NCBI RefSeq assembly: GCF_023715105.1
Contig: NZ_JAMBNO010000016.1
Coordinates: forward strand, 62,001-126,000
Direction: 5' to 3'
Length of the DNA: 64,000 bases
DNA from: Hydrogenophaga intermedia
GTDB lineage: Bacteria > Pseudomonadota > Gammaproteobacteria > Burkholderiales > Burkholderiaceae_C
The stretch's first letter is position 1, and the number at the start of each line of letters is the position of its first letter. The position numbers were made by a program, and so were the translations under genes. This document shows positions 1-64,000 of the stretch, in pieces. The notes under the pieces are model-generated. The model saw only the letters and a list, made by a program, of their open reading frames with translations. It did no database searches and was not told the origin of the DNA.

Positions 1-1004
1 CGGTGGCCGAAGAAAGCGACACGCAGGTCGCCATCCACAGCGACACGCTCAACGAATCGGGCTTCGTGGAGAACACCATCGAAGCCACCAAGGGCCGCAC
101 GCTCTGCGCCTTCCACACCGAAGGCGCGGGTGGTGGCCACGCACCCGACATCATGCGCGTGGTGGGCGAGGCGAACTTCCTGCCCTCCTCCACCAACCCC
201 ACCATGCCCTACACCGTGAATACGCTCGACGAACACGTCGACATGCTCATGGTCTGCCACCACCTGGACGCCGGCATCCCCGAGGACCTGGCCTTCGCGG
301 AGAGCCGAATCCGCAAGGAAACCATCGCGGCCGAGGACATCCTGCACGACCTGGGCGCGATCAGCATGATGAGCAGTGACAGCCAGGCCATGGGCCGCGT
401 GGGCGAGGTGATCATCCGCACCTGGCAGACCGCGCACAAGATGAACGCGCAGCGCGGCACGCTGGCGGAGGACTCATCGCGCAACGACAACTTCCGGGTC
501 AAGCGCTACATCGCCAAGTACACGATCAACCCCGCCATTGCTCACGGCATCTCGCACATCGTGGGCTCGCTGGAGGTGGGCAAGTGGGCCGATCTCGTGC
601 TGTGGAAGCCGGCGTTCTTCGGTGTCAAGCCCTTCTTGGTGCTCAAGGGTGGCAGCATCGCGCTGGCCGCCATGGGCGACCCGAACGCCTCCATCCCCAC
701 CCCGCAGCCGGTGCACTTTCGCCCGCAGTTCGGCTCGCTCGGCGGGGCGCTCGCGCGCAGCAGCCTGAGCTTCGTCTCACAAGCGGCGCTGCAGGCTGGC
801 GTGGGCCAACGCTACGGACTGCAGAAAACCCTCTCGGCTGTGCAGGGCTGCCGCGGCGTGACCAAGCGGCACATGGTGCACAACGCCTGGCTGCCGACCA
901 TGGAGATCGACGCGCAGACCTACAGCGTGCGCGCCGACGGCCAATTGCTCACCTGCGAGCCCGCCACCGTGCTGCCCATGGCGCAGCGCTACTTCCTCTT
1001 CTGA
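1..1004 (+). CDS. ureC: Urease alpha subunit, C-terminal part (cut by window start)
   Basis: This is the C-terminal ~334 residues of the nickel-dependent catalytic subunit of urease, which hydrolyses urea to ammonia and carbamate in the cytoplasm. The family is about 570 residues, so roughly 235 N-terminal residues lie outside the window. Visible active-site pieces are the nickel-ligand His in [13 protein letters not shown], the second His in [16 protein letters not shown], the mobile-flap Cys-His pair in MVCHHLDAG and the Asp in [11 protein letters not shown]. The N-terminal His pair and the carbamylated Lys are not visible here. The stop codon overlaps the ureE start (TGATG), and ureF and ureG follow, so this is the distal half of a ure operon. 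No truncation other than the window edge. Very sure. Confidence 0.98.
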
Positions 1005-1585
1005 TGCTGCAAGCCGCAAAGCTCATTCCCCGGGGCCAGGGCCTCGCCGCCGTGCTGTTGCGACGTGCGCCCACGGTCGAACTCGATTGGGACGTGCGCC
1101 AGAAGAGCCGCTTCGATGCGCCGCTCAGCGACGGCCGCCAGCTCGCCGTCTTCCTGCCGCGCGGCAGCGTGGTGCGCGGCGGCGACGTGCTGGTCACGGC
1201 CGACGGCGAACTGGTGCGCGTGGTGGCGGCGCCGCAGCCGGTGCTTTGCATCACCCCCTGCCCCGACCACCCCGCGGCCGAGCAGGCCTTCGACCTCATG
1301 CGCGCGGCCTACCACCTCGGCAACCGCCACGTGCCTATCGAGTTGCGAGCGGACCACCTCAAGATCGAGCCCGACCATGTGCTGGCCGACATGCTGCGCG
1401 CGATGCACCTGACCGTGGTGGAGGCGAAAGAGCCCTTTGAACCGGAGAGTGGCGCGTATGGCGGGCATGGCAATTCGCACGGGCACGGGCACGGGCACGG
1501 TGTCCACGCTCACGGCCACGGACACGAACAACCGCACCAGCACCACCCCCACGATCCCCCACACTACGATGACCATGGCCACTGA
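1004..1585 (+). CDS. ureE: Urease accessory nickel metallochaperone UreE
   Basis: 193-residue UreE, the dimeric metallochaperone that delivers nickel to the UreDFG-apourease complex. The start ATG overlaps the ureC stop by one base, indicating translational coupling. The N-terminal half (about residues 1-75) is the peptide-binding domain and residues 75-150 the metal-binding domain. The C-terminal ~35 residues are extremely His-rich (alternating His-Gly and His-pairs ending in HYDDHGH), the type of tail that stores extra nickel in Klebsiella-type UreE. The tail is encoded by a short GGGCAC repeat near 1480-1500. The 3' end overlaps the ureF start. Function assignment is firm; the nickel-storage role of the tail is inferred from family knowledge. 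Confidence 0.96.
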
Positions 1586-2264
1586 TGGCGCCCTGCTGCG
1601 CACGCTCTGGCTGGCCTCGCCCGCGCTGCCGGTCGGCGGCTTTTCGTACTCCGAAGGGTTGGAGGCCGCGGTCGACGCGGGCCGCGTGCACGACGAAGCC
1701 ACCGCCGCGGCCTGGCTGGTCGATCAATTGCTGATCGGCCCCGCGCGCAGCGACTTCGCGGTCGCGGCGCAAGCCATCATGGCCTGGCGTGCGAACGATC
1801 TGGCACGCGTGCGCGACCTCAACGCCTGGGTGCTCCACACACGCGAGACGAGCGAACTGCGGCTGCAGGCCGAACAGATGGGCCGCTCGCTGCTGGCCTG
1901 GGCGCAGTCGCTGGGCGACTTCGGCGCGCCGCTGCTGCGGCAACTGACCGATGCGCGACTGGACCCGCCCACCTGGCCCGTGGCCAGCGCCTGCGCCGCC
2001 GCGCACGGCGAGGCCACACCGCGCGACGCGCTCGTTGGCCTGGCCTTTGGTTGGGCCGAGAACATGGTGCAGGCCGCCATCAAGGCGGTGCCGCTGGGCC
2101 AGGGCACTGGCCAGCGCCTGCTGGCGCGCCTGGTCCAGGCCATTCCTGCTGCGGTGGACGAAGCGCTCGCCCTGGAGGACGATCAACGCCAGGCCTTCAC
2201 CCCCATGCTCGCCATCCTCTCGTCACGCCACGAAACCCAGTACTCACGCCTGTTCCGATCATGA
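1569..2264 (+). CDS. ureF: Urease accessory protein UreF
   Basis: About 231 residues, the usual UreF length. UreF is an all-helical accessory protein that bridges UreD and the UreG GTPase during insertion of nickel into urease. The diagnostic N-terminal stretch [20 protein letters not shown] and the mid-protein [18 protein letters not shown] are present. Start: ATG at 1569 (MTMATDG) is preferred, inside the last codons of ureE; ATG at 1575 is an alternative. A longer reading frame upstream only retraces the ureE His-tail in another frame. The stop overlaps the ureG start (ATGA). Part of the ureCEFG operon. Very sure. Confidence 0.96.
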
Positions 2265-2923
2265 CGCTGCACCACATCCCGAACCGCACCAAAGCCCTAC
2301 CCCCGTTGCGCGTGGGCATCGGCGGTCCGGTCGGCTCCGGCAAGACCACGCTGCTCGAAATGCTGTGCAAGGCCATGCGCGAGCGCTACGACCTCATCGC
2401 CATCACCAACGACATCTACACCAAGGAAGACCAGCGCCTGCTCACCATCAGCGGCGCGCTGGAGGCCGAGCGCATCCTGGGGGTGGAAACCGGCGGCTGC
2501 CCGCACACCGCCATCCGCGAGGACGCCTCGATCAACCTCGAAGCAATCGACCGCATGCTGGAGCGCTTCCCCAATGCCGACGTGGTCTTCGTGGAAAGCG
2601 GCGGCGACAACCTCGCTGCCACCTTCAGCCCCGAGCTGAGCGACCTCACCATCTATGTGATCGACGTCGCCGCGGGCGAGAAAATTCCGCGCAAGGGCGG
2701 GCCCGGCATCACCAAGAGCGATCTCTTCGTCATCAACAAGACCGACCTGGCCCCGCACGTGGGCGCGGACCTGGCCGTGATGCAGGCAGACACCGCACGC
2801 ATGCGCCCCGACCCGCAACGCCGCCCCTGGGTGATGACCAACCTCAAGACGCTCGCGGGCGTCGACGACGTCGTGCGATTCATCGAAACGCGCGGCCTGC
2901 TGCGCCACGCACAACCCGCCTGA
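2261..2923 (+). CDS. ureG: Urease accessory GTPase UreG
   Basis: 220-residue SIMIBI-class GTPase that powers nickel delivery to urease. The P-loop [13 protein letters not shown] is at about residues 20-32. The metal-binding Cys-Pro-His triad is in [15 protein letters not shown], the switch region in [18 protein letters not shown], and the guanine-specificity motif [13 protein letters not shown] follows. The ATG at 2261 overlaps the ureF stop, so the gene is the translationally coupled last member of the ure operon visible here. ureD and ureA/B are not downstream and must lie left of the window. A tRNA-Ser gene begins 31 bp after the stop. Very sure. Confidence 0.97.
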
Positions 2924-2954
2924 ACGTCCTCCGCACTAGAATCCCACCCGCTGC

Positions 2955-3042
2955 GGAGACGTGGGTGAGTGGTTTAAACCAGCAGTCTTGAAAACTGCCG
3001 ACCCGCAAGGGTCCGTGAGTTCGAATCTCACCGTCTCCGCCA
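2955..3042 (+). tRNA. tRNA-Ser (anticodon TGA)
   Basis: 88-nt class II tRNA with encoded CCA. The acceptor arms GGAGACG and CGTCTCC pair fully. The anticodon stem GCAGT/ACTGC encloses the loop CTTGAAA, giving anticodon TGA. A long variable arm (CGACCCGCAAGGGTCCG) is typical of tRNA-Ser, and the T-arm GTGAGTTCGAATCTCAC is canonical. A strong intrinsic terminator lies 8 nt downstream. Confidence 0.97.
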
Positions 3043-3050
3043 GAACGAAA

Positions 3051-3078
3051 AAAAGGGCAGCCCGTGGGCTGCCCTTTT
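3051..3078. terminator. Bidirectional intrinsic terminator between tRNA-Ser and the DUF4148 gene
   Basis: The perfect inverted repeat AAAAGGGCAGCCC-GT-GGGCTGCCCTTTT has a 9-bp G+C core flanked by A/T runs on both sides. It can therefore stop the tRNA-Ser transcript on the plus strand and the convergent DUF4148 gene on the minus strand. Confidence 0.9.
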
Positions 3079-3113
3079 CAACTTGGAGGAGACGAAAACG
3101 CGGGGCGCGGCGA

Positions 3114-3482
3114 TCAGTTCGCGGCGGTGATGCTCTGCACGGCACGCAGGCCGGCCAGGCGGATCTGCTCGGCTTGCTCGGCGGTCGGCACCGGCAGGAT
3201 CTCGCCGCTGGCGACCACGCCCAGGCGGTAAGCTGCGGCGGCTTCGGCCTGCACTTGGGCGCGGGTCACGTTGCTGGCGATGGTGGTGGCCTGGTCCTGG
3301 CCGCCGCTGGCTTCGCCGCGGGCGATGACGTCGGCCTTGTAGGCGGGTGCCACCTGGGCTTGCACTTCGGCGCGGCTCAGGGTCGACTGGAAGTTGAACA
3401 CTTCGTTGCCCTGGATCGGGCCTTCGGCGAAGGCGGCACCGGCGGTCAGGGCGAAGGCGATGGGGAGAAGAGCAGCTTTCAT
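3114..3482 (-). CDS. Secreted DUF4148-type protein
   Basis: 122 residues. The N-terminal signal peptide MKAALLPIAFALTAGAAFAE predicts export to the periplasm. The mature part matches the DUF4148 family, small secreted proteins abundant in Burkholderiales with no established function. Two imperfect internal repeats are visible, one around LSRAEVQAQVAPAYKADVIA and one around VTRAQVQAEAAAAYRLGVVA, each ending in a Gly-Glu turn. The start at 3482 is chosen because AAAGGA sits just upstream and the signal peptide begins there; an upstream extension would hide the signal sequence. The gene is divergent from a two-component regulator and shares its upstream region, so it may be a target of that regulator. 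That link is inference. Confidence 0.8.
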   Translation of the reverse strand: MKAALLPIAFALTAGAAFAEGPIQGNEVFNFQSTLSRAEVQAQVAPAYKADVIARGEASGGQDQATTIASNVTRAQVQAEAAAAYRLGVVASGEILPVPTAEQAEQIRLAGLRAVQSITAAN

Positions 3483-3606
3483 GACAGTTCCTTTGAAGAC
3501 GACAGACAGATTGAAGGGGGGACACACCACATGCCGTTTTGTGTCGGCATGGGGTGAACTGTAGAAACCGCATCTGTCAGATTCCGAACGCCAGAATTAC
3601 CGATCC

Positions 3607-3636
3607 GTAACCCAAAAATGGGTCACTTTCCGTGAC
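3607..3636. promoter_or_regulatory. Operator-like inverted repeats between the DUF4148 gene and the response-regulator gene
   Basis: Two overlapping dyads lie in the 208-bp divergent intergenic region. One is GTAACCCA-AAAA-TGGGTCAC (3607-3626, one mismatch pair in 8). The other is GTCAC-TTTCC-GTGAC (3622-3636, perfect). The sequence CCGTNAC is also directly repeated 25 bp apart. A binding site for the adjacent OmpR-type regulator is plausible, but the site does not clearly match a published consensus that I can recall. Confidence 0.4.
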
Positions 3637-3690
3637 AATTTCGCATCGCGCGAACTGCGCCATGCCCTGTCACGCCCCTGCCCCATCGCC

Positions 3691-4371
3691 ATGCGCATCC
3701 TGGTCATCGAAGACGAAGCCAAACTGGCCGACTACGTCAAACGTGGTCTGTCGGAGGCCGGCTATACGGTGGACGTGGCGCGTGACGGCATCGAGGGCCG
3801 TTACCTAGCCACCGAGGGCGACTACCAGCTCGTGGTGCTCGACATCATGCTGCCCGGGGTGGACGGTTTCGGCGTGCTCGCGTCCCTGCGCGAGAAGCAC
3901 AACACGCCCGTGCTCATGCTGACCGCGCGCGATCTGGTGGAAGACCGTGTGCGCGGGCTGCAGGCCGGGGCCGACGACTACCTCGTCAAGCCCTTCGCCT
4001 TCTCCGAACTGCTGGCACGCGTGGCCGCACTGCTGCGCCGCGGCCCGGCGCACACCGAAGCCACCAACACGAAGCTCACGATCAACAACCTCGAGATGGA
4101 CCTGATCGGCCGCAAGGCCTGGCGCGACGGCCAGCGGCTGGAACTCACCGCCAAGGAGTTCTCGCTGCTGGCGCTGCTGGCGCGGCGCAAGGGGCAGATC
4201 CTCTCTCGCACCACACTGGCCGAGCAGGTGTGGGACATGAACTTCGACTCCGACACCAACGTGGTCGAGGTCGCCATCCGGCGCCTGCGCGCCAAGATGG
4301 ATGACCCGTTCCGGCCCAAGCTGCTGCACAACGTGCGCGGCATGGGCTATGTGCTGGAGGACCGTACATGA
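3691..4371 (+). CDS. OmpR/PhoB-type response regulator, heavy-metal (CusR/IrlR) subgroup
   Basis: 226 residues. The receiver domain (1-120) has acidic residues E7/D8/E9, phospho-acceptor Asp51 (LVVLDIMLPGVDGFG), the conserved Thr in MLTARD and Lys100 in DDYLVKPF. The C-terminal winged-helix DNA-binding domain contains LTAKEFSLLALLARR and the recognition stretch NVVEVAIRRLRAKMD. The sequence groups with CusR/CopR/IrlR regulators of copper or other metal stress. The sensor kinase gene follows after a 64-bp gap. The actual ligand and target genes are unknown: no metal-efflux gene is nearby, and the only obvious neighbouring candidate target is the divergent DUF4148 gene. Confidence 0.9.
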   Translation: MRILVIEDEAKLADYVKRGLSEAGYTVDVARDGIEGRYLATEGDYQLVVLDIMLPGVDGFGVLASLREKHNTPVLMLTARDLVEDRVRGLQAGADDYLVKPFAFSELLARVAALLRRGPAHTEATNTKLTINNLEMDLIGRKAWRDGQRLELTAKEFSLLALLARRKGQILSRTTLAEQVWDMNFDSDTNVVEVAIRRLRAKMDDPFRPKLLHNVRGMGYVLEDRT

Positions 4372-4435
4372 GCATGAGCGCCGCCCGGCCGCCCGAAGAC
4401 GCTCGCACCGCAGTGCGCTGCACGGAGGTTTCCGA

Positions 4436-5812
4436 ATGAACACCCAGGCCGTGGCCGCCGCCGCGAGCGACCTCAAGGTGCCGCCCACGCCGTGCACCTA
4501 CTCGATCGGCAAACGCCTGTCGCTGCTGCTGGCGCTGCAGACCATCATTGGTCTGGGCGTGCTGCTGGCCGCCATCTATGGCGTCACGCACATGATGTTC
4601 GTGTCCAAGCAGGACGAACACCTCCAGGGCTATTCGGCGGTGCTCGCCGAGGTGCTGCGCGAGGCCGACGCCAAAGGCGGCGAAGCCGAGATGGCCAACA
4701 AGCTCGCCTGGCTGGGCGAACGCCAGCCGGGTACCTTCGTACAGGTGCTGCGGGCCGACGGCAGCGAGTTCTACCGCGATGCGTCACCTACCTTCGACCC
4801 ACAGACGGCGCCCTCGCGCGAGCGGCGCTTCGAGGTTGCGCGCGCCGATGGCAGCGCGCCGCTGCAGGCGCGCGTGGTGATCGACTGCACCAGCGACGCG
4901 CAGTACGGCCAGCGCATGGCGCTGCTGCTGATCGCCGCCACGCTGGCCGGTGGTGCCTTTGTGGCATGGGCCACCTTCTGGCGCGTGCGCTGCAGCCTGC
5001 GCCCGCTGCAGGATCTGGCCGCGCAGACGCGCGCCGTGGACGTGCGCCGCCTCGACCAGCGCCTGTCGCTGCCCGAACCCATCGAAGAGCTGCAACCCCT
5101 GGTCGACCAGTTCAACGGGCTGATGCAGCGGGTGGAGCGCACCTATGTGCAGCTGGAGGGCTTCAACGCCGACGTGGCGCATGAGTTGCGCACGCCGCTG
5201 GCCAACCTGATCGGCCACACCGAAGTGGCGCTCAGCCGTGAGCGCACAGCGCCCGAGCTGGAAGAGGTGCTGCTCTCCAACCTGGAAGAACTGCAGCGCA
5301 TGGCGGGCATCGTCAATGACATGCTGTTCCTCGCGCAGGCCGACCGCGGCGTGAAGGCGCGGCGTGGCGAACCAGTCAGCCTGGCCGAACTGGTGCGTCA
5401 GGTGGTGGAGTTCCACGAGGCGCCGATGGAAGACGCCAACCTGGGCATCGACATCGTGGGCGACGCGAAGCTGGCGGTGGACGAGCCGCTGTGCAAGCGC
5501 GCGCTGTCCAACCTGCTGGGCAACGCCATTCGCTATGCCGAGAAGGGCTCGCGCCTGTGCGTGCGCATCCTGCCCGAGGGCGAGCGCGGCGCCCGCCTGT
5601 GGGTGGAGAACGTGGGCCCGGCGATCGAGCCCTCACACTTGCCGCGCCTGTTCGACCGCTTCTTCCGCGCCGACGCTTCGCGCTGCGAGCTGGAGAAGCC
5701 GCACCATGGCCTGGGCCTGTCCATCGTTGCGGCCATTGCACGCATGCACGACGGCTTTGCTGCCGCCGAATCGGACGCAGGCCGCACCCGCGTGGGCTTC
5801 AGCCTGACTTGA
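4436..5812 (+). CDS. Two-component sensor histidine kinase, CusS-like
   Basis: 458-residue inner-membrane sensor kinase. It has transmembrane helix 1 at about 27-49, a periplasmic sensor of ~110 residues, transmembrane helix 2 at about 160-181 and a HAMP linker. The H-box FNADVAHELRTPLANLIGH has phospho-acceptor His249, the N-box is LSNLLGNAIRYA, and the G-box HHGLGLSIVAAIARMH is at the C-terminus. The start at 4436 is set by GGAGG eight bases upstream. The gene partners the response regulator directly before it. The periplasmic domain has no obvious Met/His metal motifs, so a metal signal is only suggested by family resemblance. It converges on hemW with a 6-bp gap. Confidence 0.9.
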   Translation: MNTQAVAAAASDLKVPPTPCTYSIGKRLSLLLALQTIIGLGVLLAAIYGVTHMMFVSKQDEHLQGYSAVLAEVLREADAKGGEAEMANKLAWLGERQPGTFVQVLRADGSEFYRDASPTFDPQTAPSRERRFEVARADGSAPLQARVVIDCTSDAQYGQRMALLLIAATLAGGAFVAWATFWRVRCSLRPLQDLAAQTRAVDVRRLDQRLSLPEPIEELQPLVDQFNGLMQRVERTYVQLEGFNADVAHELRTPLANLIGHTEVALSRERTAPELEEVLLSNLEELQRMAGIVNDMLFLAQADRGVKARRGEPVSLAELVRQVVEFHEAPMEDANLGIDIVGDAKLAVDEPLCKRALSNLLGNAIRYAEKGSRLCVRILPEGERGARLWVENVGPAIEPSHLPRLFDRFFRADASRCELEKPHHGLGLSIVAAIARMHDGFAAAESDAGRTRVGFSLT

Positions 5813-5818
5813 CGGGCC

Positions 5819-7039
5819 TCATGCCGGCAGGAACAGTTCCTGCAGATCGCTGAGGAAGTCAAACCCGCGCTCGCTGGGGCGCACCCAACCGCCGTCGCGC
5901 ACGATCAGGCCCTTCGTTTCGGCCTCGCGCAGCGGCGCGTCGATGCTGGACAGCGGCAGCCCGGTGCTGGCCATGAAGTCGGCCAGCGCGAAGCCCTCGC
6001 GCAGGCGCAGGGCGTTGAGCATGTATTCAAAGGGCAGCTGCGCACGGGGCACTTCGTCCATGCTGCTCACCGCATCGCCAGCCAGCGCGCGTTCCATGTA
6101 GAGGCGCGGCTCGCGCACGCGCACCGTGCGCGCCACGCGGTGCGCGAAGCTGAGCTTGCCGTGTGCTCCGGCGCCGATGCCGAGGTAATCGCCGAAGCGC
6201 CAGTAGTTCAGGTTGTGCCGGCAGGCATGCCCTGGCCGCGCGTAGGCCGACACCTCGTAGCGTTGCAGCCCGGCGCTGACCGTGAGCTCGGTGATGCGAT
6301 CGAGCATGTCGTAGGCCTCGTCGTCGCCCGGCAGCGTGGGCGGGTACTTGGCGAACAGCGTGTTCGGCTCGAGCGTGAGGTGGTAGACGGACAGGTGCGG
6401 CGGTGCGTAAGACAACGCGGTGCGCAGGTCGGCCTCCAGCATCGCCAGCGTCTGGCCCGGCAACGCGTACATCAGATCAAGGTTGAAGGTGTCAAAGACC
6501 TGCGCGGCTTCATCGAGCGCAGCACGTGCCTGGCGGCTGTCGTGCACCCGGCCCACCGCTTTCAGCGCGGCATCGTCAAAGCTCTGCACGCCCACCGACA
6601 GCCGGGTGACGCCGGCCTCGCGGAAGGCGCGGAAGCGGTCCCGCTCGAAGGTACCGGGATTCGCTTCCAGCGTGATCTCGGCATCGGGCTCCAGGGGCAG
6701 ACGCGCCCGCACATCGGCCAGCAAACGGTCGATGGCCTCGGGCGAGAACAGGCTGGGCGTGCCGCCACCGATGAACACGCTGACCACCGGGCGCCCCCAC
6801 ACCAGCGGCAGCGAGGCCTCCAGGTCGGCGCGCAAGGCGTCGAGGTAGCGCGCCTCGGGCATGGCCTCACCGGGCGCGGCGGTGGCACTCCATTCGTGCG
6901 AGTTGAAATCGCAGTAGGGACACTTCTTCAGGCACCAGGGCAGATGGATGTAGAGCGACAGCGGCGGCAGGGCCGTGAGCTGCAAGGTGCCGGGGCGCAT
7001 CCAGTGGCGCGGGTCGCGCAGCGTGGCGGTGTCGGTCAT
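5819..7039 (-). CDS. hemW: Radical SAM heme chaperone HemW
   Basis: 406 residues. HemW is a radical-SAM-family heme-binding chaperone related to the oxygen-independent coproporphyrinogen III oxidase HemN, with which it is often confused. The 4Fe-4S/SAM motif CLKKCPYCDF sits at about residue 36, with the downstream GGGTPSLF motif and a C-terminal HemN-type domain. The spacing C-x3-C-x2-C without the extra HemN cysteine favours HemW. It is the last gene of a minus-strand run (kinase, PP2C, rph, rdgB, hemW) with 7-27 bp gaps or overlaps; the rdgB-hemW gap is 17 bp. rdgB-hemW adjacency is common in proteobacteria. Confidence 0.93.
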   Translation of the reverse strand: MTDTATLRDPRHWMRPGTLQLTALPPLSLYIHLPWCLKKCPYCDFNSHEWSATAAPGEAMPEARYLDALRADLEASLPLVWGRPVVSVFIGGGTPSLFSPEAIDRLLADVRARLPLEPDAEITLEANPGTFERDRFRAFREAGVTRLSVGVQSFDDAALKAVGRVHDSRQARAALDEAAQVFDTFNLDLMYALPGQTLAMLEADLRTALSYAPPHLSVYHLTLEPNTLFAKYPPTLPGDDEAYDMLDRITELTVSAGLQRYEVSAYARPGHACRHNLNYWRFGDYLGIGAGAHGKLSFAHRVARTVRVREPRLYMERALAGDAVSSMDEVPRAQLPFEYMLNALRLREGFALADFMASTGLPLSSIDAPLREAETKGLIVRDGGWVRPSERGFDFLSDLQELFLPA

Positions 7040-7056
7040 TGGGGGGCAGCGTGCGG

Positions 7057-7668
7057 TCAGATCGCGGGCGCAAACCAGCGTTCACGCATCAGCGCGAGCA
7101 TGGCGCGCGCGGCCTGGCCGCGGTGGCTGTGCTGGTTCTTCACCGCGGGGTCGAGTTGCGCGAAGGTCTTGCCCAAAGCAGGAATGAACATCACCGGGTC
7201 GAAACCGAAGCCGTGCTCGCCCATGCGCTGCTCGGTGATGAGCCCGGGCGCGCGGCCGGTGGCCACCAGCGGTTCGGGGTCGTCGGCGTGGCGCAGGGCC
7301 ACCAGCGTGCTCACCAGGGCGGCGCGGCGGTCGCTCACGTCACGCATCTGTGCGAGCAGCGCGGTCACGTTGTGGTCGTCGCCCTTGGGCAGGCCGTGTT
7401 GCGTGGCGTAGTGGGCCGTGTCCACGCCGGGCAGGCCACCAAACGCCTCCACGCACAGGCCGGCGTCATCGGCGAGCGCCGGCAGGCCACTGATGCGCGC
7501 GGCGTGGCGCGCCTTGGCCAGCGCGTTCTCGATGAAGGTGCGGTGCGGCTCGGGCGCCTCGGGAATGCCGAGCTCCGCCTGGCGCACGAGTTGCACACCC
7601 AGCGGCGCGAACAGGTCCTGCAGCTCGGCCAGCTTGCCCGCGTTGTTGGACGCCAGAACCAGCTTCAT
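7057..7668 (-). CDS. rdgB: Non-canonical purine NTP pyrophosphatase (RdgB/HAM1)
   Basis: 203 residues. It hydrolyses dITP, ITP and XTP to the monophosphates, keeping deaminated purines out of DNA and RNA. The N-terminal MKLVLASNNAGKLAEL is the family signature (SNN-GK-E). The substrate-binding segments ADDAGLCVEAFGGLPGVDT and the C-terminal FGFDPVMFIP followed by SHRGQAAR are also present. The start at 7668 is chosen because the signature begins at residue 1. It sits 7 bp after rph in the same operon. Very sure. Confidence 0.95.
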   Translation of the reverse strand: MKLVLASNNAGKLAELQDLFAPLGVQLVRQAELGIPEAPEPHRTFIENALAKARHAARISGLPALADDAGLCVEAFGGLPGVDTAHYATQHGLPKGDDHNVTALLAQMRDVSDRRAALVSTLVALRHADDPEPLVATGRAPGLITEQRMGEHGFGFDPVMFIPALGKTFAQLDPAVKNQHSHRGQAARAMLALMRERWFAPAI

Positions 7669-7675
7669 GCACGAC

Positions 7676-8404
7676 TCAGCCCGCCAGGGCGGCCTTCTGC
7701 AGCGCCACCAGCTCGGCAATACCCTTCTCGGCCAGCGCCAGCAGCGCGTCCATCTCGCGGCGCGTGAACGCGGCGCCTTCGGCCGTGCCTTGCACCTCCA
7801 CGTAGTGGCCGGCGCCGGTCATCACCACGTTCATGTCGGTGTCGCAGGCGGAGTCTTCCACGTATTCCAGGTCAAGCAGCGGCGAGCCGCCGAGGATGCC
7901 GACCGAGATGGCGGCGACGTGGTCCTTGATGGGCGACGCGGTGATCTTGCCGTCGGCGATCAGGCGATTGACCGCGTCCTGTGCGGCCACGAAGGCGCCG
8001 GTGATGCCCGCGGTGCGGGTACCACCGTCGGCCTGGATCACGTCGCAGTCGAGCGAGATGGTGCGCTCACCGAGCGCCTTGAGGTCGAACACGGCGCGCA
8101 GCGAGCGGCCGATGAGGCGCTGGATCTCCTGGGTGCGACCACTCTGCTTGCCTTTGGCGGCCTCGCGGTCGCTGCGGGTGTGGGTGGCGCGCGGCAGCAT
8201 GCCGTACTCGGCCGTCACCCAGCCCTCCCCGCTGCCGCGTTTGTGCGGGGGCACTTTTTCTTCGACCGACGCGGTGCACAGCACCTTGGTGTTGCCGAAC
8301 TCGATGAGCACCGAGCCTTCGGCGTGCATGGTGTAGCCGCGGGTGATGCGCACCGGGCGCAGGGCATCGGCGGCCCGTTGGCCGGGTCGGGAGACAACCG
8401 TCAT
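7676..8404 (-). CDS. rph: Ribonuclease PH
   Basis: 242 residues, the usual length. RNase PH is a phosphorolytic 3'-5' exoribonuclease that trims tRNA 3' ends. Visible features are the N-terminal [17 protein letters not shown] (RNA-binding arginines), the [19 protein letters not shown] block and the phosphate-binding RTAGITGAF near the C-terminal half. Unlike E. coli K-12, the reading frame is complete. It lies between the PP2C gene (27 bp upstream) and rdgB. Very sure. Confidence 0.96.
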
Positions 8405-8431
8405 GAAAAACCTCGGGGAGAAACGAAAGAC

Positions 8432-9334
8432 TCAGGAATTGCGCGCCGCGGCGCTGCGCTGGATCGCTGCGTTGATCTCGGCGATCGAGCGCTCGATGGC
8501 GGCGTCGTCCAGGTCTTCGATGGTGGGGTCGGGCACGCCCGACTGGATGGTGGAGGCGAAGACGCCTTCCTCGATGTCGTCGGTGGACACGCGGGTGGTC
8601 TGGTACTCGTCGGCGGTTTCCCACTCCATGGCGAGCACGGTCACGTTGTCGCAACGCGCGCCGCCGCGGCGCAGCGCGGTTTCCACGAGTTCGGGAATGG
8701 CCTGCTCCAGCGGGCGCTCGGAGAGTTCGTGCACGATCTCGTCGTCCTCGACTGTGCCCCAGAGGCCGTCGGAGCACAGCAACACGCGGTCCCCCTGCAC
8801 CAGCTGCACCGGGCCCGACAGGTCGTAGACGGGTTTGGCTGGCGAGCCCAGGCAGGTGAACAGGATGTTACGGTTGATGTGCTCGGTGGTGCGTCCCAGG
8901 TGGGCCTGCTGCTCCATGTAGGAGTGGTCGCGCGTGCGGGTGAGCAGCTGGCCGTCGCGCACGATGTACAGGCGCGAGTCGCCGCAATGCACCCAGTGGA
9001 TGTGGCCACGCTCCATGATGGCCGCGACCAGCGTGGTGCGCGGCGTGTCGAGCATGCCCTTCTCGGCCGCGTAACGGATGATCTGGTGGTGAGCCGCCAT
9101 GAGCGCGCTCGAGAGGAACTCGGGCACCTCGCGCACGGTGGGGTTGGCGGCCTTCTGGAAGTAGGCGGAGAGCGTCTGCAGCGCGAGCTGGGCCGCCATG
9201 GCACCTTCGGGGTGGCCGCCCATGCCGTCGGCCAGCACGAACAGGCCGGACTCGCGCGTGTACGCGTAGCCCATGCGATCCTCGTTCCGCTCACGGCCCC
9301 CCTGGCGGCTGATCTGGTAGACCGAGAATTTCAT
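8432..9334 (-). CDS. PP2C-family Ser/Thr protein phosphatase
   Basis: 300 residues. This is a metal-dependent PPM/PP2C phosphatase domain over about residues 1-240. The metal-binding motifs are RNEDRMGYA, FVLADGMGGHPEGAMAA, WVHCGDSRLY, LLCSDGLWG and ARCDNVTVLAM. The C-terminal ~55 residues are acidic and probably disordered. No membrane segment is seen, so it is cytoplasmic. The ATG overlaps the stop of the preceding kinase gene (ATGA), so kinase and phosphatase are translationally coupled and presumably act on the same phosphoproteins. The substrates are not evident from the sequence. Confidence 0.92.
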   Translation of the reverse strand: MKFSVYQISRQGGRERNEDRMGYAYTRESGLFVLADGMGGHPEGAMAAQLALQTLSAYFQKAANPTVREVPEFLSSALMAAHHQIIRYAAEKGMLDTPRTTLVAAIMERGHIHWVHCGDSRLYIVRDGQLLTRTRDHSYMEQQAHLGRTTEHINRNILFTCLGSPAKPVYDLSGPVQLVQGDRVLLCSDGLWGTVEDDEIVHELSERPLEQAIPELVETALRRGGARCDNVTVLAMEWETADEYQTTRVSTDDIEEGVFASTIQSGVPDPTIEDLDDAAIERSIAEINAAIQRSAAARNS

Positions 9335-10341
9335 CGGAACTTGGTGCCGACGTCGGTGGATTTGCGCAGCAGCGACTTCTGCTTGTCAGAGACGATGTTG
9401 TCGAACTGCAGGCGCATCTTCTCGGCCACCGTGAGCTTGGTGTAGCTGCGCTCGGTCTCGCGGCTGAGCTCCTTCTGCAGCGCGAAGACGGATTGCGGGC
9501 GCGAGAGTGGGTCGAGGGACATGCACCATTCGACCACCTCGATGAGGTTGTCGGAGTACACGCCGCGCAAGCGCGACAACGCCAGCGACAGGCGGTCTTT
9601 TTCGAGGCGCTGGGGCGCGTCGTTCGGGGGGTAGCCCTGCATGCTGGCGTAAATGCAGGCGCCGATGGCGTAGATGTCGGTCCATGGGCCCATGGACGAA
9701 TCGCGCCGGTACATCTCGGGTGCGGCGAAGCCGGGCGTGTACATCGGGCGGATGAAGTTGCCTTCCTTGCTCAGCACCTCGCGCGCGGCGCCGAAGTCGA
9801 TCAGCACGGCGCGGTTGTCGTCGGTGATGAAGATGTTGGCCGGCTTGATGTCCAGGTGCAGCATCTTGTGCTGGTGCACGATGCGCAGCCCGCGCAGCAC
9901 CTCGTCATAGAGGGAGCGGATGGTCGATTCGCGGAACACCTTCTGCTTCTTGAGTTCGCGCGCGGTGATGATGAACTCCTGCAGGGACGAGCCCTCCAGG
10001 TAGTTCATGACCATGTAGACGGTCTCGTTCTCGCGGAAGAAGTTGAGCACGCTCACCACCGACTGGTGGGAGATCTGCGCGAGCGCACGGCCCTCTTCGA
10101 AGAAGCTCTTGAGGCCCAGGCGGTACAGCGACAGTTTTTCGGGCTGCACCTGCGGCAGCAACTCGCCGGGCGCGCGCGAGGCCAGCGATGAAGGGAGATA
10201 TTCCTTGACGGCAACCTGCTGGCCTTCGGTGTCGACGGCCAGATAGACCACACCGAAACCGCCGGCCGCGAGCTTGCGGACGATGCGGTAACCACCGATC
10301 ACGGTGTCGGGCGGCAAGGGTGCGGGTTTGACCTTTGACAT
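9331..10341 (-). CDS. Hanks-type serine/threonine protein kinase
   Basis: 336 residues. It is a eukaryote-like kinase with a Gly-rich loop (LAAGGFGVVYLA), the catalytic Lys in VAVKEYLP, the catalytic loop HLDIKPANIF, DFG (VLIDFGAAREV) and APE (FAAPEMY). The Arg usually preceding the catalytic Asp is Leu here (HLD rather than HRD), which suggests the kinase is not controlled by activation-loop phosphorylation. There is no transmembrane helix or PASTA repeat; about 60 C-terminal residues follow the kinase domain. It is the first gene of a five-gene minus-strand run and divergent from yicC across 59 bp, so the operon promoter should lie there. Confidence 0.93.
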   Translation of the reverse strand: MSKVKPAPLPPDTVIGGYRIVRKLAAGGFGVVYLAVDTEGQQVAVKEYLPSSLASRAPGELLPQVQPEKLSLYRLGLKSFFEEGRALAQISHQSVVSVLNFFRENETVYMVMNYLEGSSLQEFIITARELKKQKVFRESTIRSLYDEVLRGLRIVHQHKMLHLDIKPANIFITDDNRAVLIDFGAAREVLSKEGNFIRPMYTPGFAAPEMYRRDSSMGPWTDIYAIGACIYASMQGYPPNDAPQRLEKDRLSLALSRLRGVYSDNLIEVVEWCMSLDPLSRPQSVFALQKELSRETERSYTKLTVAEKMRLQFDNIVSDKQKSLLRKSTDVGTKFR

Positions 10342-10400
10342 AATTCGACCGGCTTCCGAAACGCCCCGTTTTGGACCACCACCACGACCGGCCCAGAGCG

Positions 10401-11312
10401 ATGGCAGTTTACAGCATGACCGGATACGCCACCGCCCAGCAAGGCGGTGCCGCCACGCCGGCCGCGGGCGATTCCAGCCCGTCCGTCGGGGTCGAAATCC
10501 GCGCCGTCAACAGCCGCTTTCTCGATCTGGCGTTCAAGCTGCCCGAAGAGCTGCGATCTGCCGAACCCGCCTTGCGTGAGTTGCTCACGCAGGCGCTCAA
10601 GCGCGGCAAGGTCGAGGTGCGGGCCTGGTTCGAGAACCGCCAGGACACCGCATCGCGCGCGCCGTCGAGCGCCGAACTGCAGCGTCTCATCGCCACCCAG
10701 GACGCGATCCACACGTGGCTGCCCCAGGCGCAGCCGTTGACGGTGGCGAACGTGATGGAACTCACGGTGCGGCAGCCGCGTTTGCCCGAGGACATGCAGG
10801 AACGCGTGGTCGATGTCACGCGGCACGCCATCGGCCAGCTCCTGGAGGCACGTGCGCGCGAGGGCACGCGCCTTGCGGCCACGCTGAGCGAACGCGTCGC
10901 GCAACTGCGCACGCTGGCCGCCGCGGCCGCACCACTCATACCGCAACTGGTCGCCCAGCAGCGCCAGCGCTTTCTGGACCGCTGGAACGAGGCGCTCGGC
11001 GCCGAGGGCGGCGCGGCACTCGCCAGCAGCGACATGGCGCGCGACCGCGCCCTGGCCGAGGCGACCGCCTTCGCCATCCGCATCGACGTTGCCGAGGAGC
11101 TGACCCGGCTCGCCTCGCACCTCGACGAAATCGATCGCCTGCTCTCGCGCGGCGGCGAAGTCGGCAAACGGCTCGATTTCCTGATCCAGGAACTGCATCG
11201 CGAAGCCAACACCCTGGGGTCCAAGTCCTCCAGCCTCGAGCTCACCCGCATTTCGGTCGACATGAAAGTGTTGATCGAGCAGATGCGCGAGCAAGTACAG
11301 AACCTTGAATGA
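10401..11312 (+). CDS. yicC: YicC-family endoribonuclease
   Basis: 303 residues. The N-terminal AVYSMTGYA is the YicC-family hallmark, and the C-terminal DUF1732 region ends with [20 protein letters not shown] and [21 protein letters not shown]. coli YicC is reported to act as an endoribonuclease on small RNAs. The start at 10401 places the signature at residue 2; in-frame codons further upstream would intrude into the divergent promoter region. The gene precedes gmk and rpoZ, the usual order in beta- and gammaproteobacteria. Confidence 0.92.
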
Positions 11313-11319
11313 ACCGCTG

Positions 11320-11940
11320 ATGGATTACCCCGGCAACCTGTTCGTCGTCGCCGCCCCCAGCGGGGCTGGCAAATCCAGCCTCGTGAAGGCACTCATGGAG
11401 CTCGACGCGCGCGTTCAGCCCTCCATCTCGCACACCACACGCCCGCCCCGCGGCCAGGAGGTGCACGGCCGCGAGTACTACTTCGTGAGCCAGGACACCT
11501 TCGACCAGATGGTGTTGCAGGGCGCCTTCGTCGAGTGGGCGCAGGTGCACGGCAACCGCTACGGCACCTCCAAGCTGGCGCTGGAGCAGCGCATCAAGCA
11601 GGGCGCCGATGTGGTGCTGGAGATCGACTACCAGGGTGCCATCCAGGTCAAGCGCATCTTTCCGAACGCGGTGCTGGTCTTCATCCTGCCGCCAAGCTGG
11701 GAGGAGTTGCGCTCGCGCCTGGAGCGACGTGCCGAGGACAGCGCGGAGGTGATCGAGGTGAGGCTACAAAACGCGGCCACCGAGATGGCGCACGCCAAGG
11801 ATTTCGACTTCGTTATAATCAACGAGTTATTCGAACGGGCCTTGTTCGACCTCAAGGCCATCGTTCACGCGCAGCGCCTGAAGTACGCGGCCCAGCGCAA
11901 TGCCCGCGGCGACACCTTCCGGGCACTCAACATTTCCTGA
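11320..11940 (+). CDS. gmk: Guanylate kinase
   Basis: 206 residues. It phosphorylates GMP to GDP. The P-loop is [18 protein letters not shown] near the N-terminus; the GMP-binding segments [20 protein letters not shown] and VLEIDYQGA are present. The start chosen is ATG at 11320, 7 bp after yicC; a TTG at 11305 overlapping yicC would add five residues and cannot be excluded. It lies in the yicC-gmk-rpoZ-spoT run, which joins nucleotide supply with (p)ppGpp metabolism. Very sure of function. Confidence 0.96.
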
Positions 11941-11955
11941 TCGTTTGGAGCCCAC

Positions 11956-12159
11956 ATGGCACGCATCACCGTCGAAGACTGCCTGGAAAAGATTCCCAAC
12001 CGCTTCCAGCTCGTGCTCGCTGCCACCTACCGTGCGCGCATGCTCAGCCAGGGCCACGCCCCCAAGATCGAGAGCAAGAACAAGCCCGGCGTGACCGCGT
12101 TGCGCGAGATCGCCGAGGGCAAGGTCGGGCTCGAAATGCTCAAAAAAGTGCCGATCTGA
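11956..12159 (+). CDS. rpoZ: RNA polymerase omega subunit
   Basis: 67-residue omega subunit, which assists RNA polymerase assembly and forms part of a (p)ppGpp site in proteobacteria. The N-terminal [20 protein letters not shown] and the segment [12 protein letters not shown] are characteristic. It begins 15 bp after gmk with GGAG ahead of the ATG and is followed by an intrinsic terminator before spoT. Confidence 0.97.
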
Positions 12160-12179
12160 GGCGCTTCCCGCTCCCTTGC

Positions 12180-12213
12180 AAAGGCACCCACCGCGGTGCC
12201 TTTGTGCTTTTCT
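12180..12213 (+). terminator. Intrinsic terminator after rpoZ
   Basis: The stem AAAGGCACC / GGTGCCTTT (9 bp, loop CACCGC) is followed by a T-rich tail (GTGCTTTTC). It lies 20 bp downstream of the rpoZ stop, so spoT is likely expressed partly from its own promoter. Confidence 0.8.
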
Positions 12214-12295
12214 GGTCAGCACATTCCTGCGCCCTGCCCATGGCCTAGGCAGGCCGCTCAAGGCAGCTTGCACCCCATCGCGCTACAGTTGCACG

Positions 12296-14557
12296 ATGAT
12301 GTCCACCACCGAAGGCCCCGTGGCGACCCCGGCGCAAGACGCGGCCAGCGCTGCTGCGAGCGCCGCCGCGGCCAGCTTTGCCTCACTGCTGGGCAAGCTC
12401 GATTACCTCGGCGCCGGTGACATCGAGAACATCCGCCAGGCCTACCGCTTTGCCGACGAGGCCCACCTGGGCCAGCTGCGCAAAAACGGTGACCCCTACA
12501 TCACCCACCCGATCGCGGTTGCCGCCCAGTGCGCGGAATGGAAGCTCGACGCGCAGGCGCTGATGGCCGCGCTCATGCACGACGCGATCGAGGACTGCGG
12601 CGTGACCAAGCAGGAGCTGGTGGAGCGCTTCGGCGCGCCGGTGGCCGAACTGGTCGACGGCCTCACCAAGCTGGAGAAGCTGGAATTCACCTCGCGCGAG
12701 CAGAACCAGGCGGAATCGTTTCGCAAGATGCTGCTGGCCATGGCCAAGGATGTGCGCGTCATCCTCATCAAGCTGGCCGACCGCACCCACAACATGCGCA
12801 CCATGGGCGACATGCCGCGCAGCAAGTGGCACCGCATCAGCAGCGAGACCCTGGAGATCTACGCCCCCATCGCGCACCGCCTGGGCCTGAACTTCACCTA
12901 CCGCGAACTGCAGGACCTGGCCTTCCGCTTCCTGAACCCCTGGCGCTATGAGGTGTTGTCGAAGGCGCTGGATCGCGCCCGCGGCCGGCGCAGGGACCTG
13001 ATCGCACGCGTGCAGCGCGAGGTGGAGGACGTGTTCGGCCGCCACGGCATGTCCGTGCGCATCCTGGGGCGCGAGAAGACGCTGTATTCCGTCTACCGCA
13101 AGATGGACAGCAAGCACCTGTCGTTCGCCCAGGTCACCGACATCTACGGTTTTCGCATCGTCGTGCCCGAGCTAACCGATTGCTACACCGCACTCGGGCT
13201 GCTGCACCAGCTCTACAAGCCCTTGCCGGGCAAGTTCCGCGACTACGTCGCCATCCCCAAGCTCAACGGCTACCAGTCGCTGCACACCACGCTCGTGGGC
13301 CCGTTCGGCACCAACATCGAGTTCCAGGTGCGCACGCACAGCATGGACGTGGTCGCCGAATCGGGCGTGGCCGCGCACTGGCTCTACAAGGCCAACGAGC
13401 CAGGCAGCGAGACCTCGCAACGCCTGGGCACGCAATGGCTGCAGTCGTTGCTGGACATCCAGCAGGAAACGCACGACGCCAGCGAGTTCTGGGACCACAT
13501 CAAGATCGACCTCTTCCCCGACGCGGTCTATGTGTTCACACCCAAGAGCAAGATCCTGGCGTTGCCACGTGGCGCCACGGTGGTGGACTTCGCCTACGCC
13601 ATCCACAGCGATGTCGGCCACCGCACGGTGGGCGGGCGCATCAACGGCGAGCAACGCCCGTTGCGATCGGAGCTGGCCAATGGCGATGTGGTGGAGGTGA
13701 TCACGGACGACAAGGCCGAACCGAACCCGGCTTGGTTGTCGTTTGTGAAGACCGGGCGCGCGCGATCGAAGATCCGCCACCACCTCAAGGCCGCGGCACA
13801 AGAGAAATCGCTGGAACTGGGCGAGCGCATGCTGCGCCAGGCGCTGCGCTCCGAAGGCATCGCCCAACTGCCGGAAGAAACCGGCGAGTGGGCCGGCGTG
13901 TGGGACAAGCTGCTGCGCTTCACCGGCAACAAGAACCGCGCCGAGTTGTTGTCGGACATCGGCATGGGCAAACGCATCGCCAGCATGGTGGGCAAGAAGC
14001 TCGCCGTGCTGCTGGCCGAAACCGGGCTCAAGCCCGACGCCCTGCTCATCAGCCGCGAACGCTACGACACAGGGCGCGAAGAGACCGTGTCGCAAAGCGT
14101 CACGCTCGATGGCAGTGAAGGCCTCTCGGTGCAGTACGCGCCGTGCTGCAAGCCCATCCCCGGTGACCGCATCGTCGGCTACCTGGGCCGTGGCGAGGCG
14201 CTGGTAGTGCACGCCGAAGACTGCCCGACGGCGCGCCGCCTGCGCGGCCGCGACGCCGAGCGCTTCATCGAAGTGGAATGGGCCGAAGAGCCGGTGCGCT
14301 CCTTCGACACCACCGTTCTGGTGACGGTGACCAACGGCAAGGGCGTGCTGGCGCGCGTGGCCTCGGCCATTGCCGCGGTGGAGGCCGACATCACCCATGT
14401 CGACATGGGCGACGAGCCGGCACAGACCGCTACCGACATCCGCTTCTCGGTCGCGGTGCGCGACCGTCAGCACCTGGCCGATGTGCTGCGCAGCCTCAAG
14501 CGCACGCCGTCGGTGCTCAAGGCACAGCGCTTCAAGAGCACACCCAAGGCGGGTTGA
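12296..14557 (+). CDS. spoT: Bifunctional (p)ppGpp synthetase/hydrolase (SpoT/Rsh)
   Basis: 753 residues. It makes and degrades the stringent-response alarmone. Domain order: HD hydrolase domain (~50-200, with metal-binding ALMHDAIEDCG), RelA/SpoT synthetase domain (~255-370, with YGFRIVVPELTDCYTALGLLH and GYQSLHTTLVGPFG), TGS (~400-460, VYVFTPKSKILALPRGATVV), helical/zinc-finger region (CCKPIPGDRIVGYLGRG) and a C-terminal ACT domain. HD and synthetase motifs both look intact. An Ala-rich N-terminal extension of ~40 residues precedes the HD domain. Start MMSTTEG at 12296. It converges directly on greB with no gap. Confidence 0.95.
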   Translation: MMSTTEGPVATPAQDAASAAASAAAASFASLLGKLDYLGAGDIENIRQAYRFADEAHLGQLRKNGDPYITHPIAVAAQCAEWKLDAQALMAALMHDAIEDCGVTKQELVERFGAPVAELVDGLTKLEKLEFTSREQNQAESFRKMLLAMAKDVRVILIKLADRTHNMRTMGDMPRSKWHRISSETLEIYAPIAHRLGLNFTYRELQDLAFRFLNPWRYEVLSKALDRARGRRRDLIARVQREVEDVFGRHGMSVRILGREKTLYSVYRKMDSKHLSFAQVTDIYGFRIVVPELTDCYTALGLLHQLYKPLPGKFRDYVAIPKLNGYQSLHTTLVGPFGTNIEFQVRTHSMDVVAESGVAAHWLYKANEPGSETSQRLGTQWLQSLLDIQQETHDASEFWDHIKIDLFPDAVYVFTPKSKILALPRGATVVDFAYAIHSDVGHRTVGGRINGEQRPLRSELANGDVVEVITDDKAEPNPAWLSFVKTGRARSKIRHHLKAAAQEKSLELGERMLRQALRSEGIAQLPEETGEWAGVWDKLLRFTGNKNRAELLSDIGMGKRIASMVGKKLAVLLAETGLKPDALLISRERYDTGREETVSQSVTLDGSEGLSVQYAPCCKPIPGDRIVGYLGRGEALVVHAEDCPTARRLRGRDAERFIEVEWAEEPVRSFDTTVLVTVTNGKGVLARVASAIAAVEADITHVDMGDEPAQTATDIRFSVAVRDRQHLADVLRSLKRTPSVLKAQRFKSTPKAG

Positions 14558-15115
14558 TCAGGCGCCCGGCGCCGGGTAGCTGACCGCCAGCACTTCCAGC
14601 TCCTGCGTGCCGCCGGGCACGGCCAGCTTCACCACGTCGCCCACGCGCGCCTTGAGCAAGGCGCGCGCCACCGGCGCAACCCAACTCACCTGCCCTTGCG
14701 TGCTGTCGGCTTCGTCGGTACCCAGGATGGTGATGGTGGTCTCGCGCCCGGACTCGTCGGCGTAGGTCACGGTGGCACCGAAGAAGACCTGGTCGCCGCC
14801 GTGGTGCAGCGACGGATCGACCACCTCGGCGATTTCCAGCCTCTTGGTGAGAAAGCGGATGCGGCGATCAATCTCGCGCAGGCGCTTCTTGCCGTAGAGG
14901 TAGTCGCCGTTCTCGGAGCGGTCGCCGTTCTTGGCCGCCCAATGCACCGCCTCCACGACCTTGGGGCGCTCCTCGTCCATGAGCACCATCAACTCGCGGC
15001 GCAGACGCTCATAGCCGGCACGCGTGATGTAGTTCTTGCCGCCGGGCACGACGCTCGCGACGCCGTCTTCGGCGTCATCGTCTGCGTCGGTCTCGCGGGT
15101 GAAAGCCTTGCTCAT
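14558..15115 (-). CDS. greB: Transcription elongation factor GreB
   Basis: 185 residues. GreB stimulates cleavage of backtracked RNA by RNA polymerase. The N-terminal coiled coil contains YITRAGYERLRRELMVLMDE and NGDRSENGDYLYGKKRLREI, the latter including the acidic tip (D and E) that works in the secondary channel. The C-terminal FKBP-like domain begins near VVDPSLHHGGDQVFFGATV. The YLYGKKRLREIDRR signature separates GreB from GreA. The start MSKAFTRETD at 15115 is chosen; the N-terminal ~25 residues are acidic and extra relative to E. coli. A strong terminator upstream insulates it from the tRNA genes. Confidence 0.94.
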   Translation of the reverse strand: MSKAFTRETDADDDAEDGVASVVPGGKNYITRAGYERLRRELMVLMDEERPKVVEAVHWAAKNGDRSENGDYLYGKKRLREIDRRIRFLTKRLEIAEVVDPSLHHGGDQVFFGATVTYADESGRETTITILGTDEADSTQGQVSWVAPVARALLKARVGDVVKLAVPGGTQELEVLAVSYPAPGA

Positions 15116-15138
15116 GGTGTGCGCACGACGTGAAAGAA

Positions 15139-15172
15139 AAAAGCCTGCAGTGCGTTGGCACTGCAGGCTTTT
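15139..15172 (-). terminator. Intrinsic terminator downstream of the tRNA pair
   Basis: A 15-bp perfect stem (AAAAGCCTGCAGTGC / GCACTGCAGGCTTTT, loop GTTG) is flanked by A and T runs. Read on the minus strand it ends the tRNA-Ile/Met-tRNA-Arg transcript before greB. It is symmetrical and could work in both directions. Confidence 0.9.
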
Positions 15173-15177
15173 CATTG

Positions 15178-15254
15178 TGGCGCGGCTGGCAGGATTCGAA
15201 CCCACGACCCCTTGGTTCGTAGCCAAGTACTCTATCCAACTGAGCTACAGCCGC
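15178..15254 (-). tRNA. tRNA-Arg (anticodon ACG)
   Basis: 77 nt including CCA. The acceptor GCGGCTG pairs with CAGCCGC. The anticodon loop CTACGAA between CTTGG and CCAAG gives ACG (wobble inosine expected). The T-arm is GTGGGTTCGAATCCTGC. Transcribed after the CAT tRNA, 27 nt upstream. Confidence 0.96.
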
Positions 15255-15281
15255 GAAGCCATGTAGTATAGCAGGAAATTT

Positions 15282-15358
15282 TGGTAGGCCGTGTTGGGCT
15301 TGAACCAACGACCAAAGGATTATGAGTCCTCTGCTCTGACCAACTGAGCTAACGGCCC
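15282..15358 (-). tRNA. tRNA with CAT anticodon, probably tRNA-Ile2 (otherwise elongator tRNA-Met)
   Basis: 77 nt with encoded CCA. The anticodon loop is CTCATAA, anticodon CAT. The acceptor GGGCCGT pairs with ACGGCCT, leaving a G1:U72 wobble. The variable loop and T-arm (TTGGTCGTTGGTTCAAGCCC) resemble E. coli tRNA-Ile2, in which TilS converts C34 to lysidine, more than elongator tRNA-Met, whose T-loop reads TTCGAAT. Automatic tools usually label such genes Met. The identity choice is inference from loop similarity. Confidence 0.85.
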
Positions 15359-15396
15359 GCGGGCGGGATTGTAGGTGGGGGCGTGAAGCGCTCGCG

Positions 15397-16407
15397 CTAT
15401 TTGGTGTGGCTCAGCGCGTTGCTCACGAGCTTGGCGGTCACGTCCACGATCTGGATCATGCGGTCGTAGGGCATGCGTTGCGGGCCGATCACGCCCAGCG
15501 TGCCGACCACCTGGCCATCCACCTCGTAGGGGGCGGTGACGACGGACAGGTCCTCGAAAGGCACGACCTGGCTTTCACCGCCGATGTAGATGCGCACACC
15601 ATCGGCCTGGGTGGACACGTCGAGCAGGCGCACCAACTTCGTCTTCTGCTCGAACAGGTCGAAGAGACGGCGCAGGTTGCCCAGGTCGCTGCTGAATTCG
15701 CTGACCGACAGCAGGTTTCGCTCACCCGCCACCACCACCTCGTCCTGCTCGGCGGGCTGTGCGCCGATGTCCACCGCCTGCTTCATCAGGTCGGCGATCT
15801 CGCCGCGCAGGGCTTCGAGCTCGGTCTTCAAGCGCTCGCGCACAGCCTCGATGGTGAGGCCGGCGTAGTGGGCATTGAGGAAGTTGGCCGCCTCCACCAG
15901 TTGCGACTGTGTGAAGTTCGCCTGCGTATGGATGATGCGGTTCTGCACCTCACCGTCGGGCGAGACGATGATGACCAGCACACGGTGGTCCGACAGGCTC
16001 AGGAACTCGATGTGGCGGAACACCGAGGCACGCCGCGGCGCCATGACCACCCCGACGAACTGGGACAGGCTGGAGAGCAGGTGCGCTGCCTGGCTGATCA
16101 CGCGCTGCGGCGATTCGATGCCCGGCGCCCCGATGGCCGAGACGGGCGGCAGCTCTTCACGCCGCACGGTCAGCATCGTGTCCACGAACAGGCGGTAGCC
16201 ACGCGCCGTGGGCACGCGCCCGGCCGAGGTGTGCGGGCTGGCGATCAGGCCGAGCTCCTCGAGGTCGCTCATCACGTTGCGGATGGTCGCTGGCGACAGA
16301 TCCAGCCCGGCGGCGCGCGCCAGTGTGCGCGAGCCCACGGGTTGGCCGTCGGCGATGTAGCGTTCCACCAGCGCCTTGAGCAACAGCTTCGAGCGATCGT
16401 CCAGCAT
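15397..16407 (-). CDS. hrcA: Heat-inducible transcription repressor HrcA
   Basis: 336 residues. HrcA binds CIRCE operators and represses chaperone genes, with GroE modulating its activity. The N-terminal winged helix is visible in [20 protein letters not shown] and [18 protein letters not shown]. The central GAF-like region and C-terminal [19 protein letters not shown] follow. The start [13 protein letters not shown] at 16407 fits the family. A perfect CIRCE lies in front of rpoH at 55288-55314 in this same window, so rpoH is a probable target. No CIRCE is visible upstream of hrcA itself. It is divergent from nadK across 91 bp. Confidence 0.95.
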
Positions 16408-16498
16408 GCAAACGATTCTACGGAAGGGCTTCGATGCGGGGTGAGAAACCAAAGGTCGAGCAGGGCCACGGGCGGTGGCCCTATGTTGTAATTTGCGC

Positions 16499-17416
16499 AT
16501 GAATGCCCCGCTCGATCCCCGCGCCACTGCGCCCGTGGCCCAACGCCCACTGCGCTTCGCGCATGTGGTGATCGTCGGCAAGTACCAGGCGCCGGGCGCG
16601 CGCCATGTGGTGGAGGAGATCGCGCAGTTCCTGCTGTCCGAGGGCTGCGAGGTGTCGCTGGAGCACCAGACCGCCCTGAACACCGGCCTGACCGACCACC
16701 CCAGCCTCGATGTCGCGGCCATTCCCTGCAGCGCTCAGCTCGCGCTGGTGGTGGGGGGCGACGGCACACTGCTGGGCATCGGGCGCCAGATGGCGCGCCA
16801 CGGGGTGCCGCTGGTGGGCGTGAACCAGGGCCGCCTGGGCTTCATCACCGACATCCCGTTCGACGAGTACCGCGACGCCCTTCGGCCCATCCTGCATGGC
16901 GAGTACCAGGAAGAATCGCGCAGCCTCATGGCAGCCAGCGTGTGGCGCGACGGCCGGTGCGTGTTCGAAGCCACCGCGCTCAACGACGTGGTGGTCAACC
17001 GCGGTGCGGTGGCCAGCATGATCGAGCTGCGGGTGGAGATCGACGGCCGCTTCGTTGCCAACCAGCGCGCCGACGGCCTGATCATCGCGTCACCCACGGG
17101 GTCCACCGCTTACGCCCTGTCTGCCGGCGGGCCGCTGCTGCACCCCGACATCGGTGGCTGGGTGATGGTGCCGATCGCGCCGCACACGCTGTCCAACCGG
17201 CCGGTGGTGCTGCCCTCGCACAGCGAGATCGCGATGGAGATCGTCGCCGGGCGCGACGCCAGCGCGAGCTTCGACATGCAATCCTTCGCAAGCCTGCTGC
17301 ACGGGGACCGCATCGTCGTGCGCCGCTCGGAGCATTCGCTGCGCCTGCTCCACCCCGTGGGCTGGAACTACTTCGACACGTTGCGGCGAAAGCTCCATTG
17401 GAACGAAGGGGCCTGA
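16499..17416 (+). CDS. nadK: NAD kinase
   Basis: 305 residues. It phosphorylates NAD to NADP. The signatures are [15 protein letters not shown], the catalytic GGDG turn, [17 protein letters not shown], and the Gly-rich [20 protein letters not shown]. The start [12 protein letters not shown] at 16499 is preferred. The upstream divergent region shared with hrcA contains an AGGGCCAC/GTGGCCCT hairpin (16462-16482) and a TATGTT/TAAT-rich segment that could hold the promoter. The nadK-recN order behind hrcA is common in proteobacteria. Very sure. Confidence 0.96.
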
Positions 17417-17456
17417 GCGGCCGGCGACAATTGCGCTTCATTTCCTGCGCCCTGCC

Positions 17457-19100
17457 ATGAGCCTTCGCCGCATCGCCCTGCGCGACTTCGTCATCGTGCC
17501 CTCGCTGGACCTCGAGCTGGCCAGCGGCTTCAGCGTGCTCACTGGCGAGACCGGCGCCGGCAAATCCATCCTCGTGGACGCCTTGCAGCTTGCGCTCGGC
17601 GCACGGTCCGACGCGGGCGTGGTGCGTGAAGGCGCACAGCGCTGCGAGATCGCAGCCGAGTTCGACCGCCCCGACCCGTTGCGCGGCTGGCTGGAGGAAC
17701 AGGGATTCGCCGACGACGACAGCCTGCTGCTGCGCCGCGTGATCGACGCCGACGGTCGCAGCCGCGCCTGGATCAACGGCAGCCCGGCCACCCTCACCCA
17801 ACTGCGCCAGGCTGCCGATTCGCTGGTGGACATCCACGGCCAGCACGCCTGGCAAAGCCTCACACGCGCCGATGCCGTGCGCGATCTGCTCGACGGCTTT
17901 GCCGGCATCGACACCGGGCCGCTCGTGAAGGCCTGGGGCGCGTGGCGGGAAGCCCAGACCGCACTGACCGCTGCGCGCGAACGCCAGGCCTCGCTGCGCC
18001 AGGACAGCGAACGCCTGGCCTGGCAGATCGGCGAGCTCGACAAGCTGGCGCCGCGAGCCGGTGAGTGGGAAGAGCTCAACACGCGCCACGCACGCCTGGC
18101 CAACGCCCAGGCATTGATCGACGCCACGCAAGCCGCCCTGCACGCGCTGGACGAAGCCGACGACAACGCCACCGGCCTGCTGAGCCGCGCCATCGCCGCC
18201 CTGCAAGCCCAGGTGCACATCGAGCCGGCGTTCGCGCAACCGCTGGACGCGCTGCAAGGTGCGCTCGCGCAGATGCAGGACGCGGTGCACGACCTGCACC
18301 AGCACCAACGCCATGCGGAACTCGACCCGCAGGCCCTGGCCGATCTCGATCAGCGCCTGTCGCAATGGTTGTCGCTGGCGCGGCGCTACCGCACGCCGGC
18401 CGAGGAACTGCCGGCCTTGCTGGCGCAGTGGCGGGCCGATCTGCAGCGGCTGGACGAAGCCAGCGACCTGCAAGCCCTGGAGGGCCGCGAGCGCGCGGCA
18501 CGTGCCGCCTTCGATGTGGCGGCCAAGGGCGTGAGCCAGCTGCGCCAGAAAGCTGCGCCGCGCCTGAGCAAGGCGGTCACCGAAACCATGCAGACGCTGG
18601 GCATGGAAGGCGGGCGCTTCGAGGTCGCGCTGCTGCCGCTGGAGACACCGCAGTCCCACGGCCGCGAACAGGTCGAATTCCGCGTCGCCGGCCACGCGGG
18701 CAGCACGCCGCGGCCGGTGGCCAAGGTGGCTTCGGGCGGTGAACTCTCGCGCATTGCACTCGCCATCTCGGTCATCACCAGCCGGCTGGGCCAGGCGCCC
18801 ACCCTGATCTTCGACGAGGTCGACGCCGGCATCGGCGGCGCGGTGGCCCATACCGTGGGCAAGCTCATGCGCCAGCTCGGGCGCGACCGCCAGGTGCTGG
18901 CCGTCACGCACCTCGCACAGGTGGCCGCCGCGGCAGATCACCACCTGCTGGTGGCCAAACGCGTTCAGGAAGGCCGCACGCAAAGCATGGTGCAGGGCAT
19001 CGACGATGAGGCCCGCGTGCGCGAGCTCGCGCGCATGCTGGGCGGCAACGAGCGCTCCGACGTCTCGCTTGCGCACGCGCGCGAGCTGCTCACCGCGTGA
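17457..19100 (+). CDS. recN: DNA repair ATPase RecN
   Basis: 547 residues, full length. RecN is an SMC-like ATPase that acts in recombinational repair of double-strand breaks. Walker A is [20 protein letters not shown] near the N-terminus. The middle is a long coiled coil rich in Ala, Gln and Arg. The ABC signature [14 protein letters not shown] and Walker [14 protein letters not shown] lie near the C-terminus. The stop overlaps the rapZ start (TGATG), implying co-translation. No LexA box was recognised in the 40 bp upstream. Confidence 0.95.
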
Positions 19101-19981
19101 TGAAAACCGCCGCCACCGAACTCGTCGTCATCACCGGCATGTCCGGCTCGGGCAAGACCGTGGCCCTGACGGCGCTGGAGGACGTGGGCTTCTACTGCGT
19201 GGACAACCTGCCGCCGGAGTTGCTGGAGTCCTTCGTCGAGCTCGAGCGCAACCATCGCGCACCGAAGGTCGCGATCGCGATGGATGTTCGCAGTGCATCG
19301 TCGCTGCCTGGACTGCCGCGCCGCCTGGCCGCCCTGCGCGGCAACGATCTGCAGCTCACCACCGTCTTTCTCGACTCGACCACCGACACGCTGGTGCGGC
19401 GCTTCTCGGAAACCCGGCGGCTGCACCCGCTGTCGCTGCAGGGCGCACACGATCAGTACCGTGCGCTGATCGATGCGATCGAGCACGAACGCGAGTTGCT
19501 GGCCGAGTTGCGCGAGCAGGCACTGGTGCTCGACACCAGCCTGGTGCGCCCGGCGCAGTTGCGAAGCCAGGTGAAGGAGCTCGTCGGCGCCACCCAGACG
19601 CCGCTCACGCTGGTGTTCGAGTCGTTCGCGTTCAAGCGCGGCATTCCCATGGACGCCGATTTCGTCTTCGACGTGCGCATGCTGCCCAACCCGCACTACG
19701 AACCCGAACTCAAACCCATGACCGGGCGCGACGCGCCGGTGGCGGCGTTCCTGGCGGCCAGCGCCGACGTGCAGGCCATGGAGGAGCAGATCCGCACCTT
19801 CCTCACCCACTGGCTGCCGCAGATGATGCGAGACCATCGCAGTTACGTGACCGTGGCCCTGGGGTGCACGGGCGGCCAGCACCGCTCCGTCTATCTCGTC
19901 GAGCGCCTGGCGGGGCATTTCGGCACGCGCTGGGTGACGCGCGTGCGTCACCGCGAAGCGGACCACTGGGGCAAAGGCTGA
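19100..19981 (+). CDS. rapZ: RNase adapter protein RapZ (nucleotide-binding)
   Basis: 293 residues. RapZ (YvcJ family) binds nucleotides and, in enterobacteria, guides RNase E to the small RNA GlmZ and senses glucosamine-6-phosphate. Walker A is [18 protein letters not shown] at the N-terminus. The C-terminal domain has the conserved [35 protein letters not shown] and [18 protein letters not shown]. The ATG at 19100 overlapping recN is preferred over a GTG one codon earlier. Linkage to recN rather than ptsN/hprK is a local arrangement. Whether it regulates a GlmZ-like RNA here cannot be told. Confidence 0.93.
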
Positions 19982-19985
19982 CTCC

Positions 19986-21032
19986 TCAGGGCTGCTGCAG
20001 CGACTGCAGCAGCGTGCGCACGGGCGCCGGCAGGCCCAGCGCCAACGCGGCGGGCAACGCAACCCACTGGCCCGGCATTTCCGGGGTGTGGGACGGCTCG
20101 GTGGCAAGCCGGTGGGGCAGCAACTGCAACTCGCGGTGCGTGAGGCTGTGCGCCACCGGTTCCCAGGCTTGCAGTGCCCCCGCGCCGTTCCCCACTGCCT
20201 CGTGCAGGGCGGCCTGCGTGTCGAACACCGGCGGTGAGTACAGGCCCGCCCAGATGCCACGCTCGGGCCTGCGTTGCAACCAGACGGCATCACCCTGCAC
20301 CATCAACAACAACCACCAGCGCTCGAAGCGTCGCACGGCCTTGCGCGCTTTCACCGGAAACCGCTCGGGCGCCCCGGTGCGCAGGCCCTCACACAGGTGG
20401 TTCATGGGGCAAACGTCGCAGCGCGGTTTGCTGCGCGTGCACACGGTGGCGCCCAGGTCCATCAGCCCTTGTGTGTAGGCCGACATGTCGTCGCTCGACG
20501 GTGTTGGCGGCAGCAGCGCCTGCGCGTGCGCGGCCAGTTCGCGTTGCGTGGCGGTGTCGGCGACGTCGCCCTCGATCGCCAGCACCCGGGCCAGCACGCG
20601 GCGCACATTGCCGTCGAGGATGGACACGCGCTCACCGAAGCAGAACGCCGCGATCGCGGCCGCCGTCGAAGCGCCGATGCCGGGCAGCGCCTGCAACGCG
20701 GCCGCACTGCGCGGAAACTGCCCCCCATGCTGGCTCACCACCACCTGCGCGCAGCGGTGCAGGTTGCGCGCGCGGCTGTAGTAGCCCAAGCCGCTCCACA
20801 ACGCCATCACCTCGTCGGCGGGCGCGGCGGCCAGCGCCGCAACATCGGGGAAACGATCGAGGAAACGCGCGTAGTAGGCCAGCACCGTGGTCACTTGCGT
20901 CTGCTGGAGCATCACCTCGGAAAGCCACACGCGGTACGGATCGCGCGTGCCTTGCCAGGGCAAACCATGCCGGCCGGCGCGCCGCTGCCAGTCGATCAGG
21001 CGAGGGGCGAACTCGCGCGCCAGCGCCGTCAT
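19986..21032 (-). CDS. mutY: Adenine DNA glycosylase MutY
   Basis: 348 residues. It removes A mispaired with 8-oxoguanine. The helix-hairpin-helix region is ALPGIGASTAAAIAAFCFGE with catalytic Asp in VSILDGNVRRVLARV. Other signatures are VWLSEVMLQQTQV and the 4Fe-4S cluster cysteines in CTRSKPRCDVCPMNHLC (C-x6-C-x2-C-x5-C). A C-terminal NUDIX-like 8-oxoG recognition domain follows from about residue 230. The last codons form a perfect 10-bp hairpin (19991-20013). It overlaps the upstream dynamin-like gene by 4 bp (ATGA). mutM lies just beyond, so both GO-system glycosylases are close together. Confidence 0.95.
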   Translation of the reverse strand: MTALAREFAPRLIDWQRRAGRHGLPWQGTRDPYRVWLSEVMLQQTQVTTVLAYYARFLDRFPDVAALAAAPADEVMALWSGLGYYSRARNLHRCAQVVVSQHGGQFPRSAAALQALPGIGASTAAAIAAFCFGERVSILDGNVRRVLARVLAIEGDVADTATQRELAAHAQALLPPTPSSDDMSAYTQGLMDLGATVCTRSKPRCDVCPMNHLCEGLRTGAPERFPVKARKAVRRFERWWLLLMVQGDAVWLQRRPERGIWAGLYSPPVFDTQAALHEAVGNGAGALQAWEPVAHSLTHRELQLLPHRLATEPSHTPEMPGQWVALPAALALGLPAPVRTLLQSLQQP

Positions 21033-22972
21033 GCGGCCAGGGCTTCGGCGGGTTCTTCTTCGGAGGCCGTCAGCAGGTGCTCGGTGAGTTCACCGAACTT
21101 GGCTTCGAGCAGGTTCAGCGCCGACTGCTGCGACTGCAGCTCGCGGATGCGCTCGTCCAGGCCGCTGGCGGCCTGCTGGATGCGAGACACCGCCTCGATG
21201 CGGCGGGTGAAGTTGCGCCGCCGCTCGCGCAGCTGCGCGTCGAGCTGGGCCGCTGCGGATTTGTTCCACAACTCGACTTCGTTGACCGCTGTGTCGTAGA
21301 CCACACGCAGGCGGCTCATGAGTGCGCGCGCCAGCCGCTCGGCGAACTCGGGCTGGGCCAGGCGCAGCGCGTTGCCCAGGCTCAGGTACTGCAAATGGCT
21401 CTTCTCGATGAGATCAAGGTCCTTGCGGTAGCTGCCCAGTTGCGGGCCGCTGGGTGCCTGCAGAGAGAACCCGTATTCCGCGTTGAGATTCTTGAAGCTG
21501 CCTTCGAGCATCGACTGGATCTCGTTGGCCATGCGGTCGGCCTTGGCCAGGTCCTCGCGCAGGCGGTCGAAGGTCTGGTCGTAGGCGCGGCGCACGCCCA
21601 GCTTGATGCCCGGGCTCTTGAGCTGCTTGGCCAGGGACGACACCTCGGCCTTGAGGTGCGACGGGCTGAGCAAGGCAAACAGGTCCTTGAGCAGGCGCAG
21701 GTGCACCGAGCGCACGGCCTGGATCTTGGCGCCACTGGCATCGAAATCGGCCTGCTCCTGCTCGATGCGCAGGCGCATCTGCTTGATCACGCCGGCGTTC
21801 TTGCCACGCAGGCCTTCGAGTTCCTGGATCTGTTCGACCAGGTCGCGGGCACGGGCGTGCACCATGCGGCCAGTCTCGGCGCGCAGCGAATCGACACCTG
21901 CGGCCACGGCAGCGCCGAGGATGCGTCGGCGCTGGCCGAGCAATCCGTCGCTGAGCGCACGCTCCAGGTCGAGCAACTGGCTGGCCTTGAGCAGGTCGTC
22001 ATCGCGATTGACTTTGGCCAGCAGGCCCTTCTGCGCCGAGACGGCCAGCACCTGCGGCAGCGGCACGCCCAGGATCTCCGCCGAATCGGCCCGCTGCGCT
22101 GCGATCTGCAACTGCACCTGCTCGGGCGAGCTCAGCGCGTCCCACATGGTGTCGATCTTGTTGAGCACCACCAGGCGCGAGGCCTGGCCATCGCCCACGG
22201 CAGAAAGGTGCTGACGCCAGATGCTCAGGTCGGATTTGGTGACGCCAGCGTCGGCCGCCAGGATGAACACCACCGCGTGGGCCTGCGGCAACAGGCTCAC
22301 GGTGAGTTCGGGCTCGGCGCCGATGGCGTTGAGCCCCGGCGTGTCGAGAATCACCAGCCCCTGCTTGAGGAGCGGGTGGGCCATGTTGATGAGCGCGTGG
22401 CGCCAGCGCGGCACCTCGATCAGGCCGTCGGCCCCGGGCAAGGGGTTGTCCTCGGGCACTTCGTCGTGCCAGAAGCCGAGCGCCCTGGCCTCCTCCATGC
22501 TCACGCGTCGCACCTCGGCGACCTTGTGGATGGCCTTGGCGAGTTGCTTCGGGTCGTTCACGTCGAGGTCGACGCGCTCCCACTTGTGCGGCGCATTGCG
22601 CCAATCGAGCAGCGACTGCGGCTGCAACCGGGTCTCGATGGGGAGCAGGCGCAGGCAGGGCGGCAGGTCGGCGTCGTAAGCGAGCTCGGTGGGGCACATG
22701 GTGGTGCGCCCGGCGCTGGCCGGCATGATGCGGCGCCCGTAACCGGCAAAGAACACGGCGTTGATCAACTCGGACTTGCCGCGCGAGAACTCGGCCACGA
22801 AGGCCACCGTGATCTTGTCGTTCTTGACTTGGGAATGGAGCTGATCGAGCCGCTCGCGAATGCCCGGCTCCATCAGTTCGTGGTCGGTGAGCCACTCGGA
22901 AAGCAGCTTCAGGCGCAAGGCAAACTGCTTGCGCCACGCACCGTGCTGATCGAAGGCTTGTATGAAACTCAT
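21029..22972 (-). CDS. Dynamin-like GTPase
   Basis: 647 residues. The N-terminal GTPase domain (~50-330) belongs to the dynamin superfamily. Its P-loop is VAFVAEFSRGKSELINAVFF, switch I Thr lies in SAGRTTMCPTELAY, G3 is LVILDTPGLNAIG and G4 is LVVLNKIDTMWDA. The rest is a long predominantly helical, coiled-coil-rich stalk (about 340-640) with many Gln, Arg and Leu. No clear transmembrane helix is visible, so membrane contact, if any, would be peripheral. Bacterial dynamin-like proteins remodel or protect membranes in several species; the role here is unknown. Translational coupling with mutY (4-bp overlap) is a positional curiosity conserved in some Burkholderiales. Confidence 0.85.
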   Translation of the reverse strand: MSFIQAFDQHGAWRKQFALRLKLLSEWLTDHELMEPGIRERLDQLHSQVKNDKITVAFVAEFSRGKSELINAVFFAGYGRRIMPASAGRTTMCPTELAYDADLPPCLRLLPIETRLQPQSLLDWRNAPHKWERVDLDVNDPKQLAKAIHKVAEVRRVSMEEARALGFWHDEVPEDNPLPGADGLIEVPRWRHALINMAHPLLKQGLVILDTPGLNAIGAEPELTVSLLPQAHAVVFILAADAGVTKSDLSIWRQHLSAVGDGQASRLVVLNKIDTMWDALSSPEQVQLQIAAQRADSAEILGVPLPQVLAVSAQKGLLAKVNRDDDLLKASQLLDLERALSDGLLGQRRRILGAAVAAGVDSLRAETGRMVHARARDLVEQIQELEGLRGKNAGVIKQMRLRIEQEQADFDASGAKIQAVRSVHLRLLKDLFALLSPSHLKAEVSSLAKQLKSPGIKLGVRRAYDQTFDRLREDLAKADRMANEIQSMLEGSFKNLNAEYGFSLQAPSGPQLGSYRKDLDLIEKSHLQYLSLGNALRLAQPEFAERLARALMSRLRVVYDTAVNEVELWNKSAAAQLDAQLRERRRNFTRRIEAVSRIQQAASGLDERIRELQSQQSALNLLEAKFGELTEHLLTASEEEPAEALAA

Positions 22973-23044
22973 GCAGCGGGTTCCCGACGATCGGCCAATA
23001 TAGCACCCGCTATTGGTGCCGGCCGTGGCCCGGCGGACACAAGG

Positions 23045-23860
23045 TCAGGGCCGCTGGCAGAGCGGGCAGAAGAAGGTCGAGCGCTGGCCCTGGCGGATGG
23101 CTCGCACGGGCGTGGCGCAGACACGGCAGGGTTGACCGGCACGGTCGTACACCATGGCGTCGAGCTGGAAATAGCCGCTTTCGCCCTGCGCACTCGAGAA
23201 ATCCCGCAGCGTGCTGCCACCCAGCGCCAATGCGCGTTGCAGCACGTCGATGATGGCCCGATGCAGCCGCGCGGCCCGCGGGCGGCTGATGCGATCGGCC
23301 CGTGCGGTGGGGCGGATGCCGGCCAGGAACAGCGCCTCGCTTGCGTAGATGTTGCCCACGCCGACCACGATGTCCCCCGCGAGCAGCACCTGCTTGATCG
23401 ACGCACGGCGCTTGGCGAGCGACCGGTGGAACGCCACCGGATCGAACCCGGGCTCCAGCGGCTCGACGCCCAGGCCATCGAGCAACTTCCGCGCGCGCGC
23501 ATCGTCGAGCGAGGGCACGTGCACCACGGCACCGAACCGGCGCGGATCGTGCAGGCGCAGCACGCCGCGATCGGTCTGCATCTCGAAGTGATCGTGCACC
23601 CCCGGGGCAGGCAAGGTGGGCGCGAACTGAAGGCTGCCCGACATGCCCAGGTGCAGCAGGAGGCAGCCGTGGTCCAGATGCACCAGCAGGTACTTGCCAC
23701 GCCGATGGACGCTCGACACACGCCGACCGAGCAGGACGGACGGCTCGCAGCCCAACGGCCACCGCAAGGGTTTGCCCAGGCGCACACCTTCGATCGTCGC
23801 GCCGGCAATGCGCTCGGCAAAGCTGCGGCGAGTGACCTCGACTTCGGGCAGTTCAGGCAC
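23045..23860 (-). CDS. mutM: Formamidopyrimidine/8-oxoG DNA glycosylase MutM (Fpg)
   Basis: 271 residues. It excises 8-oxoguanine and FaPy lesions. Fpg must start with a free N-terminal proline after Met removal. The only start giving that is the GTG at 23860, which encodes (M)[12 protein letters not shown]; an in-frame ATG 66 bp upstream would block the catalytic Pro and is rejected. The conserved Glu follows directly (PELPE), Lys is in [12 protein letters not shown], and the C-terminal zinc finger is [20 protein letters not shown] followed by CPLC. It is divergent from the TPR gene. Very sure. Confidence 0.96.
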
Positions 23861-23964
23861 GGGAGGGACCGGGAAACCGGGATGGCGAAGGGATGGGGGA
23901 ACGCGGGTCGGGGAAATCGAATCCACCGGACGGGCACTCCGGACCCAGCCATTATCATGACCCG

Positions 23965-25746
23965 ATGAACCCCCTCTCGTGCCCGCGAACCACCCGCCCG
24001 CGCAGGCTCACTGCGGCGCTGGCGATCGCATTCGGCCTGGGCGGTGCCGCCCACGCCCTGGCCCAGACACCTGCACCGGCGTCCCCGCCCGAAGTCCCGT
24101 CGAGCTCCTCGCTCGACGCCATGCTGTTCTATCAACTGCTGCTCGGCGAACTCAATGTTCGCGGCGGCGACCCGGGGGCTGGCTACTCGCTCATCCTCGA
24201 CGCGGCCCGGCGCCAGAAAGACCCGGCCTTGTATCGACGCGCCGTCGAGGTGGCCTTGCAGGGGCGTTCCGGTGAGTCGGCGCTGGCCGCTGCCCGCGCC
24301 TGGTCGCAGGCCTTGCCGGGCGACAACGAGGCGGATCGCTTCGTGCTGCAGATCCTGCTCGCGCTCAACCGCGCGGGCGAGACCGGCCCCGTGCTGCGCG
24401 AGCTGCTCCAGTCCACCCCGGCCGCCAGCCGCAACGACGCCATCAATGCGATCCCGCAGACCTTTGCGCGCGCCAGCGACAAGGCCCTGGCACTGGCTGC
24501 GGTGCGCGACGGGCTGACGCCCTTCATGAACCAGCCTGCCCATGGCGCGTCCGCCTGGACCACCCTGGGCCGCATGGAGCTCCTCAACGACCGGCCCGCG
24601 GCCGCCGTGGATGCAGCCCGCCGCGGCCATGCCATCGACCCGGCATCCCCCTACCCCGCACTGCTCGCCGTCGAACTGCTGGAGCGCGGTGAGAGCGAGG
24701 CAGAGCCCTTGATCCGCCAGCAGATCGACGCCGCCCGCAGCAACGGGCCTCGCGATCTGGGTGTGGCGATCAGCTACGCACGCGCGTTGCTCGATCTGCA
24801 GCGGCTGCGCGATGCGCGCGTGCAACTGGAGCGGTTGACCACGCGTGCCGCCGACCAGCCCGAGCCCTGGTTGCTGCTGGGCTCGCTGCAGCTCCAGGAC
24901 CGCGCCTACGACGCGGCCAACCTGTCGCTGCAGACCTACATCGGGCTGGTGCGCGACGCCCCGGACGAGCGCGTGCGCCGCGGTCTCACGCAGGCCTACC
25001 TGCTGATGGCCGAGATCGCCGAGAAACAGCAGGATTTCGTCGCCGCCAACGCCTGGATCGACCGCATCGACAACCCCCAGGACATCATCGCGGCACAGCA
25101 GCGTCGCGCCTCGGTGCTGGCGCGCCAGGGGCGGCTCGCCGAGGCCCGCCAGTTGCTGCGCGAACAACCCGAGCGGCGGCCCGAGGATGCGCGCCTCAAA
25201 CTCCTGGCTGAAGCCCAGCTGTTGCGCGACTTCAAGGCCTGGCGCGAGGCTTACGAGGTCTACACCGAGGCCGCAAAGCGCTTCCCGGACGATCCGGACC
25301 TGCTGTACGACCAGGCGCTGATGGCCGAGCGCGCCGGGCTGCCCGTGGAGATGGAGCGTCTGCTGCGCCAGCTCATCCAGGCGCGGCCCGAGCACCACCA
25401 TGCCTACAACGCGCTGGGCTACTCCCTGGCCGATCGCAACGAGCGCCTGCCCGAGGCCAAGCAGCTCATCGAGAAAGCCGTCAGCCTCGCTCCCAACGAC
25501 CCCTACATCCAGGACAGCCTGGGCTGGGTCGAATTCCGCCTGGGCAACACCGAGCGCGCGCTCACGATCCTGCGCGAGGCCTACGGGAAGCGCCCGGACG
25601 CCGAAATAGCCGCCCACCTGGGTGAGGTGCTCTGGGTGAAAGGTCAGCGCGACGAGGCGCTCAGGATCTGGCGCGAAGGCCTGCTGCTGGCCAACGACAA
25701 CGAAACCCTGCAACAGACGCTGCGGCGCCTGAACGTGAAGCCGTGA
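23965..25746 (+). CDS. Secreted or periplasmic TPR-repeat protein upstream of lolB
   Basis: 593 residues. A signal peptide is visible ([22 protein letters not shown]), so the protein is exported. The mature chain is almost wholly helical TPR-like repeats, clearest near the C-terminus ([20 protein letters not shown], then [20 protein letters not shown]). No lipobox or enzyme motif is seen. It overlaps lolB by one base and is followed by ispE, an arrangement typical of betaproteobacteria. The neighbourhood suggests an envelope scaffold role, possibly linked to lipoprotein handling; that is inference. Start chosen at 23965, where the signal peptide begins. Confidence 0.82.
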
Positions 25747-26225
25747 TGGCTGCCGCCGCGCTCAGCCGGCGGGCCGCCGCGCTGGCCCTGGTGTCCTTGC
25801 TGGGGGCTTGCGCCACACGGCCGCCACTGCCTGCCGGTGGCTGGAGCGGGCGCCTCGCGCTGCGGGTGGATAGCCAGCCGCCCCAGGCCTTTTCTGCGCT
25901 GTTCGACCTGCACGGCACCGCCGAGGCGGGTGAACTGCAACTCACCTCGGTCCTCGGGCAGACGCTGGCGACGGTGCGCTGGTCGCCCGCGGGCGCCGAA
26001 CTGCAGCGCGGGAATGATCTGCAGCGCCGCGGCAGCCTGGACGAACTCACGCGCGAGCTCACCGGCGCGGCGCTGCCGGTGGCGGCGCTGTTCGACTGGC
26101 TCGCCGGCCGCACCAGCGAGGCCAGCGGCTGGCAGGCCGACCTTTCAGCCCAGTCGCAGGGCCGCCTGGTCGCCCGGCGTGAACAACCCGCTCCAGCGGC
26201 CGAACTGCGGCTGGTGGTGCGATGA
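25746..26225 (+). CDS. lolB: Outer-membrane lipoprotein localisation factor LolB
   Basis: 159 residues, a little shorter than the E. coli protein (about 207). LolB is itself an outer-membrane lipoprotein that accepts lipoproteins from LolA and inserts them. The lipobox is LLGAC at about residues 19-23, with the mature N-terminus at Cys. The body has the beta-rich GGWSGRLALRVDS, QLTSVLGQTLATVRWSP and ALFDWLAGR segments of the family. ATG at 25746 (TGATG overlap with the TPR stop) is preferred to GTG at 25743. It overlaps ispE by 4 bp; lolB-ispE-tRNA-prs is the standard proteobacterial order. Confidence 0.9.
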   Translation: MAAAALSRRAAALALVSLLGACATRPPLPAGGWSGRLALRVDSQPPQAFSALFDLHGTAEAGELQLTSVLGQTLATVRWSPAGAELQRGNDLQRRGSLDELTRELTGAALPVAALFDWLAGRTSEASGWQADLSAQSQGRLVARREQPAPAAELRLVVR

Positions 26226-27094
26226 GCCTGTTGCGCCTGTACGACCTGCCCGCACCGGCGAAGGTCAACCTGTTCCTGCACGTGGTTGGCCGCCGGGCCG
26301 ACGGCTACCACCTGCTGCAGTCAGTGTTCATGCTCATCGACTGGTGTGATCGCCTGCACGTCGAACGTCGCGGCGACGGTCGCATCGAGCGCGAAGACAT
26401 CCGGCCGGGCAACCTGCCCGCCGACGATCTGTGTGTGCGCGCCGCCCGCGCCCTGCAGCAGGCCACGGGCTGCACCCTGGGCGCGCGGATCACGCTCGAC
26501 AAGCACCTGCCCGCGCAAGCCGGGCTCGGGGGTGGTTCATCGGACGCGGCCACCGCCCTGCTGGCCCTCAACCGCCTCTGGGGGTTGAACCTGCCGCGGG
26601 CCGAGCTGGCCCGCATCGGGCTGGCGCTGGGCGCCGACGTGCCGTTCTTCATCGGTGGGCGCAATGCGTGGGTGGAAGGCATCGGTGAGCACATCACCCC
26701 GCTGAGCCTGCCCGCCGGACGGCTGGTGGTGGTCAAACCCCCCGGCGGTGCGTCCACCCCGGACATCTTCGGTTCGCCCGCGCTCAAACGCGATTCAGAA
26801 ACTGCTACAATCCAAGGCTTTGCTGCAAACAGCTCGTCAAATCTTGAGGCCTGCATGGCCTTCGGTCGAAACGATCTGCAACCGGTCGCGCAAGCGCTCT
26901 GCCCCGAGGTGGGCGAATGCATCGACTGGCTGGCTTCGCAAGGTCTGTCTGCCCGCATGAGCGGCTCTGGTACCGCGGTCTTCGCCGCCCTGCCGGAATC
27001 CATGACGGCCCTTGATGAAGCACCGAACGGTTGGCAGGTGCGGGTCTGCAGCAACATGGATGTGCATCCACTGGCCGACTGGTGCGCGGATTGA
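26222..27094 (+). CDS. ispE: 4-(cytidine 5'-diphospho)-2-C-methyl-D-erythritol kinase
   Basis: 290 residues. This GHMP kinase phosphorylates CDP-methylerythritol in the MEP isoprenoid pathway. The N-terminal PAPAKVNLFLHVVGRRADGY carries the catalytic Lys, PAQAGLGGGSSDAATALLAL is the ATP-binding GHMP motif, and ARMSGSGTAVFAAL is the C-terminal Gly-rich motif. The ATG overlaps the lolB stop. tRNA-Gln and prs follow. Very sure. Confidence 0.96.
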   Translation: MSLLRLYDLPAPAKVNLFLHVVGRRADGYHLLQSVFMLIDWCDRLHVERRGDGRIEREDIRPGNLPADDLCVRAARALQQATGCTLGARITLDKHLPAQAGLGGGSSDAATALLALNRLWGLNLPRAELARIGLALGADVPFFIGGRNAWVEGIGEHITPLSLPAGRLVVVKPPGGASTPDIFGSPALKRDSETATIQGFAANSSSNLEACMAFGRNDLQPVAQALCPEVGECIDWLASQGLSARMSGSGTAVFAALPESMTALDEAPNGWQVRVCSNMDVHPLADWCAD

Positions 27095-27181
27095 CGCCGC
27101 GACACAAGACAGCCGATCCGGTGGTTGCACAACCTGCGACAATTCGGGGGTTCGTGCACTTGTGGTACGGGCCTCCTGCGT

Positions 27182-27258
27182 AGGGGAGTCGCCAAGTTGG
27201 TTAAGGCACCGGATTTTGATTCCGGCATGCGAGGGTTCGAGTCCTTCCTCCCCTGCCA
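27182..27258 (+). tRNA. tRNA-Gln (anticodon TTG)
   Basis: 77 nt with encoded CCA. The acceptor arm AGGGGAG pairs fully with CTCCCCT. The anticodon stem CCGGA/TCCGG with loop TTTTGAT gives TTG. It lies between ispE and prs, the common proteobacterial location for tRNA-Gln. Confidence 0.96.
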
Positions 27259-27284
27259 CCGTTTTTGTTCACATCACTCACACT

Positions 27285-27311
27285 GGCCATCCCCGATGGC
27301 CGTTGTTTTTT
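27285..27311 (+). terminator. Intrinsic terminator after tRNA-Gln
   Basis: The stem GGCCATC/GATGGCC (7 bp, loop CCC) is followed by GTTGTTTTTTG, a good U-tract. It separates tRNA-Gln from prs, which would then need its own promoter or readthrough. Confidence 0.8.
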
Positions 27312-27354
27312 GATCGCGGCCGCGCCGGTGGCCGCTCTGACCGCCGGGATCGCC

Positions 27355-28329
27355 ATGCAAGTTCAGCCTCCGGATTTCATGATCTTCACCGGCAATGCCA
27401 ACCCGGTGCTGGCGGCGGAGATCGCCCAGCACCTGGGCACGCAGCTCGGTTCGGCCAACGTGGGCCGCTTCTCCGACGGCGAGGTCACGGTCGAGATCAC
27501 CCAGAACGTGCGCGCCCGCCATGTGTTCGTGGTGCAGTCCACCTGCGCGCCCACGAACGAGAACCTGATGGAGCTGCTCATCATGGTCGACGCGCTCAAG
27601 CGCGCCTCGGCCGAGCGCATCTCCGCGGTCATCCCCTACTTCGGCTACGCCCGCCAGGACCGCCGGCCGCGCTCGAGCCGCGTGCCCATCAGCGCCAAGG
27701 TCGTGGCCAACATGCTGCAGACCGTGGGCGTCAACCGCGTGCTCACCATGGACCTGCACGCCGATCAGATCCAGGGATTCTTCGACATTCCAGTCGACAA
27801 CATCTACGCCTCGCCGGTCCTGCTGGGCGACCTGCGCACCAAGAACTACGAAGACCTGCTGGTGGTCTCGCCCGACGTGGGCGGCGTGGTGCGTGCGCGT
27901 GCACTGGCCAAGCAGCTCAATTGCGACATGGCCATCATCGACAAGCGCCGCCCCAAGGCCAACGTGTCGGAAGTGATGCATGTGATCGGCGACATCGAAG
28001 GCCGCAACTGCGTGATCATGGACGACATGATCGACACCGCCGGCACGCTGGTGAAGGCGGCCGAGGTGCTCAAGGAGCGCGGCGCCCGCAACGTCTACGC
28101 CTACTGTACCCACCCGATCTTCTCGGGCCCGGCCATCGACCGCATTGCCAAGGGCAGCGCGCTTGACGAAGTGGTCGTGACCAACACCATTCCCCTGTCG
28201 CAGGCCGCACAGGCCTGCGGCAAGATCCGCCAGCTCTCCGTGGCGCAGCTGATGGCAGAAACCATCGCGCGCATCGCCTCGGGCGAGTCGGTCATGAGTT
28301 TGTTCGCCGATCAGGACAACCTGTTCTGA
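27355..28329 (+). CDS. prs: Ribose-phosphate pyrophosphokinase (PRPP synthetase)
   Basis: 324 residues. It makes PRPP from ribose 5-phosphate and ATP for purine, pyrimidine, His, Trp and NAD synthesis. Conserved pieces are [20 protein letters not shown], the catalytic-loop region [38 protein letters not shown] and the PRPP-binding [19 protein letters not shown]. The start at 27355 (MQVQPPDFM) matches family length; an in-frame extension reaching into the terminator is rejected. Very sure. Confidence 0.96.
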
Positions 28330-28345
28330 AGGGCAGCAAGTAGCC

Positions 28346-28363
28346 GGCCGCCCTCGGGCGGCC
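28346..28363 (+). other. Hairpin between prs and rplY
   Basis: GGCCGCC-CTCG-GGCGGCC forms a perfect 7-bp stem (8 bp with a two-base loop) 16 bp after the prs stop. There is no U-tract, so it is not a classical terminator; it could stabilise the prs 3' end or attenuate readthrough into rplY. Confidence 0.5.
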
Positions 28364-28415
28364 ATCGTTGAAACAGAGGCGTTCTGGTCGCGGAACCCCT
28401 CAACTGGAGTCAGTC

Positions 28416-29045
28416 ATGCAATTTGTCGCTTTCGAGCGCGCCAAGCAGGGCACGGGTGCGAGCCGCCGCCTGCGCATCACCGGTCGCGCGCCCGGTATCG
28501 TTTTCGGTGGCAACACCGCCCCCGCCACGATCGAACTCGATCACAACGCCCTGTGGCACGCGCTGAAGAAGGAAGCCTTCCACGCTTCCATCCTCGACAT
28601 GGAGCTCAACGGCAAGGTCGAGAAAGTCCTGCTGCGCGATGTGCAGTACCACCCCTACAAGCCGCTCGTGCTGCACGTGGACTTCCAGCGCGTGGACGAC
28701 AAGACGCGCCTGCGCAAGAAGGTGCCGCTGCACTTCACCGGCGCCGAAGAGTCGCCCGCCGTCAAGCTCGACAAGTGCCTCGTGAACCACGTGGCCAACG
28801 ACATCGAGATCGAGTGCCTGGCCACCGCCCTGCCCGAGTTCATCACGGTCGACCTGAGCCAGGTCACCAAAGGTGCCACCGTGCACGGTGCCGACATCAA
28901 GCTGCCCAAGGGCGTGAAGATCGTCACCCACGGCCGCAAGGACATCACGATTGCCACCGTGGTGGAGCCGGTCGAGGAAGTCGTGGCCGCTCCGGTGGCT
29001 GCAGGGCCCGCCGACGACAAGAAGAAGGCCAAGGGCAAGAAGTAA
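28416..29045 (+). CDS. rplY: Ribosomal protein bL25 (long CTC/TL5 type)
   Basis: 209 residues, about twice the length of E. coli L25. The N-terminal half is the 5S-rRNA-binding L25 domain ([20 protein letters not shown], then [10 protein letters not shown]). The C-terminal half is the TL5-type beta domain with [20 protein letters not shown] and [20 protein letters not shown], followed by a Lys-rich tail ending in [15 protein letters not shown] is the ribosome-binding site before ATG 28416. The rplY-pth pairing is the usual one. Very sure. Confidence 0.95.
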
Positions 29046-29065
29046 GCTTCTGTCCCGGCACGAAC

Positions 29066-29095
29066 AAGGCCCGCCCTGCGCGGGCCTTTTCTTTT
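29066..29095 (+). terminator. Intrinsic terminator after rplY
   Basis: AAGGCCCGC-CCTGC-GCGGGCCTT is a 9-bp stem followed by TTCTTTT. It lies 20 bp after the rplY stop and just ahead of pth. Confidence 0.85.
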
Positions 29096-29111
29096 GGGAC
29101 AATCGCCAGCC

Positions 29112-30512
<1,401 letters not shown>

Positions 30513-30533
30513 GGCCGGATTATCCCGCGCCGC

Positions 30534-31115
30534 TCAGGGGGCCGTCGGGCGCAGCAGGTGAAAGGCCACGGCGCCGGCGCGGCCGTGGCGGTGCAGGGCG
30601 AGGCCCAGCGCGGCCAGCTCGTCCTCGGCCCAGGGGCGCGGCGCCTCCAGGTAGACGAAGCCATTCGCACCGATGGCCTCGCGCGCCGCGCGCAGCGCGG
30701 GCTCGAACAGGGCAGCGGCGTCGAACGGCGGATCGAGGAACACCAGATCCAGCCCCTGCCCTGCCGCGGCACGCAGCGCGGCCAGACCGTCGCCACGTTG
30801 CACGCGCAGGGTTTCGGCCTTCAGCCGGGTGCGTGCGGCCTGCAGGGCGGCCACCAGCGCCGGATCCTGCTCCACCAGCAGCACCTCGCGCGCGCCGCGT
30901 GACGCGGCCTCGAAGCCGAGCGCGCCGCTGCCGGCGAAGGCATCGAGCACACGCCAGCCCGTCAAATCCTGCCCGAGCCAGTTGAAGAGCGTTTCGCGCA
31001 CGCGCGACGGCGTGGGCCGCAGGCCCGGGCGATCGGCCACGGGCAGCTTGCTGCGTTTCCACTGGCCGCCCAGGAGGCGCACCTCCTGCGGCGGCCCACC
31101 GGCCTTGTGTTTCAT
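30534..31115 (-). CDS. rsmD: 16S rRNA (guanine966-N2)-methyltransferase RsmD
   Basis: 193 residues. It methylates G966 of 16S rRNA. The N-terminal VRLLGGQWKRSKLPVAD and LRPTPSRVRETLFNWL are family-specific, the SAM-binding motif is VLDAFAGSGALGFEAASRGA, and the catalytic N6/N2-methyltransferase motif is LVFLDPPFD. rsmD-coaD linkage is widely conserved. The gap to the upstream M16 gene is 9 bp, so all of these probably share one minus-strand transcript. Confidence 0.94.
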   Translation of the reverse strand: MKHKAGGPPQEVRLLGGQWKRSKLPVADRPGLRPTPSRVRETLFNWLGQDLTGWRVLDAFAGSGALGFEAASRGAREVLLVEQDPALVAALQAARTRLKAETLRVQRGDGLAALRAAAGQGLDLVFLDPPFDAAALFEPALRAAREAIGANGFVYLEAPRPWAEDELAALGLALHRHGRAGAVAFHLLRPTAP

Positions 31116-31124
31116 GGGCCGAGC

Positions 31125-32468
31125 TTAACGCGCGGCTGCGGCCTCGCTGGCACCCACCACCACCGTGACCATGCGATCGGCGCGCAGAACCCGCTGCATC
31201 GCCCGGTGCACCTGCTCGCGCGTGAGTCGCTCGATCTGCGCCGTCCAGGTGTCGAGGTAGTCCAGCGGCAGGCCGTTCCAGGCGATGTTGGCCACGTTGT
31301 CGAGCAGCTTGCGGTTGCTGTCGATGCGCAGCGCAAAACCGTTGATCAGGTTGTCCTTGGCGGCCCGCAGTTCGTCGTCGGTGGGGCCTTCGGCCAGGAA
31401 GCGCGTCAGCGTTTCGCGCACCACTCGCACCGCCTCGTCGGCCTGATCGGGGCGCGTTGTCATGCCGATCTGGAACGCGCCCGCGTGGCGGCCGGGCGAA
31501 AAGCCACTGTAGACACCGTAGGTCAGCCCGCGCTTTTCGCGCACCTCGAGCGTGAGGCGCGCGGTGAAGCCGCTACCGCCCAGGATGTGGTTGCCCACCA
31601 GCAGCGCGAAGAAATCGGGGTGATCACGGGCGATGCCCGGCTGGCCGATGAGGATCTGCGCCTGCGCGGCCTTGAACGGCAGGCGCTGCTCGGCCGCCTG
31701 CGCCAGCGGTGCGACCTCGGGCACCGTGGTCAACGACGGGCAACCGTGGGGCGCGATCGCGCTCAGCAGCGGCTCGACGATGGCTTGCGTGGCGGCGCGA
31801 TCGACCGCACCGACCACCACCACCTGCGCGCGGCACGCAACCATGTGCTGCCGGTAAAACGCCTGCATGTCGCTCACCGCAATGGCTTGCAGGCTCTCGG
31901 GCGTGCTGTAGCGGCCGTAGGGATGATCGCCGTACACCGCACGCGCAAACGCCTGCCCGGCCACGGTGGCGGGGCGGTTCTGCGCCTCGCGCAGCGCGGC
32001 CACGGCGCGCTCGCGGTCGCGCTGCCACACTGCCTCGGGCCAGGCGGGCGCCGCCAGTTGCTGTGCCGCCAGCGCCACTGCGCGCGGCAGGATGGCGGGG
32101 TCCGTGAGGCTGCGCAACTGCGCCGAGAAGCGATCGCTGCCGGCACTGATGCCGAACTGTGCGCCCAGGTCCACCCAGGCGGCCGAGAGCGCGTTCTCGT
32201 CGCGTGCGGGCTGGCCCGCGTGGGCGCGTACGCCTGCGCTCAGCAGGCTCGCGGTGGTGCCGGCCAGACCGGTCTTGCCCGCGGGCTCACGCCGGCTGCC
32301 CCCATCGACGTCGATCTGCACGTCAACCATCGGGATGCCCGGGCTGCTGACGAGATAAATGCGTGCACCGCTGGCGTGCGTCCAGTGTTCGATGGGGATG
32401 ACGGCCTGCGCCCAGGTGGACCACGCAAACGCTCCCAGTGCCAGCAGGTGGCGTGCAATGCGGCTCAT
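31125..32468 (-). CDS. M16-family protein lacking the zinc-binding motif (non-catalytic partner)
   Basis: 447 residues. It has a signal peptide (MSRIARHLLALGAFAWSTWA). The fold of the M16 (insulinase/pitrilysin) family is recognisable from GKTGLAGTTASLLSAGV, YGDHPYGRYSTPESLQAI and LEVREKRGLTYGVYSGFSPG. The HxxEH zinc motif, expected where GLAGTTASLL now stands, is absent, so it should be catalytically dead. The preceding gene encodes an intact M16 peptidase and overlaps by 4 bp, which fits a heterodimer like mitochondrial processing peptidase alpha/beta. Periplasmic location is predicted; the substrate is unknown. Confidence 0.88.
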   Translation of the reverse strand: MSRIARHLLALGAFAWSTWAQAVIPIEHWTHASGARIYLVSSPGIPMVDVQIDVDGGSRREPAGKTGLAGTTASLLSAGVRAHAGQPARDENALSAAWVDLGAQFGISAGSDRFSAQLRSLTDPAILPRAVALAAQQLAAPAWPEAVWQRDRERAVAALREAQNRPATVAGQAFARAVYGDHPYGRYSTPESLQAIAVSDMQAFYRQHMVACRAQVVVVGAVDRAATQAIVEPLLSAIAPHGCPSLTTVPEVAPLAQAAEQRLPFKAAQAQILIGQPGIARDHPDFFALLVGNHILGGSGFTARLTLEVREKRGLTYGVYSGFSPGRHAGAFQIGMTTRPDQADEAVRVVRETLTRFLAEGPTDDELRAAKDNLINGFALRIDSNRKLLDNVANIAWNGLPLDYLDTWTAQIERLTREQVHRAMQRVLRADRMVTVVVGASEAAAAR

Positions 32469-33850
32469 TTCGCGCCCTCCTTGGCGATGCCCTCTGCGGC
32501 TTCGGGCAACAGCAGGCCTGTGTTGAGCGTGCGCTCCGTGAAATAGCGTTGCGCCACCGCCTGCACCTGTGCCGACGTGACCTCGCGCAGCCGTGCAATC
32601 AGCTGCTCGCCAGCGTCCAGCGGCAGCCCGTTGATCCAGTAGCTGCCCAGCTCCTGCGCCTGTCCCATGATCGAGTCGAGCTTGTAGACCTCGCTCGCGG
32701 TCCACTGCGTCTTCACGCGCTGCAATTCCACGTCGCTCACGCCCTCGCGCGCGATGCGTTCGATCTCCAGCTTGAGCGCGGCTGCGGCCATCTCGGGGGT
32801 GACACCGCGCGCCGGAACGGCCGACAGCGTGAACACCTGCGGGCCGCGCCCGAGCAGGCCATAGCCGGCACTGGCGCTGTCGGCCACGCGCTTGCCCGCA
32901 TTGCCCTGGCCCTGCACCAGCGCGCGGTCCAGCCGGGCACCGCTGTAGCCGTCGAGCACGCCCGCCAGCGCCGCCAGCGCCAGGGCGTCGCGGCTGGCCT
33001 CGTCGTCCTGTCCGCTGTATCGCGGTGCATGCCAGACCATCACCACCATCGGCTGATCGGTCACGCCGCGGTACACCAGGCGCCTGGGCCCCTGCTGCGC
33101 GGGCTCGGTACGGGGCTTGCGCGCTGGCACGGCACCCGCGGGAATGCGCCCGTAATGGCGCTCGGCCATCTCGCGCACGCGCTGCACGTCGACGTCGCCG
33201 GTGATCACCACCGCCGCGTTGGCGGGCACGTACCAGCGGCGGTGGAAGTCGCGCGCGTCCTGCGGCGTCATCGCTTCGATGTCGCTCATCCAGCCGATGA
33301 CGGGCCGGCGGTAGGGACTCGCCTGCCACACCATGGCGTTGAAGGCCTCGAACATGCGCGCGCGTGGCGACTCCTCGGTGCGCTGACGCCGCTCCTCCTT
33401 CACCACGGCGATCTCGCGAGCGAACTCCTCGTCGCTCCAGCGGTTGGTGGCGAAGCGATCGGCGCCCAGGCGCATCACTTCTTCCAGGCGATCGGCCGGT
33501 ACCTGCTCGTGATACGCCGTGGCGTCACGGCTGGTGAACGCGTTGAGCCGGCCGCCAAGCGCGGACACGCGCTGCGAGAACTCGCCCGGTTTGAGCAGTT
33601 CGCTGCCCTTGAACATCATGTGTTCGAGCACGTGCGCCACGCCGCTGGTGCCGTCCACCTCGTCCATGGAACCCACGCGCACCCACAGCATGTGCACCGC
33701 GGTGGGCGCGCGCCGGTCGGGCCGCACGATCAGCGTCATGCCGTTGGAGAGGGTGAATTGCTGCGCGGCCGGCGTGGCGGGCGGCGTCTGTGCGGGCGCC
33801 GGTGCCACCAGCGCGGCCAGGAGGGAAAAGGCGATCAGAAGTCGTTTCAT
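32465..33850 (-). CDS. M16-family zinc metallopeptidase (catalytic subunit)
   Basis: 461 residues. The signal peptide is MKRLLIAFSLLAALVAPAPA. The inverted zinc motif HVLEHMMFKG (HxxEH) is at about residue 75, with the downstream third ligand Glu in IAVVKEERRQRTEES. The two-halved M16 structure is complete, including RRWYVPANAAVVITGDVD. The start at 33850 is chosen because the signal peptide begins there; upstream codons overlap the divergent ftsY. It is followed by the inactive homologue with a 4-bp overlap. Only 29 bp separate its ATG from the ftsY ATG, so the two divergent promoters must overlap each other or the coding regions. Confidence 0.92.
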   Translation of the reverse strand: MKRLLIAFSLLAALVAPAPAQTPPATPAAQQFTLSNGMTLIVRPDRRAPTAVHMLWVRVGSMDEVDGTSGVAHVLEHMMFKGSELLKPGEFSQRVSALGGRLNAFTSRDATAYHEQVPADRLEEVMRLGADRFATNRWSDEEFAREIAVVKEERRQRTEESPRARMFEAFNAMVWQASPYRRPVIGWMSDIEAMTPQDARDFHRRWYVPANAAVVITGDVDVQRVREMAERHYGRIPAGAVPARKPRTEPAQQGPRRLVYRGVTDQPMVVMVWHAPRYSGQDDEASRDALALAALAGVLDGYSGARLDRALVQGQGNAGKRVADSASAGYGLLGRGPQVFTLSAVPARGVTPEMAAAALKLEIERIAREGVSDVELQRVKTQWTASEVYKLDSIMGQAQELGSYWINGLPLDAGEQLIARLREVTSAQVQAVAQRYFTERTLNTGLLLPEAAEGIAKEGAK

Positions 33851-33879
33851 AGAATGGACCAGATTCTCCTGGTTCAAAA

Positions 33880-34893
33880 ATGTTCTCGTTCTTTCGCAAG
33901 AAAAGCCCCGCACCGGCGCCCGAGCAAGCCCCCGGCCAAGTTCCTGGCCAGGTGCCTGCCCAGGCGCCTGCCACCGACGTCGCTCCCGCGCCCGCACGCC
34001 AGGGCTGGCTCGACAAGCTGCGCGCCGGCCTGCGCAAGACCGGCGGCAGCATCGCCACCGTCTTCACCGGCACGCGCATCGATGAAGACCTCTACGAGGA
34101 GCTCGAATCCGCCCTGCTGATGGCCGACAGCGGCGTCAACGCCACCCAGCACCTGCTGGCCGACCTGCGCCGCCGCGTGAAGGACGCCAAAGCCACCGAA
34201 CCCGCCGCCGTGAAGGCCTTGCTGGCCGACGCCATCGCCGACCTGCTCGCGCCGCTGCAAAAGCCCCTGGTGATCGGCGAGCACAAGCCGACGGTGATCA
34301 TGGTCGCGGGCGTCAACGGCGCGGGCAAGACGACCTCGATCGGCAAGCTGACACGCCACCTGGCCGACGAGGGCGCCAGCGTGCTGCTGGCCGCAGCCGA
34401 CACCTTCCGCGCCGCAGCGCGCGAGCAACTCGCGGTCTGGGCCGACCGCAACACGGTGGAGATCGTCACGCAACAAGGCGGTGACCCGGCCGCCGTGTGC
34501 TTCGACGCGGTGAGCGCCGGCAAGGCGCGCGGCAAGGACGTGGTGCTGGTCGACACCGCGGGGCGCCTGCCCACGCAGCTGCACCTGATGGAAGAGTTGC
34601 GCAAGATCCAGCGCGTGGTGGCCAAGGCCGAACCCACGGCGCCCCATGAAGTGCTGCTGGTCATCGACGGCAACACGGGCCAGAACGCGCTCGCGCAGGT
34701 GCGCGCCTTCGACGATGCGCTCAAGCTCACCGGCCTGGTGATCACCAAGCTGGACGGCACGGCCAAGGGCGGTGTGCTGTGCGCCATTGCGCGCGAGCGG
34801 CCGGTGCCGGTCTATTTCATCGGCGTCGGCGAAAAGCTCGAGGACCTGGAGACCTTTGACGCGCGCGAGTTCGCGCAGGCACTGCTGAGCTGA
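33880..34893 (+). CDS. ftsY: Signal recognition particle receptor FtsY
   Basis: 337 residues. It is the SRP receptor GTPase that targets nascent inner-membrane proteins. The NG domain contains MVAGVNGAGKTTSIGKLTRH (P-loop), LAAADTFRAAAREQL, VLVDTAGRLPTQLHLMEEL and VITKLDGTAKGGVLCAI. The N-terminal A-region is not the long acidic domain of E. coli but about 35 residues rich in Pro, Ala and Gln (PGQVPGQVPAQAP repeats), after a short MFSFFRKK membrane-contact sequence. Very sure of function. Confidence 0.95.
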   Translation: MFSFFRKKSPAPAPEQAPGQVPGQVPAQAPATDVAPAPARQGWLDKLRAGLRKTGGSIATVFTGTRIDEDLYEELESALLMADSGVNATQHLLADLRRRVKDAKATEPAAVKALLADAIADLLAPLQKPLVIGEHKPTVIMVAGVNGAGKTTSIGKLTRHLADEGASVLLAAADTFRAAAREQLAVWADRNTVEIVTQQGGDPAAVCFDAVSAGKARGKDVVLVDTAGRLPTQLHLMEELRKIQRVVAKAEPTAPHEVLLVIDGNTGQNALAQVRAFDDALKLTGLVITKLDGTAKGGVLCAIARERPVPVYFIGVGEKLEDLETFDAREFAQALLS

Positions 34894-34907
34894 ACACGGC
34901 CCTTCGC

Positions 34908-35120
34908 TCAGTCGAGCGAATCGTCCGCGTAGTGGCGCCAGTGGCCCATGGCTTCGCGCATGGCCAGCACCTGCCGCTCGAAGCGCGGGCAGGCCTCGCA
35001 GATCGCCAGGTGCAACCGCAGCCCGACGCGATCCGTCCACGGCAGGGCACGGTCCTCGCGTGCGATCAGCAGCGCGGACACTTCCTTGCAGGTGCGGCGA
35101 AACGGGTACAGCGGCTTCAT
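34908..35120 (-). CDS. Small zinc-finger anti-sigma-like protein
   Basis: 70 residues. Conserved metal-type residues Cys11, His37, Cys41 and Cys44 (HLAICEAC) match the H-x3-C-x2-C core of zf-HC2/ZAS anti-sigma domains. No membrane helix follows, so this would be a soluble, zinc-binding anti-sigma factor. The ATG at 35120 overlaps the stop of the ECF sigma gene (ATGA), which strongly supports a sigma/anti-sigma pair. The signal is unknown; soluble ZAS proteins often sense redox stress or metals. Confidence 0.82.
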   Translation of the reverse strand: MKPLYPFRRTCKEVSALLIAREDRALPWTDRVGLRLHLAICEACPRFERQVLAMREAMGHWRHYADDSLD

Positions 35121-35689
35121 GGCGTTCGGGGGCGGGCAAACCAGTTGAGCTCCAGGCATTCGCGCAAGCGCAAGCGCGCCCGGTGCAACTGAACATACAA
35201 ATTGGTCGGCGTCAGCGAGAGGGTCTTACAGATCTCCTCGCTGGACAACTCCAGCCACCCGCGCATCAGGAACAAACGCCCCTGCGCGGGCGGCAGTTGG
35301 TCGGTGCAGGCTTCGAGCACCGCCAGGAACTGGCGCGTGCGCAGGTCCTGCTCGGGGTTGCCCCAGTCAGCAGGCGCTTCCATGAAGTGGCCATCGGCGT
35401 GGAAAGCCATGTGCTCCAGCGGGTCGGCCTCGTCGTCCTCGCCCTGACCGAGCGCCACTTCGCGCCCCTGCACGCGCAGCAGGTCCACCACCTTGTGCTT
35501 GAGGATGCCCACCAGCCAGGTCTTGAGCTGCGAGCGTCGCTCGAACGCCTGCGGCTTCGCGATCGCCGCCAGCACGGTCTCGGACACCGCGTCCTCTGCC
35601 CACGTCTCGTTGCGCAATTGCAGCCGCGCGAACTTCAGCAGGTAGGGCCGCAGATCGGCGACTTCCTTTTCGAATGGCGTGGGCGTCAT
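35117..35689 (-). CDS. ECF-type RNA polymerase sigma factor
   Basis: 190 residues. Region 2 runs over about 12-75 (KFARLQLRNETWAEDAVSET, then RRSQLKTWLVGILKHKVVDL). Region 4 is at about 130-185 (GWLELSSEEICKTLSLTPTN, then LYVQLHRARLRLRECLE). The linker of ~45 residues between them is acidic and longer than usual. The ATG at 35689 is chosen by domain fit; longer frames run into the intergenic region. It is translationally coupled to the downstream zinc-finger gene. Target promoters are not identifiable from this window. The small secreted protein gene upstream on the same strand is a possible target. Confidence 0.88.
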   Translation of the reverse strand: MTPTPFEKEVADLRPYLLKFARLQLRNETWAEDAVSETVLAAIAKPQAFERRSQLKTWLVGILKHKVVDLLRVQGREVALGQGEDDEADPLEHMAFHADGHFMEAPADWGNPEQDLRTRQFLAVLEACTDQLPPAQGRLFLMRGWLELSSEEICKTLSLTPTNLYVQLHRARLRLRECLELNWFARPRTP

Positions 35690-35783
35690 GGGGCGGCAGT
35701 GTACTGACGCGGGATGTCGCACCGACACCCGTTCGATCCAGCGACCCGATGCCGCGCCCGGTCGCTGTGACGGGATGTTGCGC

Positions 35784-36152
35784 TCAGTTGCCGCGACCGG
35801 GACCACCGCCTCCCGGACCACCGCCGGGGTCCGGCGCCGGAAACACCCCCGGCCCGCGGCCGGGCGGCGGCGCTTCGGGCAGCGTGATGCCGCGCTCCCG
35901 GGCGCGCTGCACCATGCGCTCATGATGTTCCGCGCGGATGCGCTCCCGCTCTTCGTTCGTACGCGCGGCGCGCATGCGTTCGCGGTACTCGTTGCGTTCG
36001 GCCGGCGTCATCATCTGGTAGCCGTACATGTCCTGGTCCCGCAAGGTCTCGCGGGTGCGGTCCTGCGTCTGGTCGCGGGTCTGATCCTGCGCCAGCGCAC
36101 CTGCGCCGATCAGGGCCGCCAGCAGTGCGGTGGTGAGGGTGTATCGGTTCAC
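35784..36152 (-). CDS. Small secreted, charged hypothetical protein
   Basis: 122 residues, not recognised as a named family. It has a signal peptide (NRYTLTTALLAALIGAGALA). The mature part is highly charged: a Gln/Asp/Arg-rich repeat region (QDQTRDQTQDRTRETLRDQD), a helical ERNEYRERMRAARTNEERER segment resembling periplasmic Spy-like or LTXXQ-type proteins, and a Gly/Pro-rich tail. GTG at 36152 is the likely start because AAAGGA lies six bases upstream. It is 94 bp upstream of the ECF sigma gene on the same strand. Function unknown; stress-protein status is only a guess. Confidence 0.65.
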   Translation of the reverse strand: MNRYTLTTALLAALIGAGALAQDQTRDQTQDRTRETLRDQDMYGYQMMTPAERNEYRERMRAARTNEERERIRAEHHERMVQRARERGITLPEAPPPGRGPGVFPAPDPGGGPGGGGPGRGN

Positions 36153-36303
36153 GTTGCATCCTTTCAATGGGTCGCATTCCAAGTCGAGCGCGGGGCCATC
36201 CCCGCGTCCTCACAATCTCGCCCCAGGCACTGCCGGCGTGTTTGCGCCAGCACAAGTTCGATGACGGGGCGCGGTCGATCCGCGTCCACCACCCGAGGCA
36301 CGC

Positions 36304-37521
36304 ATGATTGAAGACACGCCGATGCGGCGACGACACCTGCTGCTGGCGACGGGCGCCTGGCTCGCAGCACCAGCACTGCAGGCGCAGGGCGCCAGGCCCG
36401 ACTGGCCTTCCATCGAGCGGGCCGCGCGCGGCCAGACGGTGTACTGGAACGCCTGGGGCGGCAGCGAGCAGACCAATGCCTACATCCAGTGGGTGGCGCA
36501 GTCGGTGCAATCGCGCCACGGCATCCGGCTGCAACACGTGAAGGTGGCTGACACCGCCGACGTGGTGCGCCGCGTGCGGGCCGAGAAAGCCGCAGGCCGC
36601 GGTGTGGGTGAAGGCACGGTCGACCTCGTGTGGATCAACGGCGAGAACTTCGCGGCCATGAAGCGCGAGGGCCTGCTGTTCGGTCCCTTTGCCGAGCAAC
36701 TGCCCAACTTCCAGTGGGTCGACGTCGAGGGCAAGCCCACGGTGCGCAACGACTTCTCCGTGCCCACCGACGGTTTCGAGTCACCCTGGGGCATGGCGCA
36801 GTTCACCTTGTTTGCGGACAGCCGCCGGCTGGCCACGCGTCCGCAAAGCATGCAGGCATTGCTGGCGCTGGCGCGCGCGCAGCCCGGGCGCATCACCTAT
36901 CCGCGCCTGCCCGACTTTCATGGCACCGCCTTCGTCAAACAGGCGCTGGTGGAGCTGGCCCCCGACACCGGCGCGCTGGCCCGTCCAGTGAGCGAGGCCG
37001 CACTGGCCGAGCAGGCCGCGCCGCTGTGGCGATTTCTCGACGCGCTGCGTCCGCACCTGTGGCGTGGCGGCCGCCAGTACCCGGCCAGCGGTGCCACGGT
37101 GCGCCAGATGATGGCCGATGGGGAATTGCTGCTGGCCATCACCTTCAACCCGAACGAGGCGGCCGGCGAGATCGCTGCGCGGCGCTTGCCCGACAGCGTG
37201 GTGAGCTGGCAGTTCTCACGCGGCACGATCGGCAACACGCACTTTGTCGCCATCCCATACAACGCGCGCGCCAGCGCGGCAGCGCAGGTGGTGGCCAACG
37301 TGCTGCTCTCGGCCGAGGCGCAGGCCCGCAAGGCCGACATCGCGCACTGGGGCGACCCGACCGTGCTGGACATCGAACGCCTGCCCGCCGATCAGCGGGC
37401 GCTGTTCACCGGGCGACAGCGGCCTGGCCAGGTCACCGAACCAGCGCCCACGCTGCCCGAGCCGCACGCCTCCTGGGTGGAGCCGATCGAGCGCGAGTGG
37501 CTGCGCCGCCACGGCGCGTGA
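36304..37521 (+). CDS. ynjB: YnjB-like ABC transporter substrate-binding protein
   Basis: 405 residues. It is a periplasmic binding protein of the YnjB family, recognised by VYWNAWGGSEQTNAYIQWVA near the N-terminus and the C-terminal ADIAHWGDPTVLDI block. The leader (MRRRHLLLATGAWLAAPALQ) has consecutive arginines and could use the Tat or Sec system. A GAGG box sets the start at 36304; an ATG at 36322 is an alternative. It is the first gene of a ynjB-ynjC-ynjD-ynjF run with overlaps. The ligand of YnjBCD is not established; thiamine- and polyamine-type transporters are its closest relatives by architecture. Confidence 0.87.
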   Translation: MIEDTPMRRRHLLLATGAWLAAPALQAQGARPDWPSIERAARGQTVYWNAWGGSEQTNAYIQWVAQSVQSRHGIRLQHVKVADTADVVRRVRAEKAAGRGVGEGTVDLVWINGENFAAMKREGLLFGPFAEQLPNFQWVDVEGKPTVRNDFSVPTDGFESPWGMAQFTLFADSRRLATRPQSMQALLALARAQPGRITYPRLPDFHGTAFVKQALVELAPDTGALARPVSEAALAEQAAPLWRFLDALRPHLWRGGRQYPASGATVRQMMADGELLLAITFNPNEAAGEIAARRLPDSVVSWQFSRGTIGNTHFVAIPYNARASAAAQVVANVLLSAEAQARKADIAHWGDPTVLDIERLPADQRALFTGRQRPGQVTEPAPTLPEPHASWVEPIEREWLRRHGA

Positions 37522-37528
37522 AAACGCG

Positions 37529-39151
37529 ATGAACCGCCTGCTGGCCCTGGCTCTGCTGGCGGTGGTCGGCCTGCCGGTTGCCGCAGCGGCGTTGGCCGCG
37601 CTGGCCAGCGCGGCGCAGCCCGCCGCCTGGGCAGACCTGCTGCTGCAGCCCGCGCTCGGCCGGGCAGTGGCCCACACGCTGTGGACCGGCCTGTGCGCCA
37701 CAGCGCTGTCGTGGTGGTTGGCCGCTGCGCTCATCTCGCGTGCCTTCGTGCAGTGCAGCCTGCAGGCCTTGCTGCGCCACGTGCCGGCCATGCTGGCCAT
37801 GCCGCACGCGGCGATGGCCATCGGCCTGGTGTTCCTGCTCTCGCCCAGCGGCTGGCTGATGCGCGCCGTCTCGCCCGGGCTCAGCGGCTTCGAACTTCCG
37901 CCGCCCTGGCCCACCACGCAGGACCCGTGGGGCCTGGGTCTGATCCTCGCACTGGTGCTCAAGGAGGTGCCGTTCTTCCTGTGGACCGCGGCCACGCAGT
38001 TGCAGCGCGCCGATGTGGCAGCGCGCTGGCAGGCCGAGCACGCGCTGGCGCAGACACTGGGCCACGGCCCGCGGCGGGCGTTCTGGCGCGTGGTCTGGCC
38101 ACAGCTCGCACCGCGCCTGCGCTGGCCCTTGCTCGCAGTGTTGGCCTATGGGCTCACGGTGGTCGACATGGCGCTGGTGATCGGCCCGGCCGCGCCGCCC
38201 ACGCTGGCGGTCCTGGCCTGGCAATGGCTGGGTGACGTAGAGCCCGCCACGCACGCACGTGGAGCCACCGCGGGGCTGCTGCTGCTCGCACTGGTGCTGC
38301 TGTGCGCCGCGCTGTGGGCCGTTGCCGCCGCTTTCGCGCAGCGCTGGCGCGCCACGCCCGGCACGGCGGGCAGACCCGAGCACGCCGTCTCGCGTCTGGC
38401 GCCTGGGCGACGCGCATTGGTCGGGGTGTACTCGGTGGTCATGGCCGCCTTGCTCGTGGGCAGCGTGAGCGGTGTGTGGGCCTTCCCGGCCTTCTGGCCG
38501 CAAAGCCTGAGCCTGGACGCGTGGGCCTCGGTCGCGCGCAGCAGCACCACGGTGGGGCACACGCTGTGGCTGGCGCTGGCGAGTTCGGCCCTGGCGCTGG
38601 CCTGGAGCGTGGCGTGGCTTGAATGCGCGCCGCGCCGCTGGGACAACGCCGCGCGCGCGCTTCTCTACCTGCCGATCCTGCTGCCCGCGGTGCTGTGGGT
38701 GGTGGGGCTGTACCGGGTGGGGCTGTGGCTGCGCTGGGAGGGCAGCGCCGCCGGGCTGCTGCTCGCGCACACGACGATGGTGCTGCCCTATGTGCTGATT
38801 GCGCTGAGCCCGGCCTACCTCGGCTTCGATCCGCGCTACGCGCAACTCAACGCCAGCCTGGGCCATGGGCGCTGGCGCCTGCTGTGGCAAGTGAAATGGC
38901 CGCTGCTCAAGCGCTCGATCGCGGCCAGCGCGGCGGTGGGATTCGCGGTCAGCGTGGCGCAGTACCTGCCCACGCTGTATCTGGGCGCGGGCCGCTTTGC
39001 CACCGTGACCACCGAGGCGGTGAACCTCGCGGCCGCCGGTCAACGCTCGCTCACCGCGGCCTACGCGGTGCTGCAGTTCACACTGCCGGTGCTGGGCTTT
39101 GCGCTGGCGGCCTGGGTGGGGCGGCCGCGCCGCTTCAGAATCGCGGCATGA
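37529..39151 (+). CDS. ynjC: YnjC-like ABC transporter permease (fused two-domain)
   Basis: 540 residues. The permease carries two BPD-type membrane domains in tandem, about 12 transmembrane helices in all. The EAA-like loops are RWQAEHALAQTLGHGPRRAF and QLNASLGHGRWRLLWQVKWP. Such fusions are typical of YnjC and the iron/thiamine permeases. The start at 37529 is 7 bp after ynjB; its stop overlaps ynjD by 4 bp (ATGA). Substrate unknown. Confidence 0.88.
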   Translation: MNRLLALALLAVVGLPVAAAALAALASAAQPAAWADLLLQPALGRAVAHTLWTGLCATALSWWLAAALISRAFVQCSLQALLRHVPAMLAMPHAAMAIGLVFLLSPSGWLMRAVSPGLSGFELPPPWPTTQDPWGLGLILALVLKEVPFFLWTAATQLQRADVAARWQAEHALAQTLGHGPRRAFWRVVWPQLAPRLRWPLLAVLAYGLTVVDMALVIGPAAPPTLAVLAWQWLGDVEPATHARGATAGLLLLALVLLCAALWAVAAAFAQRWRATPGTAGRPEHAVSRLAPGRRALVGVYSVVMAALLVGSVSGVWAFPAFWPQSLSLDAWASVARSSTTVGHTLWLALASSALALAWSVAWLECAPRRWDNAARALLYLPILLPAVLWVVGLYRVGLWLRWEGSAAGLLLAHTTMVLPYVLIALSPAYLGFDPRYAQLNASLGHGRWRLLWQVKWPLLKRSIAASAAVGFAVSVAQYLPTLYLGAGRFATVTTEAVNLAAAGQRSLTAAYAVLQFTLPVLGFALAAWVGRPRRFRIAA

Positions 39152-39780
39152 CGCTGACGGTTCACCTCGAACGCCTGGGCACGCCCGAGCGCTCTTTCCT
39201 GCAATCGCTGCACCTGTCGGTCAAGCCGGGGGAGATCCTCACGCTCATGGGGCCCAGCGGCTGCGGCAAGAGTTCGCTGCTGGCTGCCATTGCCGGCACC
39301 CTGGGCGAGGGCATTCGTTTCGACGGCTCGGTGCATCTCGATGGCGAGCCGATCGACCAGTTGCCCACGCACCGACGCGGCGTGGGCCTGCTGTTCCAGG
39401 ACGACTTGCTGTTCGCCCACATGAGCGTGGCCGAGAACCTGCTCTTCGCGTTGCCCGCGGGGCCACGGGCGCCGCGCGATGCCGCGGTCCAGGCGGCGCT
39501 GGCAGAAGCCGGCCTGCAGGGCCTGGGCGAGCGCGACCCGGCCACGCTCTCGGGCGGGCAGCGCGCGCGCGTGGCGCTCATGCGTGCGCTGCTGGCGCGC
39601 CCGCGCGCGCTGCTGCTGGACGAACCATTCTCGCGCCTGGATGCCGCGCTGCGCGAGCAGGTGCGCGGCTTCGTGTTCGAACACGCGCGCCAGCGCGCCA
39701 TTCCCGTGTTGCTGGTCACGCACGAACGCGACGACATCGCCGACCCGGCGCGTGTGATCGATCTGGGCCAGCATGCTTGA
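39148..39780 (+). CDS. ynjD: YnjD-like ABC transporter ATP-binding protein
   Basis: 210 residues. Walker A is LMGPSGCGKSSLLAAIAGTL, Q-loop GLLFQDDLLFAHMSVAENLL, signature LSGGQRARVALMRALLARPR, Walker B ALLLDEPFSRLD, and H-loop VLLVTHERDD. It completes the YnjBCD importer. The ynjF-like gene overlaps its 3' end by 8 bp. In E. coli a rhodanese gene (ynjE) sits between ynjD and ynjF; here it is missing. Confidence 0.9.
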   Translation: MTLTVHLERLGTPERSFLQSLHLSVKPGEILTLMGPSGCGKSSLLAAIAGTLGEGIRFDGSVHLDGEPIDQLPTHRRGVGLLFQDDLLFAHMSVAENLLFALPAGPRAPRDAAVQAALAEAGLQGLGERDPATLSGGQRARVALMRALLARPRALLLDEPFSRLDAALREQVRGFVFEHARQRAIPVLLVTHERDDIADPARVIDLGQHA

Positions 39781-40378
39781 CCGCGCCATCCAGCAAGGCC
39801 TGCGTTCGCTCTTCACGCGGGCCGCGCGGCAACTGGTGAGCCTGGGCATCGGCGCGGACGCGTTGAGCTGGACCGGCTTCGCGTTCGGCATCGCTGCCGC
39901 GGTTTGCATCGCCTTCTCGCAGTTCCACGCTGGCCTCGCGCTGCTGCTCGCCTCACGCCTGATGGACGGGCTCGACGGTGCGGTGGCGCGCGCCACCACA
40001 CCCACCGACCGCGGCGGCTTCCTCGACATCACGCTCGACTTTTTGTTCTACGCCGCCATCCCGCTCGGCTTCGCGTTCGCCGACCCCGCCGCCAACGCCC
40101 TGCCCGCGGCCGTGCTGCTGGCGAGCTTCATCGGCACCGGCAGCAGCTTCCTCGCTTTCGCGGCCCTGGCCGCGCAGCGCGGCCTGCAGGACTCGGCCCT
40201 GCCCGGCAAGAGCTTCTACTTCCTCGGCGGCCTGACCGAGGCCACCGAGACGATCACGGCCTTCGCGCTGATGTGCCTGTTCCCGGCGTGGTTCCCGGTG
40301 ATCGCGGGTATCTTTGCCGGCCTGTGTGCGATCACCACCGTCACGCGCCTGGTGTGGGGCTGGCAGCGTCTGCGCTGA
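39773..40378 (+). CDS. ynjF: YnjF-like CDP-alcohol phosphatidyltransferase
   Basis: 201 residues. It is an integral membrane enzyme with the CDP-alcohol phosphotransferase signature DGLDGAVARATTPTDRGGFL followed by the two catalytic aspartates (DITLD). About six transmembrane helices are visible. The family transfers a phospho-alcohol from CDP-linked donors; the acceptor for YnjF members is unknown. It overlaps ynjD by 8 bp and so belongs to the same transcript. Strong synteny with E. coli ynjBCDEF supports the name. Confidence 0.87.
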   Translation: MLDRAIQQGLRSLFTRAARQLVSLGIGADALSWTGFAFGIAAAVCIAFSQFHAGLALLLASRLMDGLDGAVARATTPTDRGGFLDITLDFLFYAAIPLGFAFADPAANALPAAVLLASFIGTGSSFLAFAALAAQRGLQDSALPGKSFYFLGGLTEATETITAFALMCLFPAWFPVIAGIFAGLCAITTVTRLVWGWQRLR

Positions 40379-40455
40379 ACGAGCCGGGCACACGCTGCGT
40401 TTGCAAGATTTCCAACGGCAAAGCGACCCATCCGCATCCCCACCGAAGCCCTGTC

Positions 40456-42627
40456 GTGACCCTTCGCAAAACCTTGCTGCTGCTGACCCTGGCCAGCGCG
40501 CTCGCGCTCTTCTGGGCCTTCGATCTCGGCCGCTTCCTGAGCCTGGAGCAACTCAAGGCCAGTCAGGCCGGGCTTGCAGCGCTCTACCAGCGCCACCCGT
40601 GGCAAGTGGCGGGCGCCTACTTCGGCATCTATGTGCTGGCCACGGCACTCTCGCTGCCGGGGGCGGTCCTGCTCACGCTGGCCGGTGGCGCGCTGTTCGG
40701 CCTGCTCTGGGGCACGGTGATCGTGTCCTTCGCGTCCAGTGTGGGGGCGACGCTGGCGTTCCTGGCCTCGCGCTTCCTGCTGCGCGATGTGGTGCGCGAG
40801 CGATTCGGCCGGCGCCTGGCCGAGATCGACCGCGGTCTCGAACGCGACGGCGCGTTCTACCTGTTCACGCTGCGGCTGATTCCGGTGGTGCCCTTCTTCC
40901 TCATCAACCTGCTGATGGGCCTCACGCGCATGAAGACCCTGACTTTCCACGCAGTGAGCCAGGTCGGCATGCTCGCGGGCACGCTGGTCTATGTGAACGC
41001 GGGCACGCAGCTGGCGCGGCTGGATTCGCTGCAGGGCATCCTGAGCCCGGCGCTGATCGGCTCGTTCGTGCTGCTCGGCCTGTTCCCCCTGATCGCGCGC
41101 CGGCTCGTCGCCGCATGGCAGCAGCGCAGGGCAACTGCGCGCTGGCGCGGCGTGCGCCCGCGCCACTTCGATCGCAACCTCATCGTCATCGGCGCTGGCG
41201 CGGGCGGGCTGGTCACGGCCTACATCGCGGCCGCCGTGAAGGCGCGCGTAACGCTGGTGGAAGCGCACAAGATGGGCGGCGACTGCCTCAATTACGGCTG
41301 CGTGCCGAGCAAGGCGCTGATCCGCAGCGCGAAGCTGGCGCACCAGATGCGCCACGGCGCGCGCTACGGGCTGCACGACACGGAACCGGTGCTGTCGTTT
41401 CGCGCGGTGATGCAACGCGTGCGCGACGTGATCCGCGACATCGAACCGCACGACAGCGTGGAACGCTACACCGGCCTCGGGGTGGAGGTGCTGCAGGGTC
41501 ACGCTCGTCTGGTCGATCCATGGACGGTGGAGATCGCGCTCAACGGTGGCGGCACACAGCGGCTCACGGCGCGCAGCATCGTACTGGCCACCGGTGCGCG
41601 GCCCTTCGTGCCACCGCTGCCCGGCATTGAGCAGGTGGACTGCGTCACCAGCGACACGCTCTGGGACCGCTTCGCCGCGCTCGACCACCCGCCCGCGCGC
41701 CTGGTGGTGCTGGGCGGCGGGCCGATCGGCTGCGAGCTCGCACAAGCCTTCGCGCGCCTGGGCTCGCAGGTCACGCTGGTGGAGATGGCGCCGCGTCTGC
41801 TGCTGCGCGAGGACGAGGACGTGAGCGCTTTCGCCCTGAAGACGCTGCAGGGCGACGGAGTACAGGTGCGCACCGGACAACGTGCGCTGCGCTGCGAGCG
41901 CAATGGCGAGGAAGATGGCGGCACCCAGTGGCTGGTGGTCGACAACGCCGGCCGCGAGGAACGCATTGCCTTCGACCACCTGATCTGCGCGGTGGGACGC
42001 GTCGCGCGGCTGGAGGGTTTCGGCCTGACCGAGCTGGGCATTCCCACCGGGCGCGTGATCGAGACCAACGAATACCTGCAGACGATCTACCCGCACATCT
42101 ACGTGGTGGGTGACGCAGCGGGACCGTACCAGCTCACCCACGTGGCAGCGCACCAAGCCTGGTACGCCGCGGTCAACGCGCTGTTCGGCGAATGGCGCCG
42201 CTTCAAGGTGGACTACCGCGTCATCCCCTGGACAACCTTCATCGACCCCGAGGTGGCGCGCGTGGGACTCAACGAGCAGGAAGCGCGCGAGCACGGGCTT
42301 GCGTTCGAGATCACGCGCTTCGACATCGGCGAGCTTGACCGCGCGATCGCCGACAGCGAGGCGAGCGGCTTCGTGAAGGTGCTCACCGAGCCGGGCAAGG
42401 ACCGCATCCTGGGCGTGACCATCGTGGGTGCGCACGCCGGTGAACTGCTGGCCGAGTACGTGCTGGCCATGAAGCACGGGCTGGGGCTCAACAAGGTGCT
42501 CGGCACGATCCACACCTACCCCACCCTGGCCGAAGCCAACAAATACGCGGCTGGCACGTGGAAACGCGCCCATGCGCCGCAGGGCCTGCTGCGCTGGGTG
42601 CAGCGCTACCACGACTGGAAGCGATGA
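40456..42627 (+). CDS. Fused TVP38/TMEM64 membrane protein and FAD-dependent pyridine-nucleotide-disulfide oxidoreductase
   Basis: 723 residues with two domains. Residues 1-225 form a TVP38/TMEM64 (SNARE-associated, DedA-related) membrane domain with about six helices and the conserved LTLAGGALFGLLWGTVIVSF and FYLFTLRLIPVVPFFLINLL. From 240 on is a full dihydrolipoamide/mercuric-reductase-type flavoenzyme. It has FAD motif NLIVIGAGAGGLVTAYIAAA, redox cysteines 277 and 282 (GGDCLNYGCVPSKAL), NAD(P) motif LVVLGGGPIGCELAQAFARL and C-terminal active-site His-Glu (HTYPTLAEANKYA). The start is the GTG at 40456. It overlaps the DUF3047 gene by 4 bp. Fusions like this occur in other proteobacteria; the substrate is unknown. 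A link with selenium or metal oxyanions is discussed in the findings and is inference. Confidence 0.88.
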   Translation: MTLRKTLLLLTLASALALFWAFDLGRFLSLEQLKASQAGLAALYQRHPWQVAGAYFGIYVLATALSLPGAVLLTLAGGALFGLLWGTVIVSFASSVGATLAFLASRFLLRDVVRERFGRRLAEIDRGLERDGAFYLFTLRLIPVVPFFLINLLMGLTRMKTLTFHAVSQVGMLAGTLVYVNAGTQLARLDSLQGILSPALIGSFVLLGLFPLIARRLVAAWQQRRATARWRGVRPRHFDRNLIVIGAGAGGLVTAYIAAAVKARVTLVEAHKMGGDCLNYGCVPSKALIRSAKLAHQMRHGARYGLHDTEPVLSFRAVMQRVRDVIRDIEPHDSVERYTGLGVEVLQGHARLVDPWTVEIALNGGGTQRLTARSIVLATGARPFVPPLPGIEQVDCVTSDTLWDRFAALDHPPARLVVLGGGPIGCELAQAFARLGSQVTLVEMAPRLLLREDEDVSAFALKTLQGDGVQVRTGQRALRCERNGEEDGGTQWLVVDNAGREERIAFDHLICAVGRVARLEGFGLTELGIPTGRVIETNEYLQTIYPHIYVVGDAAGPYQLTHVAAHQAWYAAVNALFGEWRRFKVDYRVIPWTTFIDPEVARVGLNEQEAREHGLAFEITRFDIGELDRAIADSEASGFVKVLTEPGKDRILGVTIVGAHAGELLAEYVLAMKHGLGLNKVLGTIHTYPTLAEANKYAAGTWKRAHAPQGLLRWVQRYHDWKR

Positions 42628-43397
42628 AGCACACGCGCAACCATGGCCCGCGCTGTGCGCTGCTCAGCGCCTTGCTCGCAGGCGGCTTGCAGGCACAGCC
42701 ACTGCCGGCCGAACTGCCGCCCCTGCTGGACACCGGGGGCGGACTTGCTGCGCCATGGCGTGTGCTGGCGTACCCCAAGGCGCACCGCCAGATCCCGCCC
42801 ACCCGGTTCGTACCGGGCACGCGCGACGGTATGCGCGGTGTGCAGGTGATCGCCGATCGCTCGTACGGCACGCTGGCCCTGTCGCTGCCGCCCACGCCGC
42901 CCACGCCGCCGATACCGCTGCAATGGCGCTGGCGGCTCGAGCGCCCGCTGGCGCTGGGCGCCGACGCGCCCGATCTGTTCCAGAAGGCGGGCGATGACGC
43001 CGCACTCAAGGTCTGCGCGATGTTCGATCATCCGATGGAGCGCGTGCCCTTCTTCGAGCGGCAGGTGCTGCGCCTGGCGCGCAACGCCGCTGGCGAGGCG
43101 TTGCCGGCCGCGACCGTCTGCTACGTGTGGGACCAACGCCATGCGCCGGACACCGAGGGCGACAACCCCTACAGCCGCCGCGTGCGTTTCGTGGTGCTGC
43201 GAGGCCGCGACGACGCCACCGGCCGATGGGTGAGCGAGCAGCGCGACCTGGCCGGTGATTTCCTGCGGCTGTTCGGCGATGAACATCCCGCCGGGCGGCC
43301 CGCGCCTGCGCTCACGCAGCTCGTGATCGGTGCCGACGCCGACAACACCGCCTCCAGCAGCGAGGGTTGGGTCGCCGACGTGCAGTGGGCGCGCTGA
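42624..43397 (+). CDS. Secreted DUF3047-type protein
   Basis: 257 residues. A signal peptide is visible (CALLSALLAGGLQAQP). The mature protein matches DUF3047: QWRWRLERPLALGADAPDLF, GDDAALKVCAMFD and the YVWDQRHAPD block are recognisable. A Pro-rich SLPPTPPTPPIPLQW insert is unusual. No enzymatic motif is known for the family. The ATG overlaps the stop of the TVP38-oxidoreductase gene, so it is translated from the same mRNA. Periplasmic location predicted; function unknown. Confidence 0.78.
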   Translation: MKHTRNHGPRCALLSALLAGGLQAQPLPAELPPLLDTGGGLAAPWRVLAYPKAHRQIPPTRFVPGTRDGMRGVQVIADRSYGTLALSLPPTPPTPPIPLQWRWRLERPLALGADAPDLFQKAGDDAALKVCAMFDHPMERVPFFERQVLRLARNAAGEALPAATVCYVWDQRHAPDTEGDNPYSRRVRFVVLRGRDDATGRWVSEQRDLAGDFLRLFGDEHPAGRPAPALTQLVIGADADNTASSSEGWVADVQWAR

Positions 43398-43420
43398 AGT
43401 CCGACGTACCATCGCCGCCC

Positions 43421-44623
43421 ATGCACAGCGGCATCCGTCGTCTCCTTCTACTGGGCGCGGGCCACGCGCACCTGCACGTGCTGGCGCGCCTGGCCGAGTA
43501 CCACCCGGCCGATCTGCAGGTGACGCTCATCACCCCCTTCGACACCCAGACCTACAGCGGCATGGTGCCGGGCCTGGTGGCTGGGCACTACAGCAAGGCC
43601 GAGGTGCAGATCCCGCTGGCGCCGCTGCTGCAGGCCGGGCACGTGCGATGGCTGGCCGGCCGTTGCACGGGCATCGACGCCGCGGCGTCGCGCGTGACCT
43701 GGCAGGCCGAGGGCGATGCGGTGGCGCAGACGTTCAACTACGACCTGCTCTCCATCGACACCGGCGCCGTGCTTCGACCCGAGCGCATGGACGCCGAGAT
43801 GCCGGGCGCCCGCCGCCACGCACTGGCCTTGCGACCGATCGAGACCTTCGCTGCGCTGTGGCCCGACGTGGTGGCGCTCTCGCGCGAGCGCGCGCTCTCG
43901 CTGGCGGTGATCGGTGCCGGTGCGGCCGGCATCGAGACCGTGTTCGCCGCCGCGGCCTGCCTGCGACGCGAAGGTGTGCCCGGCGCCACCTTCACGCTGA
44001 TCACCGGCGGGCCCGAGGTGGGCAGTGGCTACGGCATCGGCGTGCGCGAACGCGTGCTGCGACGGCTGCGGCGTGAAGGCATCCAGGTGCTGCGCGAACC
44101 CTGCGTGGGCATCGACGCGCAAGGCGTGCGCCTGGGCAATGGCGCGCTGCTGTGTTGCGACGTGCCCCTGCTGGCCATCGGCACGCACGCACCGGCCTGG
44201 CTCGAAGGCAGCGGCCTGGGCTTGTGCGGGCAGGGTCATGTGCTGGTGAACCGCTATCAGCAAAGCGTGAGCCACCCCAACGTGTTCGCCGCTGGCGACG
44301 TGGCCACGCGCGACGATGCGCCCCACGCACGCAGCGGCGTGTACGCGGTACGCGCCGGCCCACCGCTGGCGCACAACCTGTTCGCCACACTCGAACAACA
44401 ACCACTCAAGGCACACCGTGTGCCGCAGCGCACCCTCAACCTGCTGTCGTGCGGGCCGGGCCACGCGATCGCGAGCTGGGGGCCGCTCCACGCCGAGGGC
44501 GCCTGGGTGTGGCGCTGGAAGGACCGCATCGACCAACGGTTCGTGGGGTCTTATCAACGGAACGTGCCCGCGCGCACCCACCCAGCGTCACCACAAACGA
44601 AGGACGTTGGTACCCCGCCGTGA
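43421..44623 (+). CDS. SelD-associated pyridine nucleotide-disulfide oxidoreductase family protein
   Basis: 400 residues. It is an NDH-2-like flavoprotein with FAD motif LLLLGAGHAHLHVLARLAEY, the TYSGMVPGLVAGHY segment, second dinucleotide motif LAVIGAGAAGIETVFAA and C-terminal FAAGDVATRDD. The GAGHAHLHVL start and SGMVPG motif mark the subgroup that in many bacteria is fused to, or lies beside, selenophosphate synthetase SelD. Here selD (senC) lies 1.6 kb away on the opposite strand. No redox-active cysteine pair is seen. Probable role: electron transfer linked to selenium or sulfur handling. The biochemical substrate is not established. Confidence 0.82.
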   Translation: MHSGIRRLLLLGAGHAHLHVLARLAEYHPADLQVTLITPFDTQTYSGMVPGLVAGHYSKAEVQIPLAPLLQAGHVRWLAGRCTGIDAAASRVTWQAEGDAVAQTFNYDLLSIDTGAVLRPERMDAEMPGARRHALALRPIETFAALWPDVVALSRERALSLAVIGAGAAGIETVFAAAACLRREGVPGATFTLITGGPEVGSGYGIGVRERVLRRLRREGIQVLREPCVGIDAQGVRLGNGALLCCDVPLLAIGTHAPAWLEGSGLGLCGQGHVLVNRYQQSVSHPNVFAAGDVATRDDAPHARSGVYAVRAGPPLAHNLFATLEQQPLKAHRVPQRTLNLLSCGPGHAIASWGPLHAEGAWVWRWKDRIDQRFVGSYQRNVPARTHPASPQTKDVGTPP

Positions 44624-44624
44624 G

Positions 44625-44672
44625 ACGGGGAATGGGGGTGGCGACGTAGACTGCGCCATACCCCTATCCCGT
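44625..44672. repeat. Long imperfect inverted repeat in front of the DUF4399 gene
   Basis: Two 19-nt arms (44625-44643 and 44654-44672) pair over 14 Watson-Crick and 2 wobble positions with no bulge, around a 10-nt loop. It begins two bases after the upstream stop codon and ends 10 bases before the next ATG. There is no U-tract. It may be a leader structure, an operator or a factor-assisted terminator. Confidence 0.6.
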
Positions 44673-44682
44673 ATCGCTCGTC

Positions 44683-45498
44683 ATGCTTCACCCCGATCGT
44701 TCTGCCACCGCCCGCCTGCTGGTGGTGCTTGCCCTGCTGCTGCCGCTGCCGTTGCGGGCACAGGCCCCCGCCACCGAAACACGCGCCCTTCACCCCTGGC
44801 AGGTGCCCGGGCCGCGCCTGTCGGCCGAGGCCTATTTCACCAACCTCAAGGACGGTGATCGCATCGAGACGCCTTACCTGGTGAAGTTCGGCCTCTCGGG
44901 CGGCTGGGGCCTGGCGCCCATTGCCCAGGCCGGCCAGGGCAAGAGCGGCCACCACCACCTGCTGGTCAATCGCGACCTGCCACTCAACTTCAAGGAAGCA
45001 CTGCCGTTCAACGACCAGTACATCCACTTCGGCAAGGGGCAGATGGAGACCGTGCTCACGCTGCCGCCGGGCGAGTACACCCTGCGCATGCTGCTGGCCG
45101 ACCAGCAGCACCTGCCGCACTTCGTCTACAGCAAGCCGACGAAGATCACCGTCACGCGCAAGAACGACACGCCGCCCGCGTCGCTGCAGAAGAAGGGCAT
45201 TGAGATCGGCCTGGACGCGCCGTCGGCGCGCGCGCCGGTGCGTGTGCAGTTCCACGCCTCGATGCTCGACGTGGCGCAGATGGGGCAGAAGATCGCGAAC
45301 ACCGGGCACTTTCGCCTCACGGTGACCGGCGAAGGCAGCAATGCCGCGCCCGCGGTGATGGATTTCGTCGATGGTGAAACCGAGGTCTGGCTCGCGCCGC
45401 CCGCGGGCCGCTACACGCTCAAGCTCGACATGCTCGACAACGCCGACGGCCGCAAGCCGATGGCCGAACCGGTGACGGCGAAGCTCGAGGTGCGCTGA
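44683..45498 (+). CDS. Secreted DUF4399-type protein
   Basis: 271 residues. The signal peptide is LLVVLALLLPLPLRAQA. Residues ~48-155 form a typical DUF4399 domain with the conserved GKSGHHHLLVNRDL and IHFGKGQMETVLTLPPGEYT. A second, weaker copy may occupy ~160-271: IEIGLDAPSARAPVRVQF and WLAPPAGRYTLKLDM echo the first. Family function is unknown; the His-rich GHHHLL motif suggests metal binding. No ribosome-binding site is visible before ATG 44683, and a strong inverted repeat fills the leader. It converges on the HAD gene with a 2-bp gap. Confidence 0.8.
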   Translation: MLHPDRSATARLLVVLALLLPLPLRAQAPATETRALHPWQVPGPRLSAEAYFTNLKDGDRIETPYLVKFGLSGGWGLAPIAQAGQGKSGHHHLLVNRDLPLNFKEALPFNDQYIHFGKGQMETVLTLPPGEYTLRMLLADQQHLPHFVYSKPTKITVTRKNDTPPASLQKKGIEIGLDAPSARAPVRVQFHASMLDVAQMGQKIANTGHFRLTVTGEGSNAAPAVMDFVDGETEVWLAPPAGRYTLKLDMLDNADGRKPMAEPVTAKLEVR

Positions 45499-45500
45499 GC

Positions 45501-46205
45501 TCAGCAGCCGAGCTGATCGGCCAGGTGCACCAGGTCGCGCGCGTGCCAGGTGTTGGCCGCATCGGGCGACACGTCCTTCACGCGCCTGGCACCAAACTCC
45601 AGCGGCCGCTCGATATAGGCCGTGGCCAGACCGCAGGCGCGCGCGGCGTCCAGATCGTCCTGGTGCGCAGCCACCAGCATCACCTGCGCGGGTGAGACGT
45701 CGAACACCTCGGCCACGCCGAGGTAGGTGCGCGGGTCGGGCTTGTAGGCGCGGAACACCTCGGCCGAAAGCACGCAGTCCCAGGGCAGTCCGGCGCGCTT
45801 GGCCATGTTCGTGAGCAAGCCGATGTTGCCGTTGGACAGCGAGGCGATGGTGAAGCGCGTCTTGAGCCGCGTGAGCCCGGCCACGCTGTCGGGCCAGGCA
45901 TCGAGCCGGTGCCACACACGGTTCAGGTGTGCGCGCTCGGCCTCGGCCAGATGCGCCAGGCCGAAGCGCGGCAGGATGTCATCGAGGATGCCGCGGTGCA
46001 GTGCGTCGAGCTTGACGAAGCCGATCTCGCCGCTGCGCACGCGCTGCATCGCGGGCTGGTAACCAGCGCGCCATGCCAGCGCAAAGGCATCGGCATCGAC
46101 CTGCGGGTACAGCGACGACACCTCGCGCACGATGCTGCCGTGCCAGTCGACCACGGTGCCGAAGATGTCGAAGACGAGGATGGAGATCGGTGCGGTCAAG
46201 GTCAC
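45501..46205 (-). CDS. HAD-superfamily hydrolase, haloacid dehalogenase type II-like
   Basis: 234 residues. HAD motif I is ILVFDIFGTVVDWHG (nucleophile Asp), motif II TIASLSNGNIGLL, motif III Lys in RAYKPDPRTYLG, and motif IV VAAHQDDLDAARACG. The combination matches L-2-haloacid dehalogenases and related hydrolases. The start is the GTG at 46205, whose bases overlap the stop of senC (GTGA). It is therefore the third gene of a senB-senC-HAD operon. A part in selenosugar or phosphate removal during selenoneine synthesis is conceivable but unproven; a stand-alone dehalogenase or phosphatase is the alternative. Confidence 0.83.
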   Translation of the reverse strand: MTLTAPISILVFDIFGTVVDWHGSIVREVSSLYPQVDADAFALAWRAGYQPAMQRVRSGEIGFVKLDALHRGILDDILPRFGLAHLAEAERAHLNRVWHRLDAWPDSVAGLTRLKTRFTIASLSNGNIGLLTNMAKRAGLPWDCVLSAEVFRAYKPDPRTYLGVAEVFDVSPAQVMLVAAHQDDLDAARACGLATAYIERPLEFGARRVKDVSPDAANTWHARDLVHLADQLGC

Positions 46206-47275
46206 CCCACCGTCAATCGAATACCGCCAGCCATGGCCGGCACGATCTCGCCGATTTCGGCCGCTTGCGCAAAGCCGTGGCGCTGGAAGGTGGCCAGTAC
46301 CTCGGGCACCGCGTCGGCGCTGCACGAGACCAGCAGGCCGCCGCTGGTCTGCGGGTCGCTCAGCAAGGCCTGGTCGGGCGCCTGCAAGGCCGCGCCCATC
46401 TGCACCTCGTGGCCGTAGGCCGCCCAGTTACGGCCTGACGCGCCGGTCACCAGACCCGCGCCGGCGAGTTCGCGCACGCCAGGCAACAAGGGCACTTTCG
46501 CCCAATCGATGCGCACCGTGGTGCCGGCGCCGCGCGCCATCTCCATCGCGTGGCCCGCGAGACCGAAGCCGGTGATGTCGGTGAGCGCGTGCACGCCGGC
46601 GAGCTTTGCGAGCTCGGGCCCCGGCGTGTTGAGCTTGGTGGTGTTGGCGATCATCTGTGCGTAGCCCTCGGGCGCAAGCTGGTCTTTCTTGAGCGCGGCC
46701 GACAGCACGCCCACACCGAGCGGCTTGCCCAGCACCAGGCGGTCGCCCACCTTCGCATCGGCATTGCGCTTCACGTACTTCGGGTGCACCAGGCCCAGTG
46801 CCACCAGGCCGTAGATGGGTTCCACCGAATCGATGGTGTGACCACCGGCGATCGGGATGCCCGCGGCCTGGCACACGTCCTGCCCACCCTTGAGGATGCG
46901 GCCGATGGTGTCGGTGGACAGCACGTTGACCGGCATGCCCACCAGCGCCAGCGCCATGATGGGCGTGCCGCCCATGGCGTACACATCGCTGATGGCGTTG
47001 GTGGCCGCGATGCGCCCGAAGTCGTACGGGTCGTCGACGATGGGCATGAAGAAGTCGGTGGTGGCGATCAGCGCCTGCTCGTCATTGAGGCGATACACCG
47101 CCGCGTCGTCGGCGGTCTCGATGCCCACCAGCAGCTCCTTGGGCACCGGCATCTGCGTGGTGCCCTTGAGGATCTCGCTCAGCACGCCGGGCGCGATCTT
47201 GCAGCCGCAGCCGCCACCGTGGGAGAGGCTGGTCAATCGGGGTTGCGTGGCACTGGGTGGGGTGGGTGCGTTCAT
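46202..47275 (-). CDS. senC: Selenophosphate synthetase (SenC/SelD)
   Basis: 357 residues. It makes selenophosphate from selenide and ATP. The catalytic motif is SHGGGCGCKIAPG with Cys23 and Lys26 (equivalent to E. coli Cys17 and Lys20); no selenocysteine codon replaces Cys. ATP/metal motifs ALIATTDFFMPIVDDPYDFG, AATNAISDVYAMGGTPIMAL and VTGASGRN are present. GGAG nine bases before ATG 47275 favours this start; an ATG at 47302 would overlap senB. It lies between senB and a HAD gene. Because no selA, selB or tRNA-Sec is in the window and senA and senB flank it, supply of selenophosphate for selenoneine is its most likely local role. Confidence 0.93.
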   Translation of the reverse strand: MNAPTPPSATQPRLTSLSHGGGCGCKIAPGVLSEILKGTTQMPVPKELLVGIETADDAAVYRLNDEQALIATTDFFMPIVDDPYDFGRIAATNAISDVYAMGGTPIMALALVGMPVNVLSTDTIGRILKGGQDVCQAAGIPIAGGHTIDSVEPIYGLVALGLVHPKYVKRNADAKVGDRLVLGKPLGVGVLSAALKKDQLAPEGYAQMIANTTKLNTPGPELAKLAGVHALTDITGFGLAGHAMEMARGAGTTVRIDWAKVPLLPGVRELAGAGLVTGASGRNWAAYGHEVQMGAALQAPDQALLSDPQTSGGLLVSCSADAVPEVLATFQRHGFAQAAEIGEIVPAMAGGIRLTVG

Positions 47276-47291
47276 GGGGGTGGTCTCCGGC

Positions 47292-48311
47292 TCAGGCGCC
47301 ATGGGGCATGTCGACGCGGGCGCCGTGCAGCAGTTCGTTCAACAGATCGATCAGGGCGCGCTGCTCGGCCTCGGGGGCGAACAGCGGCGCGCGCTCTGCG
47401 CATTGTGCGGCCAGGCGCGCGAGGCTGCCATCGGCCTGCGCCATGTCCGCACGGCAGGCGCGCAGGTGCATCGCCAGCGCCTGCGCATCGCCGGGTGCAA
47501 AGTAGCCCGCGTAAGCCTCGCCAAGCATGCCCACATTGCCGTCGATGTGCGAGGCCAGCACCGGCACGCCGCAGCGCACCGCCTCCAGCACCGCGTGCGC
47601 GCCGCCTTCGATGCGACTGGTGTGCACCAGCACGTGCGCACGCCGCAGCCGGCGCTGCACCTCGGGGTGCGGCAGGCCACCGAGCCAGCGGTAGTGTGGG
47701 CAGGCCGCAGCGGTGGCGCTGGCGGCCTCGCCGAGCGCAGGGTCGAGCGCGGCACCGATGTGGTCGATTCGAATGCCCTCGTGGGGCGCGATCAGGCGCG
47801 CGGCCTCGAACAGGGTCTGCGGGGCCTTCTCGTCGCGCAGATGGCCCACCATCACCGCACGCAGGAAGCCGCTTGGCCGCGGCAAAGCCGCGCGGGCGGG
47901 TGTGGACTGGAACACCACACGGCAGCGTGCCCGCAAGTGCTCGGGCAGCGCCAGCGGACCACGCGCCTGCAGCACCACCAGGCGATGCGCCAGCCCGATC
48001 GAACGCTGCGCGTCGGCATCGATCGCGATATCGCGATAGAGGTCGGTGCCGGTGAGCACCACCACCAGCGGGGCATGTCCATCGGCCGCAGCCCAGGCCG
48101 CGATGGAGGCCGCCGAGCGACGAGCGTGCAGCGCGATCAAGGCCGCGGGGCGCTCGGTCATGGCGGCATCGGGCCACTGGCGCAAGAGGGCCACCCGATA
48201 ATGGCTCGCGAGCAGGCGCGACCAGCGCCGTGCGGTCTGCCAGTTGCCGTTGTTCGCGTCGGCCAGCGCCGGCGTGACGATGCACACCAGGGGTTTGCGG
48301 ATGGGGGCCAT
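47292..48311 (-). CDS. senB: Selenosugar synthase SenB-like glycosyltransferase
   Basis: 339 residues. It is a GT-B-fold glycosyltransferase with the family-typical N-terminus IVTPALADANNGNWQTARRW, VVVLTGTDLYRDIAIDADAQ, and the nucleotide-sugar motif SRIEGGAHAVLEAVRCGVPV. This matches the group characterised as SenB, which joins selenophosphate to UDP-GlcNAc-derived sugar to give a selenosugar in selenoneine synthesis. The ATG at 48311 overlaps the senA ATG on the other strand; ATG at 48323 is an alternative start. senC follows after 16 bp. Function is assigned from family resemblance plus the senA/senC context. Confidence 0.88.
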   Translation of the reverse strand: MAPIRKPLVCIVTPALADANNGNWQTARRWSRLLASHYRVALLRQWPDAAMTERPAALIALHARRSAASIAAWAAADGHAPLVVVLTGTDLYRDIAIDADAQRSIGLAHRLVVLQARGPLALPEHLRARCRVVFQSTPARAALPRPSGFLRAVMVGHLRDEKAPQTLFEAARLIAPHEGIRIDHIGAALDPALGEAASATAAACPHYRWLGGLPHPEVQRRLRRAHVLVHTSRIEGGAHAVLEAVRCGVPVLASHIDGNVGMLGEAYAGYFAPGDAQALAMHLRACRADMAQADGSLARLAAQCAERAPLFAPEAEQRALIDLLNELLHGARVDMPHGA

Positions 48312-49503
48312 GGAGCCAAGCATTGTGTCCGAGCCGTACGGCGAGGCCGCGCAGCGGGCCCGCTGCGCCGGGCGCACCGAACTGGCCGCGTTGCTGCGGG
48401 CCACCCGCGCGCGCACGCTGCGCCTGCTCGACGCCTGCGAGGCCGCGCTCGGCCCCACGTTGCGGGTGCCGCAAGCCGATGGGCTGAATCCGCTGCTGTG
48501 GGAGCTCGGACACATCGGCTGGTTCGCCGACCGTTGGGTCGCGCGCAACCCGCAGCGTGCTCGGGGCACGATGGCCGACCCGCTCGCCCCCCTTTCGCCC
48601 GCGCGCCAGGCCGCCCGCGGTGTGGACGCCGACGCGCTGTACGACAGCAGCGCAGTGCCGCACGAGGCGCGCTGGCACCTGCCCCTGCCCGACCTGGCCA
48701 CCACGCGCGCCGACCTGCACGCGCAACTGCACGACACCCTCGCGCTGCTCGCGCGCGCCGACGCCACCGAGGCCTCCGACGCGGGCCTGTATTTCTTCCG
48801 CCTCGCGCTGTTCCATGAGGACATGCACGCCGAGGCCTGGGTCTACATGGCGCAGGCATTGGGTATCGACGTCGGCGAGACCGCACCATCGCCCGCTGCG
48901 CCCGGCGAGCGGCCGCTGCACCTGCCCGCGGGCGAATGGGCGCAAGGCTGGCCCGGCCCGGGCTTTGCCTTCGACAATGAGTTGTGCGGGCAAACGGTGA
49001 AGCTCGGCGCCTTCGACATCGACGCGCACGCGGTGCACTGGGCGCGCTACCTGCCCGCCGTGCGCGCCGGTGCCGTTCCCTTGCCACGCCACCTGCGCCA
49101 CGAGGACGGCCAGTGGCAGCAACGCGTGCACGGCCAGTGGCGTGCGCTGGACCCCCTGGCCCCGGCCTGCCACCTGAGTTTTCACGACGCGCAAGCCTGG
49201 TGCGCCTGGGCCGGCCGGCGCCTGCCCACCGAGGCCGAGTGGGAGTACGCCGCACACCACGCCCGAGGCTTTGCCTGGGGCCACGTGTGGGAATGGACAG
49301 CCAGCACGTTCGCGCCCCTGCCTGGCTTCTCGCCCCACCCCTACCGCGACTATTCGCAGCCCTGGTTCGATGGCCGCCCGGTGCTCAAGGGTGCCAGCCA
49401 TGCCACCGCGCCGCACATGCGCCACCCGCGCTACCGCAACTACTTCACCGCCGAGCGCAGCGACATCTTTGCGGGCTTTCGCAGCGCGGGCCCGGGCATC
49501 TGA
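48310..49503 (+). CDS. senA: Selenoneine synthase SenA (EgtB-like nonheme iron enzyme)
   Basis: 397 residues. The N-terminal DinB-like domain carries the iron-ligand histidines: His68 in WELGHIGWFADRW and His169/His173 in LFHEDMHAEAWVYM. The C-terminal half is an FGE-sulfatase (SUMF1) domain with CHLSFHDAQAWCAWAGRRLP, TEAEWEYAA and the terminal FAGFRSAGPG. The same architecture is found in the ergothioneine enzyme EgtB; the adjacent senB and senC identify this as the SenA branch, which forms the C-Se bond between hercynine and a selenosugar. No EgtD (hercynine-forming methyltransferase) is in the window. ATG 48310 shares bases with the senB start; a GTG at 48325 is possible. phnC follows after 35 bp. 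Confidence 0.88.
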   Translation: MEPSIVSEPYGEAAQRARCAGRTELAALLRATRARTLRLLDACEAALGPTLRVPQADGLNPLLWELGHIGWFADRWVARNPQRARGTMADPLAPLSPARQAARGVDADALYDSSAVPHEARWHLPLPDLATTRADLHAQLHDTLALLARADATEASDAGLYFFRLALFHEDMHAEAWVYMAQALGIDVGETAPSPAAPGERPLHLPAGEWAQGWPGPGFAFDNELCGQTVKLGAFDIDAHAVHWARYLPAVRAGAVPLPRHLRHEDGQWQQRVHGQWRALDPLAPACHLSFHDAQAWCAWAGRRLPTEAEWEYAAHHARGFAWGHVWEWTASTFAPLPGFSPHPYRDYSQPWFDGRPVLKGASHATAPHMRHPRYRNYFTAERSDIFAGFRSAGPGI

Positions 49504-49538
49504 ACGCGGCCTGCGCGTTGCCCTTCTGCCGGGTTCTA

Positions 49539-50378
49539 ATGCGGCCCGTGAAGTTCGACATCGACCAACTCGGCATGCGCCACCGCAGCGCCCGCCCCGG
49601 GCAGCCCGCGGCGCTGCAGCGGCTGAGCCTGCGCATCGACAGCGGCGAACAGCTTGCGGTGATCGGCCCCTCGGGCGCGGGCAAGACCACGCTGCTGCAG
49701 TTGCTCAGCTGCGCGCTGCCTCCCACCACAGGCGCGTTCACCATCGACGGTGTGGCCCCATGGGCCCTGCCCCGGCGCGCGTTGCAGCGCCTGCGCGGGC
49801 GGCTGTTCCTGGCGCCGCAGGTGCCGCCGCTGCCACCGCGCCAGCGCGTGGTCACCTCGGTGCTGGCTGCGCGCCTGCCCGCCATGGGCACCTGGGCCAG
49901 CCTGCGCTCGTTGTTCTACCCCGACGACATTCCCGCCGCCTTCGCCGCGCTGGAGCGCTTCGACCTCGGCGAGAAGCTGTTCGAGCGCGTGGACCGGCTC
50001 TCGGGCGGCGAGCGTCAGCGCGTGGGCCTGGCGCGCGCGCTCCTCGCGCCCGCGAAGGCCTGGTTCGTCGACGAGCCGCTGTCGGCACTCGACCCGACGC
50101 GCGCGCAGCAGGCCATTGCCACGCTCACCGAGGGCGCGCGCGAGCGTGGTGTCACGCTGGTGGCCTCGCTGCACCAGGTCGACGTGGCGCTCGCGCACTT
50201 CCCGCGCATCGTCGGCCTGCGCGACGGGCAACTCGCCTTCGACCTGCCTGCCGCCGCGGTGACGCGGGAGCATCTGGCGCGCCTGTACGACCAGTTCGAG
50301 CACGAGCTGCGCGGCGAGGGCCTGGCCCCACCGCAGGAGCCCGCCACCCCGGTGCCGGTGGCCATGCAGTGCCGTTGA
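49539..50378 (+). CDS. phnC: Phosphonate-type ABC transporter ATP-binding protein
   Basis: 279 residues. Walker A is VIGPSGAGKTTLLQLLSCAL, signature RLSGGERQRVGLARALLAPA, Walker B AWFVDEPLSALDP, and H-loop TLVASLHQVDVALAHFPRIV. The latter two are PhnC-like. ATG 49539 (MRPVKFDID) is used; GTG 49548 is possible. It lies 35 bp after senA and 4 bp before the first permease gene, so a senA-phnC-phnE-phnE transcript is likely. No binding-protein gene (phnD) is seen on either side. Substrate therefore unknown: phosphonate, phosphite, or something connected to the sen genes. Confidence 0.87.
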   Translation: MRPVKFDIDQLGMRHRSARPGQPAALQRLSLRIDSGEQLAVIGPSGAGKTTLLQLLSCALPPTTGAFTIDGVAPWALPRRALQRLRGRLFLAPQVPPLPPRQRVVTSVLAARLPAMGTWASLRSLFYPDDIPAAFAALERFDLGEKLFERVDRLSGGERQRVGLARALLAPAKAWFVDEPLSALDPTRAQQAIATLTEGARERGVTLVASLHQVDVALAHFPRIVGLRDGQLAFDLPAAAVTREHLARLYDQFEHELRGEGLAPPQEPATPVPVAMQCR

Positions 50379-50382
50379 CGTG

Positions 50383-51219
50383 ATGAGCAGCGCAACACAC
50401 CTGCGAGCTCCCGACCGCGACCCGGCCTGGTTGTCGCGGCTGTTCTGGATCGGCTTCGCGTTGGTATTGCTGTGGCCACTGGGCGTGGCCACCCAGTTCC
50501 GGCCCTGGGTGCTGGTCGAGACGAAGAACCTGCAGGTGACCGGCCAGTTCCTGGGCAGTTTCTTCCCGCTCGCGCACGACGCCGAGTTCCTGCAGATGGT
50601 GGCGCGCGAAACGTGGCGCACCGTGGCGATGGCCACCGCTGGCGTCACGCTCGCGCTGCTGCTGGCGATCCCGCTCACGCTGGCCAGCACGCGCATGCTG
50701 TCGATCTCGGCACTCTCCGGTCGCATGGCCACACTGCCCGCCTTCGTGCGCCACGCTGTGCGCTGGCTGCTGATCGTGCTGCGCAGCATCCCCGAGCTGG
50801 TGTGGGCACTTGTGTTCGTGCGCGTGGTGGGCCTGGGCCCCACGGCTGGCGTGCTGGCCATCGCGCTCACCTACGCGGGCATGCTGGGCAAGGTGTACGG
50901 CGAGATCCTGGAAAGCGGCGAGCCGCACGCCACGCAGACCCTGCTGCGCAACGGCAGCGGCCGGCTGCAGGCCTTTCTGTACGCGCTGCTGCCGGCCAAC
51001 GCGGCCGAGCTCACCAGCTACACCGTCTACCGCTGGGAATGCGCAATCCGCTCCTCGGTGGTGCTGGGCTTCGTGGGTGCGGGTGGCCTGGGCCAGCAAC
51101 TCGACAACTCGATGAAGATGTTCAACGGCGGCGAGGTGGCCAGCATGCTGCTGGTGTTCATGGTGCTGGTGGCGCTGGCCGACCGCGCGAGCGCCTACCT
51201 GCGAAAGGCGCTGGGGTGA
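50383..51219 (+). CDS. phnE: Phosphonate-type ABC transporter permease, first
   Basis: 278 residues with about six transmembrane helices. The permease motifs WLLIVLRSIPELVWALVFVR and SVVLGFVGAGGLGQQLDNSM mark the PhnE subgroup. The EAA-like loop is ATQTLLRNGSGRLQAFLYAL. ATG 50383 is used in preference to a GTG one codon earlier. Its stop overlaps the ATG of the second permease (TGATG). With phnC and phnE2 it would form the membrane part of an importer. Confidence 0.88.
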   Translation: MSSATHLRAPDRDPAWLSRLFWIGFALVLLWPLGVATQFRPWVLVETKNLQVTGQFLGSFFPLAHDAEFLQMVARETWRTVAMATAGVTLALLLAIPLTLASTRMLSISALSGRMATLPAFVRHAVRWLLIVLRSIPELVWALVFVRVVGLGPTAGVLAIALTYAGMLGKVYGEILESGEPHATQTLLRNGSGRLQAFLYALLPANAAELTSYTVYRWECAIRSSVVLGFVGAGGLGQQLDNSMKMFNGGEVASMLLVFMVLVALADRASAYLRKALG

Positions 51220-52043
51220 TGAAGCCGGTCGCCGCCAACCTGCCCTACAAGTTGCCGCCGCGCCTGTTCGATGCGCGCTGCAAGGCCTGCTGGCTCACGC
51301 TGGGTGCGCTGCTGCTGGTGATGGCCAGCTTCTGGTCGCTCGACCTGCAGTGGCGCCAGTTCCTGTCGTGGGAAGCGGCGCGGAGCATGGGACGCTTTCT
51401 CGGTGAGTTCTTCCCACCCGACACCTCGCCCGAATTCCTGCAACGCGTGGCCGTGGGTGCGTGGGAGACGCTGGCGATGTCAGCCCTGGGCACGGCGCTC
51501 GCGGCACTGGCCGGGCTGGCGCTGGCCCTGCCCGCCAGCCGCCTGCACGAGGGCGACGCCGCCTGGGCCCGCATGCCCACGCGCTGGCTGCTCAACGCAT
51601 TGCGCAGCATCCCCGAACTGGTGTGGGCCGCGCTGCTGCTCATCAGTGCCGGGCTGGGGCCATTCGCCGGCACGTTGGCGCTGGGGCTGCACACCGCGGG
51701 CGTGCTGGGCCGCCTGTTCGCCGAGGCGATCGAGAACGCCCCGCGCGGCCCGGCCGATGCGCTGCGCCAGCAAGGTGTCGGCCACGGGCGCGTGTTCCTC
51801 TACGCGACGCTGCCGCAGGTGCTGCCGCAGTTGCTCAGCTACACGCTCTACCGCTGGGAAAACAACATCCGCGCCGCGGCCGTGCTGGGCGTGGTGGGCG
51901 CGGGCGGTCTGGGGCAGTTGCTGGCCTTCCACATGGGCCTGTTCCACATGGGCAAGACGGCCACCATCCTGGCGGCCATGCTGGTGCTGGTGGCGCTGGT
52001 GGACGGGGCCAGCCACGCGGCGCGGCGCGTGTTGACACGCTGA
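51219..52043 (+). CDS. phnE: Phosphonate-type ABC transporter permease, second
   Basis: 274 residues, clearly homologous to the preceding permease: WLLNALRSIPELVWAALLLI and VLGVVGAGGLGQLLAFHMGL match its motifs. The pair presumably forms a heterodimeric channel. The region between the first and second helices carries the same FPPDTSPEFLQRVAVGAWET block. It ends 33 bp before the convergent sugar-dehydrogenase gene, so the operon has no space here for a periplasmic binding protein. Confidence 0.88.
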   Translation: MKPVAANLPYKLPPRLFDARCKACWLTLGALLLVMASFWSLDLQWRQFLSWEAARSMGRFLGEFFPPDTSPEFLQRVAVGAWETLAMSALGTALAALAGLALALPASRLHEGDAAWARMPTRWLLNALRSIPELVWAALLLISAGLGPFAGTLALGLHTAGVLGRLFAEAIENAPRGPADALRQQGVGHGRVFLYATLPQVLPQLLSYTLYRWENNIRAAAVLGVVGAGGLGQLLAFHMGLFHMGKTATILAAMLVLVALVDGASHAARRVLTR

Positions 52044-52076
52044 TACCACCGGGCGCGCCAGCCGCGCGAGCGGTGC

Positions 52077-53195
52077 TCAGCGCGGTGTCAACCGCACCAA
52101 CTGCCCGTCGCGATCGTCGGTGAGCACGTAGAGCAGGCCGTCCGGGCCTTCGCGCACGTCGCGGATGCGCTGGCCCAGGTCGGCGAGCAGGCGTTCCTGC
52201 TCGACCACCTTGCCGCCTTCGAGCCGCATGCGCACGAGGTGACGGAACTTGAGCGAGCCGGTGAACAGGCTGCCTTTCCACGCCGCACCGTAGCGATCAC
52301 TGCCCAGGAAGCTCAGGCCCGCGGGTGCGATGGAGGGCACCCAGTGCTGCACCGGTTGCTCCAGCCCGGCGCGGCTGGTGATGCCCTCGCCGATGCGCCC
52401 GCCACCGTAGTTCTCGCCGTAGGTGATGACGGGCCAGCCGTAGTTCTTGCCGGCCTCGGTGCGATTGAGTTCGTCGCCGCCCTGCGGGCCGTGCTCGATG
52501 GTCCACAGCGTGCCGTCGGGCGCGAGCGTGGCGCCCTGCACGTTGCGGTGGCCCAGGCTCCAGATCTCGGCCATGGCACCGGCGCGTTGCGAGAACGGGT
52601 TGTCCGGGTGGGCCTTGCCATCGGCCAGCACGCGCACCACCTTGCCGTGGTGGTTGTCCAGCGTCTGCGCATCCTGCATGCGCGTGTACCGATCGCCCAG
52701 CGTGAGGAACAGGCTGCCGTCGCCGGCCTGCACGATGCGGCAGCCGAAGTGCAGGCGGCTGCCGACCTTGGGTTTCTGGCTGAACACCACGCGCAAGTTT
52801 TCGAGCGCGCTGCGGTCGTCCGACAGGCGGGCCGAGGCCATGGCGGTGGAGTTGCCGCCCGGGCCGGGCTCGCTGTAGCAGAAGTGCAGCGTGCGGTTGC
52901 GCGCAAAGTCGCGGTCGGCCACCACGTCGAGCAGGCCGCCCTGGCCCACGGCATCGATCTCGGGCAAGCCCTTGAGCGGCGCGCCCACGCCACCATCGGC
53001 CTCGATCACGCGCATGCGGCCCGGCCGCTCCGTCACCACCATGCGGCCTTCGCCGATGAAGGTGAGGCCCCAGGGGTTTTGCAGGCCCCGCGCAAGCACA
53101 TCAGGGGTGACATCCTGCGCAATGGCGCCACCAGCGACTGCCGCCGCTGCGGCGGCCAGGACGAGGGAAAACAAGCGGGGACGGCGGCGGATCAT
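52077..53195 (-). CDS. PQQ-dependent aldose sugar dehydrogenase-like protein
   Basis: 372 residues. A signal peptide (SLVLAAAAAAVAGGAIAQ) predicts a periplasmic protein. The six-bladed propeller motifs of the soluble Glc/Sorb dehydrogenase (Yli1/Asd) family are visible: LQNPWGLTFIGEGRMVVTER, WSLGHRNVQGATLAPDGTLW, EHGPQGGDELNRTEAGKNYG and SIAPAGLSFL. It oxidises aldose sugars with PQQ as cofactor. No pqq synthesis genes are in the window. No operon partner is close; nnrU lies 72 bp upstream on the same strand. Confidence 0.88.
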   Translation of the reverse strand: MIRRRPRLFSLVLAAAAAAVAGGAIAQDVTPDVLARGLQNPWGLTFIGEGRMVVTERPGRMRVIEADGGVGAPLKGLPEIDAVGQGGLLDVVADRDFARNRTLHFCYSEPGPGGNSTAMASARLSDDRSALENLRVVFSQKPKVGSRLHFGCRIVQAGDGSLFLTLGDRYTRMQDAQTLDNHHGKVVRVLADGKAHPDNPFSQRAGAMAEIWSLGHRNVQGATLAPDGTLWTIEHGPQGGDELNRTEAGKNYGWPVITYGENYGGGRIGEGITSRAGLEQPVQHWVPSIAPAGLSFLGSDRYGAAWKGSLFTGSLKFRHLVRMRLEGGKVVEQERLLADLGQRIRDVREGPDGLLYVLTDDRDGQLVRLTPR

Positions 53196-53267
53196 GCTCG
53201 GGCAACTCCCATCAACGGTTTCAGGACCCGCGATGGATGCGCCCGAGCGCGCGCGGTTCCCGCCGCC

Positions 53268-53852
53268 TCAGCCGAAAGGCCGCACGCCGAACAGGAAACC
53301 GTGCGCCCAGAAAGCAAACACCCCGTAGAGCACCAGGCCCGCCACCAGGGCAATGACATCGTTCATCGCCCCCGGTGACGCCCCGTGCACCGGCCGCAGC
53401 AGGCCTGCCGCGGCGCGGCGCTTGAGCGAGATGCGGTCGGCCACGGCCCAGGCGAGGAAACTGCCGAACAGCAGCACGCTGGCGAGGTCGCCGTTGGCCA
53501 GCAGGTGGGCCAGGGCCCAGAACTTGGTGGCCGCCAGCATGGGGTGCTTGGTGGCGCGCTGGATACGCCCGGGCAGATAGGCCGCGACCAGCAGCACGAA
53601 CACCGGCAGCATGAGCAGCGCAGCCACGTGGCGCATCGCCACCGGCGGCGTCCACAGCAGCACCGGGTCTTGTCGCGCGGCGCTGTAGCCGGCCACGATC
53701 AGGCCGAAGCCGGCCAGCGCCACCAGCGTGTAGAGCCCTTTCCACGGGCCCTCGCCCAGGCGGTGCGCGATGTCGTGGCGGCCGCTGGGCGCAACGATCG
53801 ATACGGAATGGATGCCGAGAAAAAGAACGAGTCCGACGATCAGCCAGGTCAT
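53268..53852 (-). CDS. nnrU: NnrU-family membrane protein
   Basis: 194 residues with about six hydrophobic helices. The NnrU signatures LFLGIHSVSIVAPSGRHDIA and TKHPMLAATKFWALAHLLAN are present, the latter with the conserved HP. NnrU-type proteins were linked to nitrite/nitric-oxide metabolism and are related to the isoprenylcysteine methyltransferase/NnrU group. No denitrification genes are in the window, so the role is unclear. Start at 53852. Confidence 0.85.
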   Translation of the reverse strand: MTWLIVGLVLFLGIHSVSIVAPSGRHDIAHRLGEGPWKGLYTLVALAGFGLIVAGYSAARQDPVLLWTPPVAMRHVAALLMLPVFVLLVAAYLPGRIQRATKHPMLAATKFWALAHLLANGDLASVLLFGSFLAWAVADRISLKRRAAAGLLRPVHGASPGAMNDVIALVAGLVLYGVFAFWAHGFLFGVRPFG

Positions 53853-53981
53853 GAAGGTCTCCAGGGGCCAGCAGCCCGCAGCGGGCGGGTCGCCCGGCGG
53901 TCATTGTGCACACGCGTCCCGGGCCGGGAGCGCAGAAGCACGCGGGCGAGAGTGTGCACCACGCCCGCGCCACCTGCCCGG

Positions 53982-54011
53982 TTGTACAAGCCTGTTTTTC
54001 TGATTTATATT
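53982..54011 (+). promoter_or_regulatory. AT-rich promoter candidate of the MarR-like gene
   Basis: TTGTAC (53982-53987) and TATATT (54006-54011) are separated by 18 bp, a near-consensus sigma-70 arrangement. The 53991-54040 stretch is strikingly A+T-rich against its surroundings and contains overlapping TATA-like repeats (TATATTGGCACTTATATA), where the regulator itself might bind. Confidence 0.5.
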
Positions 54012-54038
54012 GGCACTTATATAGCGTGTTATTTAAAT

Positions 54039-54596
54039 ATGAACGACATCGTCAAGGAACTCGGCCTGCTGACGCTGGGTACACGCCTGAAGCGCCTGGG
54101 CGAGCGGCTGCAGGCGCAGACACAGGAGATTCTGGATGCCCACGGCACAAGCGCGCCGGCTGCTCACCAGCCGGCGCTTGCCGCCATCGACACGCTCGGG
54201 CCACTGACCGTGGGGGACCTGGCATGGGCACTGGGCATCAGCCAGCCCGGCGCCACCCGCCAGCTCAACCAGCTGCAGGCGGCAGGCCTGGTGCAGGCGC
54301 TGCAGTCCAGTGCCGATCTGCGTCTGCGCACCGTGGCGCTGACCCCCCTGGGCCGCGAACACGTGGCCCTCGCGCGCCACCGGGTCTGGCCGGCCGTGGA
54401 AGCCGCGGTGGCCAGTGCTTGCGGGGGCCATGGCATGGCGCTCCTGGCGCAGCTTGATGCGCTGGAGGCAGCGCTGGGTGAGTCGCCGCTGCCGCAACGC
54501 GCCCCGCGGGCGCAACCCACGCCAGGCACCGACCCGGCACCCACCAGAGAACCCCGTGGACACCACGCACCCCGCTCACCCCACACACCCACTTGA
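54039..54596 (+). CDS. MarR-like winged-helix transcriptional regulator
   Basis: 185 residues. The winged helix covers about residues 45-110: IDTLGPLTVGDLAWALGISQ, PGATRQLNQLQAAGLVQALQ, then SSADLRLRTVALTPLGREHV. The N-terminal ~40 residues are dimerisation helices. The last ~35 residues are Pro/Arg/His-rich and look disordered; they are the part that overlaps the GNAT gene by 41 bp. The coupling implies joint expression and perhaps a regulator of the acetyltransferase. The ligand is unknown. Confidence 0.82.
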   Translation: MNDIVKELGLLTLGTRLKRLGERLQAQTQEILDAHGTSAPAAHQPALAAIDTLGPLTVGDLAWALGISQPGATRQLNQLQAAGLVQALQSSADLRLRTVALTPLGREHVALARHRVWPAVEAAVASACGGHGMALLAQLDALEAALGESPLPQRAPRAQPTPGTDPAPTREPRGHHAPRSPHTPT

Positions 54597-55269
54597 CCGC
54601 CCGGTGTGGGCCACATTGGTCGGCCCGCACAGGCACCTGGCCGAGGGTCAGGGGCTCGCCCGGCGCTACGCTGAAGACGTCAACCTGTTCGCCGACACGC
54701 TGGACGACGGGCCACAGGCGCAGTCGGCCCTGGTCGCGCTGGTGCAGCCGGGTCAGACCATCGCGCTGCTGCGGGCCGCCGAGATCGCGGTCCCCGCGGG
54801 CCTGCGCGTGACAAGGCAGGCCCCCGGGGTGCAGATGGTGGCCACGCGCGATCTGCAAGGCGAGGCGAACGCCGATGAGGTCGTCGATCTCGGCGAGGAC
54901 GACGCGCCCGACATGCTGGCGCTGGCCCGGCTCACCGAGCCGGGGCCGTTTCTGGCGCGCACGCACGCGATGGGCGGTTTCGTGGGCATCCGCCGCGGCG
55001 GGCGGCTGCTGGCCATGGCCGGCGAGCGGCTGCGCCCGCCGGGATACGTGGAGGTCAGCGGGGTGTGCACCCACCCCGACGCGCGCGGCCAAGGGCTGGC
55101 GCGGCGCCTGTCGGCAGTGGTGGCGGCCCGCATCCAGGCGCGCGGGGAACAGCCGTTTCTGCACGCCTGGCAAACCAACGCGCCCGCCATCTCGCTGTAC
55201 GAATCCCTCGGGTTTCGCCTGCGAACCCGGGTACAGGTGGCCATGCTGGAGAACCTCGCGGGCGGTTGA
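54556..55269 (+). CDS. GNAT-family N-acetyltransferase (FR47-like)
   Basis: 237 residues. The acetyl-CoA-binding motif GVCTHPDARGQGLARRLSAV is followed by FLHAWQTNAPAISLYESLGF. These are typical of FR47-like GNAT enzymes. The N-terminal half is not closely related to any enzyme I recognise. The start is taken at GTG 54556, inside the 3' end of the MarR-like gene. Substrate unknown. The rpoH CIRCE operator begins 18 bp after its stop. Confidence 0.82.
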   Translation: MDTTHPAHPTHPLDRPVWATLVGPHRHLAEGQGLARRYAEDVNLFADTLDDGPQAQSALVALVQPGQTIALLRAAEIAVPAGLRVTRQAPGVQMVATRDLQGEANADEVVDLGEDDAPDMLALARLTEPGPFLARTHAMGGFVGIRRGGRLLAMAGERLRPPGYVEVSGVCTHPDARGQGLARRLSAVVAARIQARGEQPFLHAWQTNAPAISLYESLGFRLRTRVQVAMLENLAGG

Positions 55270-55287
55270 GGCGACGGAACTTCGGCT

Positions 55288-55314
55288 TTAGCACTCCCTC
55301 CAAGCGAGTGCTAA
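55288..55314. promoter_or_regulatory. Perfect CIRCE operator (HrcA-binding site) upstream of rpoH
   Basis: TTAGCACTC - 9 bp - GAGTGCTAA matches the CIRCE consensus at all 18 positions and with the canonical spacer length. It overlaps TAATAT (55312-55317), a plausible -10 box. The rpoH ATG lies 32 bp downstream. HrcA, encoded at 15397-16407, should repress rpoH here. Confidence 0.95.
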
Positions 55315-55346
55315 TATTCCCCCCTGATCACCTGAGGAGGTCATCC

Positions 55347-56303
55347 ATGTCCCAACCGCTTGCTGTTGCGAACGCCGCTTCCACCGGTGCGCTGGCCGTC
55401 GCCAGCCCGTGGAGCCGCTCCCTCACGCTGCCGCCGCTGGGCAATCTGGACGCCTATATCTCCGCCGTCAACCGCCTGCCCTTGCTCACCCTTGAGGAGG
55501 AGCAGGAGGCCGCGCGGCGCCTGCGCGACCACAACGACCTCGACGCCGCCGGCCGCCTGGTGATGTCGCACCTGCGGCTGGTGGTCTCCATCTCGCGCCA
55601 ATACCTGGGCTATGGCCTGCCTCACGGCGACCTGATCCAGGAGGGCAACGTGGGCCTGATGAAAGCCGTCAAGCGCTTCGACCCCGAGCAGGGCGTGCGC
55701 CTGGTGAGCTACGCCATTCACTGGATCAAGGCCGAGATCCACGAATACATTCTGAAGAACTGGCGCATGGTCAAGCTGGCCACCACCAAGGCCCAGCGCA
55801 AACTGTTCTTCAACCTGCGCTCGCGCAAGCAGGGCCTGCGCGCCGACGCCGTCGATGGCGAGACGCACCGCGAGGTGCTCAACGACGCCGAGGTCGGTCT
55901 GGTGGCGCGCGAGCTCAACGTGAAGCCGCAGGAGGTGCGCGAGATGGAAACGCGCCTGGCCGGCGGTGACGTGGTGCTCGACCCCACCCCGGGCGACGAC
56001 GGCGAGGATGCCTTCGGGCCGATCGCGTACCTGGCCGATGCGACGCACGAACCGACCGCGATGATCGAATCGGCCCAGCGTGACCGTCTGGCCACGGACG
56101 GCATCGCGCAGGCCATGGGCGAACTCGACGAGCGCTCGCGGCGCATCGTGAGCGAGCGCTGGCTCAAGGTCAACGACGACGGCTCGGGCGGCATGACGCT
56201 GCACGAACTGGCCAGCGAGTACGGCGTGAGCGCCGAGCGCATTCGCCAGATCGAGGTGGCGGCCATGAAGAAGATGCGCAAGGCGCTCGCCGCCTACGCC
56301 TGA
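55347..56303 (+). CDS. rpoH: RNA polymerase heat-shock sigma factor (sigma-32)
   Basis: 318 residues. It directs RNA polymerase to heat-shock promoters. Region 2 contains LRLVVSISRQYLGYGLPHGD and LIQEGNVGLMKAVKRFDPEQ. The RpoH box QRKLFFNLR (150-158) is diagnostic. Region 4 ends with SAERIRQIEVAAMKKMRKAL. GAGGAGG precedes ATG 55347. The perfect CIRCE upstream adds HrcA repression to the usual stability control of sigma-32. A short GNAT gene precedes it, and the 7TM-DISM gene follows after 32 bp. Confidence 0.97.
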   Translation: MSQPLAVANAASTGALAVASPWSRSLTLPPLGNLDAYISAVNRLPLLTLEEEQEAARRLRDHNDLDAAGRLVMSHLRLVVSISRQYLGYGLPHGDLIQEGNVGLMKAVKRFDPEQGVRLVSYAIHWIKAEIHEYILKNWRMVKLATTKAQRKLFFNLRSRKQGLRADAVDGETHREVLNDAEVGLVARELNVKPQEVREMETRLAGGDVVLDPTPGDDGEDAFGPIAYLADATHEPTAMIESAQRDRLATDGIAQAMGELDERSRRIVSERWLKVNDDGSGGMTLHELASEYGVSAERIRQIEVAAMKKMRKALAAYA

Positions 56304-56335
56304 GCCTGCCGGCGCGACGGCACAATCGCGCCACC

Positions 56336-58096
56336 ATGGATTCGATGTTTCTGCGGCGCCTGCGCGCCGCCACCGGCCTGCTGTGCCTGGCCTTGCTCTG
56401 CGCCACCACCCCTGCCGCGATCGGCGCTGCGGGTACGTTCGCCGAACCCGAGCCGATCGTGCTCGGCGAACGCACCGCAACCCTGCCCCTGGCCGGCCAC
56501 AGCCAGCAACTCATCGACCCAGGCGGCGATCTCGGCATTGAGGAAATCGAGGCCGACCGCCACGACCTGCCCTGGCAGCCGCGTGGCGTGGGCGACCGGG
56601 TGCGGCTGGACGGCAGTGCCGCACTCTGGGTGCGCTTCGACGTCCGGATGCAGCGGGTCGATGCGCACTGGGAGCTCGAGCTCGCCCGCTCGGGCACCGA
56701 CCTGATATCCCTGTACCACCGCGACGCGCAGGGCCGCTGGCGCGTGCAACACGCCGGCGACCGCCTGCCTGTGCGCGACTGGGCCAACCCCGATCGCTAC
56801 CCCGTCTTCGGACTGGACGCGCGCGCCGACGAAACGGTGCGCTATTGGGTGCGCATCGAGCACGCGCGCGTGCCGTTCTCGGGCGAGTTGCGGCTGCACG
56901 ACCACAACCACCTGCGCGAGGAGCGCATCCAGCAGCAATTCGCGCTCGGCGCCTACTTCGGCATGACCACGCTGTTGCTGCTGGTGGCGCTGGTGAACAC
57001 GGTGGTGTTTCGCGACGCGGCCTTCGCGGCCTATGCCATCTACATCGGCCTGCTCGGGCTGGGCCTGGCGGCCTCACTGGGCGTGGGCGGGCAGTTCCTG
57101 TGGCCGGGTCTGGCGCGCTGGAACCAGGTGGCGGAGTTCGTGCTGCTGCCGCTCATGGGCGTGGCCGCGGTGCTGTTCGTGCGACAGGTGCTGCAGCCAC
57201 GGCGCATCGGGCGCACGCTGGATCGGCTTTGCCTGATCCTGGCGCCGCTGTGGTTGGCGGTGGTGGGTTGGGACCTGCTGCTGCCCAGCCAGGCGAGCCT
57301 GAACACCGGCACCGCCGTGGGCGCGATGGCCATGGCCCTGGTGGCCGCCATGCTCTGGGCGGGCTGGCGCAGCGGTGAAACCTGGGTGCGCTGGTTCGTG
57401 CTGGGCATCATGCCGGTGCTGCTGGCCAGCGCCTTGCCGGTGATGCGCAACTTCAACCTCATCTCGTCGGGCCTGCTCTCCCAGTACGGCATGGTGTTCG
57501 CTGCCGCGCTGGAAGCCCCGCTGCTCATCTACGCGCTGCTGCAACGCTCGCAATTGCTGCACGAATCTCAGGTTCGGGCCCGCGCCCTGGAGCGCACGGA
57601 ACCCCTCACCGGGCTGACCTGGCGCGAGCACTTTCTGCTGCGCTTGCACGACAGCCTGGTGCGCGCACAACGCTACGGCCATCAGAGCGCGTTGATGCTG
57701 GTGCATCTGGACAACCACGCCGACATCCTGGGGCGCCACGGACGCGAGGTGGCCGACCGCGCGCTGGTGGTGACTGCCTCGCTGCTGCGCTCGCTGGCGC
57801 GCGACGTCGACACCGCGGCGCGCATCGACGACGACAGCCTCGTGCTGTTGATGGAAGGCCCCATCAAGGAGATCCAGGCGCTGAACACGGCCACCAGCCT
57901 CGTCGCCGCGGGGCTGCGCTCGTCGCCACGGCTGCCGCCGGGAACGGTGCTGCGTTTGCAGGTGGTCGTGGCGCTGCTGCCGGACGCGCGCGGCGACCTT
58001 GGCCAGGACGCCAACGCCCACCTGGAGTGGATGCGCCAGGGCATGCTCACGCTCGGCGCCGACGAGCGCAAGGCGATCCTGCGGCTGAACTTTTGA
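56336..58096 (+). CDS. 7TM-DISM membrane receptor with degenerate GGDEF domain
   Basis: 586 residues. A signal peptide is followed by a 7TMR-DISM extracellular domain (about 40-190, with ALWVRFDVRMQ and RYWVRIEH) and seven transmembrane helices (about 200-410). A short coiled segment (RSQLLHESQVRARALERTEP) leads into a GGDEF-like domain from ~420. Where a diguanylate cyclase has RxGGDEF, this protein has RIDDDSLVLLM (from residue 496), so it is unlikely to make cyclic-di-GMP. It may be a receptor or scaffold. It is 32 bp downstream of rpoH. The signal is unknown; related DISM receptors bind carbohydrate-like ligands. Confidence 0.83.
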   Translation: MDSMFLRRLRAATGLLCLALLCATTPAAIGAAGTFAEPEPIVLGERTATLPLAGHSQQLIDPGGDLGIEEIEADRHDLPWQPRGVGDRVRLDGSAALWVRFDVRMQRVDAHWELELARSGTDLISLYHRDAQGRWRVQHAGDRLPVRDWANPDRYPVFGLDARADETVRYWVRIEHARVPFSGELRLHDHNHLREERIQQQFALGAYFGMTTLLLLVALVNTVVFRDAAFAAYAIYIGLLGLGLAASLGVGGQFLWPGLARWNQVAEFVLLPLMGVAAVLFVRQVLQPRRIGRTLDRLCLILAPLWLAVVGWDLLLPSQASLNTGTAVGAMAMALVAAMLWAGWRSGETWVRWFVLGIMPVLLASALPVMRNFNLISSGLLSQYGMVFAAALEAPLLIYALLQRSQLLHESQVRARALERTEPLTGLTWREHFLLRLHDSLVRAQRYGHQSALMLVHLDNHADILGRHGREVADRALVVTASLLRSLARDVDTAARIDDDSLVLLMEGPIKEIQALNTATSLVAAGLRSSPRLPPGTVLRLQVVVALLPDARGDLGQDANAHLEWMRQGMLTLGADERKAILRLNF

Positions 58097-58200
58097 GCTT
58101 GATCAAGGGCGGCGTCCACGCGCATTGACGCCACGCCTCGAGTCCTCGCAGTATCAGCCGCGCGCCGCACCGCGGGGCCTTGCATCCAAGGGACACTGTG

Positions 58201-59646
58201 ATGAAGCGAGCGACCGGTTGGGCACTTCTGTACCTGGGGCTGCTGTTGTTGCCCGTTGCGGTTGGCATGTGGGCGCAGCGTGCCGGCGGGCTGGAACACC
58301 GCCCCTGGCTGGACGACTGGGCGGCCGGTCTGGGCATGATGGGTTTCTGCGCCGTGCTGCTGTCGTTCTTTCTGCTGGGCCGCTTCTCGCTGCTCTCGAC
58401 CCGGCTGGGCAGCGACCGCCTCATGCTGGCCCACCAGCTGTTTGCCCGCACGGCCGTGGCAATGCTGCTGCTTCACCCCTTCTTCTACACCTTGTGGGAC
58501 GCACCGCCCGGCCCGGTGGATGCCTCGGCGGCCAGGGCCTTGCGCATCGGCGCCGGCGATTGGGGGCTGGCCACCGGCCTGCTGGCGCTTGGCGCCCTGC
58601 TGGCACTGGTGGCCACGGCCATCTGGCGCCCGCGCAGCGACATGGCGTACCCGCGCTGGCGCCTGCTGCACGCAGCGCTGGCGCTGGCGGTGCTGGGGCT
58701 GGGGTTGCACCACACCCTGGTCTCCGGCCGCTACGCGCAACTACCGGCGGTGGCGCTGCTGTGGTGGTTGCTGGCCGCAGCGGCCCTGTGCTCGCTACTG
58801 TGGGTGCATGCCGTGCGGCCGCTGTGGCTGGCGGTGCGGCCATACCGGATCACCCGCCTGGAGCCGGCCGCGGAGCGGATCTGGCTGCTGGAGGTCTCGC
58901 CCACCCGCCGCCCTCGTCGGGCGTTTCGGGCGGGTCAGTTTGCCTGGATCCGGCTCGGCCACCTGCGCGCGTACGACGACAACCCGTTCTCGCTGAGTCG
59001 GGCAAACGACGTGCAAGGCCGCTTGCAGTTCCTGATCAAGGAGGCCGGCGACATGACGGGCAGCCTGTCGCAGCACCGCCCCGGCGATACGGTGCATGTC
59101 GACGGTCCCCACGGGCAGTTCGCCTGGCCCCCCGACGCGCCGGCCATCGTGATGCACGCGGGTGGCATCGGGGTGGCCCCCTTTGTGGCACTGTTGGCCG
59201 ATGCGGTGGCACGTGGTGACCCACGGCCGATACGTCTCATCTACGCAGACCGATCGGCCGCGCAGATGATCGACCTCGAGGGCTTGAGCGGCGCCAGCGC
59301 ACTGGCCGATTTCGCCTGCGTGCCGATGGTCGAACGCCCCGCGCCGGGTTGGCAGGGGCTGAGCGGTCGCCTCGATGCGGCCGGTGTGCAGGCCTGCCTC
59401 ACCCACACGGCCGTGGCGCCCTGGGCCGCACAGGCCACGCACATGGTGTGCGGTCCGGAGCCGATGATGGACGCGGTGGAGTCGGCGCTTGTGGCACACG
59501 GCGTGCCCGGCGAGCGGATCGTGTCGGAACACTTCCGCTACGACTTCGCCGGTCGCTCACCACGGTCGCTGGCGATCAGGCGCGCGTGGTGGGCCCTCTC
59601 GGCCACCAGCCTGCTGGCCCTGGCGCTGGCCCTCGCCTGGCGCTGA
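58201..59646 (+). CDS. Ferric-reductase-like transmembrane oxidoreductase (ferredoxin-reductase fold)
   Basis: 481 residues. The N-terminal ~220 residues hold about six transmembrane helices with candidate heme histidines in LMLAHQLFARTAVAMLLLHP and LGLHHTLVSGRY. The C-terminal cytoplasmic half has an FAD-binding beta barrel (FRAGQFAWIRLG, then DDNPFSLSRAN) and an NAD(P)H site (MHAGGIGVAPFVALLADAV, CGPEPMMDAVESAL). It would carry electrons from NAD(P)H across the membrane, for example to ferric iron. One further hydrophobic helix lies at the extreme C-terminus. It abuts lysS convergently with 2 bp between. Confidence 0.85.
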   Translation: MKRATGWALLYLGLLLLPVAVGMWAQRAGGLEHRPWLDDWAAGLGMMGFCAVLLSFFLLGRFSLLSTRLGSDRLMLAHQLFARTAVAMLLLHPFFYTLWDAPPGPVDASAARALRIGAGDWGLATGLLALGALLALVATAIWRPRSDMAYPRWRLLHAALALAVLGLGLHHTLVSGRYAQLPAVALLWWLLAAAALCSLLWVHAVRPLWLAVRPYRITRLEPAAERIWLLEVSPTRRPRRAFRAGQFAWIRLGHLRAYDDNPFSLSRANDVQGRLQFLIKEAGDMTGSLSQHRPGDTVHVDGPHGQFAWPPDAPAIVMHAGGIGVAPFVALLADAVARGDPRPIRLIYADRSAAQMIDLEGLSGASALADFACVPMVERPAPGWQGLSGRLDAAGVQACLTHTAVAPWAAQATHMVCGPEPMMDAVESALVAHGVPGERIVSEHFRYDFAGRSPRSLAIRRAWWALSATSLLALALALAWR

Positions 59647-59648
59647 GT

Positions 59649-61202
59649 TCAGCTCTCGCGGCGCAATGCCGGGAACAGGATCACGTCACGGATGCTGGGG
59701 CTGTCGGTCAGCAGCATCATGAGGCGGTCGATGCCGACGCCGCAGCCGCCCGCGGGCGGCATGCCGTATTCAAGCGCGCGGATGTAGTCGGCGTCGAAGT
59801 GCATGGCCTCGTCGTCACCACCGTCTTTGGCCGCCACCTGCGCGTGGAAGCGCGCCGCCTGGTCCTCGGCATCGTTGAGTTCGGAGAACGCATTGCCGAA
59901 CTCGCGGCCGGTAATGTAGAGCTCGAAGCGCTCCGTCACCTCGGGTCGCGCGTCGTTGGCACGCGCCAGCGGCGAGATTTCCGTCGGGTGGTCCATGATG
60001 AAGGTCGGGTTCCACAACTCGCTCTCGACCTTCTCCTCGAAGAACAGCACCTGCAGCGAGGCCAGGCTGCGCGCGGACAATTGGTCCTTCTCTTCGGTGA
60101 GACCGAGTTTGCGCAGCTGGCCGCGCAGCCATTCGGGGTCGTCCACGTTGGCGCCCGCATCGGTGTACTTGACGATCGCATCCCGAATGGTGAGCCGCTC
60201 GAAAGGCGAATCGATATCGACCGTACGGCCCTGGTAAGTGACCTCACCATCACCGCGCACCGAACGCACCACATGACGGATGAGCTGCTCGGAGAAATCC
60301 ATGAGGTCGCGGTAATTCCAGTACGCCGCGTAGAACTCCATCATGGTGAACTCGGGGTTGTGACGCACCGAGATGCCTTCGTTGCGGAAGTTGCGGTTGA
60401 TCTCGAACACGCGCTCGAAACCGCCCACCAGCAAGCGCTTGAGGTAAAGCTCGGGCGCAATGCGCAGGAACATCTCCTGATCAAGCGCGTTGTGGTGCGT
60501 GACGAAGGGCTTGGCATTGGCCCCCCCCGGAATGGGGTGCAGCATGGGCGTCTCGACCTCGAGGAAGCCGTGGCCCACCATGAACTGGCGCAGGGCCGTG
60601 ACGGCCTGGCTGCGCGTGACGAAGCGCCGGCGCGCGCCCTCGTCGGTCATCAAGTCCACGTAACGTTGGCGGTACTTGATCTCCTGATCGTGCACACCGT
60701 GAAACTTGTCGGGCAGCGGGCGCAGGCTCTTGGTGAGCAGGCGGATGCGGTCCGCGTGAATGGTGAGCTCGCCGGTGCGGGTACGGAACAGCACACCCTC
60801 GGCGGCCACGATGTCGCCCAGGTCCCAGTGCTTGAAGGCGTTGTGCACCGCCTCGCCCACGCTGTCGTTGTTCAGGTAGATCTGGATGCGGCCACCGCTG
60901 GGGCCGAACGAGGCGTCCTGCAGCGTGGCGAAGCTGGCCTTGCCCATGACGCGCTTGAGCATCATGCGCCCGGCCACGCTGGCGCGCACCGGCGTGGCTT
61001 CGAGGTCTTCCTTGCTGGTCTCGCCGTGTGCGGCAAACAGCCCGGCCGCGTGGTCCTGCGGCTTGAAGTCGTTCGGGAAGGCCACCCCCTCGCCCCGCTT
61101 CTGCGCTTCGCGCAATGCCTTGAGTTTCTCGCGTCGCTCGGCGATCAGCTGGTTCTCGTCGTGCGCCACGGCGGCGGTGTCGGGGGTGTTGGCTTGGCTC
61201 AT
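59649..61202 (-). CDS. lysS: Lysyl-tRNA synthetase (class II)
   Basis: 517 residues. It is a class II aminoacyl-tRNA synthetase. The anticodon-binding OB-fold domain lies in about 60-170. Motif 2 is [20 protein letters not shown] with [12 protein letters not shown] following, and motif 3 is [20 protein letters not shown]. Start at 61202 ([14 protein letters not shown]). No Shine-Dalgarno-like sequence is visible between the ATG and a strong hairpin that ends 11 nt upstream, suggesting leader-based control or leaderless-like initiation. Very sure of function. Confidence 0.97.
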
Positions 61203-61212
61203 GAAATGGAAA

Positions 61213-61245
61213 GCGGGTTGGGCGCCGAGGCGGCGCGCAACCCGC
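61213..61245 (-). other. Stable stem-loop in the lysS leader
   Basis: GCGGGTTG/CAACCCGC (8 bp) encloses a G-G mismatch (C-C on the lysS transcript) and a further 6-bp GCGCCG/CGGCGC helix with a 3-nt loop. On the lysS strand the hairpin is followed by TTTCCATTTC and the ATG. It could be a liv-operon terminator or a translational control element. Confidence 0.65.
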
Positions 61246-61282
61246 GATTGTAGTTTTGAGCGTCGATCCGCCCGGAATCAGC

Positions 61283-61999
61283 TCATTCGCCGAGGTAAGC
61301 AGCACGCACCTTGGGGTCGGTCAGCATCTGCTTCGCGTCGCCGCTCATGATGATCTCGCCCGAGTCCATCACGTAACCCCGATTGGCGATCTGCAGCGCG
61401 CGGCTGGCGTTCTGTTCCACGAGCAGGACGGTCACGCCCTGCGCAGAAACATCGCGGACCACCTCGAAGATCTTGTCGACCATGATGGGCGACAGGCCCA
61501 TCGAGGGCTCGTCGAGCAGCAGCACCTTGGGCTGACTCATCAGCGCGCGCGCCATGGCCAGCATCTGCTGCTCGCCGCCGCTCATGGTGCCGGCAAGCTG
61601 GTCCTTGCGTTCCTTCAGCCGCGGAAAGATGGTGAACATGCGATCGATATCGCGGGCGATGCCGGCCTTGTCGCTGCGCACGTAAGCGCCCATCTGCAGG
61701 TTCTCGGTGATGGACATGCGCGTGAAGACGCCGCGGCCTTCCGGCACCATGGCCAGGCCGGTCTTCACGAGATCCCACGCGCCCTTGCCGCGGATGCTCT
61801 TGCCCATGTATTCGACGTCGCCGTCTTCCATCGGCAACGAACCGGTGATGGCCTTCATGGTGGTCGTCTTGCCAGCACCGTTGGAGCCGATGAGCGAGAT
61901 CAGCTCGCCTTCGTTGACCTCGAGGTCGATACCCTTGACGGCCTTGATGCCGCCGTAGGAGACCTTCAGCCCTTTGACTTTGAGTAGCGTGTTTGCCAT
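61283..61999 (-). CDS. livF: Branched-chain amino-acid ABC transporter ATPase LivF
   Basis: 238 residues. Walker A is LIGSNGAGKTTTMKAITGSL, signature TMSGGEQQMLAMARALMSQP, Walker B VLLLDEPSMGLSP. LivF and LivG form the ATPase pair of an importer of branched-chain or other hydrophobic amino acids. It lies 15 bp downstream of livG and is the last gene of the livH-M-G-F operon seen here; a binding protein (livK/J) must lie outside the window. Very sure of family; ligand inferred. Confidence 0.93.
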   Translation of the reverse strand: MANTLLKVKGLKVSYGGIKAVKGIDLEVNEGELISLIGSNGAGKTTTMKAITGSLPMEDGDVEYMGKSIRGKGAWDLVKTGLAMVPEGRGVFTRMSITENLQMGAYVRSDKAGIARDIDRMFTIFPRLKERKDQLAGTMSGGEQQMLAMARALMSQPKVLLLDEPSMGLSPIMVDKIFEVVRDVSAQGVTVLLVEQNASRALQIANRGYVMDSGEIIMSGDAKQMLTDPKVRAAYLGE

Positions 62000-62014
62000 G
62001 ACTGTGTCTCTCGC

Positions 62015-62785
62015 TCAATGGCCACCGGTGCCGAGGTAGGCCTCGATGACTTTCGGGTCCTTCTGCACCTCCGCCGGCGTGCCGGTGGAGAGCTGCTTGC
62101 CGTAATCGAGCACGGTCACACGGTCGCACAGGCCCATGACCAGCTTCACGTCGTGCTCGATCAGCAGGATGGTCCGGTTGTCGTTGCGGATGCGGTCGAT
62201 GAGCTCGCGCAGTTGCACTTTCTCGGTGGCGTTCATGCCCGCGGCGGGCTCGTCGAGCGCAATGAGCTGGGGGTCGGTCGCCAGGGCGCGCGCGATCTCC
62301 AGGCGGCGCTGGTCGCCGTAGCTCAGGGTGCGCGACTTGTAGTCGGCGAACTTGCCGATGCCCACGTAGTCGAGCAGTTCCTGCGCGCGCTCGGCAATCG
62401 CGCGCTCCTCGCGCTTGAAGCCGGGCGTGCGGATGATGGCGCCCAGCAGACCGGATTGCGAGCGCACGTGACGCCCCACCATTACGTTCTCGAGGGCCGT
62501 CATCTCGGCAAACAGGCGGATGTTCTGGAACGTGCGTGCGATGCCGGCTTTGGCGACCTCGTGCACCGCGGTGGGGGTGTAGGCCTTGCCCGCGAGCTCG
62601 AAGCTGCCACTGTCGGGCGTGTACAGCCCCGTGAGCACGTTGAAGAACGTGGTCTTGCCCGCACCGTTGGGGCCGATGAGGCCGTAGACCTGGCCGCGCT
62701 TGATCTCGATGCCGACGTCGCTCAGGGCCTGCAGGCCGCCGAAGCGCTTGGAAACGTTGGCCACTTTCAGAATGGTTTCGCTCAT
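62015..62785 (-). CDS. livG: Branched-chain amino-acid ABC transporter ATPase LivG
   Basis: 256 residues. Walker A is LIGPNGAGKTTFFNVLTGLY, followed by the LivG-typical GIARTFQNIRLFAEMTALEN, signature TLSYGDQRRLEIARALATDP (LSYG in place of LSGG, usual for LivG) and ALDEPAAGMNATEKVQL. It partners LivF. It sits 10 bp after livM and 15 bp before livF, all on the minus strand. Confidence 0.94.
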   Translation of the reverse strand: MSETILKVANVSKRFGGLQALSDVGIEIKRGQVYGLIGPNGAGKTTFFNVLTGLYTPDSGSFELAGKAYTPTAVHEVAKAGIARTFQNIRLFAEMTALENVMVGRHVRSQSGLLGAIIRTPGFKREERAIAERAQELLDYVGIGKFADYKSRTLSYGDQRRLEIARALATDPQLIALDEPAAGMNATEKVQLRELIDRIRNDNRTILLIEHDVKLVMGLCDRVTVLDYGKQLSTGTPAEVQKDPKVIEAYLGTGGH

Positions 62786-62795
62786 GCCACGCTCC

Positions 62796-63896
62796 TCACT
62801 TCGATGCCAGCGACTTGCCGTGTTCCGGCGAGGGCCACAGGCCTTTCGGGCGCAACAGCATGATCACGATCATTGCCAGCGCGATCAGCAGCTGACGCAG
62901 GATCTCGGGGCCCAGGCGCCCGTCCGTCATGGCCGTGAGCGGGTGCGCCACGTGGCGCAGCAACTCGGGCAGGCCGGCCAGCACCAGCGCACCCAGGATG
63001 ACGCCCGGAATGTGGCCCAGGCCACCCAGCACCACCATGGCCACGATCATCACCGACTCCATCAGGATGAAGGACTCGGGGTAGACACCGCGCATGAAGG
63101 ACGCGAACAGCACGCCGGCCACGCCGCCGAAGGTGGCGCTCATGCCGAAGGCCGCCAGTTTGAGGTTGCGGGTGTTCAGGCCCATGGCCTTGGCCGCGAT
63201 CTCGTCCTCGCGGATCGCCATCCAGGCGCGGCCGATGCGCGAATCCTGCAGCCGGTTGGCGATGATGATGGCCAGCACCACGAAGAACAGGATGAGGTAG
63301 TAGTACAGCGTGACCGACTGGAAGGTGTAGCTGAAACTGCCGATGGATATGTCGAGGCTTGAGCTCATGCGGTGCCCGAACACGCTCACCGCATCGATGT
63401 TGCTCAGCCCCTTGGGACCGTTGGTGATGTTGATCGGCCGGTCGAGGTTGAGCATGAAGATGCGCACGATCTCGCCAAAACCCAGCGTGACGATGGCCAG
63501 GTAGTCGCCGCGCAGCTTGAGCACCGGGAAGCCCAGGATCAGGCCCGTGATGCCGGCGAGTACGCCGGCCAGCACCATCACGATCCAGAAGTTCATGTGC
63601 AGGCCGTCGGGAAACGTGGCCGCCATCCAGGCGAACGTATCCGTCAGGTGCGGTGAGGCCAGCAGGCCGTAGAGGTAGGCGCCGACGGCAAAGAAGGCAA
63701 TGAAGCCCAGGTCGAGCAGACCGGCGTAGCCCACGACGATGTTCAGGCCCAGGGCCAGCAGCACGTAGAGCAGCGCCACGTCGACGATGCGCACCCAGGA
63801 GTTGCTGCCGGTGGACTGCAACACCAGTGGCAGCACCAGCATCAGAACGGCGACGATCGCGAAGGCGATCAGTTTGGCGGGACGGGAATTCAGCAT
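62796..63896 (-). CDS. livM: Branched-chain amino-acid ABC transporter permease LivM
   Basis: About 366 residues with 9-10 transmembrane helices. The motifs LNIVVGYAGLLDLGFIAFFA, FPVLKLRGDYLAIVTLGFGE and GRAWMAIREDEIAAKAMGLN (EAA loop) are LivM-typical. GGGAG at 63905-63909 has good spacing (8 nt) to the ATG at 63896 but only 2 nt to the ATG at 63902, so the former start is used. It follows livH after about 20 bp. Confidence 0.93.
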   Translation of the reverse strand: MLNSRPAKLIAFAIVAVLMLVLPLVLQSTGSNSWVRIVDVALLYVLLALGLNIVVGYAGLLDLGFIAFFAVGAYLYGLLASPHLTDTFAWMAATFPDGLHMNFWIVMVLAGVLAGITGLILGFPVLKLRGDYLAIVTLGFGEIVRIFMLNLDRPINITNGPKGLSNIDAVSVFGHRMSSSLDISIGSFSYTFQSVTLYYYLILFFVVLAIIIANRLQDSRIGRAWMAIREDEIAAKAMGLNTRNLKLAAFGMSATFGGVAGVLFASFMRGVYPESFILMESVMIVAMVVLGGLGHIPGVILGALVLAGLPELLRHVAHPLTAMTDGRLGPEILRQLLIALAMIVIMLLRPKGLWPSPEHGKSLASK

Positions 63897-63915
63897 GTTC
63901 ATTCTCCCGTGGGCA

Positions 63916-64000
63916 TCAGGCGCGATCGGCCACACGCTCGCCGAGCAGGCCCGAGGGACGCAGCGTCAGCACGATGGCCAGCACGATGAAAGCGAAGATG
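63916..64000 (-). CDS. livH: Branched-chain amino-acid ABC transporter permease LivH, C-terminal end only
   Basis: Only the last 27 codons are inside the window. They encode a hydrophobic stretch and the tail TLRPSGLLGERVADRA before the TGA at 63918-63916, matching the C-terminus of LivH permeases (RPSGLLGE). It precedes livM on the same strand, as usual. The gene continues beyond the right edge. Confidence 0.85.
   Translation of the reverse strand, partial: IFAFIVLAIVLTLRPSGLLGERVADRA

Follow-up and report, generated by a model that had tools for sequence, protein, structure and literature searches.

Selenoneine genes and a ynj/VTT-reductase module form a composite island in Hydrogenophaga intermedia, probably as two separate systems

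The interval 36304-52043 of the window (the whole stretch of 64,000 nucleotides of Hydrogenophaga intermedia DNA that was analysed) probably comprises two separate systems, a selenoneine unit and a widespread ynj/VTT-reductase module, which are often joined in one island in the family of the host (family f1; 130 genomes, 119 of them with selD). The composite island is a real feature of this family. Profile searches of the window revealed that all of the named genes are intact, occur in the order given below, and are arranged in two convergent units, which meet tail to tail across a gap of 2 bp. The initial annotation had placed ynjB, ynjC, ynjD, ynjF, a TVP38 domain, selD/senC and senA/senB within approximately 11 kb, and all of them were recovered; the starts of ynjB and selD are 11.0 kb apart.

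The unit on the minus strand contains (i) a gene for a HAD type II hydrolase (45501..46205; TIGR01428, 166.9 bits vs. a cut-off of 125.4), which also adjoins selD in a relative (G019, 82% identity), (ii) selD/senC, encoding selenophosphate synthetase (46202..47302; NF002098, 543 bits, cut-off 299; TIGR00476, 435 bits), with a GGGCGCK motif and a match to PDB entry 3u0o (E=1.4e-101), and (iii) senB, encoding selenosugar synthase (47292..48311; TIGR04348, 425 bits vs. 300; SenB structures in the PDB). Beyond it, on the plus strand, is senA, encoding selenoneine synthase (48310..49503; NF041186, 445 bits vs. 420; SenA structures in the PDB), followed by PhnC-E-E transporter genes. Since senA, senB and selD/senC are adjacent and their products all exceed curated cut-offs, the sen cluster is complete. 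These three genes constitute the selenoneine pathway (PMC9814287; also the excerpt of PMC10702425). SelD/SenC would generate selenophosphate and SenB the selenosugar, while SenA would join selenium to hercynine supplied by EgtD from elsewhere in the genome, where two matches outside the interval exceed the EgtD cut-off of 290.9 (356.6 and 303.7 bits). The sen cluster of Variovorax paradoxus shares senA, senB and selD/senC with the window, in which they are intact; unlike that cluster, the one studied here abuts an ynj operon.

The three transporter genes, which the initial annotation had left undiscussed (49539-52043), encode a PhnC-like ABC ATPase, part of a putative selenium-oxyanion importer (49539..50378, plus strand; TIGR02315, 180.3 bits, below the phosphonate cut-off of 266.1), and two PhnE-like permeases (50383..51219 and 51219..52043, both plus strand; TIGR01097, 191.5 and 259.7 bits, respectively, vs. 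216.7). The phosphonate importer equivalog PhnCDE was rejected, as PhnC and the first permease fail their cut-offs, although the second permease passes. The three products resemble sets beside the sen genes of nine relatives (PhnC 63-75%, PhnE1 71-85% and PhnE2 69-84% identity; 63-85% overall), all of which carry TIGR04553, a binding protein whose "putative selenate" assignment is an NCBIfam prediction. In eight of the nine mapped sen loci carrying TIGR04553, its gene lies between senA and phnC; in the ninth (G487) senA was not seen. Among relatives, no more than 10 kb separate the TIGR04553 gene from selD in 41 of 59 genomes, and from the SenB gene in 31 of 39; TIGR04553 also co-occurs with SenB (39 vs. 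20.9 expected, p=1.5e-11). PhnC-E-E directly follows senA in the window, as in this importer type, but the adjacent binding-protein gene typical of it is absent from the window according to a profile search. In this respect the window differs from the sen loci of relatives, the binding-protein gene being on another contig (C66, G000:C66:28285-29061; 351 bits, over the cut-off) instead of beside senA. No PhnE match was found in the 7.5 kb around that gene, and the only ABC ATPase near it is distant (31% identity). Within a PhnCDE-type importer, PhnC-E-E would supply the ATPase and both permeases; the substrate would most likely be a selenium oxyanion, and the TIGR04553 protein may serve this importer in trans from its separate contig. 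Because this binding protein is mostly encoded near selD or sen genes in relatives, PhnC-E-E appears, from sequence comparison, to be a better candidate for the selenium importer than YnjBCD. Such a role has already been proposed for a phosphate-transporter-like subunit near selD in Haloarcula (excerpt of PMC2276186) and for an ABC ATPase near an orphan selD (excerpt of PMC5029168).

The plus-strand unit contains eight genes, ynjBCD-ynjF-VTT/reductase-DUF3047-flavoprotein-DUF4399, which appear to constitute an operon. They encode (i) a YnjB-type ABC substrate-binding protein (36304..37521), a member of the YnjB family (PRK11622) by its NF008633 score of 521.5 bits (cut-off 203), (ii) a YnjC-type permease of 540 aa (37529..39151; BPD_transp_1, 25.3 bits, just below the cut-off of 26.4), (iii) a YnjD-type ABC ATPase (39148..39780; ABC_tran, 112 bits), (iv) YnjF, a CDP-alcohol phosphatidyltransferase (39773..40378; PF01066, 30 bits vs. 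22), (v) a 723-aa fusion of a VTT (TVP38/DedA) domain with an FAD disulphide reductase (40456..42627; PF09335, PF07992, PF02852), (vi) a DUF3047 protein (42624..43397; PF11249, 145 bits), (vii) a stand-alone FAD oxidoreductase related to TIGR03169 (43421..44623) and (viii) a DUF4399 protein (44683..45498; PF14347, two stretches). An Rfam search of 33000-54000 yielded nothing over the gathering score; the sole match at E up to 1, to a microRNA family (26 vs. 83 bits), is a chance one. No sigma-70-like promoter site was found in a promoter scan, and terminator-like sites numbered 7, compared with 5.1 (sd 2.0) in shuffled sequences. Genes for YHS, sigma-factor, TctC, DUF2063 and fatty-acid-hydroxylase proteins are also among the locus neighbours.

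YnjBCD would act as a solute importer. The YnjB model (mean pLDDT 86) has a generic substrate-binding protein fold (TM scores of 0.5-0.6 and sequence identities of 12-18% against the 50 top-ranking solved structures), while a sequence search of YnjB against solved structures gave no match. A ligand could not be chosen from the fold, whose matches include proteins for AEP, polyamine, ferric iron, hexose-phosphate, metal-citrate and other ligand types, with no class standing out.

The VTT/reductase gene has a GTG start, and its product carries the redox pair Cys277/Cys282 (motif search; alignment A1, n=16). The VTT, Pyr_redox_2 and dimerisation domains in one chain correspond, by domain content, to the architecture of the COG0398 DedA-reductase fusions. 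The excerpt of PMC10127716 names the combination of DedA and pyridine nucleotide-disulphide oxidoreductase as the commonest COG0398 fusion; PF09335, PF07992 and PF02852 share one chain in both, and no difference was found from what is described there. In the predicted reaction, NAD(P)H would donate electrons, which FAD would relay to the membrane-located Cys277-Cys282 pair for the reduction of a thiol-bound substrate or a disulphide; as for both units, activity and substrate are predicted from sequence. Mercuric reductase, MerA, has C-terminal vicinal cysteines, and this identity was rejected (TIGR02053, 353 vs. 454 bits; the last Cys is at position 511 of 723). The FAD oxidoreductase had been described as SelD-associated. 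A flavoprotein is indeed present, but its score against the SelD-linked TIGR03169 narrowly misses the cut-off (306.4 vs. 310 bits), and in the phylogenetic tree (FastTree, as for all trees, with local support only) it falls into a stand-alone set of 26 rows (support 97), while 15 of the 16 SelD-fused rows belong to another set of 17 (support 100).

The initial annotation also drew on Escherichia coli, where ynjBCDEF, YdjX/YdjZ and selD were said to share a neighbourhood. This holds for strain K-12, in which ydjXYZ-ynjABCDE-ynjF and selD lie within about 15 kb, although five genes on mixed strands (nudG, ynjH, gdhA, ynjI and topB) intervene between ynjF and selD. Both regions possess ynjB, ynjC, ynjD, ynjF, DedA-family (VTT) proteins and a nearby selD. 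Unlike the window, the E. coli region contains the sulfurtransferase gene ynjE and these five intervening genes, and its DedA proteins lack the reductase fusion.

Recurrence of the co-location, a further claim of the initial annotation, was confirmed within family f1 but did not extend to co-occurrence across the phylum. In f1, the VTT/reductase gene lies within 25 kb of selD in 14 of the 36 genomes having it, and the YnjB gene in 7 of 22, compared with approximately 1.4% of such genomes for a random site (kinship ignored). SelD-adjoining reductases are located on at least three separate branches of the reductase tree, but mostly in one clade (17 of 25 rows vs. 2 of 123 elsewhere); three further SelD-adjoining copies, from G498 and G422 (stop codons) and G394 (partial gene), were left out of the tree, which slightly weakens the selenium side. 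In a draw of 397 Pseudomonadota genomes, for which the statistics, like those of all co-occurrence tests here, ignore kinship, neither YnjB (28 vs. 24.3 expected, p=0.33) nor VTT/reductase (28 vs. 25.5, p=0.49) co-occurred with selD, while YnjB and VTT/reductase were found together more often than expected (27 vs. 10.8, p=9e-8). No selD match was obtained in 36 of the 64 YnjB genomes and 39 of the 67 VTT/reductase genomes of this draw. Among the 28 with both YnjB and selD (two without listed selD coordinates), the two genes are at most 25 kb apart in ten, of which six belong to f19 and four to f1. Outside f1, selD or sen genes were seen in 0 of 35 mapped reductase loci and arsS in 6; this mapping extends to 34 of 61 genomes from the draw, the other 27 being assessed by coordinate comparison only. 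Many genomes are fragmented, so that distances across contig ends were missed.

As co-occurrence is lacking in the phylum-wide draw, little about function can be concluded from the location near selD in two lineages. In the same draw, YnjC-type and YnjD-type clusters are represented in all 64 YnjB loci, and ynjF is near ynjBCD in 43 of them (8 families). Blocks of ynjBCD and VTT/reductase without selD occur in families f14, f21, f25, f28, f39 and f63, and include ynjF in all except f21. The proposed service of the YnjBCD importer and YnjF to selenium is not supported, given this absence of co-occurrence with selD and the better fit of the other transporter; YnjBCD appears to have no selenium role. 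In relatives, the eight-gene transport-and-reductase set is more frequently accompanied by arsenic-sugar genes, or by neither these nor selenium genes, than by selenium genes, and a dedicated function in selenium uptake is therefore improbable. The ynj/VTT-reductase module is found widely in the absence of selenium genes, and arsenosugar clusters share its reductase part. Several observations run against a separation into two systems: (i) the linkage in f1 is above chance, (ii) in f1, VTT/reductase co-occurs with SenB (24 vs. 12.7, p=9e-6) and weakly with selD (36 vs. 33.0, p=0.03), and YnjB with SenB (13 vs. 7.8, p=0.015), (iii) FAD-SelD fusions co-occur with VTT/reductase (14 vs. 4.4) and YnjB (12 vs. 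2.7), (iv) a second VTT/reductase gene in the host genome lies 236 bp from an FAD-SelD fusion (contig C71) and (v) in a Rhodobacteraceae locus among the best 80 named loci (L241; 28 of the 80 are not longer than 20 kb), FAD-SelD, VTT/reductase, ynjF and ynjBCD occur in a row. We therefore allow for a functional link between the modules in some lineages.

Two readings of the joint island are compatible with the two-system explanation. It is quite possible, if short of an even chance, that there is no functional link, and that one ancestral site near ftsY gathered accessory gene sets that were inherited within one clade. In the window, as in G506, G435, G489, G450, G312, G413 and L185, the ynj/VTT block has ftsY beside it, and in G497 the distance from ftsY to VTT/reductase is about 10 kb; the linked reductases, moreover, belong mostly to one clade, with variable spacing and orientation. 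However, the separate branches of SelD-adjoining reductases (C71, L241) do not fit such a history, nor does the finding that, across f1 genera, VTT/reductase co-occurs with both SenB and FAD-SelD fusions.

The other, more doubtful reading is that of a shared metalloid-reduction module, in which the reductase, together with the flavoprotein, DUF3047 and DUF547 proteins, would keep thiol-bound selenium and arsenic reduced, feeding selenide to SelD and arsenite to the arsenosugar methyltransferase. VTT/reductase adjoins SelD or sen genes in f1 and arsenosugar genes in several families (mapped loci, including the best 80 named loci). Three composite islands (G437, G449 and G497) contain sen genes, TIGR04553-PhnC-E-E, flavoprotein-DUF3047-VTT/reductase and arsS, and contig C71 of the host carries, besides FAD-SelD and VTT/reductase, genes for a glycosyltransferase and MTAP, and arsS. 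Some arsenosugar clusters (ArsS, TIGR04167; glycosyltransferases TIGR04282/TIGR04283) resemble the window in their VTT/reductase, DUF3047, DUF547 or flavoprotein neighbours, but they contain arsS, while no match to arsS, arsM or TIGR04282/04283-type genes was found in the window, which is thus not an arsenosugar cluster. Furthermore, 66 of 148 VTT/reductase rows have no selD/sen, arsenosugar or ynjBC neighbour within 10 kb (some contigs being short), arsS occurs in none of the 16 loci outside f1 fetched via YnjB, and general thiol homeostasis predicts the same picture, the reductase activity being putative. It is unlikely that in the window's family, which resembles Comamonadaceae in its closest named loci, a single metalloid island serves both elements, with the membrane-anchored DedA-type reductase, flavoprotein and DUF3047/DUF547 proteins providing reduced selenium for selenoneine and reduced arsenic for arsenosugar; such a role would explain why sen and arsenosugar genes share composite islands and why the reductase has repeatedly arrived beside SelD.

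A dedicated function of YnjBCD, YnjF and VTT/reductase in taking up and reducing selenium ahead of selenophosphate formation is highly improbable, despite the linkage in f1 and f19, the L241 locus and a DedA protein reportedly linked to selenite resistance by Ledgham in 2005, in view of the many YnjB and VTT/reductase genomes without selD, the mapped reductase loci outside f1 without selD or sen, the convergent layout, by which the units are not co-transcribed, and the better transporter candidate adjoining senA.

In the open-licence literature (titles and openings of abstracts, among the matches listed), neither YnjBCD nor a DedA-reductase fusion is tied to selenoneine or arsenosugar genes. 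These results make PhnC-E-E/TIGR04553, rather than YnjBCD, the transporter to consider first for selenium import by selenoneine producers. If the shared selenium and arsenic reading were true, it would provide a function for the common, uncharacterised DedA-reductase fusions.

The interval 36304-52043 of the window contains 15 genes, all of them intact, and the genes named in the initial annotation are indeed present. The genes ynjB, ynjC, ynjD and ynjF, a gene for a VTT (TVP38/DedA) domain fused to an FAD disulphide reductase (VTT/reductase), and those encoding DUF3047, a flavoprotein and DUF4399 occupy positions 36304-45498 of the plus strand, adjacent genes overlapping or lying no more than 77 bp apart. 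They are followed, 2 bp from the DUF4399 gene, by mutually overlapping genes on the minus strand (HAD, selD/senC and senB; 45501-48311) and then by senA, phnC, phnE1 and phnE2 on the plus strand (48310-52043). This spacing suggests that transcription of the ynj block converges with that of the selD-senB block, each being a unit of its own. If the longest ATG-initiated frames are taken, the start codons of senA and senB, located on opposite strands, overlap (48305-48312); since the profile matches begin at residue 18 of SenA and residue 9 of SenB, the true starts are probably located further inside.

The selenoneine gene set is complete: SenA, SenB and SelD all exceed the curated cut-offs in the profile search and match the solved structures of SenA, SenB and SelD, respectively. 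SelD carries the motif GGGCGCK, the catalytic Cys/Lys region. SenB contains EGGAHA, which differs from the published motif EGGAHV (PMC10891094). The genome also encodes two copies of the hercynine-making EgtD and, on another contig (C71), a further SelD in the form of a flavoprotein fusion (FAD-SelD). In genome G492, an EgtB gene (TIGR03440, 532 bits; L150:15246-16487) follows a TIGR04553/PhnC-E-E set, and a similar EgtB is present in G449, so that ergothioneine and selenoneine genes are neighbours there.

The island is real in the family of the window (f1), as judged from proximity and co-occurrence in 130 genomes (mostly one per genus), of which 36 carry VTT/reductase, 22 YnjB, 46 SenB and 119 selD. 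A selD gene lies within 25 kb of VTT/reductase in 14/36 and of YnjB in 7/22 genomes, where chance alone would give about 1.4% per genome. SenB accompanies VTT/reductase in 24 genomes (12.7 expected, p=9e-6) and, more weakly, YnjB in 13 (7.8 expected, p=0.015), while FAD-SelD accompanies VTT/reductase in 14 (4.4 expected, p=1.4e-7) and YnjB in 12 (2.7 expected, p=3e-8); these p values ignore kinship. The spacing and orientation of the module vary among the family maps. The presence of ftsY beside or near the ynj/VTT block in nine loci suggests a single ancestral chromosomal site. Among the matches listed, the closest named loci belong to Limnohabitans and other Comamonadaceae, e.g. L182 (Limnohabitans), where ynjBCDF, VTT/reductase and DUF3047 adjoin FAD-SelD and senB. 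A second island of the window's own genome (L102; G000:C71:1-19990) carries the FAD-SelD with a second VTT/reductase 236 bp away, a TIGR04282-type glycosyltransferase, MTAP, a distant PhnC/PhnE/binding-protein set, arsS and DUF547. The module repeatedly has genes for MNIO bufferin-type maturases in its vicinity (L136:16546-17418 and loci of G401, G449, G459 and G497).

The recurrent co-location with selD proposed in the initial annotation stands within the family, but no co-occurrence with selD is seen across the phylum. One draw of 397 Pseudomonadota genomes contained 64 carriers of YnjB (above cut-off), 151 of selD (E<=1e-40) and 67 of VTT/reductase (E<=1e-150). Neither YnjB (together with selD in 28 genomes, 24.3 expected, p=0.33) nor VTT/reductase (28, 25.5 expected, p=0.49) was associated with selD, whereas YnjB and VTT/reductase occurred together in 27 genomes (10.8 expected, p=9e-8). 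YnjB lies within 25 kb of selD in 10 of the 28 genomes with both (six of family f19, four of f1); selD coordinates are not listed for G334 and G336, and selD was not found in their 20-kb YnjB stretches. VTT/reductase lies within 25 kb of selD in 5/28, all f1 (coordinates not listed for G121). These co-occurrence and distance counts show that the YnjB-VTT/reductase module is a unit, yet one not tied to selenium use.

The comparison with Escherichia coli holds as regards the K-12 gene order (ydjXYZ, ynjABCDE, ynjF in reverse, nudG, ynjH in reverse, gdhA, then ynjI, topB and selD, all in reverse), but is weaker than its wording implies. In the phylum draw, YnjB and selD are 7.6-9.2 kb apart in all six f19 genomes having both, a layout that looks like a single inherited arrangement.

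The flavoprotein, described initially as SelD-associated, reaches 306.4 bits, short of the 310 required by TIGR03169. A tree of 57 rows places it in a stand-alone set of 26 rows, apart from the 17-row set that holds 15/16 SelD-fused flavoproteins, so the label is misleading. Both kinds are present in G312, G450 and L253.

The VTT/reductase retains both the redox motif GGDCLNYGC and HxYPTxxE, and lacks cysteines beyond residue 511; it therefore looks like a disulphide reductase rather than MerA. DedA-reductase fusions of this sort have been described before (PMC10127716). In a single FastTree tree of 148 rows, which omits the selD-linked G422 and G498 (stop codons) and G394 (fetched only in part), the window's protein falls within a 25-row set (local support 97). 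This set includes 12 of the 14 rows with selD/sen within 10 kb; at 25 kb, where coordinates allow, 17/25 of its rows are selD-linked, versus 2/123 others. The two linked rows outside it are the genome's own C71 copy, grouped with copies linked to arsenosugar genes, and L241 (Rhodobacteraceae MAG UBA1957, outside f1), where FAD-SelD, VTT/reductase, ynjF and ynjBCD lie in a row. VTT/reductase would thus have arrived beside a selD at least three times, which speaks for a functional link of some kind. The copy of L194 (record title: Klebsiella pneumoniae MAG) groups among f1 rows, and this title is possibly misassigned.

Arsenosugar-type genes also lie near VTT/reductase in some loci. The f1 loci unlinked to selD often have DUF3047, flavoprotein or DUF547 genes near VTT/reductase, and some carry arsS with TIGR04282/TIGR04283 glycosyltransferases and arsM. 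ArsS occurs in 15/130 f1 genomes, 14 of which encode VTT/reductase (4.2 expected, p=2e-8); in 10 of these 14 the two genes are no more than 10 kb apart. ArsS also co-occurs with SenB (12, 5.3 expected, p=2e-4). Outside the family, 35 reductase loci were mapped: the 19 fetched for the reductase contain arsS in 6 and selD/sen in none, and the 16 fetched via YnjB contain an arsenosugar-type glycosyltransferase match in 3 and neither arsS nor selD/sen. The 80 best named matches listed (28 not longer than 20 kb) include arsenosugar-type genes in 24 (arsS in 15), ynjB in 9, selD in 3 and sen in 2. In G437, G449 and G497 (f1; L140-L144), sen, a TIGR04553 importer, the VTT/reductase set and arsS lie together within 17-22 kb.

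A better, though putative, candidate for selenium import than YnjBCD is the PhnC-E-E/TIGR04553 transporter. TIGR04553, named by NCBIfam a putative selenate ABC binding protein, is encoded between senA and phnC in relatives (357 bits in G019, cut-off 250); of the nine mapped sen loci that include it, eight show this order, and no senA was seen in the ninth (G487). Of the 130 f1 genomes, 59 have a TIGR04553 match above the cut-off; it is no more than 10 kb from selD in 41/59, and no more than 10 kb from SenB in 31/39 genomes having both. The gene is missing from the window, where senA ends at 49503 and phnC starts at 49539, and the genome's own copy, 81.5% identical to the G019 protein, is located on contig C66, with no PhnE match and one distant ABC ATPase (31%) in the surrounding 7.5 kb. 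It is probable that the window's PhnC-E-E uses this protein in trans. A selenate role of such transporters has been proposed earlier (PMC2276186). YnjB has a generic binding-protein fold in its structure model, with no ligand class singled out. The broad selenium role initially ascribed to YnjBCD and YnjF is not supported, given the phylum-wide YnjB-selD counts; that of VTT/reductase is possible in this family, although VTT/reductase also occurs alongside arsenosugar genes.
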